Part shown: positions 1-64,000 of the stretch, one piece after another
Layout of the letters: the number at the start of each line of letters is the position of its first letter
Numbering within the stretch: position 1 is the stretch's first letter
Assembly (NCBI GenBank): GCA_001599915.1
Contig: BCIG01000002.1
Location: 310,001 to 374,000 of the forward strand
DNA from: Symbiotaphrina buchneri
Lineage: Eukaryota; Ascomycota; Symbiotaphrinales; Symbiotaphrinaceae
Direction of reading: 5' to 3'
DNA: 64,000 bases
Made by a program: the position numbers and the translations under genes
Notes under the pieces: generated by a model
Database searches by the model: none
What the model saw: only the letters and a program-made list of their open reading frames with translations
Told to the model about the DNA's origin: nothing

Positions 1-1706
1 CCTATGTCAGCGGTTCTTATGCGAGCGGCGTAACGGTCGTGTCTGTTCCAACCTCGCTCACTGCCTCCGGTGCCGGTGCGTACCTGAGCTCCATCAACAG
101 CGAGGTCGCCAGTCCTTCTGGAATCGCCCTCGACCAGAAGGGTGCCGGTGTTGCGGCCGCTGCTGCCATCTCTCCCGCTGCAGGAAACGGACTCGGGGAC
201 GTCTTCAGCTCTCTGTCCTCTGAAATCGCCAGCATCATCACCTCTGCTCTGGGCAGCATCCCTACCGGCGCTGCAGCTGGAACCTCTACGATTGTCACCA
301 CAACAAGTGTCACGACCAGCGTCACTGCAAGCGCCATCCCGGCCGGTACTCCTTATGTCGTCACAGTGGCTGCGCCGCTCGCGCGGAGGGCTCGTCGCCA
401 GGCTGCTGGTTCGTACGTTGACGCGACTGGATTTGTCACCTCGGACTGCGCGTCTGGTGCTTCTTTCACCTCATCTGAGGGCGAATTGTTGAGCGACGGC
501 AAGGTCGTGTCCACTGATGCCGACGCGGACAGTGCTGCTCTCGTCGGCTCTTCCACTGTCATGGCCATCAGCACCACATTCGAACTCTCCAATGGTGCTC
601 TTGTCTGGGCCAACTCAGCTTTCGCTACTGGCTTTGCTCAGTGGTGCGAGTTGACGACTGGACAAATCGTGGCTATCTTCAACGGCGACGTTCCCACTGG
701 CTGCACGATCGTCACCCTGGGACTGATCCCTGCTTCATCTTGCCCTGCAAGCTCTTCAAGCTCTATCACCCCGATCGTGACTAGCTCATACGTGCCAGTC
801 ACCTCCACATTGGTTTCTTCCGGGCTTAACGGTACCAGCTCGGCGGTCATCACGTCTTCCTCGCTTGTCACCTCGACCATCATCCCAACGACAACATCCT
901 CCTCGTCGCCCATCAGCGTCTTCAGCAGCGTCTCTTCCACGCCCACCTCCACGCTTGCCAGCAGCAGCTCCACCACCTCGACATCCTCTCTCCCCACGTA
1001 CTCGCTCGTCTGGTCGGATGAGTTCGATGGCGACTCGCTCAACCAGGACTACTGGTCCTACCAAAACGGCGACGGCTGCAACATCAGCCTGTGCGGGTGG
1101 GGCAACGGCGAGATCGAGACCTACGCGACGAGCCAAGTCTCCGTGGCGGACGGCAACCTAGTCATCACGGCTTCGCTGATCGACGGGACGTGGTACTCCG
1201 GCAAGCTCATCTCGCAGAACAAAGTGTACAACACCTACGGACGCGTTGAGGCGCGCATCCTTCTCCCCACCGGCGACGGTCCCTTCCCAGCCTTCTGGAT
1301 GCTGCCCAACAGCGACATCACGTGGCCATACGGCGGCGAGATCGACATCACTGAGTACGAGTCTGCGTGGGCGCCCGACGTCTCGCCCGCGACGGTGCAC
1401 TACGAGGGCGCGGACGGCGCGGCCGAGACGTCGATTGCCAGCGGCACGGTGTATGTCAGCGACGCGTACGCCGATGGCAATTACCATATCTATGGCATTG
1501 TCTGGACCGAGGAGGGCATCACGTTCACGCGCGATGAAATTGCCATCGGCACGTATGCGAATGATGGAACGAATATCTACCCCTTCACCGATGACTTCTT
1601 CCTTATTTTGAATCTGGCGATTCAGCCGAGCTGGGGCTCGCAGGTCCCCGCGGACGCGACGGAGTTTCAGATGTTGGTTGATTATGTCAGGTGGTATACT
1701 GATTAG
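1..1706 (+). CDS. GH16 glucanase-like secreted protein, 5' partial
   Basis: The reading frame is open from the left edge (frame beginning at base 3) to TAG at 1704-1706, so the start and any signal peptide lie outside the window. The visible part is about 567 residues. It has an unrecognised N-terminal region with several cysteines, a Ser/Thr-rich linker at roughly 720-1000 bp that is probably O-glycosylated, and a C-terminal GH16 domain from about 1005 bp. The GH16 active site is readable as GGEIDITEY near 1335-1360, giving the E-x-D-x-x-E nucleophile and acid/base pair. Known members cut or transfer beta-glucans in the cell wall or medium. No GPI signal follows the domain, which ends in LVDYVRWYTD. 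GH16 membership is secure; substrate and subfamily cannot be told from the sequence. Confidence 0.9.
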   Translation, partial: YVSGSYASGVTVVSVPTSLTASGAGAYLSSINSEVASPSGIALDQKGAGVAAAAAISPAAGNGLGDVFSSLSSEIASIITSALGSIPTGAAAGTSTIVTTTSVTTSVTASAIPAGTPYVVTVAAPLARRARRQAAGSYVDATGFVTSDCASGASFTSSEGELLSDGKVVSTDADADSAALVGSSTVMAISTTFELSNGALVWANSAFATGFAQWCELTTGQIVAIFNGDVPTGCTIVTLGLIPASSCPASSSSSITPIVTSSYVPVTSTLVSSGLNGTSSAVITSSSLVTSTIIPTTTSSSSPISVFSSVSSTPTSTLASSSSTTSTSSLPTYSLVWSDEFDGDSLNQDYWSYQNGDGCNISLCGWGNGEIETYATSQVSVADGNLVITASLIDGTWYSGKLISQNKVYNTYGRVEARILLPTGDGPFPAFWMLPNSDITWPYGGEIDITEYESAWAPDVSPATVHYEGADGAAETSIASGTVYVSDAYADGNYHIYGIVWTEEGITFTRDEIAIGTYANDGTNIYPFTDDFFLILNLAIQPSWGSQVPADATEFQMLVDYVRWYTD

Positions 1707-2174
1707 ATGGATGCTGGGGACGTGGCTTAGATTCCCGGAGCGCGCTGGTGAGCTCAGTGGGTGTGTAGAGAGATTGGATCGTTTGTAAGATTAGGGTGGA
1801 GGGTATGATTGCAGCGGAAGCTGACATGGTTGGGTGTTTGTTGGGTCTGTGGATCATGGCTTCTCTTGTATAGATATCGGGAGTAATAATACTTAATCAA
1901 ATGGCAGAGAAGTTTGGATAAAGCGAACATCGTTCGTCTGAAAAAGTACCTTAATATTTAAATATGCATCAATGGATGATGTGACAGCGGGACGGCTCTT
2001 CCTACTCTGATTTCTGGGTTTTTAGGCAGAGGTTTATCTGATGCCGTCATCCTCCCACGGCTCTCGCGGCCGGGAACCTCCACCACGCCACCCGCCGAGG
2101 CAGGTGTGCCGAGCGACTCACACATAGGAACCTTACATTTCTTCTTGCAATCCTTCCGCATCTCCCAACACATC
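1707..2174. other. Intergenic: 3' region of GH16 gene and promoter of transaldolase gene
   Basis: No coding potential is seen. The stretch contains an AT-rich patch at about 1880-1975, a plausible end of the GH16 transcript, and then a GC-richer segment leading into the next gene's ATG at 2175. Confidence 0.5.
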
Positions 2175-3583
2175 ATGGCCAGCACCACCACCGGAACGCT
2201 CCTCGACTACCTGCGCAGCAAAAGCGCCATCGACTGCGACACGCTCGACGAAGAAGGTTCTGTCCCACCCGTGCCTCCCTCGCGCCCAGCAAAGAGTGAT
2301 ACGCGCTAATACGTCAGAGCATACAGTTGCGAGAAAACTGGGTCCGTTTGTGGATTGCACGAGCAACCAGGTACGCTCTCTACCGCTCCTCTCTGCAGCT
2401 CTACATCTACTTCCAGAGCAGTAAATGGGCAGCGCTGACCGGTGGTGCGAGGACAGGCCATCGCGTACTTCGAGATCCAGAGAGCGCAGCATGCGCCGCT
2501 CCTGCATCGGGCGGTCAAGTTTGCGAAGAGCGTGCAGGGGCGGTATGAGGATGTGACGCTGGAGGAGTTGGCTGTGGAGAGTATTGTGAGTTTATATTTT
2601 AAAGGATGAGATGATGAGATGATGAGGGGGTTTTGATCTGGCGAGATTGGAAGTGGGCTGATGGATGAGACTTAGATGGTCGAATTGTCCCTCGCCATGT
2701 CGCCGTACGTCACGGGCTTCATCCACGTCCAGACGAATCCGAAACATGCTTATTCTACGCCGCGGACGGTTGAGAATGCGAAACGTATGGTACCCTATTT
2801 CTTTCAGTTTTATTACGCATGATGTCATGCAGATCTGCCGCTCACACATGCTTACCTGACAGGCATCATCTCCCTCGCCTCCCTCATCGCGCCAACCTTC
2901 CCCTCCTCGCGCATCTGCATCAAAATCCCCAGCACCTACGAAGGCCTGCTCGCATGCCGTACTCTCGAAGCCGCTGGCATCCACACGCTCGCAACCACTC
3001 TGTTCACGCTCTCGCAAGCCGCGCTCGCCGGCGAGGTCGGCTGCACGTACATCGCACCGTACGTGAACGATCTTCGCGTGCACGTCATTCCTGAGTTTGT
3101 CGATGAATACAAAGACCCGGCACTGGGATTTGCGGCGCAGCGGCTTTATAAAGCCCGCGGGCAGAAGACGGAGGTGCTGGCGGCGAGTCTGACGAATGTG
3201 GCTGAGGTGATGAGTTTGGCGGGCTTGGATCATATTACGGTTTCGAAGCCGTTGTTGGAGGAGTTGGGGGTTGAGAATGCGGAGGGGGTGGAGAAGAGGT
3301 TTCCGACTGCTGATAATGGGAGTGAGGACGTGGATGGACTGGGAAAGGTGAGTTTTGTGGATGATAAAGAGGCGTTTGAAAGGACGCTCAAGGAGGGGAA
3401 TGCTGGGAAATACTGGGAGAGATTGGAGAAGGTAGGCAGCTCCTCTCTAAAACACAGATCCTTTGAAGTTTAGCATGGCATGTATGAAGCTAAGCTAACG
3501 ACCGATTGCAGGCCATCTCGACATTTGGGGAGATGCAGCTTAAGATGGAAGGGATTGTGCAGGAGACATTGGCCATCATCTAG
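2175..3583 (+). CDS. Transaldolase-family enzyme
   Basis: Model: join(2175..2256, 2327..2370, 2457..2585, 2676..2784, 2863..3431, 3512..3583), giving 334 residues, close to the usual 320-335 of transaldolases. All five introns are GT..AG and keep frame. The Schiff-base lysine segment reads RICIKIPSTYEG, equivalent to the I-K-I-[AP]-[ST] motif of the family, and the later strand GCTYIAPYVNDL matches the conserved IAPYVGR-type region. Known transaldolases move a dihydroxyacetone unit between sugar phosphates in the cytosolic non-oxidative pentose phosphate pathway. The sequence differs from the housekeeping enzyme (for example NDL instead of the usual GRI after APYV), so it may be a secondary paralogue with another aldol substrate. 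The start at 2175 is the first ATG giving the spliced frame. Confidence 0.88.
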
Positions 3584-3873
3584 AATGTCTCCGACGGCGA
3601 CGCTGCCAAAGGCCCGCTTAGATTATGACAATATTTATAACAATAGAGATCCTACATTTCAGTCCTTCCTTGATGGATTCCAGCGAAGTTTTCCTTCTAA
3701 GCAGGATGGGCCTGAGACATCGAAATTGTTTATCGCACACTTCGCCCGCCATCGCTTACTGCTTTTTCGGCCAAACCCGATCAGCTGGCCGCTCGGCCTT
3801 CCCCCAACCCATCTCCACGCCCAACCTTTGTTCATCATTCTCACAGTCCTCCATCTTCCCAGACAGGCGTATC

Positions 3874-4915
3874 ATGACATCCCAACCGCCCCTCACAGTC
3901 GCCGTAACCGGTTTCGCCGTATGCCTCTCCCTCTCTCGCTCTCCCTTCCTCACCCTCCCATCTGCATTTCCATTTCCCACCTCTGAGTCTCCCTACAACC
4001 ACACATACTAACTCCATCGTTACCTTCCCTCATGAACTAACACATGTTCCTCACCATCCACAGCCCTGGTCCACCCACACCCTCAACACCTCCTCCCTAA
4101 TCCTCGCCGCTCTCCCAGCACAGCTCCCCCACACAGACGGGCAACGTCCAATTCGCATCCTAAAATACCCGCGCCCAATCCCCTGCACGTACGCTGCCGT
4201 CACAGAGACAGTGCCGCTGCTTTGGGCTGGCGCGGGGCCAGGGAGCGTCTACGAGTCGCAGCCCACCTCTAACACTACTGGTCCTGGTACTGGAGTGCAG
4301 GAGCAGGCGACGCAGGAGCACCATGAGGAGGAGAAGCAGAAGCAGGAGCAGGAGACGGTCCACATCGATCTAATGCTGCACCTCGGAATGCGTACTCGCA
4401 GAGACGATTTCTGTATTGAAAAGTATGCACGACGTGGGCCGTATGAGAAGCTTGGTGAGGACGGCGCGGGGTTTCCGACGACGGAGTTTCTAGGCCCTGG
4501 GGGCAGGTGGGAGGGCTTACCGGAGGTGTTGGCTCCGGAGTGGGATGTGGAGAAAGTGCAGGGGAGGGTTGAGGCGGAGGAACCGGTGTGTATATTACTA
4601 TCTCCCTTTCTTCTGCTACTATTTATTCATCCACTTGAATCGCTTCTCCCTACTGAGCTGACTATGATTCGGCCGTCGGCCGGTGGCGTTTAACAGCACA
4701 TCCCCAGCGCCGTATCAACCGACGCCGGCCTGTTCTTCTGCGAGTTCATCTTCTACTCGTCGCTGGCGCAATGCGTCCGACACGGCCTCCCGCGCAACGT
4801 GCAGTTCTTGCATGTGCCCCAGATGGCGGGTGAGGCGGATATCCAGCGCGGCGTGAAGGTTGTGTTGGCGCTGATTCGTGCGCTGGTGGATGAGCGTGAG
4901 CGGGAGGGGAAGTGA
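3874..4915 (+). CDS. Pyroglutamyl peptidase I-like cysteine peptidase (family C15)
   Basis: Model: join(3874..3918, 4064..4585, 4697..4915), 261 residues. It begins MTSQPPLTVAVTGFA and splices in frame to PWSTHTLNTS. Members of this family remove N-terminal pyroglutamate from peptides in the cytosol. The catalytic cysteine lies in STDAGLFFCEF, equivalent to the AGxYLCN motif of bacterial enzymes. The catalytic histidine lies in FLHVPQM, and an acidic position is in DDFCIEKYARR. A low-complexity Gln/Glu-rich insert (about 4290-4360) sits before the central domain, a feature of fungal versions. The 3' splice site at 4696 restores HIPSAVSTDAG. There is no signal peptide or membrane segment. Confidence 0.85.
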
Positions 4916-5676
4916 TATTTTTTGAAAGGGGGGCTGTGGGATGGGGATTGGGATGGGGATGGGGATGACGATGTGGAATTGTCGATGTAGATGGTGATGT
5001 GCTATGTGACTGTGTGCGTGTCCCGTGTGTCTGTGCGCGGTGTGCTGTGTGGTGGTGGTGATGTGTCAATGATTGATCATTGGGTGGTGGCTGGGACTGG
5101 AATGCCAGTGCACATCAGATGTGTTTGCAACGTGCACTGTTCAGATGTTTGCGTGATTTGCACACACACACGTTGGAATGCCACGACTGGCTGGGCTGTG
5201 CGCAGCAAGCAGACTCTCGATCTTTACCATAGCAGAGAGTGATGCGCAAGCGGTTGGTGGGGAATGATGACGCGTGCGCAAGCATGCGCAGCTGTGCGCA
5301 GGTTTCAAACTTTGTGAGGGTTAGGTACCTTACCTGAGGTACCCGCTACTATTTTTAGGAGCGAAGCTACCAGAAATCGGAGGGCGGGACTTACCCCTGA
5401 CTAGCCTGTCACACGACGACGATCGCATGCATCCGGGGCTTGCCGTGCGAGATATAAATCCCTCAGAGGGAGCTCCGGACCTCCGGACCTCCTCTAAAAC
5501 TGCTTCATCCCTCATACAACAGTATCCAAGAAAATTTTTCAATCCATACAAAACGATTTGTCGAGATAATATCGTCTGCTCTGCCTGACCAAGCCTCTCA
5601 CATCCACAAGTCAATATTCCCAAAAGGAATAACAAACCTTCACACATCCATCCATATCCTCTACACCACTCCAACA
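4916..5676. other. Intergenic with GGGGAT-type simple repeat
   Basis: The pyroglutamyl-peptidase 3' region has a short imperfect (GGGGAT)n tract at about 4936-4970 and a GT-rich continuation to about 5200. The remainder up to 5676 is the likely promoter and 5' leader of the DUF2406 gene, CA/CT-rich just before its ATG. No other gene is seen. Confidence 0.55.
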
Positions 5677-6201
5677 ATGCATCTCCCCGGCACATCGCGG
5701 CGCAAGGACAGCTTCGAGAGCAGCAGCACGCTCTCGCACAAGTCGCACGGCAAGAAACCCTCATCTTCCCACGCATACGACCATACCAGCCGTCTAGCCA
5801 CCAAGGCCGACCCCACTCTCGCCATGAACGAGCTCGAACCAGGTTAGTGCCTTCTTGTCTGTGCTCTGTATTCTCCCTGTATTGGATCGAGCAGGATGAT
5901 AGGTAGCTAACGTAAGAATTGGTTGATACAGCCGCCGAAGCTCAGAAACATACCGACTCGGCGGCGCTTTCGCGGGCGAGGTATACAGATATCTACGGCA
6001 ATCTGATCAGTATGTTGCATCCATTCCCATCTCCGTGCTCTGTTGCATGTGTTGTGAACGAGTGTCCTGAAGGGAAGCATTGCTGACGTGGGTTATCTCG
6101 TAGATGAGCCAGACCTGTCAAACCCGACGCGGAGTCGCTGGGAGCGGCCGCTGGACACGATTCGCTCGTTCGAGGCGGCTATTGAGAGGGGCTACCGGTG
6201 A
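5677..6201 (+). CDS. DUF2406 family protein
   Basis: Model: join(5677..5842, 5932..6009, 6104..6201), 113 residues. Splicing restores the conserved blocks ADPTLAMNELEPA, GNLINEPDLSNPTRSRWE and RPLDTIRSFEAAI, which define the fungal DUF2406 family as I know it (compare DPTxAMNExxP, NPTRxRxERPLDTIRSFE). The protein is short, basic and Ser-rich at the N-terminus, with no membrane segment. Its biochemical role is unknown. Both introns (89 and 94 nt) are canonical. The family assignment is confident because three separate motifs occur in the expected order and spacing. Confidence 0.85.
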
Positions 6202-7607
6202 ATGGAGTGGATGATTTGTTGCGAATATATAATGTTGCTTGGGATGGTGTTATGAGATATCGATAATACTCCACATTGGCGTCATCGGCGGGGTGGAGGA
6301 TCGATACCACTTTTTGTGGTTGGATGGAGTTTCGGTTGAATGCTGGTCGGCGGCTGCTGGAAGGGGGACTGGCGCACGATTTACTAGTGCACGATATCCA
6401 ATATTTCGAAATGGGGATGTCAATATCGCCTTGAATCTTGAAATTTCGATTTTGAATCCTCCATCTTGAACTCACAGTTTTCTCGTAAGGATGTAGATCG
6501 TCGTTTTCGGATGGCAAGACGCCGCTAAGAGCATTTTTAGCGTCTTGTAACCTGCTCCTGCTGGCTTACCCACGGTAATAATAGATAAGGAGCATGCAGG
6601 GTGACGTGCAAAATGCGTATATACATAGCATAATACACGTGCATCCAAAAGGGTTGGAAAACAGAAATGAGGAGATGGGATTTTATTGCAATGAATGGCC
6701 CATATTGTTATCATATATATTGCGGATCCGATATAATTAATCGTATTAATTATTATATTTATTTTAGTCTATTGCTATTTATTGTATTGCTGACATTGCT
6801 CCTGACACTCGGATGGTACATCTTCTCATAGTATAAACTCACTTAGAGCTTGCCCATCCAAAGTACGGTTTGGAACACTCAAGATTAGGAGTATCATACA
6901 AGCAAACACCTCCAGAAGTATTGTAGGACAGTCAAAGACAACAAGACGGTGGAGTAGCTACTGGCCTGCTAAGCTGCTTAAGAAAAGTGACATATAAAGT
7001 TCTTTTTGGTTTTAGCGCAGGAGTATCTATAGCTGGCAGGAATATATGAAACTTTATGGACTTGCAGGAACAATTCTCTCGCTGTATTAAGAATGAGGTA
7101 CGCTGCTTTTAAGGGTGGACAATCAACGGGAATTTCTTAGCGATATCTGAAAGGGTCTCTTAATTGGTCGAATGGTGTGGATAGTCTGATAATACTGATC
7201 TAGGCGATGAGTGTTATATGCGGGGTTTGAGACGCCCACCTCTTCTCATTCATATAAACACATCAGAATAAAATGGACAGCTGCAGGATGAACCTGCCTA
7301 TAAGTTCATATAACTCAGCAAGTGGTAAGGATTATCTAATATGAATTCTCATAAATCAAGCATTATTGATCTAAATCCCAGAAGACTACATCTACGAAAT
7401 TAGAGGTAGCTTTTCAAAGCTACTGACTCTATCGATGCTGATATTGAGTTATACATCATTCCCACCGGCCTTACTGCAGATGAAAATTTCCTGCCTTGCT
7501 ACGTATCACATTCACATCCCGGAGAATTCGCTTCGCTGTGTCTATCAGGAACACGAAATCCAGTAACCCAATCCCACAGCGGCATATCTGGCTAGGAGAG
7601 GATTTGA
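6202..7607. other. Gene-poor, AT-richer stretch
   Basis: About 1.4 kb without a credible ORF. Base composition drops visibly between about 6700 and 7480, with runs such as TATAATTAATCGTATTAAT. A small hairpin with 8-bp arms, GTAGCTTT / AAAGCTAC, sits near 7408-7425. It could be a decayed repeat or a point-mutated (RIP-like) relic, but I see no terminal repeats or recognisable protein, so I leave it unclassified. Confidence 0.45.
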
Positions 7608-10600
7608 TTGGATCGGTCCGCAGCTGCGTACAATCCGGGCGTCACAAGGCAATGCTGGCACAGCCCGTGCCACCTGATTAGCTACTCCGCGGTGGGCGCC
7701 CACTTGATAAGCCTTTCCCGCTTCCCCCCGCTCGGCATAACCGTCTGTCAGGGCATATGCACCTACTACGAGTCATGGAAAGGCTACAAGAGCGACATCG
7801 CCGATGCCTACGCCGCGACGTCATCGCTCACCGAGCTCCTCGAAATCTTGCACAGCAAGCTGTCCAACCGGGTCTTAGATGCGGACCTGGTCGCGAAAGC
7901 CGAGGCGGGCATCATCCGTTGCAAGGACAGGGTCGATAGGCTACACAAAAAGCTGGATAAGATACGGACCACTACAAGGCTGGGTGACGGGACATTCAAG
8001 AGAGCGTTGTACCCTTTTGAGGAGAAGACAATAGTTAAGTTGCGTGCATCGGTGACCGAGCTTAGAGATGATTTGGCATTTGCACTCCAGGTTATCCAGC
8101 TGTCAGTGTTTATATTTCCTTCTGAAGTGAGATTGACTGCTAACGTTACTATGATGTTTTAGGGACACTACAGGTCAAATCCATGCAAACGCCAGACTCT
8201 TGGTTACCCTGGCCGACAAGATCCGTGAAGACTTTCTACTTTCCAAAGAGTCAGCAAGCCAAACACAAGCTGGACTCGCTGTAACGAACTCCACAATGCT
8301 TTCACTCGGAAGAGACGTCCACACACTGAGACAGAACAGTACACAGGAGATGGAGCTGCTGAATAACTTAGAGTCCCGGATTGGCGTGGTTCCAGACGTT
8401 TTGACCTCTATCGAGCAGCAGAATAATGTGAGGTTTCAGAAGGTTCAATGCTCAGTGCTAATTTGAGGGCTGTATAGGAAGTTTTACGGTTAGTGTGGCA
8501 GTTGGTCGGAAAAGAAATATCCAAACCATCACAGTTGAGAGATTCATGTGATGCGGAAGCAAGACTCTCCCTAGGTTACACTCCCTCCTCTACCAGAGAT
8601 CGTTATCGCCCACGAAGTGCGCGGTGTACCTGCTATAATGGCGAGAGAACCGACTTCCCGACTCTTCGTTCCTGGAACGGCGGGTTTGCATCCTTCTTGA
8701 AGCGCACACAGGTTTCGGAGTGCAAAGTGCATGGATTGAACAGACGATCTGTTGGGGCAGGAATACAGTTCAGCGTTCTTAGCCGCGGAAGCATTCTATC
8801 ACTTGCGCTGGGAATGACCATGACAATGAGCACAGGAGCGGGTGGATTGTCAATGAGCCCAGCTTTATTGCTGAAAGGATTCATCCACCGTCAATCTCCC
8901 GCGTTTGCTCTATTCTGTTGGGCTGAGTTTCATCTCCGTGACAGTTCAGAAGAAGAGAAATCTCGGTACTTTCACGAAAACATAGCAAAGCTCAAGGATA
9001 TCATTGAACGAGGGGAGGCGTCTCCCTATGATGTCGGTCAGTTTGGTTTAGAGACCGGCACGATAATCCACGTCAGTACTCCTGAGTGCAATGGCAATCT
9101 TCTGACTGCTTAAAACAGGCCGCTTTGAGCTCATTACGATTGGTTAAAGCCAGCATCTTGCTTATATGTGAGGTTGTAGAGGCCATTCATCAGCTGGGAA
9201 CCCCACTTGATGAGCAATCTATTGACTCTAGGAATGGAGTAGGAAGGTATTGCTCCAGCCCAACTAAGGTCATCGACGCTTGTGCAAGAGTCTAATTGCA
9301 GAGCAATAGAAATGGTGTGGAACAATTGATAGTCGTTTTATGGTTTTCATCGCATGACGATCCCGAAAATCTCACGGCTGCTATCAGCTATGTTAAGCGC
9401 TTGATTGACCAAGGTAACGGGCCTACGGAACGACTATATCCTCCGGGATATGAAATTATCGGGAGCCGGAGGTTTGGGCCCCCAACGTGTCCATGTTGGT
9501 TTGAAGCCCTGCGAGATATCAGGGAAGGTAGGTCGGCCTGAAGAACCTTATCTCCCTCGAGTGGCTGATATCCTGGTAACTAGTATGTCACTGTGGTCCT
9601 CTTAGCAATGCGATCATCGAGCGTTCTGAAGTCGAAGTACGCCGTATTCTCAGTCGAGACCCACAGTCAATAAACGAACAGAATCTGCTCCGCCAAACCC
9701 CGCTGCATTTAGCTATTGCGTGGCCCTACATGGTGTCATACTTGATCGAACTTGGTGCAGACGTTAATGCGCTTGACATAAACCATCAGATGCCAGCTCA
9801 CTATGCCTGTGAACAGTATCTTGTGGAGGGCCTACGACTCCTGGTGCAGGCAAACTGTATGGTTGAAGAAGGAACTCGTTTCTGGCCATCTTTGCTGCAG
9901 TATGTTTTGTATATGAGTGAACCGGACCCTCAGATTGTCACCTGCATCATCCAGTCAATTGACAAAAGACGGTCCAGGTTGATGGAGTGGGCGCGTGAAA
10001 ATCGCCTCTTATCCTTAAGCAGTCTGCCAGTGGATAGCATACTAGATGATTCAGCGATAGAGGCACTGAAACTGCTGCAAAAAGATGGCATCCGTATTCC
10101 ACCCCCTTTGCTACATTGTCGAGCAGGGAGCGTCTATCAACCATGGGAAGGACCTCTTGGAAAAAACGCAGTACTTGAGTTTTGGGAGTTACTCTTCAAG
10201 GCTGGGTTCAGAAACTTGGATGAAGCGAGATATCATGGCATACCCCTCAGGTTGCTTGCGAGGCAACTGCTAATCTCGAGGAATCCGCCCTTGCAGCTCA
10301 TTCTTGGGATGTGTACCTGGTTGCTAGACCATGGCTGCAACCCTCTGCGGGAGGCCATTGCCAGAAAGGGCACAGACCTTCATTACTTGGCGTATGTCCT
10401 CGGGTCCCAAGTCGAAAAACTTTCTTCCAAAGCAAATATCTCCGAGTCAATACAGCTTCAACTCGGTCGGACTGATGCACGAGATGGATGCTCATGTATA
10501 TGCTCTCCACACGGTTGCAGTCCTCTCTCAGCTTTTCTTAAGGGAGCATTATACTATGATTACGGAAAAGGAGCACGAACCACAGATTTCGATAGGTCGA

Positions 10601-11013
10601 CAGAATTCGTCGCTTGGCTCGAATTGACCGGCATAGAAGCTTCACCGAATTCGGATTCGGTTGAGGATGCTATACGATGCATGCTTATGTGGGAGCTTGG
10701 CAGCCTTGGCTTAACACATAGCTGTTGTAAATTGGATGGTCCTTGGAACGACAAGATGATAACGCCAGACTGGTCTGAGGGTGAAAGATGCGAGATTCTG
10801 GAGGAGGAGCGGGAACTAGTCCAGGAATTCGAATCTCTGTTGGATGAAGGTTTGCAGAAATGGGAGCAAACACAAAAAACGTTCTGCGACTTTTTGAATT
10901 CATTTATTCGGGACGTCCATGAGAGATTGGAACGAAGGCGACTAACTCCAGAGAATGTGCAAGGCTTGAAAGAAATGGGGGTGTATTTACGGCATAAGGG
11001 TAGGCGGGATTAG
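7608..11013 (+). CDS. Ankyrin-repeat protein with fungal N-terminal domain; model incomplete, possibly a pseudogene
   Basis: Coding segments: about 7608-8101, 8163-8442, 8478-9071, 9119-9238, 9302-9527 and about 9606-11013. The N-terminal part (LGITVCQGICTYYESWKGYK and a following helical region) matches the fungal N-terminal domain found ahead of NACHT or ankyrin regions. The last exon has ankyrin-like units, for example TPLHLAIAWPYMVSYLIELG. Such proteins are often linked to non-self recognition, but no NACHT domain is visible here. Oddities: no ATG precedes the first segment in frame; the usual first residues are replaced by a weakly similar stretch; the 8443-8477 intron would be only 35 nt; and the 9527/9606 junction does not join in frame with the obvious GT..AG pair. 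The gene is either decayed or mis-resolved by eye. Confidence 0.6.
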
Positions 11014-11643
11014 GTCTATGACCCCGACGAGGAAGGGACCTTCGATTGCGATGACTTTGGACGATGGATGGTATGAGTAGGCTCAGCTCTCTCTATGCAA
11101 TTTCAGTCGGCTTCCTGAAAGAAACTGTCTCCAATTCGTAATCAGGCTGTAGCTCTCCGTAGCGGGTCAGCGACAGTATAACTAGGGAGTTGATCCTAGG
11201 ACAGTGATTTATGGCGTTGAAGTGTATACATGTCATTGTGCTTTATCGCATAGAGTTCCTGTTATGGCAAACGTGGATTGAATTCGACTCGGTGTGTCGT
11301 GTATCCAGTGACCATCATCGGGTGCTGGGGAGAGCGCTAAAATGCATGTCCGACACCATTGGCGCTAAGTATTGCGCAATTCTCCTAGAGTGGCAGACAA
11401 TGCACCACCAGGTCGAGACCACCACAGCAGTAATAGGTCACTGAGCGGATAGATCCAGCTCGCATATCGAAAGGCAACGTCTCTTGCCTTGATTCAGTTT
11501 ATTACCTCAACACTTCCAAGATATCATCTGCTCGGCAGTGCGATTTACCGTGTTCCCCACCCGCTCGCACCCCGCAACCCCACACTCTCGGCGGAAACCT
11601 CCTCAATCGCTATGTAGATCGGATCAGCTATAGCTCAGCGAAG
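11014..11643. other. Intergenic, promoter of Zn2Cys6 gene
   Basis: No gene is supported. Short ORFs here lack any family resemblance. The last 150 bp before 11644 are C-rich and probably serve as the promoter of the regulator downstream. Confidence 0.45.
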
Positions 11644-13386
11644 ATGGTGTTCGAGCTGCAATTCCTTTCCATCAACAAGCAGCCAGAGCCGACAACAGCG
11701 TGCGATGGCTGCGCTGCTCGGAAGGTCAAATGCAATGGGCGACAACCGTGCCGGGCGTGCAGCAAAGCTGGGATCACTTGCACGAAGCTGCGCGTGAGGC
11801 AGCGACCGGGACCGAAGACCATCCGGAGATCTACCAGACGCGCTATCAGTGCTCCAACAGCGTCGTGGATGCTCAGTAGACAGTGCCAGCAGTCAGGATC
11901 TGGGTCTAGATGATGGAAAGACGTGCGTGGTGGCGGCCTTGGCTGAGTCTGCCTCAACGGTCGCGCCTTCGCCGACGGACACGTCATGCTTTTCAGCACC
12001 CCCAGAGTCATCGCGGAGGATACCCCTTGCCGATCTAAACTTGTGCCTGGATATCTTCCAGCACAAACTCTATCCACTATGGCCTGTCGTGAGCAGAATG
12101 GAGTTGGTAAGACGCCTGAAATCAGCAGCAGATGTCGAGGCATATGTGCTGGCAGTCACAGTCTGCGCCGTCACTATTTCGCAGCTGGATCTGTCTGTAG
12201 AGGATCGAGACAGCCATGGATATCCTCCACTCGATAGAGATGATTTGATCGAAGAGGCGGAGAGGACACGCCGGGATATAGGATACGAAGACAGACCGCC
12301 GTCGTTCGACATGACCAGGTGCTCGTTCTTTCTCCACATTGCACTTGCAAATTCAGGACGTGTCCAGAAAGCGACAATGAAGTTGCGTGAGGCCATCACA
12401 TTTGCGCATATGCTAGGTTATCACAGGCCGGATCATTACACGCAGCTTCAAGAGGGCGAGGCGCAGATACATCTGAGGATGGCGTGGCTGTTGTTCATTA
12501 CAGAGCGGTAAGAGAAAGCACTCATAGGATTCCTCTACCAAGTGGTGAAAGTAATGCATCTAATTGATGGCCAGTGGTCACTCTACGAGATTTCATCTTC
12601 CAGCTATAATGCAGATCGACCCGGACCTGCCCGAGTTACAGTCTGAGGAGGAGCCAGTCGTTCTCATGCCATTCATGAGCCTTTGCAGACTCTTCTACAA
12701 CTTCGGGGACGCCATGACGCGGGATTTCTCACAGCAAACAACAGACGCTCTGATATCGATGCAGATGCAGCTGCGCGCGAAACCCGCCCTCTCACGATGT
12801 AGCAGCGACCTGCAGCGTGCGGACTTCCTCATCACACAGCAGTGGATGCAGCTTTTGCTCTGGAAGATGGCCATCTGCAAGCTGGTCTTGCCTTCGTCGG
12901 CCGACCAGGAGTTCCTCAGCTTATCGTTTCCAGAAAGTACGGCGCGGAGGGTGCTGACGTCGTTGGAGGCTCTGCCGAGGGAGACGTTCGAGTCTCATGG
13001 TCTAGGCATGGTAAGCAGTGGAAGTTGAGGTAGAGATCGATGCTTAGCTGACATTCCCTTGGCAGGGCATGAAGCTCTGCGAAGTCGCAATGTCGCTCGC
13101 AGACTTCATAACATGCGTTCCGACCGTCGAGCAGTCCTTCATGGCCATGCAGGTAGGCCCACGCCATGTTCTCGCGACATTGGCTTCATTCCTTGCCTCT
13201 TATCGCGGTGGTACGGGTCCGTCCTGGCATATCTTGCAGCAGCAGATGGTCATTTGCGGCATGGGCATGCCCGGCACATTCAACATTTTAAGCCCTCTTG
13301 ACTTGGGAGATGCCTTGGATGGCGCAGAGAACTTTCTGGATGAAGGCGACAACTCTCTGTCTCTCGAATCCTACTCGGGATTATAA
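11644..13386 (+). CDS. Zn2Cys6 transcription factor (maltose/xylan regulator-like layout)
   Basis: The N-terminal binuclear zinc cluster is complete: C20-x2-C23-x6-C30-x5-C36-x2-C39-x6-C46, followed by a basic RPGPK-type linker. The middle region (HMLGYHRPD and neighbours) is the fungal-specific regulatory domain. Clear introns are 12508-12574 and 13011-13065; the final exon is 13066-13386. Between the zinc cluster and the middle region the frame changes at about 11830-11860. A GT..AG intron at 11794-11860 would repair it, but it removes a linker that looks conserved, so a single indel is an equal possibility. The gene lies next to and on the same strand as the sulfatase and near the sugar transporter, suggesting local control. 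Nuclear, DNA-binding by family. Confidence 0.75.
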
Positions 13387-13854
13387 TGAGGCGAAGGAGG
13401 TATATTTCTTAGCAGGATACCAAAACATCCAGTCTTAGTAACATCACAGGCATACTGATATGGTATGCTGAGAGCTTTGGGAGGGCACGGCTTGTCCAGA
13501 AAATGACCCCAGTTGCCGAAATACCCCGCGGGCCTCGAGGTATAAACTCGCAAACGACGTTCCGATCACTCAAGAATGGATTTGTCAAATTATACTGGCG
13601 TGGTCCAAAGGTTTTGGCCAAGGCGTTGATCCGGTCCTTCTTTCGGGATAATCCTATTTCGTCCTAGTCCGCGTCTTAGGGCCAGCATTGCGGACATCTA
13701 AGGTACACGTACACCCGACATGAAAAGTCATTGCGTGCTTTCAGCTTTTCGCTGGTTGGTATGTTGGCTATGTGAACTTGCAGAAAATATTGCAACATCT
13801 GGGGTTATTACTGCAAGTTTATTTCTCACGTTTCAGCGGCTCTCAAAACGTGCA
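13387..13854. promoter_or_regulatory. Putative sulfatase promoter region
   Basis: 468 bp between the regulator stop and the preferred sulfatase ATG. An in-frame ATG at 13720 would add 45 residues without family similarity. The conserved sulfatase start (ASRKNILRLIADD) follows the ATG at 13855, so this stretch is treated as untranslated or promoter DNA. No specific operator could be assigned. Confidence 0.4.
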
Positions 13855-15291
13855 ATGGCTTCCCGAAAAAACATCTTACGACTTATCGCAGACGATCTGG
13901 GTAGAACGCTCGGCTGCTACGGCGAAGACCAAATCCACACTCCGAATATTGACAGCCTCGCGGACTCTGGCACGGTATTCCAAAATGCCTTTGCAAGCAC
14001 CGCCTCTTGCAGCGGCAGCCGCTCCGTCATTTATACTGGGCTACATACGCATCAGAACGGGCAGTACGGCCTCGGACATGGCAAGCATCACTTCATGACC
14101 TTTGACGGCATCAGCACCGCACCGGGACTTCTGAGAGATGCGGATTATCTTACTGGTATCCTTGGCAAGGTCCATGTCGGGCCCGATCATGTCTATCCCT
14201 GGGAGATCCGACGTGAGAGCGACACTCGAGATATGAACTGGGTCGCAGGCGAAGCTGCACGTTTTTTCAAAACCGCCAAGGAGGATGGTCGACCGTGGTT
14301 CTTGACTGTGGGGTTCATGGACCCCCATCGGGATGCGACAAGGGGTGGGTTTGGAAACAGCAACACAATAGCTGCGAGCGGAGGTCGCCCATACAAGCCT
14401 TCAGAGGTCGCCGTACCGAGCTTCCTGACCGATCTTCCCGAGGTACGGTCGGAGCTTGCAGAATACTATCGAGCGGTGTCACGGATGGATCACGGCATAG
14501 GGTTGATACTTGAAGCCTTGCAGCAGAATGACTTCGACCAGGAAACACTCGTCATCTTCACCAGCGATAATGGACCACCCTTCCTCAACTCCAAAACTAC
14601 CCTGTATGACGCCGGCGTCCATCTACCTCTCGTTGTCCGCAATCCAGGCGGTACACCGGGAGTGCTCAATCCGAACATGATATCCTGGGTCGACATCCTC
14701 CCCACTATCCTCGACTGGGCCGGCATCAATCCATCCCACGAGGTTAACGGCAACGACAACAGCACCGTCCGCTCAGGGCGCTCATTCCTGCCCATCTTAG
14801 GTTCCACTAACATCTTCGACGGCTGGACGCGCATTTTCGGCTCACACACCTTCCACGAAGTGACAAACTACTACCCGACGCGGTTCCTCCGCACGGCGCG
14901 GTTCAAGTACCATCGGAACATCGCGTGGAAGCTCGATTTCCCCTTCTCCATCGACCTGTACGCGTCGCTGTCGTGGGAGGCGATTCGGAACTCCAAGCCG
15001 GTCATGATCGGCGCGCGCCCGCTGCAGGCATATGTCCAGCGCCCGCCGGAGGAGTTGTATGATCTGGAAGCGGACCCGCGCGAGGTGGTGAACTTGGCGC
15101 AAGATGAGAAGTATAGGGATGTTCTGCTCGAGCTGCGAAGGGAGGTGGAGGAGTGGCAGGCTGAGACGAGGGATCCCTGGTTGTTTAGAGATGGGGTGTC
15201 GTTGTTGGAGATGCGGCCTCATCTGGATGCGGGACTTGTGATACCAGATCGGTTTGATTTTGAGGTGGATCAGCCTGGTAATAACGGATAA
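13855..15291 (+). CDS. Type I sulfatase-family hydrolase
   Basis: Intronless, 478 residues from ATG 13855. The upstream in-frame ATG at 13720 gives an unsupported extension. The alkaline-phosphatase-like sulfatase fold is indicated by the metal-binding start LIADDLG (D13, D14), the substrate-side FTSDNGPP block and the C-terminal LYDLEADPREVVNLA, typical of arylsulfatase and heparan-sulfamidase-like enzymes. The catalytic position reads C52-S-G-S-R56 followed by SVIYTGLHTHQNGQYGL; the cysteine would become formylglycine. The usual core is C-x-P-x-R, so glycine at the third position is unusual. There is no signal peptide, suggesting an intracellular enzyme acting on an imported sulfate ester or sulfamate. 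The same-strand regulator upstream and convergent sugar porter downstream fit a small catabolic locus; the substrate is unknown. Confidence 0.88.
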   Translation: MASRKNILRLIADDLGRTLGCYGEDQIHTPNIDSLADSGTVFQNAFASTASCSGSRSVIYTGLHTHQNGQYGLGHGKHHFMTFDGISTAPGLLRDADYLTGILGKVHVGPDHVYPWEIRRESDTRDMNWVAGEAARFFKTAKEDGRPWFLTVGFMDPHRDATRGGFGNSNTIAASGGRPYKPSEVAVPSFLTDLPEVRSELAEYYRAVSRMDHGIGLILEALQQNDFDQETLVIFTSDNGPPFLNSKTTLYDAGVHLPLVVRNPGGTPGVLNPNMISWVDILPTILDWAGINPSHEVNGNDNSTVRSGRSFLPILGSTNIFDGWTRIFGSHTFHEVTNYYPTRFLRTARFKYHRNIAWKLDFPFSIDLYASLSWEAIRNSKPVMIGARPLQAYVQRPPEELYDLEADPREVVNLAQDEKYRDVLLELRREVEEWQAETRDPWLFRDGVSLLEMRPHLDAGLVIPDRFDFEVDQPGNNG

Positions 15292-15513
15292 TCGTTTTAC
15301 TGCAGTCTGTCGAACTGGTCTTTTTTAGAGAGGCATTGCCAGGGCGGGATCCTAGTATTCTGATATATATAGCATATTCTACATCACTTCAGAGCCTCTA
15401 TAGCCGCTTCGTATGAAAGAGATGGACAGGATTTGGATGTTCGAATTGATGTAACACTGATTATTTGGACGGTAATCAGACCTTTCCATTGATCTCTTCA
15501 TATTGCCTCAACT

Positions 15514-17203
15514 TCACTCCCTCGCTCTACCCTCCTCCGTCTCCAATTGCACTCCATCCTTCGCCTCATGCGCCTCCAATCTAGAAATCTCAACTCCCAC
15601 ACCTGACTCCGCCTGGTACTTGCCAAACTTCAACGTTGGCACGCCCGCCTCGAACATCTGGTTGATCTCCTCCAGCGACCGGCCCTTCATTTCCGGGACG
15701 CAGAGCAGGGCGAACAGGAATCCGCAGACGGCCAGACCGCCGAAGATGAAGCCGACTTTGGATTGTAAATTGGCGTACGGAGCGTCTAGAAGGTAGGGGA
15801 CGCTGAATGAGAATGCGAAACTGGAGTATATTAGTAGGGATATTGGGTCTGGGGCTAATTGGGATGGCAAGGGACGAGATGATGGGCTTACTTGGTGACA
15901 ATATTCACGATCGATGCCACACGCTGCGTCTTGTCCCGCAGTCGCGGCGCCGCGACCTCGGTGGTGATGATGTACGTCAGCGGGTCCCAGCTCCAGCAAA
16001 GACTGGCCGAGGACAGCGCAGTGCAAGCAACAATAAGCTTCTTGATGCCCAGCGATGGGGAGGCGATGGTTCCTACACCCGCCATGGTGAAGAGCCAGAT
16101 CATCTGCAGCACGGCGCCGATGAGTAAGATCTTCCTACGGCCGATCCGGTCGACGGTCAAGATGGCCGTGGCGCACGAGAAGGTGTTGATGCACGAGCTC
16201 ATGAGCGAGTAGCTGAACGCGTTGAAGCTGCCGACGGACTGCACGAAGAGCGTGCCGTACGCGGCGGTGAAGGGCGAGCCGGTGGCCTGGATGAAGAAAT
16301 TCATCCCGATGGCGATCAGTGTCCGCCGCCGGTTGACGCCCCGGAACAGATCGAGGTAGCTGCCTTTGTCCTGTTCTTCCAGTAGTGACGTCTTAAGGAG
16401 CTCCAGTTCGGTCGCAGGATCGTACAGTGGATTGGAGCCACGCAGACGCCGCAGCGACTTGAGAGCTTGCTCCTCCCGTCCCTTCAGGAGAAGCCAACGC
16501 GGGGACTCGGGGATAAACCAAACGAGGGAAGCGATCGTGACGGGGACGATGTAGAAGAGCCCGTTGGGAATGCGCCATGCGGCGTTGGTGTTCAACGTGC
16601 TAGTTCCTTTGCAGACGCTGTTGATGATGATGCCACCCATGAGAAGACTGGTTTGGTATGTCCCAACTGCAAGACCCCGGACAGGCGCTGGAACGATCTC
16701 GGCCTGGAAGACCGGGCACGTGGAGAGCTCCATGCCGATATAAAAGTAGTTGAGGATTCTACCCGCAAGGACTTGACCAATCGTCTGAGAGGTGATGAGG
16801 ACTGTGGCGGACATGATCGCCCAGATCGACATGCAGAACATAGAAGCCCTCCGGCCGAAGCGGGCGCTGATCAGGCTTCCGACATATAATCCTACACATG
16901 CATGAATCAGTTTCAATTCCAGACCAGTCGGGGAGTTCAATACTCACCAACGGCAAATCCGATGAAGTTCAAGCTGTTCAACAACGACAGGTAGTAAGCC
17001 GGGATAGCCCATGTCTTTGTCGTGGAATTGTATTTCCCGAATTGCTTCTTATATGCGGTCATGGCCTGCGAAGTGGCGATGCCTTGGTTGTCGAAGCCGT
17101 AGTTGAAGGACGAAAAGGCGATTAGGCAGACGGACATTGTCAGCTGCGGTGTGAAATGCCGCGAGATGCGGTTGTGCCGCAAGAAGGATGTAACGGACGC
17201 CAT
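15514..17203 (-). CDS. MFS sugar porter (maltose/lactose permease-like)
   Basis: Model: complement(join(15514..15820, 15892..16891, 16948..17203)), 520 residues. Sugar-porter signatures are readable: SARFGRRAS after TM2, the PESPRWLL block before the central loop, DRIGRRKIL in the second half, and PEMKGRSLEEI at the end of TM12. Hydrophobic segments amount to about 12 TMs. Both introns (56 and 71 nt) are canonical, and the joins restore GFAVGLYVG and NIVTNFAFS. The family imports hexoses or disaccharides with protons across the plasma membrane. The gene converges on the sulfatase gene with about 220 bp between stops. The substrate cannot be read from the sequence. Confidence 0.9.
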
Positions 17204-17889
17204 GATGATGTTGGTCCGCTCCTATTCCCTCTCCGGTTCGAGAATCCCTGCATGCATCCAAAAGTGCCAGTTCGACGACTTTATACCATTAGGGCAGGTT
17301 TGGGTAGACCCGCGAACCAAACCAAATTCCTAATCACGCAAATTGTCCTGCATGGCTGTGAGCGCGGCTCCGCGCGTCTACAACGCAACAATATGCGCTA
17401 TGAGAGATCTGGGGATATCCTTCTTTCGCGAGGGCGTGGACATTGTAAAAGACATTGCGCATTTGCGCGGTAAGTCCAACTTTCATCGGTTCATCTCTCG
17501 GGATATTCCAATATAGGAAAGGCCATTACCGACTTTCCTTGGCCAGCGAACAATTGCACCATCCAGTCTAGACTATATATGGTTGGATTGACGTCTAGAA
17601 AATGAACTTGAATCAATGACTGGAGTCCAGCCTAATATCCATATTTCACGTTGGCCAGTCCCAGGGAAAGCTTGAGGCCATAGCAAGAAGAATTCAACCA
17701 GAAGGTGAACGGAATCTCCGTGTCCTTCTCCTTGCAGCTCTGTGGCTTACATGTCTCCTCGCTCAAGGCCGTCAGACCAGCCAGATGGCCATGTTGTTCA
17801 CTGGCAGTGGCCCAAAATCATCCCCTCCTCCAGCACGAATAGCTGTCTTCCCATGAGAGCAATATATTACCCATTTCCAGCCCAGATCC
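17204..17889. promoter_or_regulatory. Upstream region of the sugar porter; 3' flank of the tubby-like gene
   Basis: About 690 bp lie between the sugar-porter ATG (17203, minus strand) and the stop of the next minus-strand gene. No ORF of interest is present. It should hold the porter promoter; no palindromic CGG pair stood out. Confidence 0.4.
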
Positions 17890-18508
17890 CTAACTCCGAC
17901 TACTATTATTCCTCGATGACTCTCTCCGCTTAATCTCCAACCTCACCATCGCCGTAACAACAATCTCATCAACCGCCTTCGAATCCAGCCCCTCAACATA
18001 GATATGCAGCTTTCCCTTCTTCGTCCACGCAAAGCTTGTCCATATATACCGCGCCAGCACCTCTCCGGTACTATCAACAAGCTTCAGACCCGGCCCCATG
18101 AAGCAACTTGTTTTCCACCGCAGCGGCCCGCCACCAGCGAGCGCTCGTGAAGCGGTATGCGCTGGTGAATATGCCGTCTTTGACCATCGCCATCTTGCGC
18201 CCTGCTGGCTCAGCGGTGCGGCCTGTCCCCATCACGATGTCGGTGTCATCGCCGAACCCGCGCATCTTCGCAGTGCCGACGGTCTCGCGCTTCGACTTGT
18301 CGCGGTAGACGACGACGTTTGGTCGTCCGGATGACAGCTCTACATAGTAGGCGGTTCTCACCTTGTCATCGTCAAGGATGAGGAAGCGACGGTAGAGAAA
18401 GCTGTTGGCGTTGTAGATGTGGAAGGTGCGCACGGGAGTTGGTGTCGCGGAAGGAGCGCTCTGGGGCTCTGGGACGGGGCCCGTTCGTGGAGAAGGGACC
18501 ACGAGCAT
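17890..18508 (-). pseudogene. Tubby/LURP-like-fold hypothetical protein, interrupted by one frame change
   Basis: Reads from ATG 18508 leftwards. The first part (TFHIYNANSFLYRRFLIL through DGIFTSAYRFTSA) and the last part (RWKTSCFMGPGLKLVD, GEVLARYIWTSFA) both look like one small fungal beta-barrel family with a late WK...GxGLKLVD..G.VxARY pattern. They lie in frames offset by one base, the change falling at about 18125-18160, where no GT..AG intron fits. So either a one-base indel has broken the gene or the sequence has an error. The protein would be about 200 residues with no signal peptide or membrane segment. Function is unknown; the fold assignment is my inference from the pattern. Its position between two transporter genes gives no clear role. 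Confidence 0.55.
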
Positions 18509-18774
18509 CGCTTATGTTATGTGGGTGACGGATGTGCAAGACAATATTTGGCACTCGATGTCAGGGAGGGAAAGGTGTCTCGCGACGAGAGGGTAGCTGC
18601 TGAGAAGTGGATGGTGGAAGACTCCAACTTCATCCCTAGCTGGCACCTTGTTGGCCACCAAAAGTCAACTCACACCAACCACAGACATCTCTCTACCGGT
18701 ATGCGAATACGGAGAAGGCCACCCACCTTGCCGGCTCTTTTTATTGGGCGGGACACATCAGCCAGCTGACGGGT

Positions 18775-20366
18775 TTAGATCGTGTATTTAAACCGTGGGC
18801 TGTTGTCGCCAAGTTCCGCAATTTCATCGTCAGACATGCCGGCCACTTTACCCTCTTCTTTACCCTCATCTCGGCGTTTGTTGATTCTCTTGAACCAAAA
18901 CGACATGAACAAATACACAGCGTTAGCGAAGAATATCAATGCCAACGTCACCGCGTGGCCTTTGATGTACCGCGGGCCTTCTGCTGTAGGATACAACTGT
19001 CGCCAGCCCCCCGGTTAGCACTCAAAAGACTTCCAGTCACAAGACCACGAGAGGGAATACGTACAAAAGGGGCCATGATGCCACTCAGATTCCCTCCCGT
19101 CAGCTGCAACCCCGTCGCTGTCGTTCTCTTTCCATAGCGCGGGTTATTCGTGGGCAGCCACGCCAGTGGCAAGCCCACCGTGACATACAAGCCCATCGCA
19201 ACAAGGAAGCATCCAAAGTAATGTACGCCGGACGTTGTATCGCCCAGCAGGATAGCATAACCCACGATGGAGACAATGCCAAACGCAACGGTGTAGTAGC
19301 CGCGCCGCTGCTGGATGTCCGAGAAGTGCGCCACGACCAGGTACGTAACGGCGCCGAGCACGTAGCAGGGGATCGTCAGCGCCTGGATCACAGGCGTTGA
19401 CCACCTCCCACCGCCAATCCCGCGGATAATCGTTGGAAGGAATGTACTATAGCCGTAGAGCATCGTGTCGACGCCGAACTGCGCCAGCACGAACGCAAGC
19501 ACTTTCCAGTCAAGGAAGGCGGCGCGAACGTCGGGCCAATGTAAGCGCTGGGCGCTGGCAGTCAGGCCAGTTTGTTGGCCTAGCTTCAACTCGAGAAACT
19601 CCTTTTCTCGCGGGGAGAGGAAGTAGGCGGTTCTGGGCTCGTCGGGCAGCGCAAACCATGTCACCACACCGAGCACCACAGTCGGCAGGCCCTCGATGAT
19701 CAGAATCCAACGCCAGCCACTTTGGCCCGCCACGCCGTCCATGAAGCCAATGGCGTAGGCCAGCAGCCCGCCGCACGCGCCTGCCAGAGCAGCACTGACG
19801 AACAAGTATCCGATGCGTAAAGCGATTTCAGTTTTGGTATAGAAGAAGGTGAGGTAGACGGCTAGTCCAGGGAATAGGCCTGCTTCAACGACGCCGAGAA
19901 GGACCCGGCAGGCGATGAAGGCGCCGTAGGATTGCACGATGCCAGTCAGCGTCGCGATGATGCCCCAGGAGGTGGCGATGAAGGCGATGTACCGCGAGGG
20001 CGTGAAGGCTTTGAGAACGAGGTTGGAGGGCACCTCGAAGGTGACGTATGTGACGAATAGGATGGATGTTATGACTTGGAACTGGTTCCCGTGCAGGCCG
20101 AGGTCTTCTTCTAGAGAGTAGAGTCTGTGCGAGAACCCGAGTTAGTCATGACTTCGCAACAACAAGAACGGATAGAGAGATAGTCGCTGTTACCTGGCGT
20201 TCACGATATTCACGCGATCGAGGAAGCTGAAGAGATACAGGCCCATCACGATCGGTACAATATGCAAGTCCAGCTTGCGAAGGAGCTTCTTGTCAGATAT
20301 ATCGGTGTGTTGAAGCTCTCCATCTTGCTTTTCGCTGCTGCGGCGTTTTTCCCTGCCTTCAGCCAT
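18775..20366 (-). CDS. MFS transporter, anion:cation symporter (Dal5-type) family
   Basis: Model: complement(join(18775..18996, 19065..20124, 20194..20366)), 484 residues. The N-terminal block LLRKLDLHIVPIVMGLYLFS, then FLDRVNIVNAR, is the hallmark of the fungal allantoate/nicotinate-type ACS family, followed by FEVPSNLVLK and GVVEAGLFPG. Twelve hydrophobic segments are expected. Introns of 68 and 69 nt are canonical and keep frame. Known members import organic anions such as allantoate, vitamins, sulfonates and sulfate esters with protons. The last activity would suit the nearby sulfatase, but that link is inference. It is divergently oriented from the SDR at 21206. Confidence 0.9.
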
Positions 20367-21205
20367 AACCGGTCAACAGCGGAATCGCATACGATCCGCT
20401 GTTTGGTGCTGACCAGAATCCGTATAGACCCTGTATATAGCTTGAAAAGGACTTTTCGTCTGAAGTCGTAGGTTGAAAGTCACCGTAGATGGCATGACGT
20501 AGAGTCTAGACTGCCAAATTTTTCTCGGCGACTCCGCACATGACAACCCATTCCCGAACAAGAGGGTCAGTGTCACCATCGGCGAATCGACGCCTGTCGT
20601 GTTGTGGAAAGGGTTGGCATTTCGTAATTGCCGAGTGCGTCAACCAATCGAATGGGGAAAGCAGCTCTGTACCACGCGCTTTCCAACGTCCCACAACGGT
20701 TAGGAGCTATGAACGTAGAATGAAAAGGCACGATACGGTCTTCATTGGCGGTGCCATGCAGAGGTGTTTATATACTGGCACGCTCCAGAACTGCAATTTG
20801 TATCAGCCACGATCCCAGACTGCAACATTGCAGTGTCGCAATGAAGAACCACCATCTCTTTGGATCATTTGATTCAGTAATCTGCCGACTGCTCTGGAAA
20901 TGCCCCCCAGGATGTTAAGACTGGCTGAATTCTTCTTCTGCTTGCAGATGAACCACATCCAATTCATCTTGCTCTGCGTTTCCGCTTGTTGACTTCCTAA
21001 CCTCAAACATTGTCGAAGCGATGACGACGGGTGGGCTTCGCCAGGCAACCGCGATAGACCCTAACTAACGGCACGGAGATAAATCTCAAGTCCCAACCGC
21101 CGACTTATCTTTCTCGGCCGCGTCCGCCATTGCTAATTCTGCCGTCGCCAACGTCGCCCTCCAAGACACAATCGCATATCAAGCCGAAACTCCACGTTAC
21201 ACAAC
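20367..21205. promoter_or_regulatory. Divergent promoter between ACS transporter and SDR
   Basis: 839 bp separate the two start codons. No gene is seen. A motif CTTATCT (a GATA-factor site on the minus strand) occurs near 21104, close to the SDR start. Confidence 0.4.
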
Positions 21206-22293
21206 ATGTCCACCACCGACCTAGATAACCTGTTTGGGGTCAAAGGCCTCGTCGCCGTCATAACGGGCGGCGGCAGCGGGATCGGGCTGATGATGGCCAA
21301 AGCCCTCGAGGCGCACGGCGCCATCGTCTACATCGTCGCGCGCAACACGCAGCGCCTGGAAGCCGCCGCAAAACAAGCGGTGAGTCCAGCTTCAACGCAA
21401 GCCACACAGTCGCATGATTTCCCCGTGCCTGCAAAGACTGGCGGGCGGGCGAATCATAGTAGTCCTGCTGATAATGGAGTGTAGAAGCACGGCAACATCA
21501 TCCCCCTCACCGGCGACGTCTCGGACCACACCTCGCTGAACGCCGTCGCCGCGCGCGTACGCTCCGAAGTCGGCTACATCAACCTGCTGATCGCCAACTC
21601 CGGGACGAGCGGGCCCGCGATGCGGCCGTTGGAGGCCGGGATGAGCATCGCCGAGGTGCAAGCCATACTGCAGAGCACGTCGGCGGCGGACTTCACCGAC
21701 ACGTTCCACGTCAACGTGACGGGGGTGTTCTACACGATTGTTGCGTTCCTGGACCTGCTGGATGCGGGGAATAAGCACGGGAATGTGCTGCAGAAGAGCC
21801 AGGTCATTGCCACGGGAAGCATTGCGGCGTTTAATCGTGGCAGTAAGGCGGGGTTTGCGTATGGGACGAGTAAAGCGGCGGTTACGCATTTGATGAAGCA
21901 GTTGGCGACGGTTTTGGTGCCGTACGGCATTAGAGGGAATGTCCTTGCGCCGGGATGTATGTGCTGCTGTCGTCTGAGGGTAAGTGTTCACGCGGGCTGA
22001 TGAGGTTGTAGTGTACCCATCGGACCTTGCGGATGGGCTCATCCAGAAGCTGGGCGTCAAAGATCCGACGCAGGAAGGGTCGCTCAAGCGGGAAGAGTAC
22101 CCAGCTGAGCGCATAGGGACCGAAGAGGACAGTAAGTACCGCAAATTTGCTCGGCTTAGTAGCTTGATATCTGATATCTCGTGCAGTGGCCGGGACAATC
22201 CTGTACCTTGCGAGCAGGGCGGGAGCCTACTGCGATGGGCTTGTTGCCGTGACGGACGGCGGGAGATTGAGCATCGTCCCTTTGACGTACTAA
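21206..22293 (+). CDS. Short-chain dehydrogenase/reductase (classical SDR)
   Basis: Model: join(21206..21379, 21485..21956, 22012..22131, 22187..22293), 290 residues. It has the nucleotide-binding TGGGSGIG motif, the catalytic YGTSK (Y-x-x-x-K) preceded by a Ser-containing GSIAAF strand, and a C-terminal GLVAVTDGG strand. NSG replaces the more common NAG after strand 4. All three introns are GT..AG and the joins restore LAPGLYPSDL and ERIGTEEDMAG. The enzyme would be a cytosolic NAD(P)-dependent oxidoreductase; the substrate is unknown. It could be an outlying member of the metabolite cluster or an unrelated gene. Confidence 0.87.
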
Positions 22294-22365
22294 GATATAG
22301 AGCTAGAATGCGTTTTATATATACAGCCTATAGAATATTTATTTGGTTCATTCGCGGACCAAAGG

Positions 22366-23581
22366 CTATGTTACACCATTGATCTTGTACTCCCTCGCTC
22401 CCTCGGTGCAAAGCAGGACGACTGTAGAACCGTCAAGCAGTCCCTTGAGCTGAGGATCTACAACGGCGCGTTTAAGCGCAGCAAGAGGCGCCGCACCACA
22501 AGGCCCGGCTTCTATTCCTTGTTCCCTGAGTTCCAGCACCGCCTGATGTGCCTCCTCATCCGGAACAGTCACACTCGCATCCACACCCAACCTTAACAGC
22601 GGCCACGCCGTGGTAGACGGTGTGCCACAACAGAGGCCCGCCATGATGGTGTCCCGCGTCGTGATTGCCGTCAACTCGCCATTTCGTAGACTCTCCCATA
22701 CGCAGGCCGCCACGTCCGGTTCTACAGTCATGATCCGCGTGTGCTTTCCTCGCGTGAAAGCCTTGTAGTGCGCTACGACCGCTTGAGCCAGCGAGCCGAC
22801 GCCCACGGGCACGATGACCCAATCCGGCTCCTGGCCTGCACCTGTCAGCTGCTCATCGATCTCGAGGAGCATTGTGGAGTAGCCGTCGACGATCCACTAC
22901 ACCATGGATACATGTTAACCCTTGTGCGCGCTCAAGCTTGGAAGTTATCCACACAGACACGCACCTTGGGAATCTCCTCATACCCCTCAAACGCCGTGTC
23001 CTGCACCAGCAACCCTTGCATACTTTTACGCTGTGACTCAAGTCACGCCCTTCTCACCGCAGCATCATAGTCCCCCTCGCACCTTACGACCGTCGCACCC
23101 TCTTCCTCAATCAACACCACTGTCGCGGGGTGCACATCGCGCGGCACATAGATCTCCCCGCCTCCAGGCCTAGGAGACGCGCCATATACGCGACCGCGCG
23201 GCCATGGTTCCCATCCGTGGCAGAGAACAGCTCGATGCCGGCGCGTCTCGCTGCAGACCCGACGGTGGTGAGATCTGCATCGGGAGGTAGGCCAAGCCGG
23301 TCTGTCAGCGCGCGAATGGTGGCGTAGGACGCCCCGAGGATCTTGAAGGATGGTAGGCCGAGGCGTGTGGTTTCGCTTTTGAGGAGGAGGTGGGAGAGAT
23401 GGAGCGAGGTGGCGAGAGAGGGGAGGGAGAGGAGCGGGGTGGGCTGGTAGGAGGGGAGCTGGGCGTGGAAGTCTTGAGGCGATGGAGATGGGGTGGTGGG
23501 CGGAATGGGAGGCGAGGAGGTGAGGCTTGTGCTGATTGAGGAAGGGTTGATGTAGATTGGTCGGTCGGGATGAGGCGGCAT
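22366..23581 (-). pseudogene. PLP-dependent ammonia-lyase (diaminopropionate ammonia-lyase/threonine dehydratase-like), interrupted
   Basis: Starts at ATG 23581 (MPPHPDRPIYINPS). K80 in LGLPSFKILGAS is the expected PLP Schiff-base lysine, and ATDGNHGRAVA is the phosphate-binding Asn-Gly loop region. The C-terminal half has PVGVGSLAQAVV, the tetraglycine-like cofactor loop, and ends at KINGVT. A canonical intron lies at 22897-22964. Two breaks separate the halves. Around 23170 the frame shifts by two extra bases (GLEA then EIYVPRDVHP). Near 23059 an in-frame TGA follows AAVRRA; a 27-nt GT..AG removal would skip it but is too short for a normal intron. Intact relatives deaminate amino acids such as 2,3-diaminopropionate, serine or threonine. 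The gene is probably inactive unless these are sequence errors. Confidence 0.7.
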
Positions 23582-24193
23582 TGTGCCCAAATTGGGTCGG
23601 AAAGGGAGTGCTTGTATGAAGCAAGCAAGCAAATGATGCACCCCAGCGAGCATCGGAGGTCCGACCGCGTGAGGCTTTATTGAGGCCGATTCACAAAAAG
23701 CCTCATTTCATCCGACGAATGATATGCTATGTGACTTGTCAGATACAATTGTCGGCAAATAGAGTCTGTTACATGTATGAATGCGTGACCCCACACCACA
23801 GGAGCTGATAACGACGCCACCTTCTTTCTGCACCAATGATATCACTCGCATTCTGTCACCACGGCTGAGATTCAAAAGTTGTTGCCCAACCAGATAATAT
23901 CGATCTGCTGTGGCCGACAGCGCCCATGACTGCGGGTTGGTGGTAACACGGCTTGAAGAGGCAGATAGGAAGAATACGGGGCCAATGGCTGAGGTCTAGA
24001 TCCATGTGTGTTGTCGGGGTTATGTGTCCACTTGCAAAGGGCGAGACCCTTCCATAGGTATACCAACCTTGCCATTCCTCTAACGAATGTGGCAGAGACG
24101 GTCGCTGATTATAGCAGAAAGTAGTCATTGCTGGCCGCTTGACCAGAAGAATTTCTATAGACCGATTTCAGCATATGCGGTTTTCTAGCCCTT
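23582..24193. other. Intergenic
   Basis: About 610 bp between the PLP-lyase start and the stop of the next minus-strand SDR. Nothing beyond short unsupported ORFs is seen. Confidence 0.4.
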
Positions 24194-24995
24194 CTACCAG
24201 GGAATGGGCCCTTCTTCACGTATGAACTTGCCCACATCTGCATCACGGTGCCCTTCAATAATGCTCAAGATGAAGTCTCCTGCCCCATCCGCACTTTTGG
24301 CAAGACCCCACCCGGTCCTAGCCTCCTCGTTCGGCCCACGCAGATTCGTAATTACGAATCCGGGAGAGATAATAAATACCTTTAACCCAGCGGCACCGAA
24401 TTCGCGCCACTCCAGCAGGGCGAGCATGTTGAGTGCAGCCTTGCTGACTTTATACGCACCCCCATTGGCCGGCTCCTTGAAAGGGCTGGGCGTGGGGTCC
24501 GCAGCCTTCGTTAGTCAGCCAGCGCCACTGCTGATATAGATCGAGTACGGATTGGTTGACTTGAGAAGCAGCGGTCTGAAAGCTGCGGACACAACGGCGG
24601 GGCCAATCACGTTGGTCTCCATTGCACGTTGATAGCGAGTCTTGATATTGTCGTCGGAGGCACCGACTGCCGCGTTGTTGATGAGCACGTCTAGTTGACC
24701 GAATCTGTCCTCGACAGTCGCGGCCGCTCTTTCGACGGATTGTTCATCGGTGACATCGAGTTGCAGTGCGGAGAGCTGGCCTTGGATGGAGGAGGCTTCG
24801 ATCTCTTCCTTCGCCTTTTCAACCTTTTTGAGCGAGCGGCCGGTCATGATGACGTGGTAAGCCGCTGATGCTTTGGCTATGGCTTCTGATGCCGCGTATC
24901 CGACTCCTGAGTTTGCGCCTTGCTTCTGTCAGCAACCACTCAAGGTGATCATATCAAGCCTAAATACCAGTAATGAGGACGATTGTTGAAGCCAT
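24194..24995 (-). pseudogene. Short-chain dehydrogenase with in-frame TGA (UGA-CUA context)
   Basis: Model: complement(join(24194..24918, 24968..24995)), 250 codons plus stop. It starts MASTIVLITG and splices to ANSGVGYAASEAIA, giving the TGxxxGxG cofactor motif. It also has INNAAVGA, a catalytic SSGAG strand and YKVSK (Y-x-x-x-K). A TGA at 24515-24517 falls directly after SSGAG, while the frame continues without shift through LTKAADPTPSPF to the YxxxK and a normal C-terminus. The stop is followed by CTA, and TGA-CTA is a known leaky-stop context, so low-level read-through is conceivable. A TCA-to-TGA change is the simpler reading. The gene is divergent from the Zn2Cys6 regulator at 25315. 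Confidence 0.75.
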
Positions 24996-25314
24996 CTTGA
25001 GATATCTGGTATTGGAAATCCTTGGAAGACGGCGGGAAGGTAGATCCGGAAGATCCAGGATTGGCGACGGGTACCTGGGATTTATAGACACCTGCCCGGT
25101 CTTGCCCCCGGGTGAAGAAGTAAATAATCTACGATGCTGTGATCCGAGGGCACACAGAATGGGAGGGACTAGTCCATGTCGGGCGAAACCCGCGAGGAAG
25201 CGGCACTAGGCTGCCACGGAGATACCGGAGTTGACAGCTGCGACATATTGATTCGAGAGTCACCAGTGGCAACTCCTCCTCATTGATCACCGAAGCGGAG
25301 CAACGGTAGACATC
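24996..25314. promoter_or_regulatory. Divergent promoter between SDR and Zn2Cys6 regulator
   Basis: 319 bp between two start codons on opposite strands. No coding signal is seen. It marks the left edge of the metabolite cluster as I draw it. Confidence 0.4.
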
Positions 25315-26898
25315 ATGCGCTTCCCTAGTGGTGGGTGTCAGACATGTAGGGATCGAAGAATCAAGGCGAGTGGTCCATCCGATGCATTCGTCCGAGGGTG
25401 CCTGGGGGAAGCTGACTAGCTGCCACAGTGCGACGAGACGCACCCAACATGTCAGAGATGCACCAAGTCTGGCCGTATTTGCCACGGTATGAGGCCTCGA
25501 GATGCCTGCTCCGTGGTCCATATCGAGAACTGCTACGCCAGCGGCCACAAGAAGCGGCCTCGAGGGCCGCGTACGAAGCCGACGTCAACGGAGTTCATGT
25601 GCGACCACAAGTCGATTCTACCCCGTGCACTTGTCGATCTGAAGAGCGAAGCAACAGTATATTACCTGACTTGCCACGTGCAGCGACGTGAAGACTTTTC
25701 GGAGCTTTTGACGAGCGTGATGGATGATTTCCTGCATATATGGATGTCGGGAGGGTCGAGTCCACTTGTCGACCTTGCTGTCTCGTCAATGGCTCTGGCG
25801 GTCTTCTCCAAATCAATGAAGTATCCACCTGCGGCCATAGAGGCCTCCATGAACTATCAGCGCCTGTTGAGAGACCTACAAACAACAATCCGGTCTCTGG
25901 ACGCAGGAAATATCGATGCATGCCTGGTTGCGGTTTTCTTCATGGGCCGATACGAGGACACCATATGTAACCCACCTGGACTGAATCCAGGGAAACTTAC
26001 TGATGCGCAGAGCTTCATGCATCATGACGGGTGCTTCGCGCTTCTGAAGATGTGGAAAGAGCGCCTTAGTCATATGTGCCCTGCAACAAATGTTATCAAA
26101 CATGCGAGACGTGGCACGATCCGGTCGGCTCTGATGAGGGGTATTGCGCTGCCGGAATGGATAGAGGATGGTGCTTCCTTCGGTGAGCGTGGGCTGGAGC
26201 TCGAATATGATCGCATCGTGGTGCAAATGACTAGTGCCCGCGCGCGACTGTCCTGCCCGATCAGAGTGAAAGGTATTCAAGGGACATCACCTCATGTGCT
26301 CATGCCAGAAGCAAAAGCTTTCATTACGGAGGTGGAGACACTCGACAATGCCCTAGAGGATTGGAAGGCAATGTTGCCACGGACGTGGTCTTCTCGCCGA
26401 CAGAGTTTATCGCATGATATGTCATTGCCGACAAAAGACATCTATTCTTCTTTCGTCTACACCTACTCCAGCCTTGGACACGCCGCTGTCTGGAATCATT
26501 ACTTCGCCACGAAGATGCTCACCAACAGCACCCCCCTGAACGTTCTGAATATTAGCCCGCCTGACCATAAGGGGTCCCAAGATCAGCAGCATCTGGAATG
26601 CCTCTCGCGCATTAAAACCGTGGCCGACAATATAGCATCCACAATCCCATTCTGCCTGCAAAGAATTACGCTGTCGCCATCTGATCAAAGTGTGATCACC
26701 GCGGCCACGGTCGAGGACATCGAACCACAACTGGCGCGCGGAGTGATATGGCCTTTGACCATCGCTTGCGGGGTCGAAGCTGTGGATACCGAACAGAGAC
26801 GTTGGTTCAAGTCGCAGCTCGCCCGGCTCGGGAGAGCCATTGGTAGTGGAGCGATTGCCTGTGCTGAGATGGACTCGTGGTTCTTCGAGGGTCGATAG
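25315..26898 (+). CDS. Zn2Cys6 transcription factor, cluster regulator candidate
   Basis: Model: join(25315..25365, 25429..26898), 506 residues. The spliced N-terminus gives C8-x2-C11-x6-C18-x6-C25-x2-C28-x6-C35 (SGGCQTCRDRRIKCDE and onward). The intron splits the zinc cluster between IK and CDE, a position often used in such genes. The donor is AAG|GCGAGT, so this is a GC-AG intron; the acceptor is CCACAG. The remainder resembles the C-terminal regulatory region of many fungal regulators of this class, rich in helices. It would act in the nucleus on CGG-containing sites. It lies just upstream of, and on the same strand as, the NRPS-like gene, which makes it a natural candidate pathway-specific activator. 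Confidence 0.88.
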
Positions 26899-27445
26899 GC
26901 GTCGTCCAGTGGAGATGGTAACAAACACTTCGGTCGGCGGACACTGGCGCGCAAAATCCCGACGGCCTACCTGTTACTATGCGGGCGATACTGCGTCGTT
27001 TCTCGCATCTGGAAAGTAGAGTGGAGGGTGCACTCAGAGCAAGGACGAGGTATAGGGAAAAGGTAAAAAGGGGGCTAAAGAACTCAATAATAACCTAGCG
27101 TCTCACGCTTGGGTACGAGAACGCGCTCGGCCCATTCGCCCAGTACTGAGATGCTGGGATGGGACGCCTCATCTCATCTTCTCTTATCTTTGACCTCGGT
27201 TTTGTTTGGGCTTAGGCCTCCACCTTTTCAAGGCAGGATCCCGTTTTGTGGTCGCCGTGGGTTGATAAACGATAGCTCGAAGATGGCAGCTCAAAAAGCC
27301 CGCTAGTTGATGTGTACCTTACTTACCTTACTTTGTAGTCTCAATTGCGTCTCGAGATCTCTACTACTACAAGATTTATTGCAGATATTGGCATAAGGCG
27401 CAATTTGAGGATCCATCAACGCTTCCGAACGGCAAGTCCATCACG
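26899..27445. promoter_or_regulatory. NRPS-like gene promoter with GATA sites
   Basis: 547 bp upstream of the A-T-R gene. HGATAR sites are seen at about 27182-27188 (CTTATCT) and 27263-27268 (TGATAA). A CTTAC-rich patch is at about 27315-27340. No gene is seen. Confidence 0.5.
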
Positions 27446-30400
27446 ATGTCTGTCTTGTCGATGCAACCCCCTGCTTTGGCAAGCAAGCATCTCTACACTT
27501 CCCACAACGAAGCCAAAGCATCACATGCAAAGATCGGCGATGAATATGGCCCACTCTACATCGTCGATGACATCCTACGGGCAACAGCTGCGGAGAAATC
27601 TCAAGTGCCCCTGATAGCATTTCCCAAGTCAGACCAGGGCTTGACGGATTTCGAACACTTCACAGCTCGGGAGTTGAACGACTTTGCGGATACTGGAGCA
27701 AAGTGTTTCATCGACGCCGGGTTGGCTCCTGTGACGGTTCGTATATCCTTCATTTGCTACAAAATCGCTATATGGCATGCTCATATGTCTTCTCAAAGGA
27801 TGCTCCTGTCATCGCCCTCTTGGGTCCTTCGACGTTTGAGTATCTCATCACGATCTTCTCGTTGACGCGATTGGGATACGCGGTTCTCTTTCTGTCGAAC
27901 CGGTTGGCTATCAACGCCTATCTTTCACTCCTTGAGAAGACAGACTGCAACGCCATAGTCTACGCTCCCTCGTTTTCCATCACAGTTGCGCAGCTTGGAA
28001 CTTCGCGGGCACTCACTGCCGTTCCCATCTTGACTCGAGCGCAAATAACTCGCAGACCCAACGACCGCTCTCCACCTTTCTTGCACACCTTGGACCGGGT
28101 CACGCATCATAGCAAAACAGCCTTTATCATCCACTCCTCTGGATCAACCGGCACACCCAAACCCATCTTCCAGACGCACCGCGCCTGTCTCAACAACTAC
28201 TCCGTGGGATCGGGTAAGCGCGCCTTCACGACGTTACCGCTGTATCACAACTTCGGCATCGCAAACACGTACCGGTCGATGTGGAAACGCGTTGAGATTG
28301 CATTCTACAATGCCCGCTTGCCGCAGACATCGCAAATGCTGGCTGAAGTGGTCGACACGGTACGACCCGAGATCGTCCTGGCTGTTCCGTATTCTCTGAA
28401 GCTGCTAGCCGAAAGTGAGAAGGGCCTCCAGGCGCTGAGAAGATGTGAAATGGTCATGTCGGGAGGGAGTGCGTGTCCGGATGCATTGGGAAATCAACTG
28501 GTCGAAGCTGGCGTTAACATCATCGTTCAGTTTGGAGCGTGAGTCACCTCTTGCATTTGCTCTCCATGACCTGTCTGGTGCTGACACTACTCTCAGGACC
28601 GAAGTCGGCCAGGTGATGTCCTCGCAAAGGCCCATCGACGACAAAGTCTGGGACTACATGCGCCTTCCGGCAGAAGCAAAGCCCTTTGTCCTCATGGATC
28701 CGCTCGGAGACGGCGAAACATACGAATGTGTTGTCCTCGACGGGTGGAAGTCAAAGGTGGCGTCCAACTCCTCTAATCCACCCAACTCGTTCCGCACTGG
28801 AGACACCTTCGTTGCCCACGCGTCCATCCCGGATGCATGGAAGCATGTAGGAAGACTCGACGACCGCATCACCCTCGTCAACGGGGAGAAGGTTCTGCCG
28901 CTTCCGATCGAGGGCCGGATCAAGCAGCACCCGGCAGTGCGCGACGCCGTCGTCTTTGGCATTGGCCGCGCCGTGCCAGGCCTGCTTGTGTTTCGCAGCG
29001 GCGATGCCGCAATCCAAGAGCTCAGCGACGGCGAGTTCGTGGAGCGGGTCTGGCCGGCGGTGCAGGACGCAAACTCGCGTTCGGACGCGACGGCGCAGAT
29101 CACCAAGGAGATGATCGTGCCCTCGTCTCGTGATTTCCCACAGACGGATAAGGGGACTTTCATCCGTGCGCGTGTGTATGCCGCGTTCGAGAGAGAGATT
29201 GAAGCAGCCTACGCCGGAATCGAAAGTGCAGACACAGATGGGACTCTCTGCCTGGACATTCCTGAGCTCGAACACTATATCTTCGAAAAACTGGCCGCTT
29301 TGGACGTCACCTTGGGAGATAGCCAGAGCGACTTCTTCGCTGCGGGTGTGGACAGTCTGAAGGAAATCACTGTCTGGGGCCAGACCAAGCGGGACCTAGA
29401 TCTTGGTGGACAGGGAAAGAGACTAGGCCAGAACGTGCTCTTCGAAAAAGCAAATGTGGCTGCGCTGGCAAAGCATTTGTATGCCTTGAGAACTGGACAA
29501 GCGGAAGAAGTGGATGAGACAAATGAGCTTCGGGCCATGGAGGCGTTGATTGAGAAGTACTCCTCGTGCTCTGTACAGAGGCCAAGCAAGCTGCTGTCTT
29601 ATCCTACGAGTCATACAGTTGTAAGTGACCCCTCCAATCATTCAAGGTGATACTAATTTACGTGACCAGGTGCTCACGGGGGCAACTGGCTCTTTGGGAG
29701 CCCATCTAATTGCACAGATGCTTCCTGATCCGTCCATTAGCCGGATTTTCTGCCTTGTCCGCGCTGGAACAGACGCAGAGGCATATTCTCGTGTGCTCTC
29801 CGCGCTATCTTCGCGCGAGCTTCTCCCTGCTTCATCGACCGATACATTCCGCTCAAAAGTCATCTGTCTCGCATCCGACCTCTCCGATCCGGACTTTGGT
29901 CTCACACAAGACGTTCTCAGCACAATGCGAACCACAGCGACCATCATCTTCCACTGCGCCTGGGCCGTCAACTTTGTACTGGGCGTCAACTCCTTCGAAC
30001 CACATCTGGCGGGGCTCCACAACCTGCTTTCCTTCAGCCTCACCTCCCCTTTCCCCTCTCCACCGGCAATGCTCTTCTGCTCCTCCATCGGTGCCGCAAA
30101 CGCTACACCGCGCCCGGCAATCGTACCAGAGACGCGCATCGCCGATCTGTCATACGCACAGAGCACAGGCTACGCACGCAGCAAGCTCGTCGCCGAGCAC
30201 ATCGTGCATGCCCTGGCCCGGCAGGGCGCCAACGCACGTGTGCTGAGGCTAGGCCAGATCGTGGGCGACACCAAAGCCGGGATCTGGAACGACACTGAGG
30301 CGGTTCCCATGATGATCCGAAGCGCCCTTGCTGTCGGCGCGCTGCCCACGTTGGAAGGCGAAGAGAAGCTGCGGTGGATCCCCGTTGACACTGTCGCGAC

Positions 30401-30842
30401 TGTCATGTTGGAGTTGGTGGGCTTCACTTGCGCGGGTCGGGGACTAAGTCCGCAGCAGCTTCTGGAGAGGAATGGTGGCGCAGGCGAGCCAGAACTTGTC
30501 TTTAATGTGCTGAACCCTTCATCGTTGGATTGGGTGGGTGATGTCCTGCCGGCTCTGCGTGAGGCCGGGTTGCGCTTTGAGACGGTGGACACGCGGGAAT
30601 GGCTAAGGCGGCTGAAGGAGGGCGAGCAGGATCCTGAGAAGAATCCTTCGACCAAGTTGCTGGGTTTCTGGGAAGGGAAGTATGGGCAACCGGTCGAGGG
30701 TAAGAGCAAAAAGGGGTCGCTGGAGTGGCAGATGGACGCGCTGCTACAGAAGAGTCAGACGCTCAGGGAGCCGCTAACGGTGGATGTCAAGAAGTTTGCA
30801 CATGTTTGGATGAAGAAGTGGGTTGTTCATAGAGGATCATGA
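27446..30842 (+). CDS. NRPS-like adenylate-forming reductase (A-T-R)
   Basis: Model: join(27446..27736, 27799..28538, 28597..29620, 29670..30842), 1075 residues. Adenylation domain, about 1-560: A3 core SSGSTGTPKPIF near residue 208, A5-type FGATEVGQ near 345. Thiolation domain, about 570-650: FFAAGVDSLKE with the phosphopantetheine serine. Reductase domain, about 686-1075: VLTGATGSLGAHL Rossmann loop, then TGYARSK with the Y-x-x-x-K pair. There is no condensation domain. Such enzymes activate a carboxylic acid with ATP, load it on the carrier and release it with NADPH as an aldehyde or alcohol. The A4 region reads LPLYHNFG and lacks the aspartate that grips an alpha-amino group, so an aryl or other non-amino acid is the likely substrate. 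This is the core enzyme of the cluster. Confidence 0.92.
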
Positions 30843-31654
30843 GATTTCGTCTGATCGTTATTTGGATATCTGAGTTCAAGGGGCACAATCAAAGTCTGTA
30901 TTTTTGAACGTCTATCATACTATCAGTACACAATCAATATCTTGGAAAACGAAAAAGACGCCGGACTCAGAACATTGCACTCAGGCCCTCCCTTCCCCAA
31001 AAGATTTCCAAGACAAGCCTGTAGCTCTGGGTCCCTTGGAGGAGGACTCCCTCTGCCGCCCCGGAGCAGGCCTGGCTTTCCGAGAACTTTGGTTAGGATG
31101 GTCACTGACATAGAAACTAGGTTATACGGAAGCTTAATTCCAACCAGGCCATCTCCACTCGGACCCCTACGCCAAGATGGTGAGCCCCGATAAGTACATT
31201 CGGACATCTCGCCCACGTCGTCCGGTCGCCGTGGGCCTTCGCTCGCTCGCCCTGCTGATGCCGACCTAGCCGGCCCAGCCCCTTGCCCACCCTTGGCCTT
31301 TGACTACATTGGGCGCAAGTGTATGCGAAAACGAGATGGAAACCGTCGGGACCTAATTGTCCGGTATCTCCACGTCTCCACGCTCGTCCCGCAAGCGCGG
31401 TTCGAGCAGAGATAAGGGAAAGCCAACGACGACGGAGGCTGCGGGCGATGAAGATAGACGATATCGCTAGAGATGGGGGTGGTAAGGGGATCACCACGGG
31501 GGATGCTCGACATAAGTAGTTCGGGAAGTTCGTTGATGTAATTGTGGTTTTCAGCAAGATCGATTGACCAGGGTCTTGGGATAACTACAAACATCAAATC
31601 TCTCTTCTGAGTTCACTTTCAATCATTGTTTGGTCGTCCAAAGAAACACGAACC
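30843..31654. promoter_or_regulatory. Upstream region of the amino-acid permease
   Basis: About 810 bp. GATA-type sites occur at about 31190 (CGATAAG) and 31409-31415 (AGATAAG). Short ORFs on both strands have no family resemblance. Confidence 0.45.
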
Positions 31655-33335
31655 ATGGCAGAAGAGAAGAAGTCCGTGTCGAATAGCGAGGTGACCGATC
31701 AACCCGTCGTGGCAGAGGTCACCGATGTCACCACCCACCCTGTCCAGGGTGAGTCGGAGCTCTCGCGGCAGCTGAGCTCGCGCCATCTGCTCATGATTGC
31801 CATGGGGTCGTCGATCGGTGTTGGGCTCTGGCAGGGATCCGGCACATCACTGGGGAACGGAGGCTCCGCGGCTCTCTTCTTAGGGTAGGTCACACCAAAA
31901 TAACCACCTTGATCTCCTGTCTTACGGATATAGCTACTGCATTGCCGGATCGATTGCGTGGTCTGTCAACCAATGCATCGGCGAGATGGCTATCCTATAT
32001 CCTCTTGCGTCCGCCTTCCCGCAATGGAGTCGGAAGTTCGTGGACATCGCACCTGCTTTCACCGTAGGCTGGGCGTACTGGTTCTCGCACTCGATCATCC
32101 TGGCCACCGAGCTGCAAGGTCTCGTAACGGTCATGAAGTTCTGGACCACTGCCGTTCCCACGGCAGCCTGGCTGTCCATTTTCTTCGTCTGCATCGTGGC
32201 CGTGAACGTCTGCGCCGTCAAGGTCTTCGGAGAGATCGAGGTGGTCATGTCCACGCTGAAATTCTTCTGGATCTTCGTCGTCATCATTGCCAGCATCGTC
32301 ATCTCTGCCGGTGGCGCCCCCAACCATGAGAAGATCGGGTTCAAGTTCTGGGATGAATATGCCTTCACCCACGGCTTCAAAGGCTTCTTGTCCGTCATGC
32401 CAACCTGTATCTTCGCCATGGGTGGAACGGAGATTGGTGGGCTTGCCGCTGCTGAAGCCCGCAATCCCAAGAAATCTGGGCCACGCGCCGTCACGGCCAC
32501 GTGGGTCCGACTTTCTCTTTTCTACATCCTCGGTGCCCTGATGGTGACTATCACCGTCTCGCCAAAGGACAAGAACATCTTCGGGGCCAGCGGGTCCAAC
32601 GCCTCGCCCTTCGTGATCGCGTATCGCAACGCCGGAATCCCCGCCATGGCGCACCTCATGAACGCCATCATCTTCGTCTCCGTGCTTTCGTCTGGCAACG
32701 CCCAGCCGTACATCGCTTCCCGCACGGCTGTGGGACTGTCGCAGATCGGGCTCGCACCACGTTTCTTGCAAAAGTGCGACGCCACAGGCCGCCCTTGGTT
32801 TGCGCTGATTCCCACACTGCTCGTCGGCGGCGGGCTCAGCTATCTGAACGTGAGCAACTCGGGCGCGACCGTCTTCGCCTGGTTTTCGCACCTGACGTCG
32901 CTCTGCACCCTCTTCGTCTGGGGCATGATCTTCCTCTGCCATATCCGCTTCCGCAAAGCCTGGGCCGCCCAAGGTCGCTTGCCGTCCGAGCTACCCTGGA
33001 AGACGTGGACGTATCCCGTCGGCTCGTACTACGGCCTCTGCTGGTGCATTGCGCTGTACATCATCGAGTTCTACCTCGCCGTCTCGCCGCTCACCGGCAA
33101 GCCCTCGGCCAAGAACTTCTTTGCCAACTATATCTCGGCCATTGCGATCTTGTGCTTGTATATTGGCTCCAAGATATATTACCGCGGCCCGTTCTGGATT
33201 AAGGCGCAAGATGTAGATCTCGATACTGGGAGGAGGTATTATAGTGACGACGAGGAAGACGGTGGAGAGAAGTTGGGATTCAAGAATATAATCCCGAAAA
33301 CCCTGGCGCTTGTTACGGGAGAGTCCAAGTTCTAG
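31655..33335 (+). CDS. Amino-acid permease (fungal YAT/APC superfamily)
   Basis: Model: join(31655..31884, 31934..33335), 543 residues. The N-terminal tail is cytosolic and acidic. It then has SRHLLMIAMGSSIGVGLWQG, the characteristic first helix of fungal amino-acid permeases. Further signatures are GGTEIGGLAAAEARNPKK and SSGNAQPYIASRTAVGL. About 12 hydrophobic segments are visible. The tail YYSDDEEDGGEK is acidic. The 49-nt intron is canonical and restores FLGYCIAGS. Known relatives bring amino acids across the plasma membrane with protons. Inside the cluster it may supply a precursor or move a product or intermediate, but it could also be a neighbour by chance. Confidence 0.9.
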
Positions 33336-33578
33336 ACATGGCGGTTGGTAGATGGAGACGGATTCATGCGTGGTTGATGGCAGAGTGTGTGAGATATATA
33401 GATGTTGATTGCCTTGTATTTTTGTGCGACTTCAATAGTTTGTATCAAGGAGAGCAGTTATTTTATTCCCACGAAGTCAAACTTTAGAATTTCGTGCATA
33501 GTCAATGACAGCCAAAAAGTCCCAGAAGACGCAAGTGAAAAATCGATTGAACTAGCTAAAAGAGCGACAAGATAGAGT

Positions 33579-34592
33579 TCACTTTGCTGCAACAAGCCTT
33601 CCCATCGAATGACGATGCTCAATCCAGTCCTTGACAGTCCTCACCGGTCGACCCGTAACACAAGAAACCGGCGGTTCGCGTCTCACCGCACCTTCCACAC
33701 CATCCAAGACCTCCAACAGCGTATCTTCATTCGGGTGGCAGAAATAGACAATCGTGAAACGTTCCTTGTTAGTCTCCTCGGGCCGGGGCGAGCGGGACAC
33801 ACGGTGGAGGGTGCTCTTCATGACACCTCCAGACAGAAACGTCATTGTCTCGCCGATATTGATGAGCACTGTGCCCGGGATTACGGGCGCATCGAGCCAG
33901 ACCTCGTCGTCCTGCACGGGCCCGCTGTACCGCGGCGGGCGCACCTGCAGGCCCATGATCTGATGCTGGTACAGCACGGTGATGATGCCATGGTCCGTAT
34001 GCGACGCCAGCCGCACCGCGGCGTCATCGTCCGGCGGGAGCGCGGGGTAGTGCAGGAAGCGCAGACTGGCGACGGAGGGTTTGTCGTAGGCGTGCAGCGC
34101 CGGTAGGCGGTCGGCGCCCAGCCCCAGCGCGACCGAGAGGCAGGCCAGCACGCGCACCGCGATCTGCTCGTGGGTTTCTTTGAGGAACTCCTGGATCTTG
34201 GGCTGCACTTTCTTCAGGCTGGGCGGCAGCGGCTGGTCGTATGAGTTTTGCTTGCGGAAACTGAAGATCTCTTTTGGGTCCGCGCTGCTGGTACGGTCCG
34301 ACCCACCGTGCTCTTTGAAGTACGCGGCCGTGCCTACCTGTGCGTCGTAGCCGGCGTTGTAGATGCTGCTCCACTTGCAGGAGTCCTTCTCGGCTTGTGG
34401 TGTTTTGTTGAAGAAGTCATCCGAGATGGAGAAGGCTTGGTCGATCAGATCTTGGGCCACCCCGTGGTTCTTCAAGTACAGGAATCCCCATGTCTCCAAG
34501 ACTTTCTTGATCTCTGCTGATACTCCCTCGAAGTCGGTGGTGAACCTTGAGAAGTCGATGACTGGTATCTCTTCCTGGTTGACGGCTGCCAT
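33579..34592 (-). CDS. 2-oxoglutarate/Fe(II)-dependent dioxygenase
   Basis: Intronless, 337 residues from the ATG at 34592 (MAAVNQEEIPVIDFSRF). An in-frame ATG at 34727 adds a hydrophobic 45-residue leader that family members lack, so the shorter start is preferred. The DIOX N-terminal domain (VIDFSRF, WGFLYLKNHGV) is followed by the double-stranded beta-helix with iron ligands H188 and D190 (SHTDHG) and H253 (STLHRVSRSP), and the 2-oxoglutarate arginine R268 (ERFTIVYF). It resembles isopenicillin-N-synthase/gibberellin-oxidase-type enzymes. In the cluster it could hydroxylate, desaturate or cyclise the released product. Soluble, cytosolic by sequence. Confidence 0.9.
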   Translation of the reverse strand: MAAVNQEEIPVIDFSRFTTDFEGVSAEIKKVLETWGFLYLKNHGVAQDLIDQAFSISDDFFNKTPQAEKDSCKWSSIYNAGYDAQVGTAAYFKEHGGSDRTSSADPKEIFSFRKQNSYDQPLPPSLKKVQPKIQEFLKETHEQIAVRVLACLSVALGLGADRLPALHAYDKPSVASLRFLHYPALPPDDDAAVRLASHTDHGIITVLYQHQIMGLQVRPPRYSGPVQDDEVWLDAPVIPGTVLINIGETMTFLSGGVMKSTLHRVSRSPRPEETNKERFTIVYFCHPNEDTLLEVLDGVEGAVRREPPVSCVTGRPVRTVKDWIEHRHSMGRLVAAK

Positions 34593-35388
34593 GTTGACTG
34601 GCGTGACGAGAGCTGTGAGGGCGCCGGAGGAGAATGCTAAGATGAGCAGCCTTAACAAAATAATCGATGGAAGAGCGTCCCGGCCCTCGGGCACTCTAGT
34701 CAGGCTTCTGATATTGCCCAGAAACAAATCCGATAATGGAACTAAAAAACGAGGGCAGGCAATCTAGACTACTTAGCGTGAGCGAGCTGCCGATATGTAC
34801 GAGAAGGGTGAGATAAACACGCATATCACATTCACCGAGACAGCCCTTATCTTTTCATGCACAAGCGTATCTCAGCAGTGGGGAAGATAAGGACAGTGAT
34901 GGCTGAGAGCCAGAGTGGAACAGATCGACATTCATGATAAGGCAGGGATGGGTGGAGGCATCAATATCTCGGACGCCTCGCCCATAAGGGCCGAACGGGC
35001 CAGATGGGCCTTCGTGGGCCGTGTGTGCTGCACTAACAACCCCTTCGTCGTTATCAGTCGCCTCAGTGAAACCCGTGGACGCATTTGGCCAGTGATATGG
35101 TTTTGCTTTGAGCCAATCTATGCTCGGATGAAGCAACACTCGCGGGGGAGCGTTCCCATGCAAGGGAATGGGCGATGGGAGCAGTGCCAACCAAAGTCTA
35201 CAGGATTTAGTACACATGTCTTTTTCACTGTCCGGGCTCAAAAGCTTGCCATGGCTTTGACACCAATTGGAAAGATACATACAGATATTTATGCAGTATT
35301 CACAGAGCCTATGACGCGAAGAGTGAAATAAGAAACGCGACAAAACATCAAATCAAGGTATGCAGGGATGCCCATGGTCGCTGATCCT
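34593..35388. promoter_or_regulatory. Dioxygenase upstream region with several GATA sites
   Basis: About 800 bp. HGATAR sites on either strand are seen at 34811-34816, 34848-34853, 34885-34890, 34935-34940 and 35051-35056. No gene is seen. The right part is the 3' flank of the BVMO gene. Confidence 0.5.
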
Positions 35389-37477
35389 TCATGCCTCTAC
35401 ACCAGGCTCCTTGAGATGCGTAGCCATATCCTGCCCGCGGATCTCCCGCACCGTCCTGCCCATTCCCAGATACGACAACCGATTTTTGTACCTATAGACC
35501 AACTTGTAGTCTTCGAAACGGGGTTTCTCAAGCATCTCATTGAAATGCCATGTCGAGCCGACCGATGGACCAATGACGGGGCCATCAACTTTGCCGTTTT
35601 TGTACCTATTCAATCTGTGAGTTGTTGAAGCGAAAGGAAGATATGTTGGGCTCTGGGAACAAGCCACGAGGGATCACTGCGTACCAGCTACGACAAGTGC
35701 TACTCCACACCATCTCGTTCATAAGGGCGGTCCTGTGCTCGAGGAAGTCGTACATGGCATCCTCCATGACATCCATCGACAGGATATTCTCCGTTTGCAT
35801 CTTCAAAATACATTTATACGCGTAGTCGACCTCGGTTTCCAGGCCTGAAATCAGAGAGCCATTGGCGATGGGGCTGTTCGGGCCACCGGTTACTGCGCGA
35901 GCATGAGTCACCGTTTCTGAGAGCTAGCAATTGGAGAACTCACTGAAGTAGTTGGGAAACCCAGGTGCAGTGACAGACATGTAATGCAGTGGCTCCTCCT
36001 TCCAGTAGTCTGTGAAGGTGCGCCCTTTACGCCCGATGATCGGGAACGGCGGCACATACGAACAGTCGAACCCTGTAGCGCAGATGATGGCGTCGACTTC
36101 AAAGTGCCTCCCGTCCGCCGTGAGGATCCCTGTCTCGGTCACTTTTTCGATGTCGGTGGTGACAGTGGTGACGTTTGACTCGATCAATGCTTCGAGGTAT
36201 CCTTCTCCTGGGGTGAACCTAGGCCAGTAAGTATGAGTTTGTCAAGCATCTTTGCTTGGCTTGCTGAGGATCCGAACCGTTTGCATCCCACGTGGAATCT
36301 AGGAATGAGTTTCGCGCACAGCTCCTCATTTCCCTTCAACCTCTGCCTCATCAACTCGGTGTATTTGGTGAACACATCCTTCTGCAGGTCCGAGTTCTTG
36401 TAGTACAACGGATAGGTGCCGCTGCCGGTATTCTGGACCTTCTTGCGGTACTCGAGAAAGTACTTCTTGTCCTTGTTGAAGCGCTCAATCTCTTCTGCGG
36501 TAAAGAAGGTGTTCCGGCCGTCTTTTGCCAGCGATTGTCCGAATTCCGGAGTAATCCAGTTCGGCGATCGGTTGAAACTCACAAGGCGTTTTACAGCTAT
36601 TGACTGTCAGTGACTTCCCAGAACTTCCCAGAACAGTGTGGGAGATATTCCCACTTTTCTGCATTGCCGGCACAATCTGAATAGCCGTGGAACCAGCTCC
36701 AATGACAGCTACTGTCTTGCCTTCGTACACCCAGTCTTTATCCCATCGGGCAGAATGGAGCAGTTTTCCCCGGAAGTCGTGTAGGCCTTTGATGTCGGGC
36801 CACTTCCAATTACTTCAATCCGTTTCATGAGCAATAGTTCCACTCTATATGGAGAGGCGGCACTTACTTGAGGATGCCATTGCAGTTGAGCAGAACATCG
36901 CAAAAGTCGTCGATGACGGTCCCAGCTGCGAGATCCTCGATCTTCACATCCCAGCCCGACTTGACCTCAGACCAGCGGGCTTCGATCACGCGATGGCTGA
37001 GCTTGATGTACTGCATGCAATTCCACTTGACCGCGCAGCCCTTGAAGTACGCAAACAGCTCTGGTTGTTCAACATAACTAGACCACCGAGTTATATCAGC
37101 ATCCCTCACAGCTGCCAATCATGGATGCCAAAAAAGCAAACTCACAAACGCGACCAGTTCGGATTCCCCTCCCAGGAATAGGTATATCCATGCGCGGGTA
37201 TGTCGCACGCACACCCTGGGTATTGGTTTTCGAGCCAGGTCCCACCCACGTCGGCGTTCTTCTCGTAGATGACAAAGTCGACGTTCTCGGTGAGTTTCTC
37301 CTGGTATTTGTATGCGGCCGCGATCCCTGCGATGCCCGCGCCGATGCAGATCAATCGTATTGGACGTTTGGCGTGGATTGGCTGGTGAAGGAGCTTGTAT
37401 GACTGCTCGTCGCTTCCATTCGTAAGGCCAAGCGTGGCCAGAGATGGCACAGGGTCTGCGATAAGTCCGGGAGCCAT
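35389..37477 (-). CDS. Baeyer-Villiger-type flavin monooxygenase (BVMO 1)
   Basis: Model: complement(join(35389..35605, 35685..35892, 35944..36218, 36278..36596, 36655..36812, 36868..37077, 37146..37477)), 572 residues, seven exons. FAD-binding G46-x-G48-x-x-G51 (ICIGAGIAGI); BVMO fingerprint FRGKLLHSARWD (F-x-G-x-x-x-H-x-x-x-W); NADPH-binding IGAGSTAIQIVP; and ICATGFDCSYVPPF late in the protein. Every join restores family sequence, for example QKTVKRLVSFNRSP and NYFITGGPNSP. The last intron starts GTACGC and the following exon starts GTAC, so splice choice there is exact only by protein similarity. Such enzymes insert oxygen next to a carbonyl or oxidise heteroatoms using NADPH and O2. The divergent gene on the other side is the second regulator. 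Confidence 0.92.
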
Positions 37478-38057
37478 GGTGGGATCTGTGATGCTTGTGG
37501 TAAGCAGGTGTGCTCTGATGAGTTGCTGCTCTGAGGGTTTGTTCAATAATAGTGAGGACGTAAGGCAACCCCGCTGTAGATATTCTCCGTCCTACAAAAA
37601 CCGAGATGGGCAAAATATGTAACTTCCAAGCCCTCCAAAAGCTGTCGGCGGTAGTAACACAGGAGCAGCACATCTCGAGCAGTGATTGGGCCGAGCCCTC
37701 CGTCCATATCTACCGCTCTCCCCATTCCTCTTCGGCGGCTCACGAGTACACAGGCCGGACCAGTCGCCCACAATCTCGCATCCCGACTGCCCCTCACCTC
37801 CGCACTATGCGCGTCCAGAGCAGGCTTATCGGAATAACCTAGTGCGAGCGTTAGTCCCACTAGCGGCAACGCCACCAAGGCGCCCCGGAAAGATAAGAAA
37901 ACACCATCTCAGACTCTCGGCAGTGCAGGCCGAGGGGTCCGAGTCAGGGTCCTGGGCTCCTTATCTACAGGCTAGCAAGATTGGGACAGCGACGTACAGC
38001 CAGCGATAAGGGCCTTGCTCGCGCATCTCTTCGGCAGCTTCGCCTAAAAGAACCCTG
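37478..38057. promoter_or_regulatory. Divergent promoter, BVMO 1 / regulator 2
   Basis: 580 bp between opposing start codons. GATA-type sites are at 37891-37896, 37961-37966 and 38004-38009. A joint promoter would allow the regulator to control its own gene and the BVMO. Confidence 0.5.
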
Positions 38058-40447
38058 ATGCCCCGAACGAGAGAGCTCCAGAATGGTATGAGCCTTGCGA
38101 AAATGGCCAGCAAGCGGAGCCGGGCGACCTCAGCCAGCAACCTTGGTGGGGAAGGACATGGCGCGCCCGTTGGTGATGGCGAGCCTGAGCCGGTGGTGCA
38201 GCCGCGTTCGTGCCTCACGTGCTACGGGCGCAAGGTCCGCTGTGATCGGATGGTGCCCTGCACGAACTGCACCAAGACCAGGACGCAATGCCTGTATCCT
38301 GAGCTCGAGTCGGACAAGGATAAACGCGGCAGGAGGCGGATGCTGGCAGATGTCATTGAGCGATTGGACCGTGTGGAAAGGCTCTTGAGAGAAGAGGCTC
38401 CCGCAGAAAACAGAGGCTCCTTGCTGACAGCACGGGGCGAGAAGAGAGCAAGAGGACCGTCCAGCGGGGATGTTGGACACGCCACGAAACGCGGGAGACG
38501 GGAAGAGCTCACGGCCGCTCAGGAGGCGTGGGAGCTGTTGGTTGGAGATGGCGAGAATGTGGGGAAGTATTTGAATAATCCGGTGCTGGCGAACATTTTC
38601 AGAGATGTGAGCTTCTTCGCAGATATCGACAGACTGATTCGCACTGATTCGCTGACGGCTTCGAATAGGAGGAACAGCAAGGGAAAGCCGCAGGATTGCA
38701 AGGATTGAGTATCAAAGGGCAGGACACGACATCCGTCATGGGCGTACGTTTGACGTGCGGGCTGTTTCCCACGTACGAGCGGAAAACCGGTGACATTGCC
38801 GAGCTCGCTCCAGACTCTGCCCTTGCATTGAAGTTATGGCGGATCTATGTTAAGAACGTGGATCCAGTGCTGAAGATCCTGCATGCGCCCACGACGCAGC
38901 AGCTGATGATCGAGGCCATCACCGACATTCATTCTGTCAGTAGCAGCGTACGGGCTCTCATCTTCTCGATCTACTTTGCGGCAGTAACATCTTTGGATGC
39001 TGAAGAGGTGCGTGTGACGTTCGGCCACGATCGAGCGAGGCTTCTCGGACAGTTCGAGCAAGGACTGGATCAGGCGCTGTCACAGGCAGACCTGTTGGGA
39101 TGTCCAAACATGCGGACGCTGCAAGCTTTCACAATATACCTCGTAAGTATCCACTCAAGGTGGATATCCTCCGTTCCTCTAATGACCATGCCATCCTAGG
39201 CTAGCATGCGGGTCCACACCTCAAACAACTGCCGGCTGCTTTTGATAGGCATGGCCATCCGCATCGCCGAGTCATTGGGCCTGCACCGCGATGGAAGGCT
39301 CTTCAACATCTCTCCCTTCGAGACGGAGATCCGTCTGCGACTCTGGTGGCATCTCTGCCTGCTCGATTCCCGCGCGCCAGAAGACCACGGCTGTGCGCCC
39401 AGCGTAGGCCGAACCCCAAAGCTGCGTTATCCGCTGAACGTCAACGACGTGGACATCCACCCCTCGATGACGAGGCTTCCTCCGGAGTCCGACTCGTGGA
39501 CGGAAATGACCTTCTTCCTAACGCAGCTCGAGACCATCGACCTGATGAGCTCCATCCTGATCTTGAACACGCTGGACACGACCGACGACGCCGTCATCGC
39601 GGGGCTCGAAGCCAAGCGGCAAGAGATCGACCGGCGCTCAGGCTGGATCACGTCCAAGTACCTCAGCCGCGCGAATCCGCACACGCCGCTCGGCATCACC
39701 GCGCTGGGCCACCACCGCATCGCGCTGGCCAAGATGCGCTTCATCTTCAACGTGCAGGAAGAGGAGTACCAGGACTACCGGCGCAAATCCGCCAGCAACC
39801 CCGACATCGCTACATCCCCCACGAGCGACGGCCCCACCGACGAGGATAAGGCTTTCACCTCGGCGTGCGCCGTGCTGGACATCGCCCACGAGCTGCAGAC
39901 CAACACGCACGCGCTCGGCCACAGCTGGCTGCACCGGCTGTACACGCAGTGGTACGCGCTCGCGTACGTGATCCGGGGGATCTGCCTGCGGCCGCGGCGG
40001 CCCGGGGTCGACGAGGCCTGGGAAGCCGTGAACCGGCTGTTCGACCACTGCCTGCCGGAGTCAGCGACGACGGCAGCCGATGGGTCCGGCCAGGGCCAGG
40101 GCCGGCACGTCGTCAATGGCAACAACGGCGGTATCTGGGGCGTGCTGTACGTGCTGCGCGAGACGGCCCTCCGTGAGACCGAGAAGATGCTCCAGGAGGA
40201 AGCTGTTTCCCGTGTACGGGCGGGCCCGAGGAAGGAACAGAAAGCGCCGTTCGCGCAGGCAGGTCATGGCCCGGCGAGTACGCCGGCTTCGTTCTCGAAT
40301 TTTTATGATAGCGCGCAGTTCTTGCCGGTGGGGAACGTGAATATGAGGATGGATGATCTCATTGGTTGGCCCGGCTGGCAGGGCGGGAATTTTCCGTACG
40401 ATGTCATGTTTGATGTGGACTTTTACGAGAGTCATAGAGGGATGTAG
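38058..40447 (+). CDS. Zn2Cys6 transcription factor with fungal-specific domain (cluster regulator 2)
   Basis: Model: join(38058..38606, 38669..39142, 39200..40447), 756 residues; in-frame ATGs at 38088 and 38103 are also possible starts. Zinc cluster C52-x2-C55-x6-C62-x5-C68-x2-C71-x6-C78, then a basic stretch and a short coiled coil (VIERLDRVERLL). The Fungal_trans region includes AIRIAESLGLHRDGRLFN. Introns of 62 and 57 nt are canonical. The 3' end coincides with the start of a dispersed repeat: the stop codon at 40445-40447 is just inside repeat copy A. It is a probable nuclear regulator of the cluster, or of the ABC exporter that follows on the same strand. Confidence 0.9.
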
Positions 40448-40645
40448 CTCCGCAGAGAAGGCTGCAAGTTACCGATGTTTGACAGCAGCAGCGCAAGAAG
40501 TCTTCACTGGGGAAGGATGTTTCAAGGACGTTTGAGCGGTCAAGCGTGGCGTGGCAAAGGTCGAGAAACAGTCCTGGCTGGTGTTGTTGAACATACTAGT
40601 GGCCGAGAGGTGCTTCTTGGGAGGCTTCTTGCTTCGGTGCTTTCC
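40441..40645 (+). repeat. Dispersed repeat family, copy A
   Basis: About 205 bp that match, at an estimated 75-80% by eye, the reverse complement of 51653-51861. Shared islands include GGCTGCAAGTTACCGATGT, GCGGTCAAG, GAACATACT and TTGCTTCGGTGCTT. The copy starts at the stop codon of regulator 2 and so supplies its 3' untranslated region. I do not recognise the element. One frame keeps the peptide EHTxxREVLLG in both copies, hinting at a former coding origin, but this may be chance. Confidence 0.7.
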
Positions 40646-40769
40646 TTCAGAGGGAACTGTGTGTTCCAATAGATTCCAGTTACTTGCTTCATGCCGTTTC
40701 TAGCCAAACCTGCGGCTGTTCGACATCGTCAAGAAGCCTCCCAAGGAGCACCTCTCGGCCACTAGTATG
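40592..40769. repeat. Inverted repeat (about 40-bp arms, about 98-bp loop)
   Basis: Left arm 40592-40631, beginning CATACTAGTGGCCGAGAGGT; right arm 40730-40769, ending CCTCTCGGCCACTAGTATG. The arms are reverse complements with one visible mismatch. The left arm is part of repeat copy A and the right arm is an extra inverted fragment of it. Together they could form a long fold-back stem. Confidence 0.85.
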
Positions 40770-40835
40770 TTCCAATAGATTCCAGTTACTTGCTTCATGC
40801 CGTTTCTAGCCAAACCTGTGGCTGTTCGACATCGT
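40662..40835. repeat. 68-bp direct repeat pair flanking an inverted fragment
   Basis: Units 40662-40729 and 40768-40835, both starting TGTTCCAATAGATTCC and ending CGACATCGT, are identical except for one C/T difference. The 38-bp spacer is the inverted arm described separately. The near identity indicates a recent duplication, compatible with template switching during replication or repair. Confidence 0.9.
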
Positions 40836-41593
40836 TTATTAATTAATATCTTCGGATCCCCTGATAGCAGTACAGAATGTCTAGGGGATAGGTTCTGCTT
40901 ATCGAGAATTGTGAACGGCGACTTGACGCGTCGAAAGAGAGTCAGGCCTTATGTATGATATCTGTAACCATCCAAACCGCGGTGGGCGCTTTCTGTAGAG
41001 CACCGCACCCCGGCACCCGGAGCTAATCATGTTGTATATCTGTGAACCGTGAGGATGCAAGACTAAGGCACGCTGGGGGACTGGTGGTGTTTTATGGACA
41101 TGGTAGTAAGTTGCCGTCCCTTTGGCCCCTTGGTGAAGAGGCTACGATGTAGGGTGTCATCCTTTCTCTTGTTACGGAGCAATCACAGCAGCCGGTCTCT
41201 GCTAATAAGATAATGGAGATAACGGCTATCCATCGAGCAGGACTCCGTACTCGTAAAGATAACGGGTCGCTGGTCCATGGCTTGGCGGTTGAGGACCATT
41301 ATTGCAGTTTCGGCCGAGTTACATCGATTGGCCGCGGGGCAACCATCCTTATCAGCGAGGCTATTCCAGCTTCGGGCAAGGCGCGCTGGGGTCTTGGACC
41401 TGTAACACCGACGAGCTCAGCCGCAGCACCAACAAGCCTCGGGTGACGGCAGATAAGCTTTCGGCATTGCGATTCAAATCTCTTGTTCTGCGTGACAGCG
41501 CATCGCGGCGTGCCCATCTTTCTTCTCCTGCTTCACGCCTGCATCGGGAACGGACGCATGCGCGCCAAGTGAGGAGACTGACACGGCGAAGCC
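40836..41593. promoter_or_regulatory. ABC exporter promoter with a tight cluster of GATA sites
   Basis: About 760 bp with no gene. Five HGATAR sites lie within 250 bp: 41208-41213, 41217-41222, 41257-41262, 41349-41354 and 41451-41456. An AT-rich TTATTAATTAATATC lies at about 40836. The density exceeds the roughly one per 340 bp expected by chance on two strands. Confidence 0.5.
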
Positions 41594-44500
41594 ATGACGC
41601 ACGATCCTGAAGCCGCCACCACAGCTACGGCCAAAGGCTCAAAGCGTCGCGGTAAATGGCTCCGCAACCCGCTGCGATGGAAAACGTACCCTGTGCCGAC
41701 GGAGCGCGGCGTCAGCAGGGAGACGTCCGCCAACTGGTTCAGCCAGCTGTACTACATCTGGATCAACCACCTGATGCTAGTGGGCTACAACCGGCCGCTA
41801 GAGCTCAATGACATCCCGCAGCTCCCCGAGACCCGGCGCGTCGAGGGAATCACCGAGAAGATCTCGAGAGAGCTTCAACGTCGAGCGGCGCGCGGCGACA
41901 AACATGCCCTCATTGGCGCCATCAACGGCGTCTTCTTCTGGGAGTTCTGGCTCGGCGGGCTGTCGATCCTGGTGGCGAATATGAATATGGTTCTGTCGCC
42001 GCTGTTACTGAAGTACATTATCCTATATGCGTCGGACGCTTATTACGGCCAACCTGCGCCGATCGGTAAGGGCGTGGGGCTGGTGCTGGGCATGGTGGCC
42101 ATGCAGGTCATTGGGACTTGTGCTATCAACCAGGGTTTCTACCGCGCGATGATGGTGGGCGCCATGGCGAGGTCGAGCTTGATTTCGATGATTTACACAA
42201 AGAGCCAGACGATATCCGCTCGGGCCAGAGTAGGCGGTGTCGAAGAGGAGTTGGATGAAGATGAAGATGGCGGGAAGGACAAAGGGGAAAAGAGCGATGC
42301 AAGGAAGAAGCGACATGCTCGAAAGGCCAAAGAGGACAACAGCGAGCCCGGTTGGTCCAATGGAAAGGTATCCAACCTGATGAGTAGCGACACGTACCAC
42401 ATCGACCAGTCGTGCCGCTTCTTCCATATTCTCTGGACAATCCCGTTGCAGATCGCTGTTCTTCTCGTCCAATTATTGATTAACATCGGGCCGAGCGCGC
42501 TGGTAGGATTCGGAACGCTGGTCGGAGTCTCGCCTGCCCTGTTTTTTGCTGTCAAGTCCATGGCCAAGAGGAGAGGCAAGGCCAACAAGGTCACCGACAG
42601 ACGGATCGGATTGACCCAGGAGATATTGCAAGCGGTGCGCTTCGTCAAATATTTTGCTTGGGAAGAGAGTTTCCTTGACGAGTTGAGGGCATTGCGAAGG
42701 AAGGAGGTCAAGTCAATACAGTTTCTACTGGGTATTAGAAGCGCCCTCAACGCAGTTGCTATGGTATGTAATGCCTATCCCACATTCCTAGACAGAACCA
42801 ACTACCGCCACCCCGTTTGGCAGGAACATTTGGGTACATCAGACAATATTAACGTATGATATCTATCAGGCACTACCGATCCTCGCCTGCGTATTCGCAT
42901 TCATGTGTTACGCGCTCACACACAAGGGCTTCTCCGCAGCCGAAGTCTTCTCTTCCTTCGCTTTGATGAACGCTTTGCGCATGCCATTGAACCTTCTGCC
43001 CCTCGTCATTGGCCAAGTCATTGACGCTTGGATCAGCTTCGACCGGATTCAGGAATATCTGCTCGCGGAACACGAGAAGGAGAAACGTGAAGTTGACCCT
43101 GAGTGTGACAACGCGTTTGAGATTGTCTCTGCTAGCTTCACCTGGGAAACGGCTACACTGCCCGAAAAGTCTGCGGAACCCGACAATAAGGGGTCTTCAA
43201 AGGTTGCTCCTTCCGCGGTCGCAGTGACGTCGTCGGCGACCCAGGAGAAGGCTTCCTCAGAGAGGCAGGATGAGAAGGCCGCCGGCTCGGGCCAGAAGCC
43301 TTTCTCCATTGACAACTTCAATCTGACGATATCCCGAAACGAGCTTCTGGCGGTCGTCGGGACTGTCGGCAGCGGTAAAACGTCGCTGCTAGCAGCCCTC
43401 GCAGGCGAAATGCGCATGACAGGCGGCATGCTCCGCCAGGGTTCCGCAATGGCCTACTGTCCTCAATACTCGTGGATCCAGAACGCTACCGTGCGGGACA
43501 ACATCGTGTTCGGGCAGGCGTTCGACAAGCAGTGGTACAGCCGGGTCATCGACGCCTGTGCCCTGCGACCGGACTTGGACATGCTCCCGGACGGCGATCA
43601 GACCGAGGTCGGCGAGCGCGGCATCACGCTGAGTGGCGGACAGAAGCAGCGCATCGGGATTGCCCGCGCGGTCTATTTCAATGCGGATATCGTGTTACTT
43701 GATGACCCGCTGAGTGCGGTGGACGCTCATGTTGGCAGGCATATTTTTCAGGAAGCGATCAAGGGCCTGCTGGATGGTAAGTGCAGGGTTCTGGCTACCC
43801 ACCAGATGCATGTCCTAAGCCAGTGTGATCGGATCCTGTGGATGCAGGATGGTAAGATCGAAGCGGTCGGCACGTATGATGACCTCTTGGCTACACATGC
43901 GGGCTTCATGGAAATGGTCTCTCGCTCAGCTCAAGCCAAAGAAAAGAAGACTGAAGATCCCTCCGAGGACGACGGCGAAGAAGAGGAGCAGGATGACATC
44001 GACGATGCTATCGATGAGAAAGAGGCCGTTGAGACAGGCTCGTTGAAGCAGGTCGTCTCCACGCGCTCGGGGAAATCCCACGAGACTACTCGCCAGGATC
44101 CTTCCAAGCTTATGACCAGTGAGGAAAAGGCAGAGAATGGGATCTCCATCGGTGTGTACTGGGAGTATATCAAAGCCAGCGGTAGCGTCCTTTTCGCGCC
44201 CCTCGTTCTGATAACGTGCTGTCTTGCGCAGACGGCTCAGCTGGTTGGGACCGTGTGGCTGAGCTATTGGACTGCGGGGCGGTATAACGTGTCCACTGGT
44301 GTCTACGTAAGTCAGACTCCGGACCGCGGAGTCTTTCATGGACCACTCCTCCTCAAACCTTTCAGCAGCTGCTTGTTGAACGGGTCGTCTCTGACTCACT
44401 CTTCAACAGATCGGTGTTTATGCCGCAATGGGCGTTGCACAAACCTTCTTCTTGTTTATATTTGGGTTCAGTCTCACAATTGGAGGTACAGAAGCTAGCA

Positions 44501-46350
44501 AAAAGCTCCTACATCGTGCGATGCAGCGAGTCCTTGGAGCACCAATGTAAGCACCTCCCCCCTTTAGATAGCTCTTTCCCTTTCCGCTAATTGCCCTAAC
44601 CACAGGTCATTCTTCGACACCACACCGCTCGGACGGATCATCAACCGGTTTTCCAAGGACGTAGACACCATGGACAGCTTTCTAACCGAGTACATGAGGC
44701 AGTTCCTCATAACAGTGGCAATTGTTTCTGGAATCTTCATTCTTATCATCGTATACTATCCTTGGGTAAGCATTCGGCTCTCTTTCCCGCCTCCGAAAAG
44801 CCCTCTTCGCCAAACGTGCTAATGCCCACAGTTTGCATGTGCCCTGGTCCCGCTGAGTATCCTCGTCTACTTCGCCGCCTCCTTCTACCGCGCCTCCGCC
44901 AGCGGCCTCAAGCGACACGAGGCCGTGCTGCGCTCCAGCGTCTTCTCGTGCTTCGGCGAAGCGCTCTCTGGCAACGCCGCCATCAAAGCATACGGCGTGC
45001 AGGGGCTATACCGGCGCAAGCTGGACGCGGCGCTCGACAACATGAACTCAGCATACTTCCTGACATTCCCATGCCAGACGTGGCTAAGCACGCGACTGGA
45101 CCTGATCGGCTGCGTGCTCGCGCTGGTGATCGGGCTTCTCGTGGTCTCGAACCGGCTGCACGTGAACCCCAGCACCGCCGCGCTGGTGCTCAGCTATATC
45201 CTGCAGGTCATCGGCCAGGTGCAGTTCATGGTGCGCCAGCTGGGCGATATGGAGGGCGCGATGAACTCGACGGAGCGAGTCCTGTATTATGGCAGCGACC
45301 AGATGCCGTCCGAAGAAGAGCGTGCTGTCGCTGTGAGGAGCCGTAGGGGCAAACAGCCCATGCCGCAGAAGCCAACCCAGGGCTGGCCGGCGTTTGGAGG
45401 AATTGTATTCCGTGATGTGCAGATGCGCTATCGCGAGGGCTTACCGCTGGTGCTCAAAGGGTTGGACCTGGATATCAAGCCGGGCGAGAGGGTGGGCATC
45501 GTGGGCCGGACTGGCGCGGGGAAATCTTCGATTACGTCGTGTCTGTTCCGGCTTGTGGAGCTGGATTCTGGCCGGATCGAAATCGACGGGGTCGATATAG
45601 CTGATCTTGACCTGAAGAGCTTGAGGCGTGCCATGACTATCATTCCACAAGGTAAGTTGAGCGCCAATGTCTCCATTGCATCTTCCAATAGCTCATCTCA
45701 CCTTCTCTCTTGCAGACCCGACACTCTTCCAGGGCACCATCCGGAGCAACCTCGACCCCTTTGGCGAGCACACAGATTTGGAGCTGTGGAGCGCGCTCCG
45801 AAAAGCCCACCTCGTACCTCCTGCCGGCGAGACGACCTCCAGCCTCACCGCAGACGAGAAGACTACCCCGACATCCACAACAGTGCCCGACGAAATCAGC
45901 ACTCCCCAGCGATCAACGAGCAACTCCATCATCGCACCCCCGTCCGACCCCCCAGACTCCTCCTTTCAACCCACCGGCCCAAAAATAACGCTCGACAGCC
46001 CCGTCGAAGAGCAAGGGCTCAACTTCTCTCTCGGGCAGCGGCAGCTGATGGCTCTAGCGCGGGCCCTCGTCTCTCAAACACGGATCCTCATCTGCGACGA
46101 AGCGACATCCTCGATCGACGAGGCGACGGACCGCAAGGTGCAGGAGACACTGCAGACGGCGTTCCCGGGCTGCACCGTGCTGTGCATCGCGCACCGCCTG
46201 CGCACGATTGTGAAATATGACCGCGTGCTGGTGATGGACCAGGGCAGGGTCGCGGAGTTTGATCCCCCGTTGAAGTTGTGGGAGAGGGAGGATAGTGTTT
46301 TTAGAGGGATTTGTGATAGGAGTAAGATTAGGAGAGAGGATTTTTTGTAA
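41594..46350 (+). CDS. MRP-type (ABCC) ABC transporter
   Basis: Model: join(41594..42763, 42870..44306, 44410..44546, 44606..44765, 44832..45651, 45716..46350), 1452 residues, full length for a YOR1-like ABCC protein. Layout TMD1-NBD1-TMD2-NBD2. NBD1 has GTVGSGKTS (Walker A), LSGGQKQR (signature), ADIVLLDD (Walker B, with aspartate in place of the catalytic glutamate) and LATHQ (H-loop). NBD2 has GRTGAGKSS, FSLGQRQL, RILICDEATSSID and CIAHRL. An acidic, Lys-rich insert follows TM segments in TMD1 and another acidic linker joins NBD1 to TMD2. An extra Ser/Thr/Pro-rich insert of about 60 residues (45840-45990) interrupts NBD2 before the signature. It is likely an exporter of cluster products or conjugates at the plasma or vacuolar membrane. 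Confidence 0.93.
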
Positions 46351-46587
46351 ATGCCGCATAGGGGGGTGGCAAGGCTGGGTTTGGGATGTTGGTGTTATGT
46401 TCTAGCATTCCTGGTATGATACACATATAGAAATACATTTATCGAAACTGAAGATGCTGTTGCTGATAGCATTCATGTTGCCGCGCATGATCCATCTACA
46501 AGATAGAGATTCAACAAATCACACTGATTCATCATGGGAGTGAGATATATACGCCGAACTCCGGCTCCAACACAGCTCCAACGCAGC

Positions 46588-48467
46588 TCACTCTTTTGGC
46601 CCATCCACAACCGGTTCCGGCACCGGCGGGAAATCCACCTTATCCAAATAATAACTAACATCCCCCTTCTCTTTATCCGCCACCGTCCACCCATCACCAA
46701 GCCACTCCATCAGATCCTGTCCCGGCACGCGCTGCCACTCAAAGTCTTCCCAGCGCGGGTGTTCCAGCGCCTTGCGGGCATGCAGACTACTCCCGGGCCA
46801 CAATCCGACAACCTTATGATCCCTCTCGCCCGCCTTATACCAACTCGTGCACTCCCCAACATGGACCGTGCGAGGGAAGTACGCAGCACAGTAGCGCTCC
46901 CAGCTCTTCAGCGCGCTCTCTTTCACCTCGAGGCTTTTGAGGTGCTCCCGCGCGAGCTTCTGCACGGCTTTCACGATGTACCCGATGAGCGACTCGAAGA
47001 TGATGAGGAGTGACCCGCCGCCGGTGGCGGAGTTCGGCCCGCCGATGATGAAGTAGTTGGGAAAGCCGGGGACGGAGTGCGACATGTACGCGCTGGCGCT
47101 GGCACCGTCCGCCCAGCGTGTGTTGAAGGTGGCCCCGTTCCGGCCGGTGATGGGGAAGCGCGGCATGTGTGAGGTGTCGAAGCCCGTGGCGCAGGCGATG
47201 GCGTCGACGCGCGTGCTGGTGCCGTCGGCGGTTATGATGGACTAGAGTAGAGCTTCGGTCAGTTGTGACACATAGCGGGAAAAGCAGCTGAGCCTGCTGC
47301 GATGCCCTGAGGGGAGGGAGGGGCCACGTACATCCTCCGTCACTCTAACGATAGGCGTCTTGACGAAATGCACATTATCCTGGACCAGCGCCTCGAGATA
47401 CCCCGGGCCGGGGGTAAGCCTTCGACAGCCCGGCAAGAACTTCGGCCTCAGCGCGTCGAAGATCTCCGGCTTGCGGGCGAGCTTGCGCCGCATATTCTCC
47501 TCCATACGTTGCATCCCCGAGACTTGCTCGGGCGTGCCGGGGAACAAGCACGGGTGGTCCATGTTGATCCACCGCTCCATCTCCTTGCGATACCGCCAGT
47601 AATGGGCCGGGTCGCGCGCGAACCGCGCGAGCTCCTCCGCCGAGTACGTGTAGTTCCCTGACTCGGTGTCGCCGGCGATGGCGGCCTGCGTGAACGCGCC
47701 CCCGAACGGCTCGCTGACCCAGGTGCGCCCGCGCACGTAGTTGTAGACGTTCGCGGCGCTGCGTTGGAGTTGAGGCAGGATCTGGATCGCGGATGAGCCG
47801 CATCCGATCAGCGCGACGTCCTGGCCTGCCCAGTCCCTGGATGGAAGCACCGGTGTCAGCGCGGATAGCAGTCGTATTTTCGGGGGCAGCACAGCACGTA
47901 CCAGTTCTCATCCCAGTTCGCCGAGTGCAGCAGCTTGCCCTTGAAGTCCTCCAAGCCCTCAATGTCCGGATACTTCCACTTATTCAAGATCCCGCTCGCA
48001 TTAACCAGGACCTCCGCGTGCTCCTCGCTCCTTCCCTCCCCGCTCCTCTCCGTCGTCACACACCACACGCCCCTCTCCTCATCCCATCTCGCACCCACCA
48101 CCTCCGTCCCAAACCTCACCTGCTCCTCAACACGAAACCGCCTCGCCACGGCACGCACATACTCCAGTATCTCGGCACCGGGGGCAAAGAACCGGCTCCA
48201 CTGCGTGTTCGGCGCAAACGTGTACTGGTACACATGGCTGGGGATGTCGCACGCTACACCCGGGTATCGGTTCTCGAACCATGTCCCGCCCACCCCGGCG
48301 TTCTTCTCGATGATGGTTAGTTGGGCGGAGGGAATGTATTGGCGTAGTCGGATGTACAGCCCGATCCCGCTGACGCCCGCGCCGATGATGAGGACCCGTA
48401 GAGGGCGCGGTGAGTCGATTGCGCGCTCTTGGAGGTGGAAGGTGGGAGAGGTGGGGAGAGAGCCCAT
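46588..48467 (-). CDS. Baeyer-Villiger-type flavin monooxygenase (BVMO 2)
   Basis: Model: complement(join(46588..47241, 47332..47836, 47902..48467)), 574 residues. G29-x-G31-x-x-G34 (LIIGAGVSGI) binds FAD; GGTWFENRYPGVACDIPSH follows; the BVMO fingerprint is FKGKLLHSANWD; the second Rossmann motif is ALIGCGSSAIQIL; and ACATGFDTSHMPRF is in place. Introns of 65 and 90 nt are canonical; joins restore DENWDWAGQD and VTEDSIITADG. It resembles BVMO 1 in layout but has only three exons and is clearly divergent, so the two are not a recent tandem copy. The 3' end converges on the ABC gene with 237 bp between stops. Confidence 0.92.
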
Positions 48468-49025
48468 TGTTGAGTGGTGCTGCTAGTAGCTGTATTCCTC
48501 GCAGAAAGGGGTGCGGAACGTGCTCTCCAATCTTGGACGGCAGCGGCGCAGATATTCACATGGGAAAGAAGCAGGCTTGCAATGCGTTTAGACGGAGGCA
48601 GGCTATCGGCCGATGCCACCGCCTCAAGATAATAAATGTCTCCCCGGGGGTCTAGCCACAGTAGCGCCTTGTCCCCGACTCCCGATTCCCCACGTTCCAC
48701 GAGTCTATCAGAGTCTATCAGAGATAAAGTTGGCGAAAAAGCTGCTGTTCATGCCCGATGCAGCATCGCCCCGCTCCTTGCTTATCAGTCAGGGAGAGGG
48801 ATTGGCAGGCGCGGCCGAGCGCCGATAAGCCGCAACATCCACCGACCCCTGAACCCCTGCCGCTCGCTATCGGGGCGGAGGCCGTCCGCCTGCACTGGGA
48901 CCGCAACCGCGGCAAGAGGACAGACGCAGACGCAAATGAAAAGCGGGAGGAGAAGGCGAGATGGGACGATATGTTTGATCATTCGAAGATGGGTTAGGAT
49001 TTCCTGTCTCGTTCGACTTCACTAC
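48468..49025. promoter_or_regulatory. BVMO 2 promoter region with GATA sites and a short tandem
   Basis: 558 bp. GATA-type sites are at 48628-48633, 48722-48727, 48782-48787 and 48823-48828. A tandem GAGTCTATCA x2 lies at about 48701-48720, immediately before one of the sites. No gene is seen. Confidence 0.5.
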
Positions 49026-51216
49026 CTAGAGTCTAGCAGTATCCGATGTTTCCTCAAGTATCTTCTGCGCACACTTCAGCCCAGTCAGATAGGCGTTAAT
49101 CTGCGTATGATTGCTGCTCCCCCAAAAAAAGATTCATCAGCCATCTTCCCCATCAAAAGCTCCCATACTCCCAAAGAAACATAAACATACCTCGTCAGCA
49201 CCGGACAAACACTAAGATCCGCGACCCTCAACCCCCCGACGCCACGGATCTTAAACGCCTTATCCACCACCGCCATCGCATCCCCGTCGCGTCCCATCTT
49301 ACACGTCCCCACCGCATGCAGTCCCTGCTTTACATTCTCCCTAACCCACCTTCTCAGAACCTCCTCATCCAGGCTCTCCAGATCCAGCTTCTCCACTCCT
49401 CCCATCTCATCCCATGGCCCAACCAACGTCCCCCTTAAAACGCCGCTGTAGCGCCGCGTCTGCGCCACGACCAGCAACATGCGCAGCGCCTCGACCGCCA
49501 TGCGCATATCGTATGCGTGCATCAGGTACTTCGGATCAATCCGTGGCGGCTGCTTCGGGTCCGCGCTGCCCAGCCGCACGCTGCCGCGCGAGAGGCAGTT
49601 CTGCAGCAGCACCTCGTGGGCGATGATGCTGGCAGAAGCGTCCAATGCCGGGCCGGCGTGGTACAGTGGCCCGGACATCAGCCAGTACTCGGCACCGGGC
49701 CGCGAGGGCGCGCGCAGGAACGATTGCGTGCTGGATGGCAGCGCGAGGAATTCGGCGGAGCGGAAGAGGCGCGGGAGACGTGGGCAGGCGATGGCGGAGG
49801 CCCCGCCGTACTGGATGAGTGGGCCGCTGAGAGAGGCGGTGTATTGTTCTTCGGCGGCGCGCTGCAGGGCGGGAGAGTGTAGGAGGTGGTTGTAGCTGGG
49901 GATTGATGGGTCTTGGTAGTACTCGCATGAGAAGATCAGATGGCTGTTAGCTAGTCAGCGACAAGTAGCAGTATCGGCGAGGCAGGGTGATGTTACTCTT
50001 GCAGCCCCTGACCTACACCTGGCACATGCGCGACGAGCGGTATATGATGCTCCTCCAGATGTGCTGCATCACCCACGCCAGACAGCATCAGCAGCTGCGG
50101 ACTGCCAAATGTGCCTGCCGTAAGCAGCACTTCCCTGCCAGCCTTGAATATACTCATTTTACTCGGGTCTTGCAGATCGTACACCTGCACCCCCGTTGCT
50201 GTGGTGCCCTCGAACAGGATCTTCGAACACATGACCCCCGTCACAACCTTCAATTTGCCCTCCGCTTCGTACTGCTTCCTAAGCTCCTCGGGGAGGAATG
50301 CGGCGGTGGCGTTGATCCGCACGCCTTTGGCGCAGTTGAGTTGCGCTACGGAGACGCCGATGGGGTTGCCCGAGTTGTGATCTGGGTTTAGGGGCATCCC
50401 GGCCTCGATGCACGCATTGATGAAGTCCAGTGATCCAGGCAGCGCTTCGCGGCCGGGGCCGACGCTGATTGGGCTGTGTGTCTCGTCAGCACTAAGACGG
50501 TATCAGGTCGTCTAGAGGGGAGGAGTGCAGACCCTTGGTAGCCATGGTCGCCCTTGTCGAAGGCTGTATACGGCCTCAACTCAGGAGCCACGTACTCCTC
50601 AAACGTCTCGAGCTGTTACCACTTCATCAGTCCAGCTCTCCCCCAACCCAGACGTCCACCAAGCTCCGCCGCACATAAAACCCGCTTACACCTACTCACC
50701 ATCTTCATATCCTCCCTAACCCTCTCCCACTCCCACCCCTCATCGCCCACGCGCCTCGCCCACTCATCCCAATCATTCGCCGGCCCTCGCACCCAACTCA
50801 TGAAATTCAACCTACTGCTCCCGCCCAGTCCACTCCCACGGTGTCCCTCCAGCACGCGCCCGCCCAGCGCCTCCTGCGGCTCCGTGCGATACGGCCAGTT
50901 GCTGTCTGTCTCCAACAAGTGCAGGAAGTGGCCTGGGATGTTATCTTCCGCAGAGACCGCGTTTGTCGGCCCGCGCTCGAGGAGAAGTACGGACCGCCCG
51001 TGCTGGAGGAGAGTGCTGGCCAGGACTGTGAGGTGGGGCGGTTAGTTGAGACTTTGGCCGGGGGGAGAGGGGAGAGGGGGAAGGGTAAGGACCGCATCCT
51101 GATGTCCCGCCTGTGAGCTGCGTTAGCGTGGCTGTTGTTGTGAGAAGGGGAGTGGAGGAGGGAGAGCGTGTCTTGCCTCCGACGATTATGTATTCGAACG
51201 CTGGTTCTTGAGCCAT
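49026..51216 (-). CDS. GMC oxidoreductase (FAD-dependent; choline dehydrogenase/aryl-alcohol oxidase-like)
   Basis: Model: complement(join(49026..49113, 49191..49943, 49997..50473, 50533..50612, 50700..51025, 51093..51110, 51177..51216)), 593 residues. The N-terminus reads YIIVGGGTSGC, the GMC Rossmann loop; then LLLERGP, HRGSGLGGSSRLNFM (GMC signature 1 region) and LTAGTFGSPQLLMLSGVG (signature 2). The catalytic HAVGTCKMG histidine and the distal SNHTQ pair are present. The first intron has a GC donor (GGAG|GCAAGA), and the second exon is only 18 nt but is needed for GGTSGC. There is no signal peptide, so it is probably intracellular, unlike secreted lignin-type members. In the cluster it would oxidise an alcohol or dehydrogenate an intermediate. 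It is divergent from the SDR at 52283. Confidence 0.9.
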
Positions 51217-52282
51217 GTGCGGCGCCGGAACGAACTTTCTCTGAGAACACGTAAATGTCCCCCGCGGATTTGAGAGTTTGCCTACAGTGAGCCGTGCCTT
51301 GCGCATCCAGTTGGTGATTACTTAGGGCTATAACACAGTATAGTCCTGGCTTGTTCCAAGAGGCGGGACTGCCGCCGCCGCCGACGGACGACCGCTGGAC
51401 CCGCCGCTTATCGAAGATTGCCGCAGTGCTGTCCCCCTCTCTCACTGCGCGGCATCCAGCGTCTTATGAATACGCCATACAAGTCCTACACCACCTGACT
51501 TCAGTGCGTCCATGAGCGTACACCACTCGATGGGCAATTATCTATGACAATCTGTATTGTTATTGGGGATAATCTGAAGATGTTTCTAGGCAATGCCGAC
51601 GAGGTGGAAATGCAATAGAGAGACAGCCCAAAACAAAAAGACACAATTTTGAACATAAGCACCGAAGCAAAAATGGCGCCCAAGAGCACCTCGCGGTGAC
51701 CAGTATGTTCGAGAGTGCCAGCCAGCACTGTTCTTCAACCTTTCTTTGCCAGACTCTCCTTGACCGCTTAAATGTCCTTGGAAGGTCCTTCCTCAGTGAA
51801 GAGCTCTTGAGCTCCGCTATCAGACATCGGTAACTTGCAGCCTTGCCCGCGGAGCACATCCTGATTGACAAGGGGTCTAGGGATACCGAAATCGAGGACG
51901 AGGGTTGTATGATAGAATCAGGAAGCACAACGCTGAATGTCCATTCTGTATCGCAACAAGGTCGACTGCATATATTTAGAAGTTTGATACACCATTCGTT
52001 CAGCGCATCTTGTTTGGCCAGCCCGGCTTCCGACATTCACAATCCTGGGTCCCTTTGCGGGGTCCATCAACGCTAAAGGTGGAGAACTTACCCCGCGGGG
52101 ATTTCGGGGAGATGCGAGTGCCCCACTCCACCTAGCTTGGCTGCCCTGCATTCCCTGCAGGGTGTTCTGCAACATCACCAGAGGTCCAGAGTCCAGCGTA
52201 GACTTGAATAAGCTCGCCATCCCTGCACTCCGTTCATCTCGCGCAAACGACCCGAGACCGCCACCGGATTCTTAGCTACAAC
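51217..52282. promoter_or_regulatory. Divergent region, GMC oxidoreductase / SDR
   Basis: About 1.07 kb holding the promoters of two cluster genes and repeat copy B (51653-51861). A GC-rich block (CCGCCGCCGCCGACGG, about 51371) and GATA-type sites at 51408-51413 and 51538-51543 lie on the GMC side. Confidence 0.5.
51653..51861 (-). repeat. Dispersed repeat family, copy B
   Basis: Inverted relative to copy A at 40441-40645. The two align along about 205 bp with scattered substitutions and small indels; homology fades beyond both ends. With copy A it brackets the ABC exporter, BVMO 2 and GMC genes. Confidence 0.7.
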
Positions 52283-53359
52283 ATGGCCAGCACGAAGCGC
52301 CCCGACCTCCACGGCGACGTCTACGACGCGATCGATCCCAAGAACTTCGTCGGCGCGTTCAAGGGCCAGCTTGTGGCTGTGACGGGATCTGGTCGAGGTG
52401 CGTATGCTGTTCACTCTTTGATGCCTCTCGCAATACTCTGGCTGTATCAGTCGTTGATTTGATATGCGGCTTTAGGAATCGGACGAGCGATAGCGCACTC
52501 CTTCGCGCGAGCGGGCGCCGACGTAGCCGCGCTGGACTTGAGCGCCGATAACCTGGCGGAGACGAAGGCGCTGTGCGAGAAAGAAGGCGTGCGCTGCGGG
52601 ACGTACGTTCTGGACGTGACGGATTTCCAGGCGGCGAAGAAGATTGTGGGGGAGATTGCAGAGAAGCAGGGCGAGATCCAGTACGTTTCCGAGAGACACA
52701 TGTCATGCGTTAGTGAAGAAGGAGAAGCGGACTGACGCCAGGAAAGTGTGCTGGTCAACTGCGCGGGCGGAAACCGCCGCCGACCCTTCCACATGGAGGA
52801 TTTCGAGCTGTGGTGGAAAGACGTCGAGATCAACGCCAAAGGGGTGCGCCGCGCCGACTCTCTCCTCTTCACCCATCCCTCGTCCCCTACGCAGCAGTAG
52901 CAGCAGTAGCCGTAGCTAACCCTCCCTCCCATCTCACAGGCCTTCGCCCTAACCTCCCTCGTCCTCCCATCAATGCGCGCCCGCGGCAGCGGGTGCATCA
53001 TCCAAATCGCCTCGCGGGCCGCCACCGTCACGACGGCGTTCACCTCCGCGTACTCAGCGGGCAAAGCCGCGCTCGTACGCGGGACATCCAGCATCCAGCT
53101 CGAACTAGACATGGACGGCATCGACGTACATACCTACTGTCTGCACCCCGGCGGCGTGCGGACGGCGCTGGCGCGGCCGATTGATGCGGATGTGGCGGCG
53201 CGGTATCCGGAATGCGCGGAGATGTATAGGGATTTGCAGCAGAGAATGACGGACTCGCCGTATTTGTGTGGGCAGACGTGTGTGTTTCTGGCGAGCGGCA
53301 GGGCGAAGGTGCTGAAGGGACGGTATTTTGATTGCGAGCAGGTATCAAGCAGGTTGTAG
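52283..53359 (+). CDS. Short-chain dehydrogenase/reductase with altered C-terminus
   Basis: Model: join(52283..52397, 52476..52680, 52747..52843, 52940..53359), 278 residues. TGSGRGIG cofactor loop, LDVTDF, VLVNCAGG, IASRAATV strand and YSAGK (Y-x-x-x-K) are all present. The intron 52681-52746 uses the AG in GGAAAG, which restores GEIHVLVNCAGG. The open frame ends at 53359 shortly after FDCEQ, but a frame offset by one base continues with IKQVVEGGEVVREEGLY to GGMILNELGKV (stop about 53469). That is a more typical SDR tail, so a one-base loss near 53343 has probably replaced the last 40 or so residues. Catalytic residues are untouched, so activity may survive. Confidence 0.8.
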
Positions 53360-53469
53360 AGGGCGGAGAGGTGGTGAGGGAGGAGGGGCTGTATGAGTTG
53401 AAAGTGGACTTTTTGGGCGGGTTGCCGAATGATGGAGGCATGATTTTGAATGAGCTGGGGAAGGTGTAG

Positions 53470-53901
53470 CTTGGTTCTTTGGTCGTGGATGTTATTGGTT
53501 TTATTCGCAAAATCGTCAGTGAAATGACCTGAGCCCGAGAAATATAACACAGGGGTTGGGTGTGCTGGATGTCCTGCCGGGCCGCACGCGGATGTAAGAT
53601 GTCATCTAATCAGATCGCAGCAAACAGTGAATTATGAATTATTGTAATGGAACGGAAATTTCACCAGCAGTATAAGCAAGGATAAGTTCATCTGAAATTG
53701 GCTGGAATTACCGCTCGCTGGAGGAGTTTCTGTCGGTTTCGAAGCAGCGGATGTACCACGCTACACGATAGAATCCGCGCGCCCCAGCCCCACGCCTAAG
53801 ACGCTTTCTAGAACCGTCTTCCAGGCTCCGTACCGTCATACCGACTTCAGGCATCGCACATCTCATAAATCAACCCACCCGACGAGATCACATATAACGC
53901 T
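53470..53901. other. Intergenic
   Basis: About 430 bp between the SDR tail and the next ORF; this is the right edge of the cluster as drawn. Nothing recognisable is seen. Confidence 0.4.
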
Positions 53902-54420
53902 ATGGTTCGAGCACTTGTACGAGCCTTACACATGCACACACCTACAGCAGCAGTCTTACAATTCGCACGCCGCAGCGCCCAAATCAGGAATCTCCCACTC
54001 GCACCCCCCTTAACAGCATCAACACCACCTCCAAGTACCCACCTTCTCGCCCACAAGAATCGCACATCACACATCATCACCAGAGCAATGTCCACCACCA
54101 CCTCCAGCAGCGAACACCTCGACCCCTCGAACCCAACGCACCCTTCTCTCTCCCACCCGCTCGGCCTACCAGCACCAGAAAGCACCGACGCCGAAACGAC
54201 GCAGCTGGACGTATCTGGCGAAGGCGGGGCGACGGTGAAGCTGGATAAGCTAGGCCCGATGGTCGTTAATACGGATGGCACCCTGAGCCGGATTGCGAAT
54301 TGGGAGAAGATGACGGAGATTGAGAGGGCGAATACGGTGAGGGTCCTGACGAAGAGGAATCGGGAAAGGTTGCAGGCTTTGAAAGGCGGAGAGGGACAGG
54401 GGCAGGAGAAGTCTGGGTGA
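53902..54420 (+). CDS. Small conserved fungal protein of unknown function
   Basis: 172 codons from ATG 53902; an internal ATG at 54088 would give 110 residues. The C-terminal third (LDKLGPMVVNTDGTLSRI then NWEKMTEIERANTVRV, followed by LTKRNRERLQAL) looks like a compact conserved helical module with strong amino-acid bias of a real gene, and I recall similar small proteins in other fungi without an assigned role. The longer start gives an Arg/Ala-rich, acid-poor leader that could act as a mitochondrial presequence; the shorter start would be cytosolic. No intron is needed. Confidence 0.65.
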   Translation: MVRALVRALHMHTPTAAVLQFARRSAQIRNLPLAPPLTASTPPPSTHLLAHKNRTSHIITRAMSTTTSSSEHLDPSNPTHPSLSHPLGLPAPESTDAETTQLDVSGEGGATVKLDKLGPMVVNTDGTLSRIANWEKMTEIERANTVRVLTKRNRERLQALKGGEGQGQEKSG

Positions 54421-55224
54421 AGCCTTTGACATTGAAGGAATCCTGAAACTGTCGAATGGATCCTTAACAAGCGTCTACGAAGTTACGTCAGAAGTGGAAG
54501 ATATGGCGTCGCGTCCATGCATGTGGGTAATGAAGCAACATGGGCGATTGGGACACATGATGCAAGTCTTGTAAGAGACTGGGATCGTGGGTTTTGCAAC
54601 AGACTCCTGTCATCGGCATATTCGTACATAGTCGCGAAATCAAGTCCTATTTATTGCGCTCAAACGCCAACAATCCTCGACCTCTTCCCCTGATCCCAGG
54701 AGGCGATCCCGGAATCTCGGCTGGAACGCGACCAAAGCCCAATAACACGAATTGAGACATGTGGAGAGCCGCCAAGAACGCTAGCGAAAGACATCCGAGC
54801 ATCATTGGCCCACATGAGCAACGCATTACCAGATTGGCACAAGGGTGTCTGCTATTTTCGGCTTTTTCAGGCTGACTGGGGCGTGTGCACTGCCCACTTT
54901 AACGCAGTCTTACCTGAACTAAGACTTGGTAAGCGGGCGGAATGAACCCAGCTCCCCCCTTCATCTCCACCCAAAAAAGCTTCTCATCTCATCAGCATCA
55001 TCGACACGCCTCAGATCGGACTCTCGTTATCCACCATTCCACAACGCCATCATCGGCCATTGTCACTCGTTCGCGGTCTCGTGCAACAGCAGCCAAGAAG
55101 GACGTCGACTCTACAGGGGTAAAGGTAGTGACACCTGGCTGCCGGTCGGCACGGTTGTCGCTTCACGCTGGGATTTCACGACTCTTTTCACGACATGATC
55201 CCCACGTCATAATCAACACCCACA
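54421..55224. other. Intergenic, GH76 promoter side
   Basis: About 800 bp without a supported gene. Overlapping short ORFs near 54930-55330 conflict with each other and with the GH76 start and are not supported. Confidence 0.4.
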
Positions 55225-56784
55225 ATGAAGTTCTGTCACAAATCATCGGCCTCGCGGCTATGGAAGTCGCTTTCGATCGGGCTGTTGCTTCTGGGCAATG
55301 GTCAGACGGCATCCGCCATCGATCTGGACCTTAGCAGCACATGTTCGTGATCCCTCCCTTGGCTCGTTGCGATCATCCGCTGACGGCTTTCTGCTGCAGC
55401 ATCCATCAAACAGGCAGCATGGACGGTCGCACATGGTATGATGAGTTATTATCAGGGGAATTTGACCGGCCAGACACCCGGTTTGCTGCCTCTAGGATAC
55501 TACTGGTGGGAATGCGGTGCTATGTTCGGTCAGCTCATCAGCTACTGGTTTTACACGGGCGACACGACGTACAACGACAATGTAATGGATGGCATGTTGT
55601 TTCAAGTGGGTCCCGATGACGATTTCATGCCTCAAAACCAAACAAGTACCGAGGTAAGAATGCGGAGGTGACATTACTTCTGTTGGAGGCCTGGTGGACT
55701 GACGGCGATAGGGGAACGACGATCAAGTCTTCTGGGGCTTTGCTGCCATGTCCGCTGCGGAGAACAAATTCGCCGACCCTCATTCTGACAAGCCATCGTG
55801 GCTCGCGTTGGCTCAAGCCGTCTTCAATGAACAAAGTTCTCGATGGGACACTGCAGCATGCAATGGTGGGTTAAGGTGGCAGATATACTCCTTCAACTCA
55901 GGATACAATTACAAGCAGACGGTGTCCAACGGTGGACTGTTTGCTCTGGGTGCTCGGTTGGCTCGATACACCGGCAATCAAACATATGCCGACTGGGCAG
56001 TCAAAGTGTGGGATTGGATGGCGGATTCCGTGTTGATGACGCCGGATCTGTTGTTGTATGATGGAACGAGTACGACGGTCAACTGCTCTACCCCTGATAC
56101 GTTGCTCTGGACGTATAACCAGGGCGTGTTCCTGCATGGCGCCGCGTTCATGTACAACTTTGTGAGTTCCTTTCCAATGCTCTCCGCAGAGACAATGACC
56201 ACTAACCTCTACAGACGAACGGCGCCTCTCTCTGGGAAGACCGCGTCACACGCCTTCTCAACGCCTCCTCCGCCTACTTAAAAAACGGGGTCATCAGCGA
56301 GGTGACATGCGAGCCGACGATGAACTGCAACACCGACGAAGTCGTCTTCAAAGGCTACTTCGCGCAATGGCTCGCCCAAACAACGCAGCTCGCACCATTC
56401 ACCTACAGCACGATCATGCCAATCCTACAAACCTCCGCCACCGCCGCCGCCAAATCCTGCTCGGGCGGGTCCGACGGCGTCACGTGCGGGATGACGTGGA
56501 CGACGGGCTCGTGGGACGGCAAATACGGTGTCGGCGAACAGATGAGCGCGCTGGCGATGTTCCAGTCGCTGCTCATCGACCAGGTCACGGGCCCCGTCAC
56601 GGCGTCCACCGGCGGCACGAGTAAGGGCAATCCTGCGGCTGGGACGGGCACGAGTACTAGCACGGACCCGTACCTCCTGGGCTCCGTTACCACGGGCGAT
56701 AAAGCGGGTGCGGGCATTTTGACGGTCCTGGTCCTGGTGGGGGTTATTGGTGGGACGGTCTGGTTGCTTAAGGGCCCCGACTGA
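55225..56784 (+). CDS. GH76 family mannan endo-1,6-alpha-mannosidase (DFG5/DCW1-like)
   Basis: Model: join(55225..55342, 55400..55653, 55712..56161, 56215..56784), 463 residues. It has an N-terminal signal peptide (basic start, [16 protein letters not shown], cleavage near residue 30), [18 protein letters not shown], and the GH76 catalytic pair in [13 protein letters not shown]. Several cysteines and N-glycosylation sequons occur in the second half. The C-terminus has a Ser/Thr/Gly spacer and a hydrophobic segment ([18 protein letters not shown]), compatible with GPI attachment or a membrane anchor. Fungal GH76 proteins are thought to link GPI-mannoproteins into the cell wall. Three canonical introns of 53-58 nt are present. 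Confidence 0.92.
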
Positions 56785-57580
56785 TTAGGCGCAGTCAACC
56801 TGGCTGCTGGCGTAAGCAAAAAGGCGGACGCGGTGGGTCAGAGCGAGACGGTTGCGAGGAGCGAATCTTGTTGAGTCTGGCCGCCAAGTCTCTCCGAGCG
56901 CGCGACAGCTTGTTCCTTTCCTCGAGCTGTACAAAAATACTGGTGGTATATGGGAAATGGTGGCGTCTTCTTTTGCGGCTTTTTCATGTAAGTAATCTTA
57001 CTGTCTAGGAGGAGGCTTCTGCTTGCTATAGGTAGTATAGTATTGTGTTCTTTGATGGCTTTAAATCGGATCAACTATTCTTTCAAACCATGGATTACAT
57101 CAATGTGCATGTGCGTGTTAGCTCCCGCATGAGCTCCCACCCTTCGGGAAGTTCAATCATATTCTCCTTTTCCTATGGAGAGAACTCTAGGTAACGTAGC
57201 ACGTCCTCATCCTCAGCTATGAAGGGATCTTCCATCTTCCTTCCGCGGTGCTCAGCCGTTGAGGTGCGTTTGCTTGAAGTCATTCCAAGCTAGGTCATTC
57301 GAATTAAGTCACTTGAAAAGCTGTTCCTGTTCCGGTCATTTGCCAATTTGCCAATGAGTCATTGACTGGTGCGGGGTTCGTACACAGCAAACAGGAAACG
57401 GGGCGTTGGTGAATGATCCTAATTCTGGAGCAAACATCTCCACGGATGATGAGCAAACATCTCTAGGCCGCTTACTTAAATGCGGGACCGTTCGTCCAGG
57501 CCTGAGGTTTCTTTCTGTTCTGCAGTTGCTACTACCTTATACCTCCTTATTCTCTACTACAGCTACTATATAGCTATTAT
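56785..57580. other. Intergenic, right flank of GH76
   Basis: About 800 bp without a gene. AT content rises around 57020-57070 and 57530-57600. This is where ordinary gene order ends and the disturbed 57.5-61.7 kb section begins. Confidence 0.4.
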
Positions 57581-58966
57581 ATGACTGTTTCTCTTTATAA
57601 GCTATATGGGCTCTTTCGGACGTTGAGAGACCGCCAGCCTGGCTCTTCCAAGACCTGAGGAAGTCTGGCATTGAGGGGACAGCCTTCACAGAGGGCCTAG
57701 GACCTTTCCGACTTTGCATCAAACAGACGCTTCACAAGGTTCTGTACTGCCTTCGGGGAAGCTATAAGACAGAATGTCGCTACCAACGAAGAGGTTGACA
57801 CATTCGCAAAGCCGAGGTTGTCGGCCTGCGGAATTCTAGTCCGCATTGCTGAGGTGTTCATCCCGGAGATTGTCCACGCGAGGTACGTGAGGCCAGGGTA
57901 CGGGAGATGCGCGCGGCTAATGACTTCAAGGAAACAGGGCTACGACGGGAACAACAGGTTGATCAAACGGCTACTTGCAGCAATTGGAACCGTTGGAACC
58001 GTCATCGAACGACCTACAGAGTCAGCTGAACTCTATGAGCATAAAGCGATACGAAACGGCTATTCCTCATCCAAGTATGCAGCCTTACTATCCTTCTGTC
58101 TTGCAACATGTTTTTCTGACCCTAGTCAACCGTAGGAGGACCATTGCCGACTGCACGTCGAACTTCAGTTCTTGACGCACTGGAAGCGCCCCGTCAAGAT
58201 CTGAGCCTTGCTCCGGATGAAAACAAGCGGTGGTTTATCAAGAGAGATGGGTTCCCTTACCCAATCTTTGGCATCAAAGGCTTCGACTTCACCATCCGCC
58301 CCTTAGTTTCTTCGTCCTCCAAGAATTAGGCACACAGTCCTACGATTCTCGGACCAGGAAAAGCAGAAGCTTAAAAGGGTGACAAGAGAAGCATTGTTGA
58401 GCACCCAATGGGGAAAGGAACTGTTGGACGAAATTCTCATAGGGTCATCTCCAGAGATAGCGGCCGCATTTAAGCAATGAGATGATACATTGATGGAGTG
58501 TCAAAGGAGGGCCGAGAAGGCAGAGGAGGAGTTGGAACGAGCGAGGACGAAGATCTCGTCATTAGACCCGGTCATTACCACCTACATCCAAAAACGTAGG
58601 GTGATATCCTCCGGTCCGGAAGCTCTCAACGAGTTGGCGCCGTTTGTGGACGATGAAGGAGATGATGATGGATATGGGACGACCAACTTGATAAGCACGG
58701 TCGAACAAAATATGGACATTGTCCATGGGGACGTATGGCTTGATAATTCTGCAGAAACACGACAGATCTTCAAGCTTCTTGGTGTTGCGCCTCAGACGAT
58801 CATGCCGACACATCAGGTCCCGAGCCTTGCTCCGGATGAAATCAAGCGGTGGTTCGTAAAGAGAGACGAATTTCCTTACCCGATTTTTGGCATCAAAGGC
58901 TTGGTGCCAGCCGGCACAACGCCAACCGCTGTGCCTCAGACGAGTCAGACGCCCCGACGCAAGTAA
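57581..58966 (+). pseudogene. Degenerate coding remnants of an unrecognised gene family
   Basis: Coding-like peptides appear in several frames on the plus strand: about 57600-57780 (PAWLFQDLRKSGIEGTAF), 58140-58320, 58335-58475 (LRFSDQEKQKLKRVTREA) and 58490-58966. The last is a 158-codon ORF with a coiled-coil start (CQRRAEKAEEELERARTK) and a C-terminal DEFPYPIFGIKG region. In-frame stops (for example TGA at about 58479) and frame changes separate them. No single spliced model joins them convincingly. I do not recognise the family. The peptide SLAPDExKRWFxKRD occurs twice, so part of the gene was duplicated before decay. Confidence 0.5.
58203..58903 (+). repeat. Diverged direct repeat of about 82 bp
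   Basis: Unit 1 at 58203-58284 and unit 2 at 58822-58903, both starting GAGCCTTGCTCCGGATGAA and ending GGCATCAAAGGCTT, with about 10 differences by eye. Many differences fall at codon third positions of the shared frame, so the units seem to have diverged partly under coding constraint. Confidence 0.8.
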
Positions 58967-59234
58967 CCCAGCGGCCGTCAGCCAATCGTTCGGTGCAATC
59001 TCCTCAGCAGCAGCGGCCACCCAGAGGAGTCCCCGACACCACGCAGGCGACTTCGAACCGACGATCTTCCGGGAGAGATCGGGTTGTCAAGAACATAACG
59101 GATGTGGTGCTCCCGACACGCCCTTTTCGCCGGAGGAAGTGCCGGTAACCATCGCAGAGAAGATGGCGATGGTTTTAAATACAAAACAGAAAGGATGCTC
59201 AGTTAGGTAGTCTTCTCCAAGCAATACCATCGCA

Positions 59235-59835
59235 ATGGCGGTTACCTACGAAGAATGGTCCGCAGATTTCTATCGCGAAGTAGTAAGGAACGTGCCGCTT
59301 CCAGCGGTGTATGTCGATGGCCTGGACGAACTCGTTGTAAGTTGTGTGCTTTCACTTCAGTGCAGCCATACGTTACGAGGAGTGTTAATGGTCTCTGCTG
59401 TCACAGCAAGCCTCATATGAAGCATACCGAGACCGCTGGGCCGACGTGAGATTGCAAGTTGTTCGGCGGGGTGATGACTGGGCCATCCAGTTCATCGAAT
59501 TCTGGCCTGTAAGCAGTGATAATCCGTGACTCAATGCCGTCCCTGTGTCGACCCGAGGCTGAATTTACCTTCAGCAAGGACCAGGACGGACAGAAGGGCA
59601 GGGTGGGCCCACCCAATATGGGGAGGGTGATGCGGTGGAGACGACTGTTGTGGAGGAGGACTCGCCGGTGTTGGAGGCACCGGGCCTGAAGTCAACTCCA
59701 CGGCAGTCTGTCGAAGCCGTTGACCCCGTAGTGCCCATGGACAGTGACACTGTCCAGCACCCGCAGAACTTCGGCGCATGTTGTCCCCTGTTCCGGACAA
59801 CACGGTTAGACGTGCTGCGGCACGTGCGAAGATGA
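59235..59835 (+). CDS. Small spliced gene of unknown function
   Basis: Model: join(59235..59336, 59407..59508, 59575..59835), 154 residues. Exons 1 and 2 are both 102 nt and all junctions are phase 0. Donors GTAAGT and GTAAGC and acceptors CACAG and TTCAG are strong, which argues for a real transcript. The protein starts MAVTYEEWSADFYREVVRNV, has an acidic and Trp-rich middle (RRGDDWAIQFIEFWP) and a low-complexity Gly/Pro/Val tail ending LRHVRR. No domain, signal peptide or membrane segment is recognised. It lies between the degenerate remnants and the convergent minus-strand gene and may belong to the same transferred or rearranged block. Confidence 0.55.
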
Positions 59836-60416
59836 AGTCTGAGTCGGGCCGGCGCCGAAGAGCGTGGATCCAAGAAGATGACGAAGATTGGGTGGCAGGG
59901 GAAACACAGAAGTTTTGCTGAATTTATCTTCGCGTACCTACTATAGAAGGACTGGAGCTTGATCCGCTGTGCAAGGGATAGGGCAAGAGAACGGAACCAG
60001 GGGAAGCAGGGGAAGTTCAGGCATCGAGAAGTTGGTCGTAGCGGCGCACCACCGAGGTGGAATATCACAAAGGAGAAACATGTTACAATAGGGCACAACA
60101 GCATTGACTATCCGACTGAATGGCGGAACGAAGCTCTCTTTCTCTATCCTGATAGCAGCCAAAAAACCAGGCTTAAGGTCCTGAAACCCGGCCAGCCCCC
60201 TACAATGGGCATGTGTGTAAGAACTTCCAGCCTTCCCTCAATCCTGTTCATCCCCTTCCGAAAGCTCTAGATACCCCAGCACGTCGTCGGCTTCCTCGTC
60301 TTCGTCCTCCCCGGCTGCATCCCATCGGCCTCAGCGCTCTTCTGTGTCTTCCTTCCTATCCCTGGGCTTCTTTCCCTTCCCCTTCTTACCCTTCTTATCA
60401 TGGGTATCCCGGCGCT
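59836..60416. other. Intergenic between convergent genes
   Basis: About 580 bp. Short ORFs at 59959-60270 and 60213-60506 have no recognisable content. Pyrimidine-rich DNA is present around 60280-60400. Confidence 0.4.
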
Positions 60417-61733
60417 TCAGCCGTTCCTCGTCGGATTGGTCGCCTTGCGTACCATCTCGTCGGCGACAATCTGGTTGATATCGCCGACCAAAGACACGAA
60501 TGTTGAGGTCTTGTACTCAACACCTTCGGCTGTAACATTCTCCTTTTCAAGGAAGCTGCAAAGAAGACCGTGGAGCTGTACTGGGTTGAGGGAATATTTT
60601 ACCAGATCATGGCCACTGTCAAGCATTCCTGGTCGCGACGGGAGGGTGGCTAAAGTTGATCCGAAATCCGTGAACCAGTTCGTCTTCTGAAGAAGTGCCG
60701 GCGGCACGACGGCCCAGGGGTGTCCGCCACCGAGGTCCATCCCTTTCGCCGTGGAGCAAATCAACAGACCACCAGCCTTAGCACGGGTGATGCTTTGCCT
60801 TGTGTGCTTCGAGGTGTGGTTGGTCACTTTCTTGGCCACGTCGGCGCTTCCAGGAGAGGTGTTGACTGCGAGCTGGTGGGGAGGATGCTCTTCAAATGGA
60901 AGGGGGACAACACTGTCCTTATCGTAATTCAGACAATGTTCATCGTTCCAACGAAGGTCAACAAACACAAGCATTCCTCTTGGGTACCACCCGAGACAAT
61001 GAATCAACCCTCTTCGCCTGTTAAATGACTCATTAGCTCAAATATAGGGGCTCAGATGACTTCAAACTCACCTCTGGCGACATTTGTCCAACGATTCTCG
61101 GTAAAGGCTGTCGGCAGCGATTCTCAACGGCGTCCCAAGTGACGGCAAGGTGGTCTTGTAAAAGAACGGATCTTGCGCCCTCGGGAATATAGCCACTGAA
61201 GGAGGCGGGTGAGGCAGCTCCGAATTTTCTTCCAGGATCGCTTCGATCTTACGAGCGACTTCTTTGCCGTGAGACAAGTGTAATTCGAAGTCGGCGAGTT
61301 TCGCGTAGTCAACCCACTGCGACCATATGGTGCCCACACTGTCAATGGGTACAGGCAACCACCACTCGTGAGGTATTTTCTCTCTTGGAATAAGCATCGC
61401 ACGCTCTGGAGTCCCGTCAAAGGTGGCATATAGAAAATGCCAGCCGACATCTTCACGAAAGACGATCCGACCGTTGTAGTAAGTGTACCAATAGCGAATC
61501 ATTTTCTTGCCTTTGCCCTGGGGTCCGACCCTCATCTGCAGAGACCCCGACTTTGCTTCTACAAGGTGCCCATGCTCTTTTAGTTGGCTTGTGAATTTGA
61601 AGTCCCCCTGTCGCATGACTGCTGGGAATTGCACATCTTGTACCTGCACTTTCTTGGAGTGTTTCGCAAGAATTTGCTGCAATCGGCTGACCTGATCCCT
61701 AGGAAGATACCGAAGGCGGTCCACATCTGCCAT
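60417..61733 (-). CDS. Uncharacterised two-exon protein with weak PD-(D/E)XK-like motif
   Basis: Model: complement(join(60417..61017, 61072..61733)), 420 residues; the 54-nt intron has GTGAGT and AACAG ends and the join restores [18 protein letters not shown]. The N-terminal half has D44 ([11 protein letters not shown]) and, fifteen residues on, E59-A-K61 ([10 protein letters not shown]). Then follow [20 protein letters not shown] and [12 protein letters not shown], a layout reminiscent of restriction-endonuclease-like folds. This is inference only. The first 11 or so codons ([11 protein letters not shown]) are the out-of-frame reading of the adjoining MFS transporter, so the present start was probably acquired at the breakpoint and the true N-terminus is missing. 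Function is unknown. Confidence 0.55.
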
Positions 61734-62584
61734 GTCATAACCAGTGCGCCACGGATGGTAGCCGGGGAGTTCTCAGCAGCGTAGATTGGGACTGTTGAGC
61801 CCTTGGAGCCCATGCCGATTCCAAGCAGGATACGGCAGATGAACAGTTGGGGCCACGTTTGAGCAAAACCGGAGCCGATGACAGAGAAGAAGCAGAAGAC
61901 GGCGGAGAAGAAGATTGTGCCACGACGGGCGAAGAAGTTGTTCAATGGGTCGGACAGCCAGCAACCGCTATGGAGATATTAGTTAAATTCATCGTCATTC
62001 AGGTTCGAGGCGCGACGTACAGAAGAGAGGAGCCAATGTAAGGAGCAGCGTTGACCAGTCCCACCAGCCATGTGTTGCGCTGGTAATTGGGATCGGTGGG
62101 GTCTGAATCATCAATGCCGAGATCCTGACCGAAGGACAAGTTGGCTCCGTTGGAACCAGTCTGATCCCAACCTTGCACGGCAGCACCAACGGAACAGAGG
62201 ATGATGGTCATGTAGAGCGACAGGGGCTGGCGCCATTTGTGCGTGATCTCATCACTCAGTGCATTGAGCTCTTCATCCTCGAGGTCCTCTATCCGCTCGT
62301 ACGCCGGCGGGTCCTGTGCGATGAGTGCACCTTTGCGCAAGAGAGGGATGATGTCAGTCATCTCCGTCTCCTTGGCAAATTCGTCGACATCACGCATGAG
62401 CTGATCCCTCGGGATCCCTGCCAGGGGGTTGCGGATTCTTCACAGCATTAGCATAACAATCAAGGGCCAGCAGAGGGGGTAGATAGACAAACCTGGCTTC
62501 CTTGTTGTCATTGAAATTGACATGGTTTTTGTTCCAGTCCTCCACATATTGGGGCTGCATCTTGCCGGTCATCTCCTCCGACAT
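61697..62584 (-). pseudogene. Truncated MFS polyol/inositol-type sugar transporter (5' half only)
   Basis: Segments 62584-62493, 62437-62021 and 61967 to about 61697 splice cleanly (introns 62438-62492 and 61968-62020). They give the family N-terminus: NPLAGIPRDQLMRDVDEFAK, then [33 protein letters not shown], and [17 protein letters not shown]. At FLG the similarity stops abruptly. The next codons belong to the unrelated minus-strand gene, and no second half (WRLQLG..., PESPR...) is found elsewhere in the window. About 240 of an expected 560 or so residues remain, with only the first few transmembrane segments, so the transporter cannot work. The cut marks a rearrangement or insertion boundary. 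Confidence 0.85.
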
Positions 62585-64000
62585 GGTTGCGTTTGTTGAT
62601 ATGCGGGCGTGAAGATTCGGTTATACCAGTAAAGGGGTATGGTGAAGCCCGCTATATACCAAGCAACTCCAGAACCTCAGCTGATACCGGCTTATTGAGG
62701 GATATGGCAACAAAGGAATGATGGAGGCAAGGTCTGAACGGGGGCGGGGGTGTCCAGTCTATATACCAGCGGGGAGATCCACCCCTATGCGCCGATGGTG
62801 TAACCCGAGTACGCCCCTCACACGTTCTAGCGACACATATCTCCATGGGGGTCTTTGTCTGGGGAGCAAAGTGGATCCTAGCGCTGCTCTGTCGACGATT
62901 TGTGGATCCAGCCCAAGCTCAGAAGCCAAAGTGTAACCTGCCTGCATCACTGTGCCCCACACGCTGCCCCTGGACGAGGCGGCTCCGGACTGGAAGCGTC
63001 CAGGCAGTGGCCATGGTCCATACGCTATCGAGTAACAAGTGCTGGCCACTGAGGCATTTTGTCCTTGCTTCTCCGGCTTTGGGTGCACGCTAGAAGACCC
63101 AATTTGGTGAAGCTTAACAGGAAGTCAACTAAAAATTGCATCTTCGGTCATATTTCAAGGCCTAGTCCATCGACTAGGCGATGGTCAGATCTCCTCGTAA
63201 GGCAATTTGCGCAAAGTTCAGGCTGGCTGGGTGACCGAGCGCTGCGGGAAGTAGATGCGGCTTGCGGGACGTTTCCTTTGAGTGCGACATAGCGGCATTC
63301 CAAAGTCGCCTGATGTTGCTCAAGACCAAAGTGACTTTCGGGAGCTAGTGCCGAAACAAGTATAGGGCGGCTGAGCCCTCCAACAATTTGACAACACTTT
63401 GGCTGGAGGATCGTATGCTCGCATGAGCAGTGGGATATCATCTCAACCCCTGGGAACTGTCTTGATGCCCCCAACAATCCGTCCTAATGCGACTGATCAT
63501 CTGACGAGGGGAGAAGAGTGGGTCGTCCCCAGTTGCCTCAAGGGATCTGACCATCCAGTACGGAGAGGCGGGGTGGATCCATCCACCCCCTGGGCGAGTG
63601 CAAGTGCAAGTCTGCGCATTTCGTCCCCGCGCAGAGTGGATCCCGACGTCGAGGAGTGGTCGGAGATGTTTTGCACTATTCTGCCCGTGCCCCCGTCTGT
63701 CGTCCAGGCCAGTATGGATGGATCCGTTTGCATTGTGCTTGAACGGAGATTTCGCAGCTTAAGAAGGCATGCCTCGGCAAATACCCTGGTGCGCAGTGCG
63801 TCTTTGGGCGGTCATGGCCAAGCATCAGTAGCACGGAATGCTTCACTCAACCTTAACCCTCGATCCGATCCCTCTTCTCCGGATCCTCCTCAGCCCTAGC
63901 AACTTAACAGGAATGGTGTTGGATCCGGATTTTTTGCTTGTGAAGGTGGAAGCAACGCCCCTTTGCTTGCCTCCCGGTCCTTCCTCTTGCAATCCTAGCG
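62585..64000. other. No supported gene; promoter side of the truncated transporter
   Basis: About 1.4 kb. The first few hundred bp would be the old transporter promoter. ORFs at 62718-63292 and 63399-63899 are short, overlap in several frames and show no family resemblance. Direct GGATCC-rich patches near 62870-62910 and 63570-63650 were noted without meaning assigned. Confidence 0.4.

What the first reader, a model, noticed from the sequence alone, without database searches (positions are those of the whole stretch)
25315..53359. Unrecognised specialised-metabolite cluster around an A-T-R NRPS-like enzyme
One 28-kb block holds an A-T-R enzyme, two Zn2Cys6 regulators, an amino-acid permease, a 2OG/Fe(II) dioxygenase, two BVMOs, an MRP-type ABC exporter, a GMC oxidoreductase and an SDR. 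Nearly all genes carry complete motifs and clean introns. The combination of two BVMOs with GMC, 2OG dioxygenase and a reductive NRPS-like core does not match a cluster I can name. The likely chemistry is reductive release of an activated acid followed by several oxygen insertions.
Basis: partly seen in the sequence, partly recalled or inferred. Interest (0 to 1): 0.8.

Follow-up and report, generated by a model that had tools for sequence, protein, structure and literature searches.

The report
Fungal carboxylate-reductase and oxidase gene block
Ten neighbouring fungal genes, centred on an enzyme that probably turns an acid into an aldehyde and surrounded by oxidising enzymes, an exporter and two regulators, look like an uncharacterised small-molecule pathway of an ordinary kind, but nothing yet shows that all ten work together.

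Summary
In detail: all ten named genes are present in the stated order, each confirmed by profile matches. Two details need correcting. Two introns are GC-AG, and the SDR's 3' end is frame-ambiguous. The A-T-R protein carries, by motif, the five residues reported essential in the Neurospora carboxylate reductase, plus three fungal-specific marks. It is best read as a fungal carboxylic acid reductase (acid to aldehyde), not a chain-building NRPS. No PKS, multimodular NRPS, terpene synthase or P450 appeared among 39 proteins and ORFs scanned. Cluster unity is unproven: no fungal genomes were available for synteny, and regulator-site tests gave nothing beyond chance. New evidence is a ~205-nt noncoding repeat (165 of 199 aligned bases identical) upstream of both the ABC and GMC genes, inverted on the chromosome and bracketing ABC-BVMO2-GMC. 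It may mean shared regulation, a past rearrangement or a mobile-element relic. Verdict: a credible uncharacterised biosynthetic or oxidative locus, new member of a known kind. The ten-gene pathway is a hypothesis; two adjacent modules remain a serious rival.

The parts
25315..26898 (+). Zn2Cys6 regulator 1 (506 aa; exons 25315-25365, 25429-26898; GC-AG intron)
   Evidence: Zn_clus 3.5e-07, Fungal_trans_2 19.6 bits just under its cut-off of 21; six-cysteine motif at residue 8
27446..30842 (+). A-T-R NRPS-like enzyme / fungal carboxylic acid reductase (1075 aa; exons 27446-27736, 27799-28538, 28597-29620, 29670-30842)
   Evidence: PF00501, PF23562, PF07993; reductase domain to 8aep E 8.6e-41; catalytic residues by motif against PMC5826065 passages
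31655..33335 (+). amino-acid permease (543 aa; exons 31655-31884, 31934-33335)
   Evidence: AA_permease 2.2e-113; TIGR00913 447 bits, below its curated cut-off of 579
33579..34592 (-). 2OG/Fe(II) dioxygenase (337 aa, intronless)
   Evidence: PF03171 and PF14226; best solved relative thymine dioxygenase 5c3p E 1.6e-32; HTD at 198, RFT at 278
35389..37477 (-). BVMO1 (572 aa, 7 exons)
   Evidence: FMO-like; steroid monooxygenase 4ap1 E 1.9e-54; FRGKLLHSARWD fingerprint at 194
38088..40447 (+). Zn2Cys6 regulator 2 (743 aa; exons 38088-38606, 38678-39142, 39200-40447)
   Evidence: Zn_clus 8.8e-07, Fungal_trans 5.6e-09
40440..40642 (+). copy 1 of a ~205-nt repeat, upstream of the ABC gene (its first 8 nt overlap the end of the Zn2Cys6-2 gene)
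   Evidence: 165 of 199 aligned bases identical to copy 2, 10 gap positions
40589..40835 (.). local rearrangement: 43-nt inverted pair (40589-40631 / 40730-40772, 98%) and 71-nt direct pair (40659-40729 / 40765-40835, 97%), able to form a long hairpin
   Evidence: DNA fold of 40440-40850, z-score -7.4 over 100 shuffles
41594..46350 (+). ABC-C (MRP-type) transporter (1452 aa, 6 exons)
   Evidence: two ABC_membrane and two ABC_tran stretches; ABCC structures as best matches; TIGR00957 MRP 881 bits, below its cut-off of 1470
46588..48467 (-). BVMO2 (574 aa; exons 46588-47241, 47332-47836, 47902-48467)
   Evidence: FMO-like; phenylacetone monooxygenase 1w4x E 1.3e-55; FKGKLLHSANWD at 175
49026..51216 (-). 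GMC oxidoreductase (593 aa, 7 exons, one GC-AG intron)
   Evidence: GMC_oxred_N 2.5e-39, GMC_oxred_C 9.7e-29; alcohol oxidase 8rpf 1.1e-66, aryl-alcohol oxidase 3fim 4.4e-57, patulin synthase 8bxl 9.6e-54
51657..51861 (-). copy 2 of the ~205-nt repeat, in the GMC/SDR intergenic region, same orientation relative to GMC as copy 1 to ABC
52283..53359 (+). SDR (exons 52283-52397, 52476-52680, 52747-52843, 52940-53359); 3' end frame-ambiguous
   Evidence: adh_short 1.9e-45; TGSGRGIG, NCAG, YSAGK; frames

Best explanation
This is an accessory small-molecule locus of a filamentous fungus. Shown by sequence: ten adjacent genes, with an A-T-R carboxylic acid reductase as the only acid-activating enzyme found, two regulators, an amino-acid permease, an ABC-C transporter and five further redox enzymes. 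Inferred: the A domain adenylates a pre-formed, probably non-amino (aryl or alkyl) carboxylic acid, the T domain carries the thioester, and the R domain releases an aldehyde with NADPH. The GMC oxidase and SDR adjust alcohol/carbonyl state. The BVMOs insert oxygen next to an aldehyde or ketone, giving formate esters or lactones. The 2OG enzyme hydroxylates or oxidises C-H bonds, and the ABC-C protein exports or sequesters the product. One or both Zn2Cys6 proteins switch the genes on. That all ten belong to one pathway is inferred from adjacency and function only.
For: Ten contiguous genes with gaps of 237-1146 nt, all metabolic, transport or regulatory. Two divergent pairs each share one upstream region: BVMO1/Zn2Cys6-2 and GMC/SDR. 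The reductase has the NcCAR-essential residues H237, E433, S595, Y844, K848 at H247, E441, S597, Y853, K857 by motif, and the fungal marks K after GE, DKGT and a catalytic Ser. In the A-domain search, 18 of 19 solved sequences at E 1e-5 or better are CoA-ligase-type proteins (feruloyl-CoA synthetase 1.8e-11, anthranilate-CoA ligase 9e-11, benzoate-CoA ligase 7.3e-08); one is an NRPS A domain, 6ea3, 1.5e-08. A ~205-nt repeat is shared by the ABC and GMC/SDR upstream regions: score 175 against 19-28 for the other 27 of 28 region pairs.
Against: No synteny or expression data. CGG-N4-CGG sits in 7 of 8 upstream regions (expected 2.9, p 0.003), but is one of 48 patterns tried, and the seven flank regions gave a comparable best p of 0.007. 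Two regulators rather than one. The flanks also hold metabolic genes (SDR 21206-22293, MFS carriers, a sulfatase, a broken PLP-enzyme gene), so the borders are not sharp. No gene to make the acid was found. The substrate inference is weak: NCBIfam gives an amino-acid adenylation model 73 bits and an o-succinylbenzoate-CoA ligase model 76, both far below their cut-offs.
Confidence: 0.5

Rival explanations
1. Two neighbouring modules: Zn2Cys6-1, A-T-R, permease, 2OG (25.3-34.6 kb) as one pathway, and BVMO1, Zn2Cys6-2, ABC, BVMO2, GMC, SDR (35.4-53.4 kb) as a separate oxidative detoxification, catabolic or export module under Zn2Cys6-2.
For: Each half holds its own Zn2Cys6 gene. BVMO1 shares an upstream region with Zn2Cys6-2. 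The inverted ~205-nt repeat lies only in the second half and brackets ABC-BVMO2-GMC. BVMO + GMC + SDR + MRP-type transporter fits xenobiotic oxidation equally well (inference).
Against: The gap between the halves, 796 nt, is not the largest in the block (1146 nt and 1066 nt lie inside the second half). GC3 ranges of the halves overlap (0.60-0.77 and 0.68-0.81).
Confidence: 0.33
2. An accessory-gene island in which unrelated catabolic, transport and secondary-metabolism genes happen to lie together, with no shared pathway.
For: Flanking genes are also transporters, hydrolases, an SDR and a broken PLP-enzyme gene. Repeats and a local rearrangement show that the region has been reshuffled.
Against: An acid reductase, two BVMOs, a GMC enzyme and an ABC-C transporter within 28 kb, with no other modelled gene between them than regulators, permease, 2OG and SDR.
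Confidence: 0.17

Closest known systems
Fungal carboxylic acid reductases (NcCAR, AtCAR/ATEG_03630, PnlA)
   Same: A-T-R layout, essential H/E/S/Y/K residues by motif, fungal-specific K, DKGT and Ser marks, R domain nearest to solved chain 8aep
   Different: Clade and substrate not assigned; the PnlA paper says clade VI members are found with an NR-PKS (PMC9605436, part 2), and none was found here
Clusters built on an A-T-R enzyme alone (LnaA/LnbA, herquline-type; from passages of PMC8403587 and PMC9605436)
   Same: An A-T-R gene can be the only core of a fungal cluster
   Different: Those named enzymes reduce amino acids (L-Tyr for LnaA, LnbA, HqlA); the substrate here is unknown and probably not an amino acid; a BVMO pair was not seen in the passages read
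Type I Baeyer-Villiger monooxygenases (phenylacetone, steroid, cyclohexanone monooxygenases)
   Same: FxGxxxHxxxW fingerprint and first GxGxxG; E about 1e-54 to 1e-55 to solved members
   Different: Fingerprint ends in D where many bacterial members have P (recalled); substrate unknown
GMC alcohol oxidases (8rpf, aryl-alcohol oxidase 3fim, patulin synthase 8bxl)
   Same: Both GMC domains, HAVGTC and NHT motifs
   Different: Substrate unknown; cluster context not compared
Thymine dioxygenase-like 2OG enzymes (5c3p)
   Same: Near full-length match, HxD and RxT
   Different: Only distant (116 bits); function not implied

Membership tests
Fungal carboxylic acid reductase (A-T-R) | Adenylation, thiolation and thioester-reductase domains in one chain | tested here: met
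   PF00501, PF23562 and PF07993 in order; the T domain only by its GVDSL motif, no Pfam carrier-domain hit at 0.001
Fungal carboxylic acid reductase (A-T-R) | Residues essential in NcCAR (H237, E433, S595, Y844, K848) | tested here: met
   H247, E441, S597, Y853, K857 by motif; list from passages of PMC5826065. Full NcCAR was not held for alignment
Fungal carboxylic acid reductase (A-T-R) | Reduces a carboxylic acid to an aldehyde | not testable with these tools
   needs enzyme assay
Clade VI aryl-acid CAR with partner NR-PKS | NR-PKS gene nearby | tested here: not met
   no ketosynthase among 39 proteins/ORFs scanned; only the 64-kb window was examined and not every short ORF
Amino-acid reducing CAR (clade I) | Acidic residue that holds the substrate amino group (recalled) | tested here: inconclusive
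   core stretch reads LPLYHNFG, no Asp after the His; not aligned to a known amino-acid A domain at this place
Type I BVMO | FxGxxxHxxxW[P/D] fingerprint | tested here: met
   both proteins, PDB matches
Type I BVMO | Flanking Rossmann motifs and the second GGxWxxxxYPGxxxD signature | tested here: met
   first GxGxxG in both; second Rossmann (GAGSTA, GCGSSA) and GGTWLENQYPGCACD / GGTWFENRYPGVACD read by eye in the sequences. My typed pattern for the second signature found nothing because it was one residue too long
Fungal biosynthetic gene cluster | Adjacent genes for core enzyme, tailoring, regulation, transport | tested here: met
Fungal biosynthetic gene cluster | Co-regulation or conserved co-occurrence | tested here: inconclusive
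   regulator-site patterns not beyond chance after 48 patterns; shared ~205-nt repeat in two upstream regions; synteny not testable

The most novel reading that the evidence does not exclude
A complete, undescribed pathway that uses a stand-alone carboxylic acid reductase, with no PKS, multimodular NRPS, terpene synthase or P450, to turn a primary-metabolism acid into an aldehyde that two different BVMOs, a GMC oxidase and a 2OG dioxygenase then oxidise. It would have been assembled by rearrangement of two modules, with a ~205-nt repeat now carrying shared regulation to the transporter and oxidase promoters.
Probability: 0.2. Interest if true: 0.55.

Novelty: new member of a known kind. Interest (0 to 1): 0.35.

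Why it matters
Of the seven clades of fungal acid reductases in PMC9605436 (parts 1 and 2 read), two had no characterised member in 2022, and many such genes are not tied to a product. A CAR locus without a polyketide partner but with two BVMOs would be a good place to find the natural role of a stand-alone CAR and new oxidative chemistry. The shared repeat gives a concrete, testable handle on how such loci are put together.

Tried and rejected
Own-genome search: no whole genome is held, so paralogue counts and copy number of the repeat could not be checked. Prokaryote genome scan with the A-T-R protein: 19 pattern matches, none a relative; it does not bear on fungi.

Promoter tests: paired CGG/CCG triplets with spacers of 0-15 (48 patterns, 300 shuffles) gave a best p of 0.003 in the eight cluster regions and 0.007 in the seven flank regions; not accepted as co-regulation. 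Shared 8-mers: four found in 4 of 8 regions, not pursued as sites; no gapped 4+4 palindrome was in 4 or more regions. GC3 does not mark the block off from its flanks. Rfam: no match at gathering score. tRNA: none, bacterial settings. Dinucleotide ratios show no clear RIP (thresholds recalled), and 3 of 34 differences between the repeat copies are RIP-like.

Recent tandem duplication of the BVMOs was rejected: 39% identity, different introns. The first automatic A-T-R model lacked its N-terminal exon and skipped the GATGSLG motif; it was rejected after looking at the frames. An earlier gene-finder setting over-called introns and was dropped whole. Structure prediction was not run: single-sequence models would be weak and no alignment of relatives was available.

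Organism: not identified. MIBiG, antiSMASH and fungal genomes are not on hand.
Full report
What was checked. The window is eukaryotic (introns, Zn2Cys6 regulators) and its genome is not held. A home-made gene finder gave first models (an earlier setting, over-called introns and was dropped). Weak junctions were refitted by eye from the translated frames. Pfam confirms each family (nine, the ABC protein).

Gene order: Zn2Cys6-1 (+), A-T-R (+), permease (+), 2OG (-), BVMO1 (-), Zn2Cys6-2 (+), ABC-C (+), BVMO2 (-), GMC (-), SDR (+). Gaps are 237-1146 nt. BVMO1/Zn2Cys6-2 and GMC/SDR are divergent pairs. Of 29 introns in these models, 27 are GT-AG and two are GC-AG (the Zn2Cys6-1 boundary was off by three bases there, was corrected, and its six-cysteine motif is read). 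The SDR core is intact, but its end is not clean. An alternative intron would delete a conserved-looking stretch. The claim 'nearly all genes carry complete motifs' therefore holds with this one exception.

The A-T-R enzyme. The reductase domain's best solved relative is 8aep (E 8.6e-41), deposited as an acetyl-CoA synthetase-like protein; that it is the N. crassa CAR reductase domain is recalled. Passages of PMC5826065 give NcCAR residues H237, E433, S595, Y844 and K848 as essential. By motif these are H247, E441, S597, Y853 and K857 here. The same passages list marks of fungal CARs: Lys after Gly-Glu, a hydroxylic residue replacing the usual A10 Lys with a Lys two residues earlier, and a catalytic Ser. 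The sequence has NGEK, DKGT and SSIGA. This makes it a fungal carboxylic acid reductase by sequence. The mapping is by motif, because the full NcCAR sequence was not held. In a search with the A domain alone, 18 of 19 solved sequences are CoA-ligase-type proteins and one is an NRPS A domain; the LPLYHNFG stretch has no Asp after the His. Both point weakly to a non-amino substrate. NCBIfam does not decide: an amino-acid adenylation model scores 73 bits and an o-succinylbenzoate-CoA ligase model 76, both far below their cut-offs.

Context from the literature. Parts 1 and 2 of 5 of PMC9605436 describe 84 fungal CARs in seven clades: clade I amino-acid reducers, clade II aminoadipate reductases, clade III with NcCAR, clade V mainly basidiomycete, clade VI aryl-acid enzymes paired with NR-PKS genes, and clades IV and VII without a known member. 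Clusters built on an A-T-R enzyme alone are already known: passages of PMC8403587 name herquline-type pathways. No ketosynthase, condensation, terpene synthase, prenyltransferase or P450 domain appeared in 39 proteins and ORFs scanned with Pfam, some overlapping (10, 9, 10, 10). Not every short ORF or flank model was scanned, so a very fragmented gene could have been missed.

The other enzymes. BVMO1 and BVMO2 carry the type I fingerprint and match steroid and phenylacetone monooxygenases. They share 39% identity. My typed pattern for the second BVMO signature found nothing because it was one residue too long; by eye both proteins have it (GGTWLENQYPGCACD, GGTWFENRYPGVACD). The GMC protein is nearest to alcohol oxidases, aryl-alcohol oxidase and patulin synthase. 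The 2OG protein is distantly related to thymine dioxygenase. The ABC protein is ABC-C/MRP type. The permease is of the amino-acid permease family. The SDR is a classical short-chain dehydrogenase with no specific assignment.

Is it one cluster? For: adjacency, function mix, divergent pairs. Against or open: two regulators, metabolic genes on both flanks, no synteny or expression data. The regulator-site test does not survive the number of patterns tried, and the flanks gave a similar best value. GC3 does not mark the block.

New observation. Comparing the eight upstream regions pairwise, 27 of 28 pairs score 19-28, while the ABC and GMC/SDR regions score 175. They share about 205 nt at 40440-40642 and 51861-51657: 165 of 199 aligned bases identical, 10 gap positions, 78% over the gapped BLAST alignment. 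Both copies point toward the gene named (ABC, GMC), so on the chromosome they are inverted and bracket ABC-BVMO2-GMC. Copy 1 begins at the very end of the Zn2Cys6-2 gene, and copy 2 also lies upstream of the SDR. A profile from the two finds one further part-copy below E 0.01, the inverted arm at 40730-40775. Next to copy 1, a 43-nt inverted pair at 98% and a 71-nt direct pair at 97% show a recent local rearrangement with strong hairpin potential. There are 21 transitions, 13 transversions and 3 RIP-like changes between the copies. Candidates are a relic of a mobile element, a duplicated regulatory segment, or the scar of an inversion. The genome-wide copy number that would decide could not be measured.

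Literature search. Ten full-text searches were made. Two returned nothing; one search listed 20 of 371 matches, one search listed 16 of 17. The closest term set, NRPS-like + Baeyer-Villiger + gene cluster, gave 12 papers. I saw their titles and abstract beginnings, and passages of one, PMC8403587, where the BVMO belongs to a cytochalasin PKS-NRPS cluster and A-T-R genes are discussed separately. None of the listings describes this gene combination. That is absence from these searches in open-licence papers, not proof that it is unpublished.

Conclusion. The most likely reading is an uncharacterised fungal small-molecule locus built around a stand-alone carboxylic acid reductase: new member of a known kind. 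The unity of the ten genes is about as likely as not. The two-module rival is strong, and the chance-island rival is weaker.

Noticed in passing
22366-23690 (-): PLP-dependent enzyme gene (PALP family; closer name by eye only) whose collinear Pfam pieces (profile 4-81, 82-117, 139-294) lie in different frames, with an in-frame stop after the second piece: probably a pseudogene or a sequence error.
   Followed up: partly
40440-40835 and 51657-51861: Shared ~205-nt repeat in inverted orientation plus a local hairpin-forming rearrangement beside the first copy.
   Followed up: partly
58187-58283 and 58806-58902: 97-nt direct repeat, 82% identical, 619 nt apart; the ORF over the second copy has no Pfam match.
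   Followed up: no
9580-11010 and 11437-13386 (+): Ankyrin-repeat ORF followed by a third Zn2Cys6 regulator-like stretch (Zn_clus 2.1e-08 in ORF 11437-11910), in the lower-GC part of the window (46-52%).
   Followed up: partly
   Followed up: partly
54088-54420 (+): Small 110-aa ORF with coding-like composition; no Pfam match for the ORF that holds it.
   Followed up: no
1-3583, 13702-17203, 55438-56784, 61580-61975: Ordinary flank genes: GH16 protein with DUF7908, transaldolase, sulfatase, sugar transporters, GH76.
   Followed up: partly
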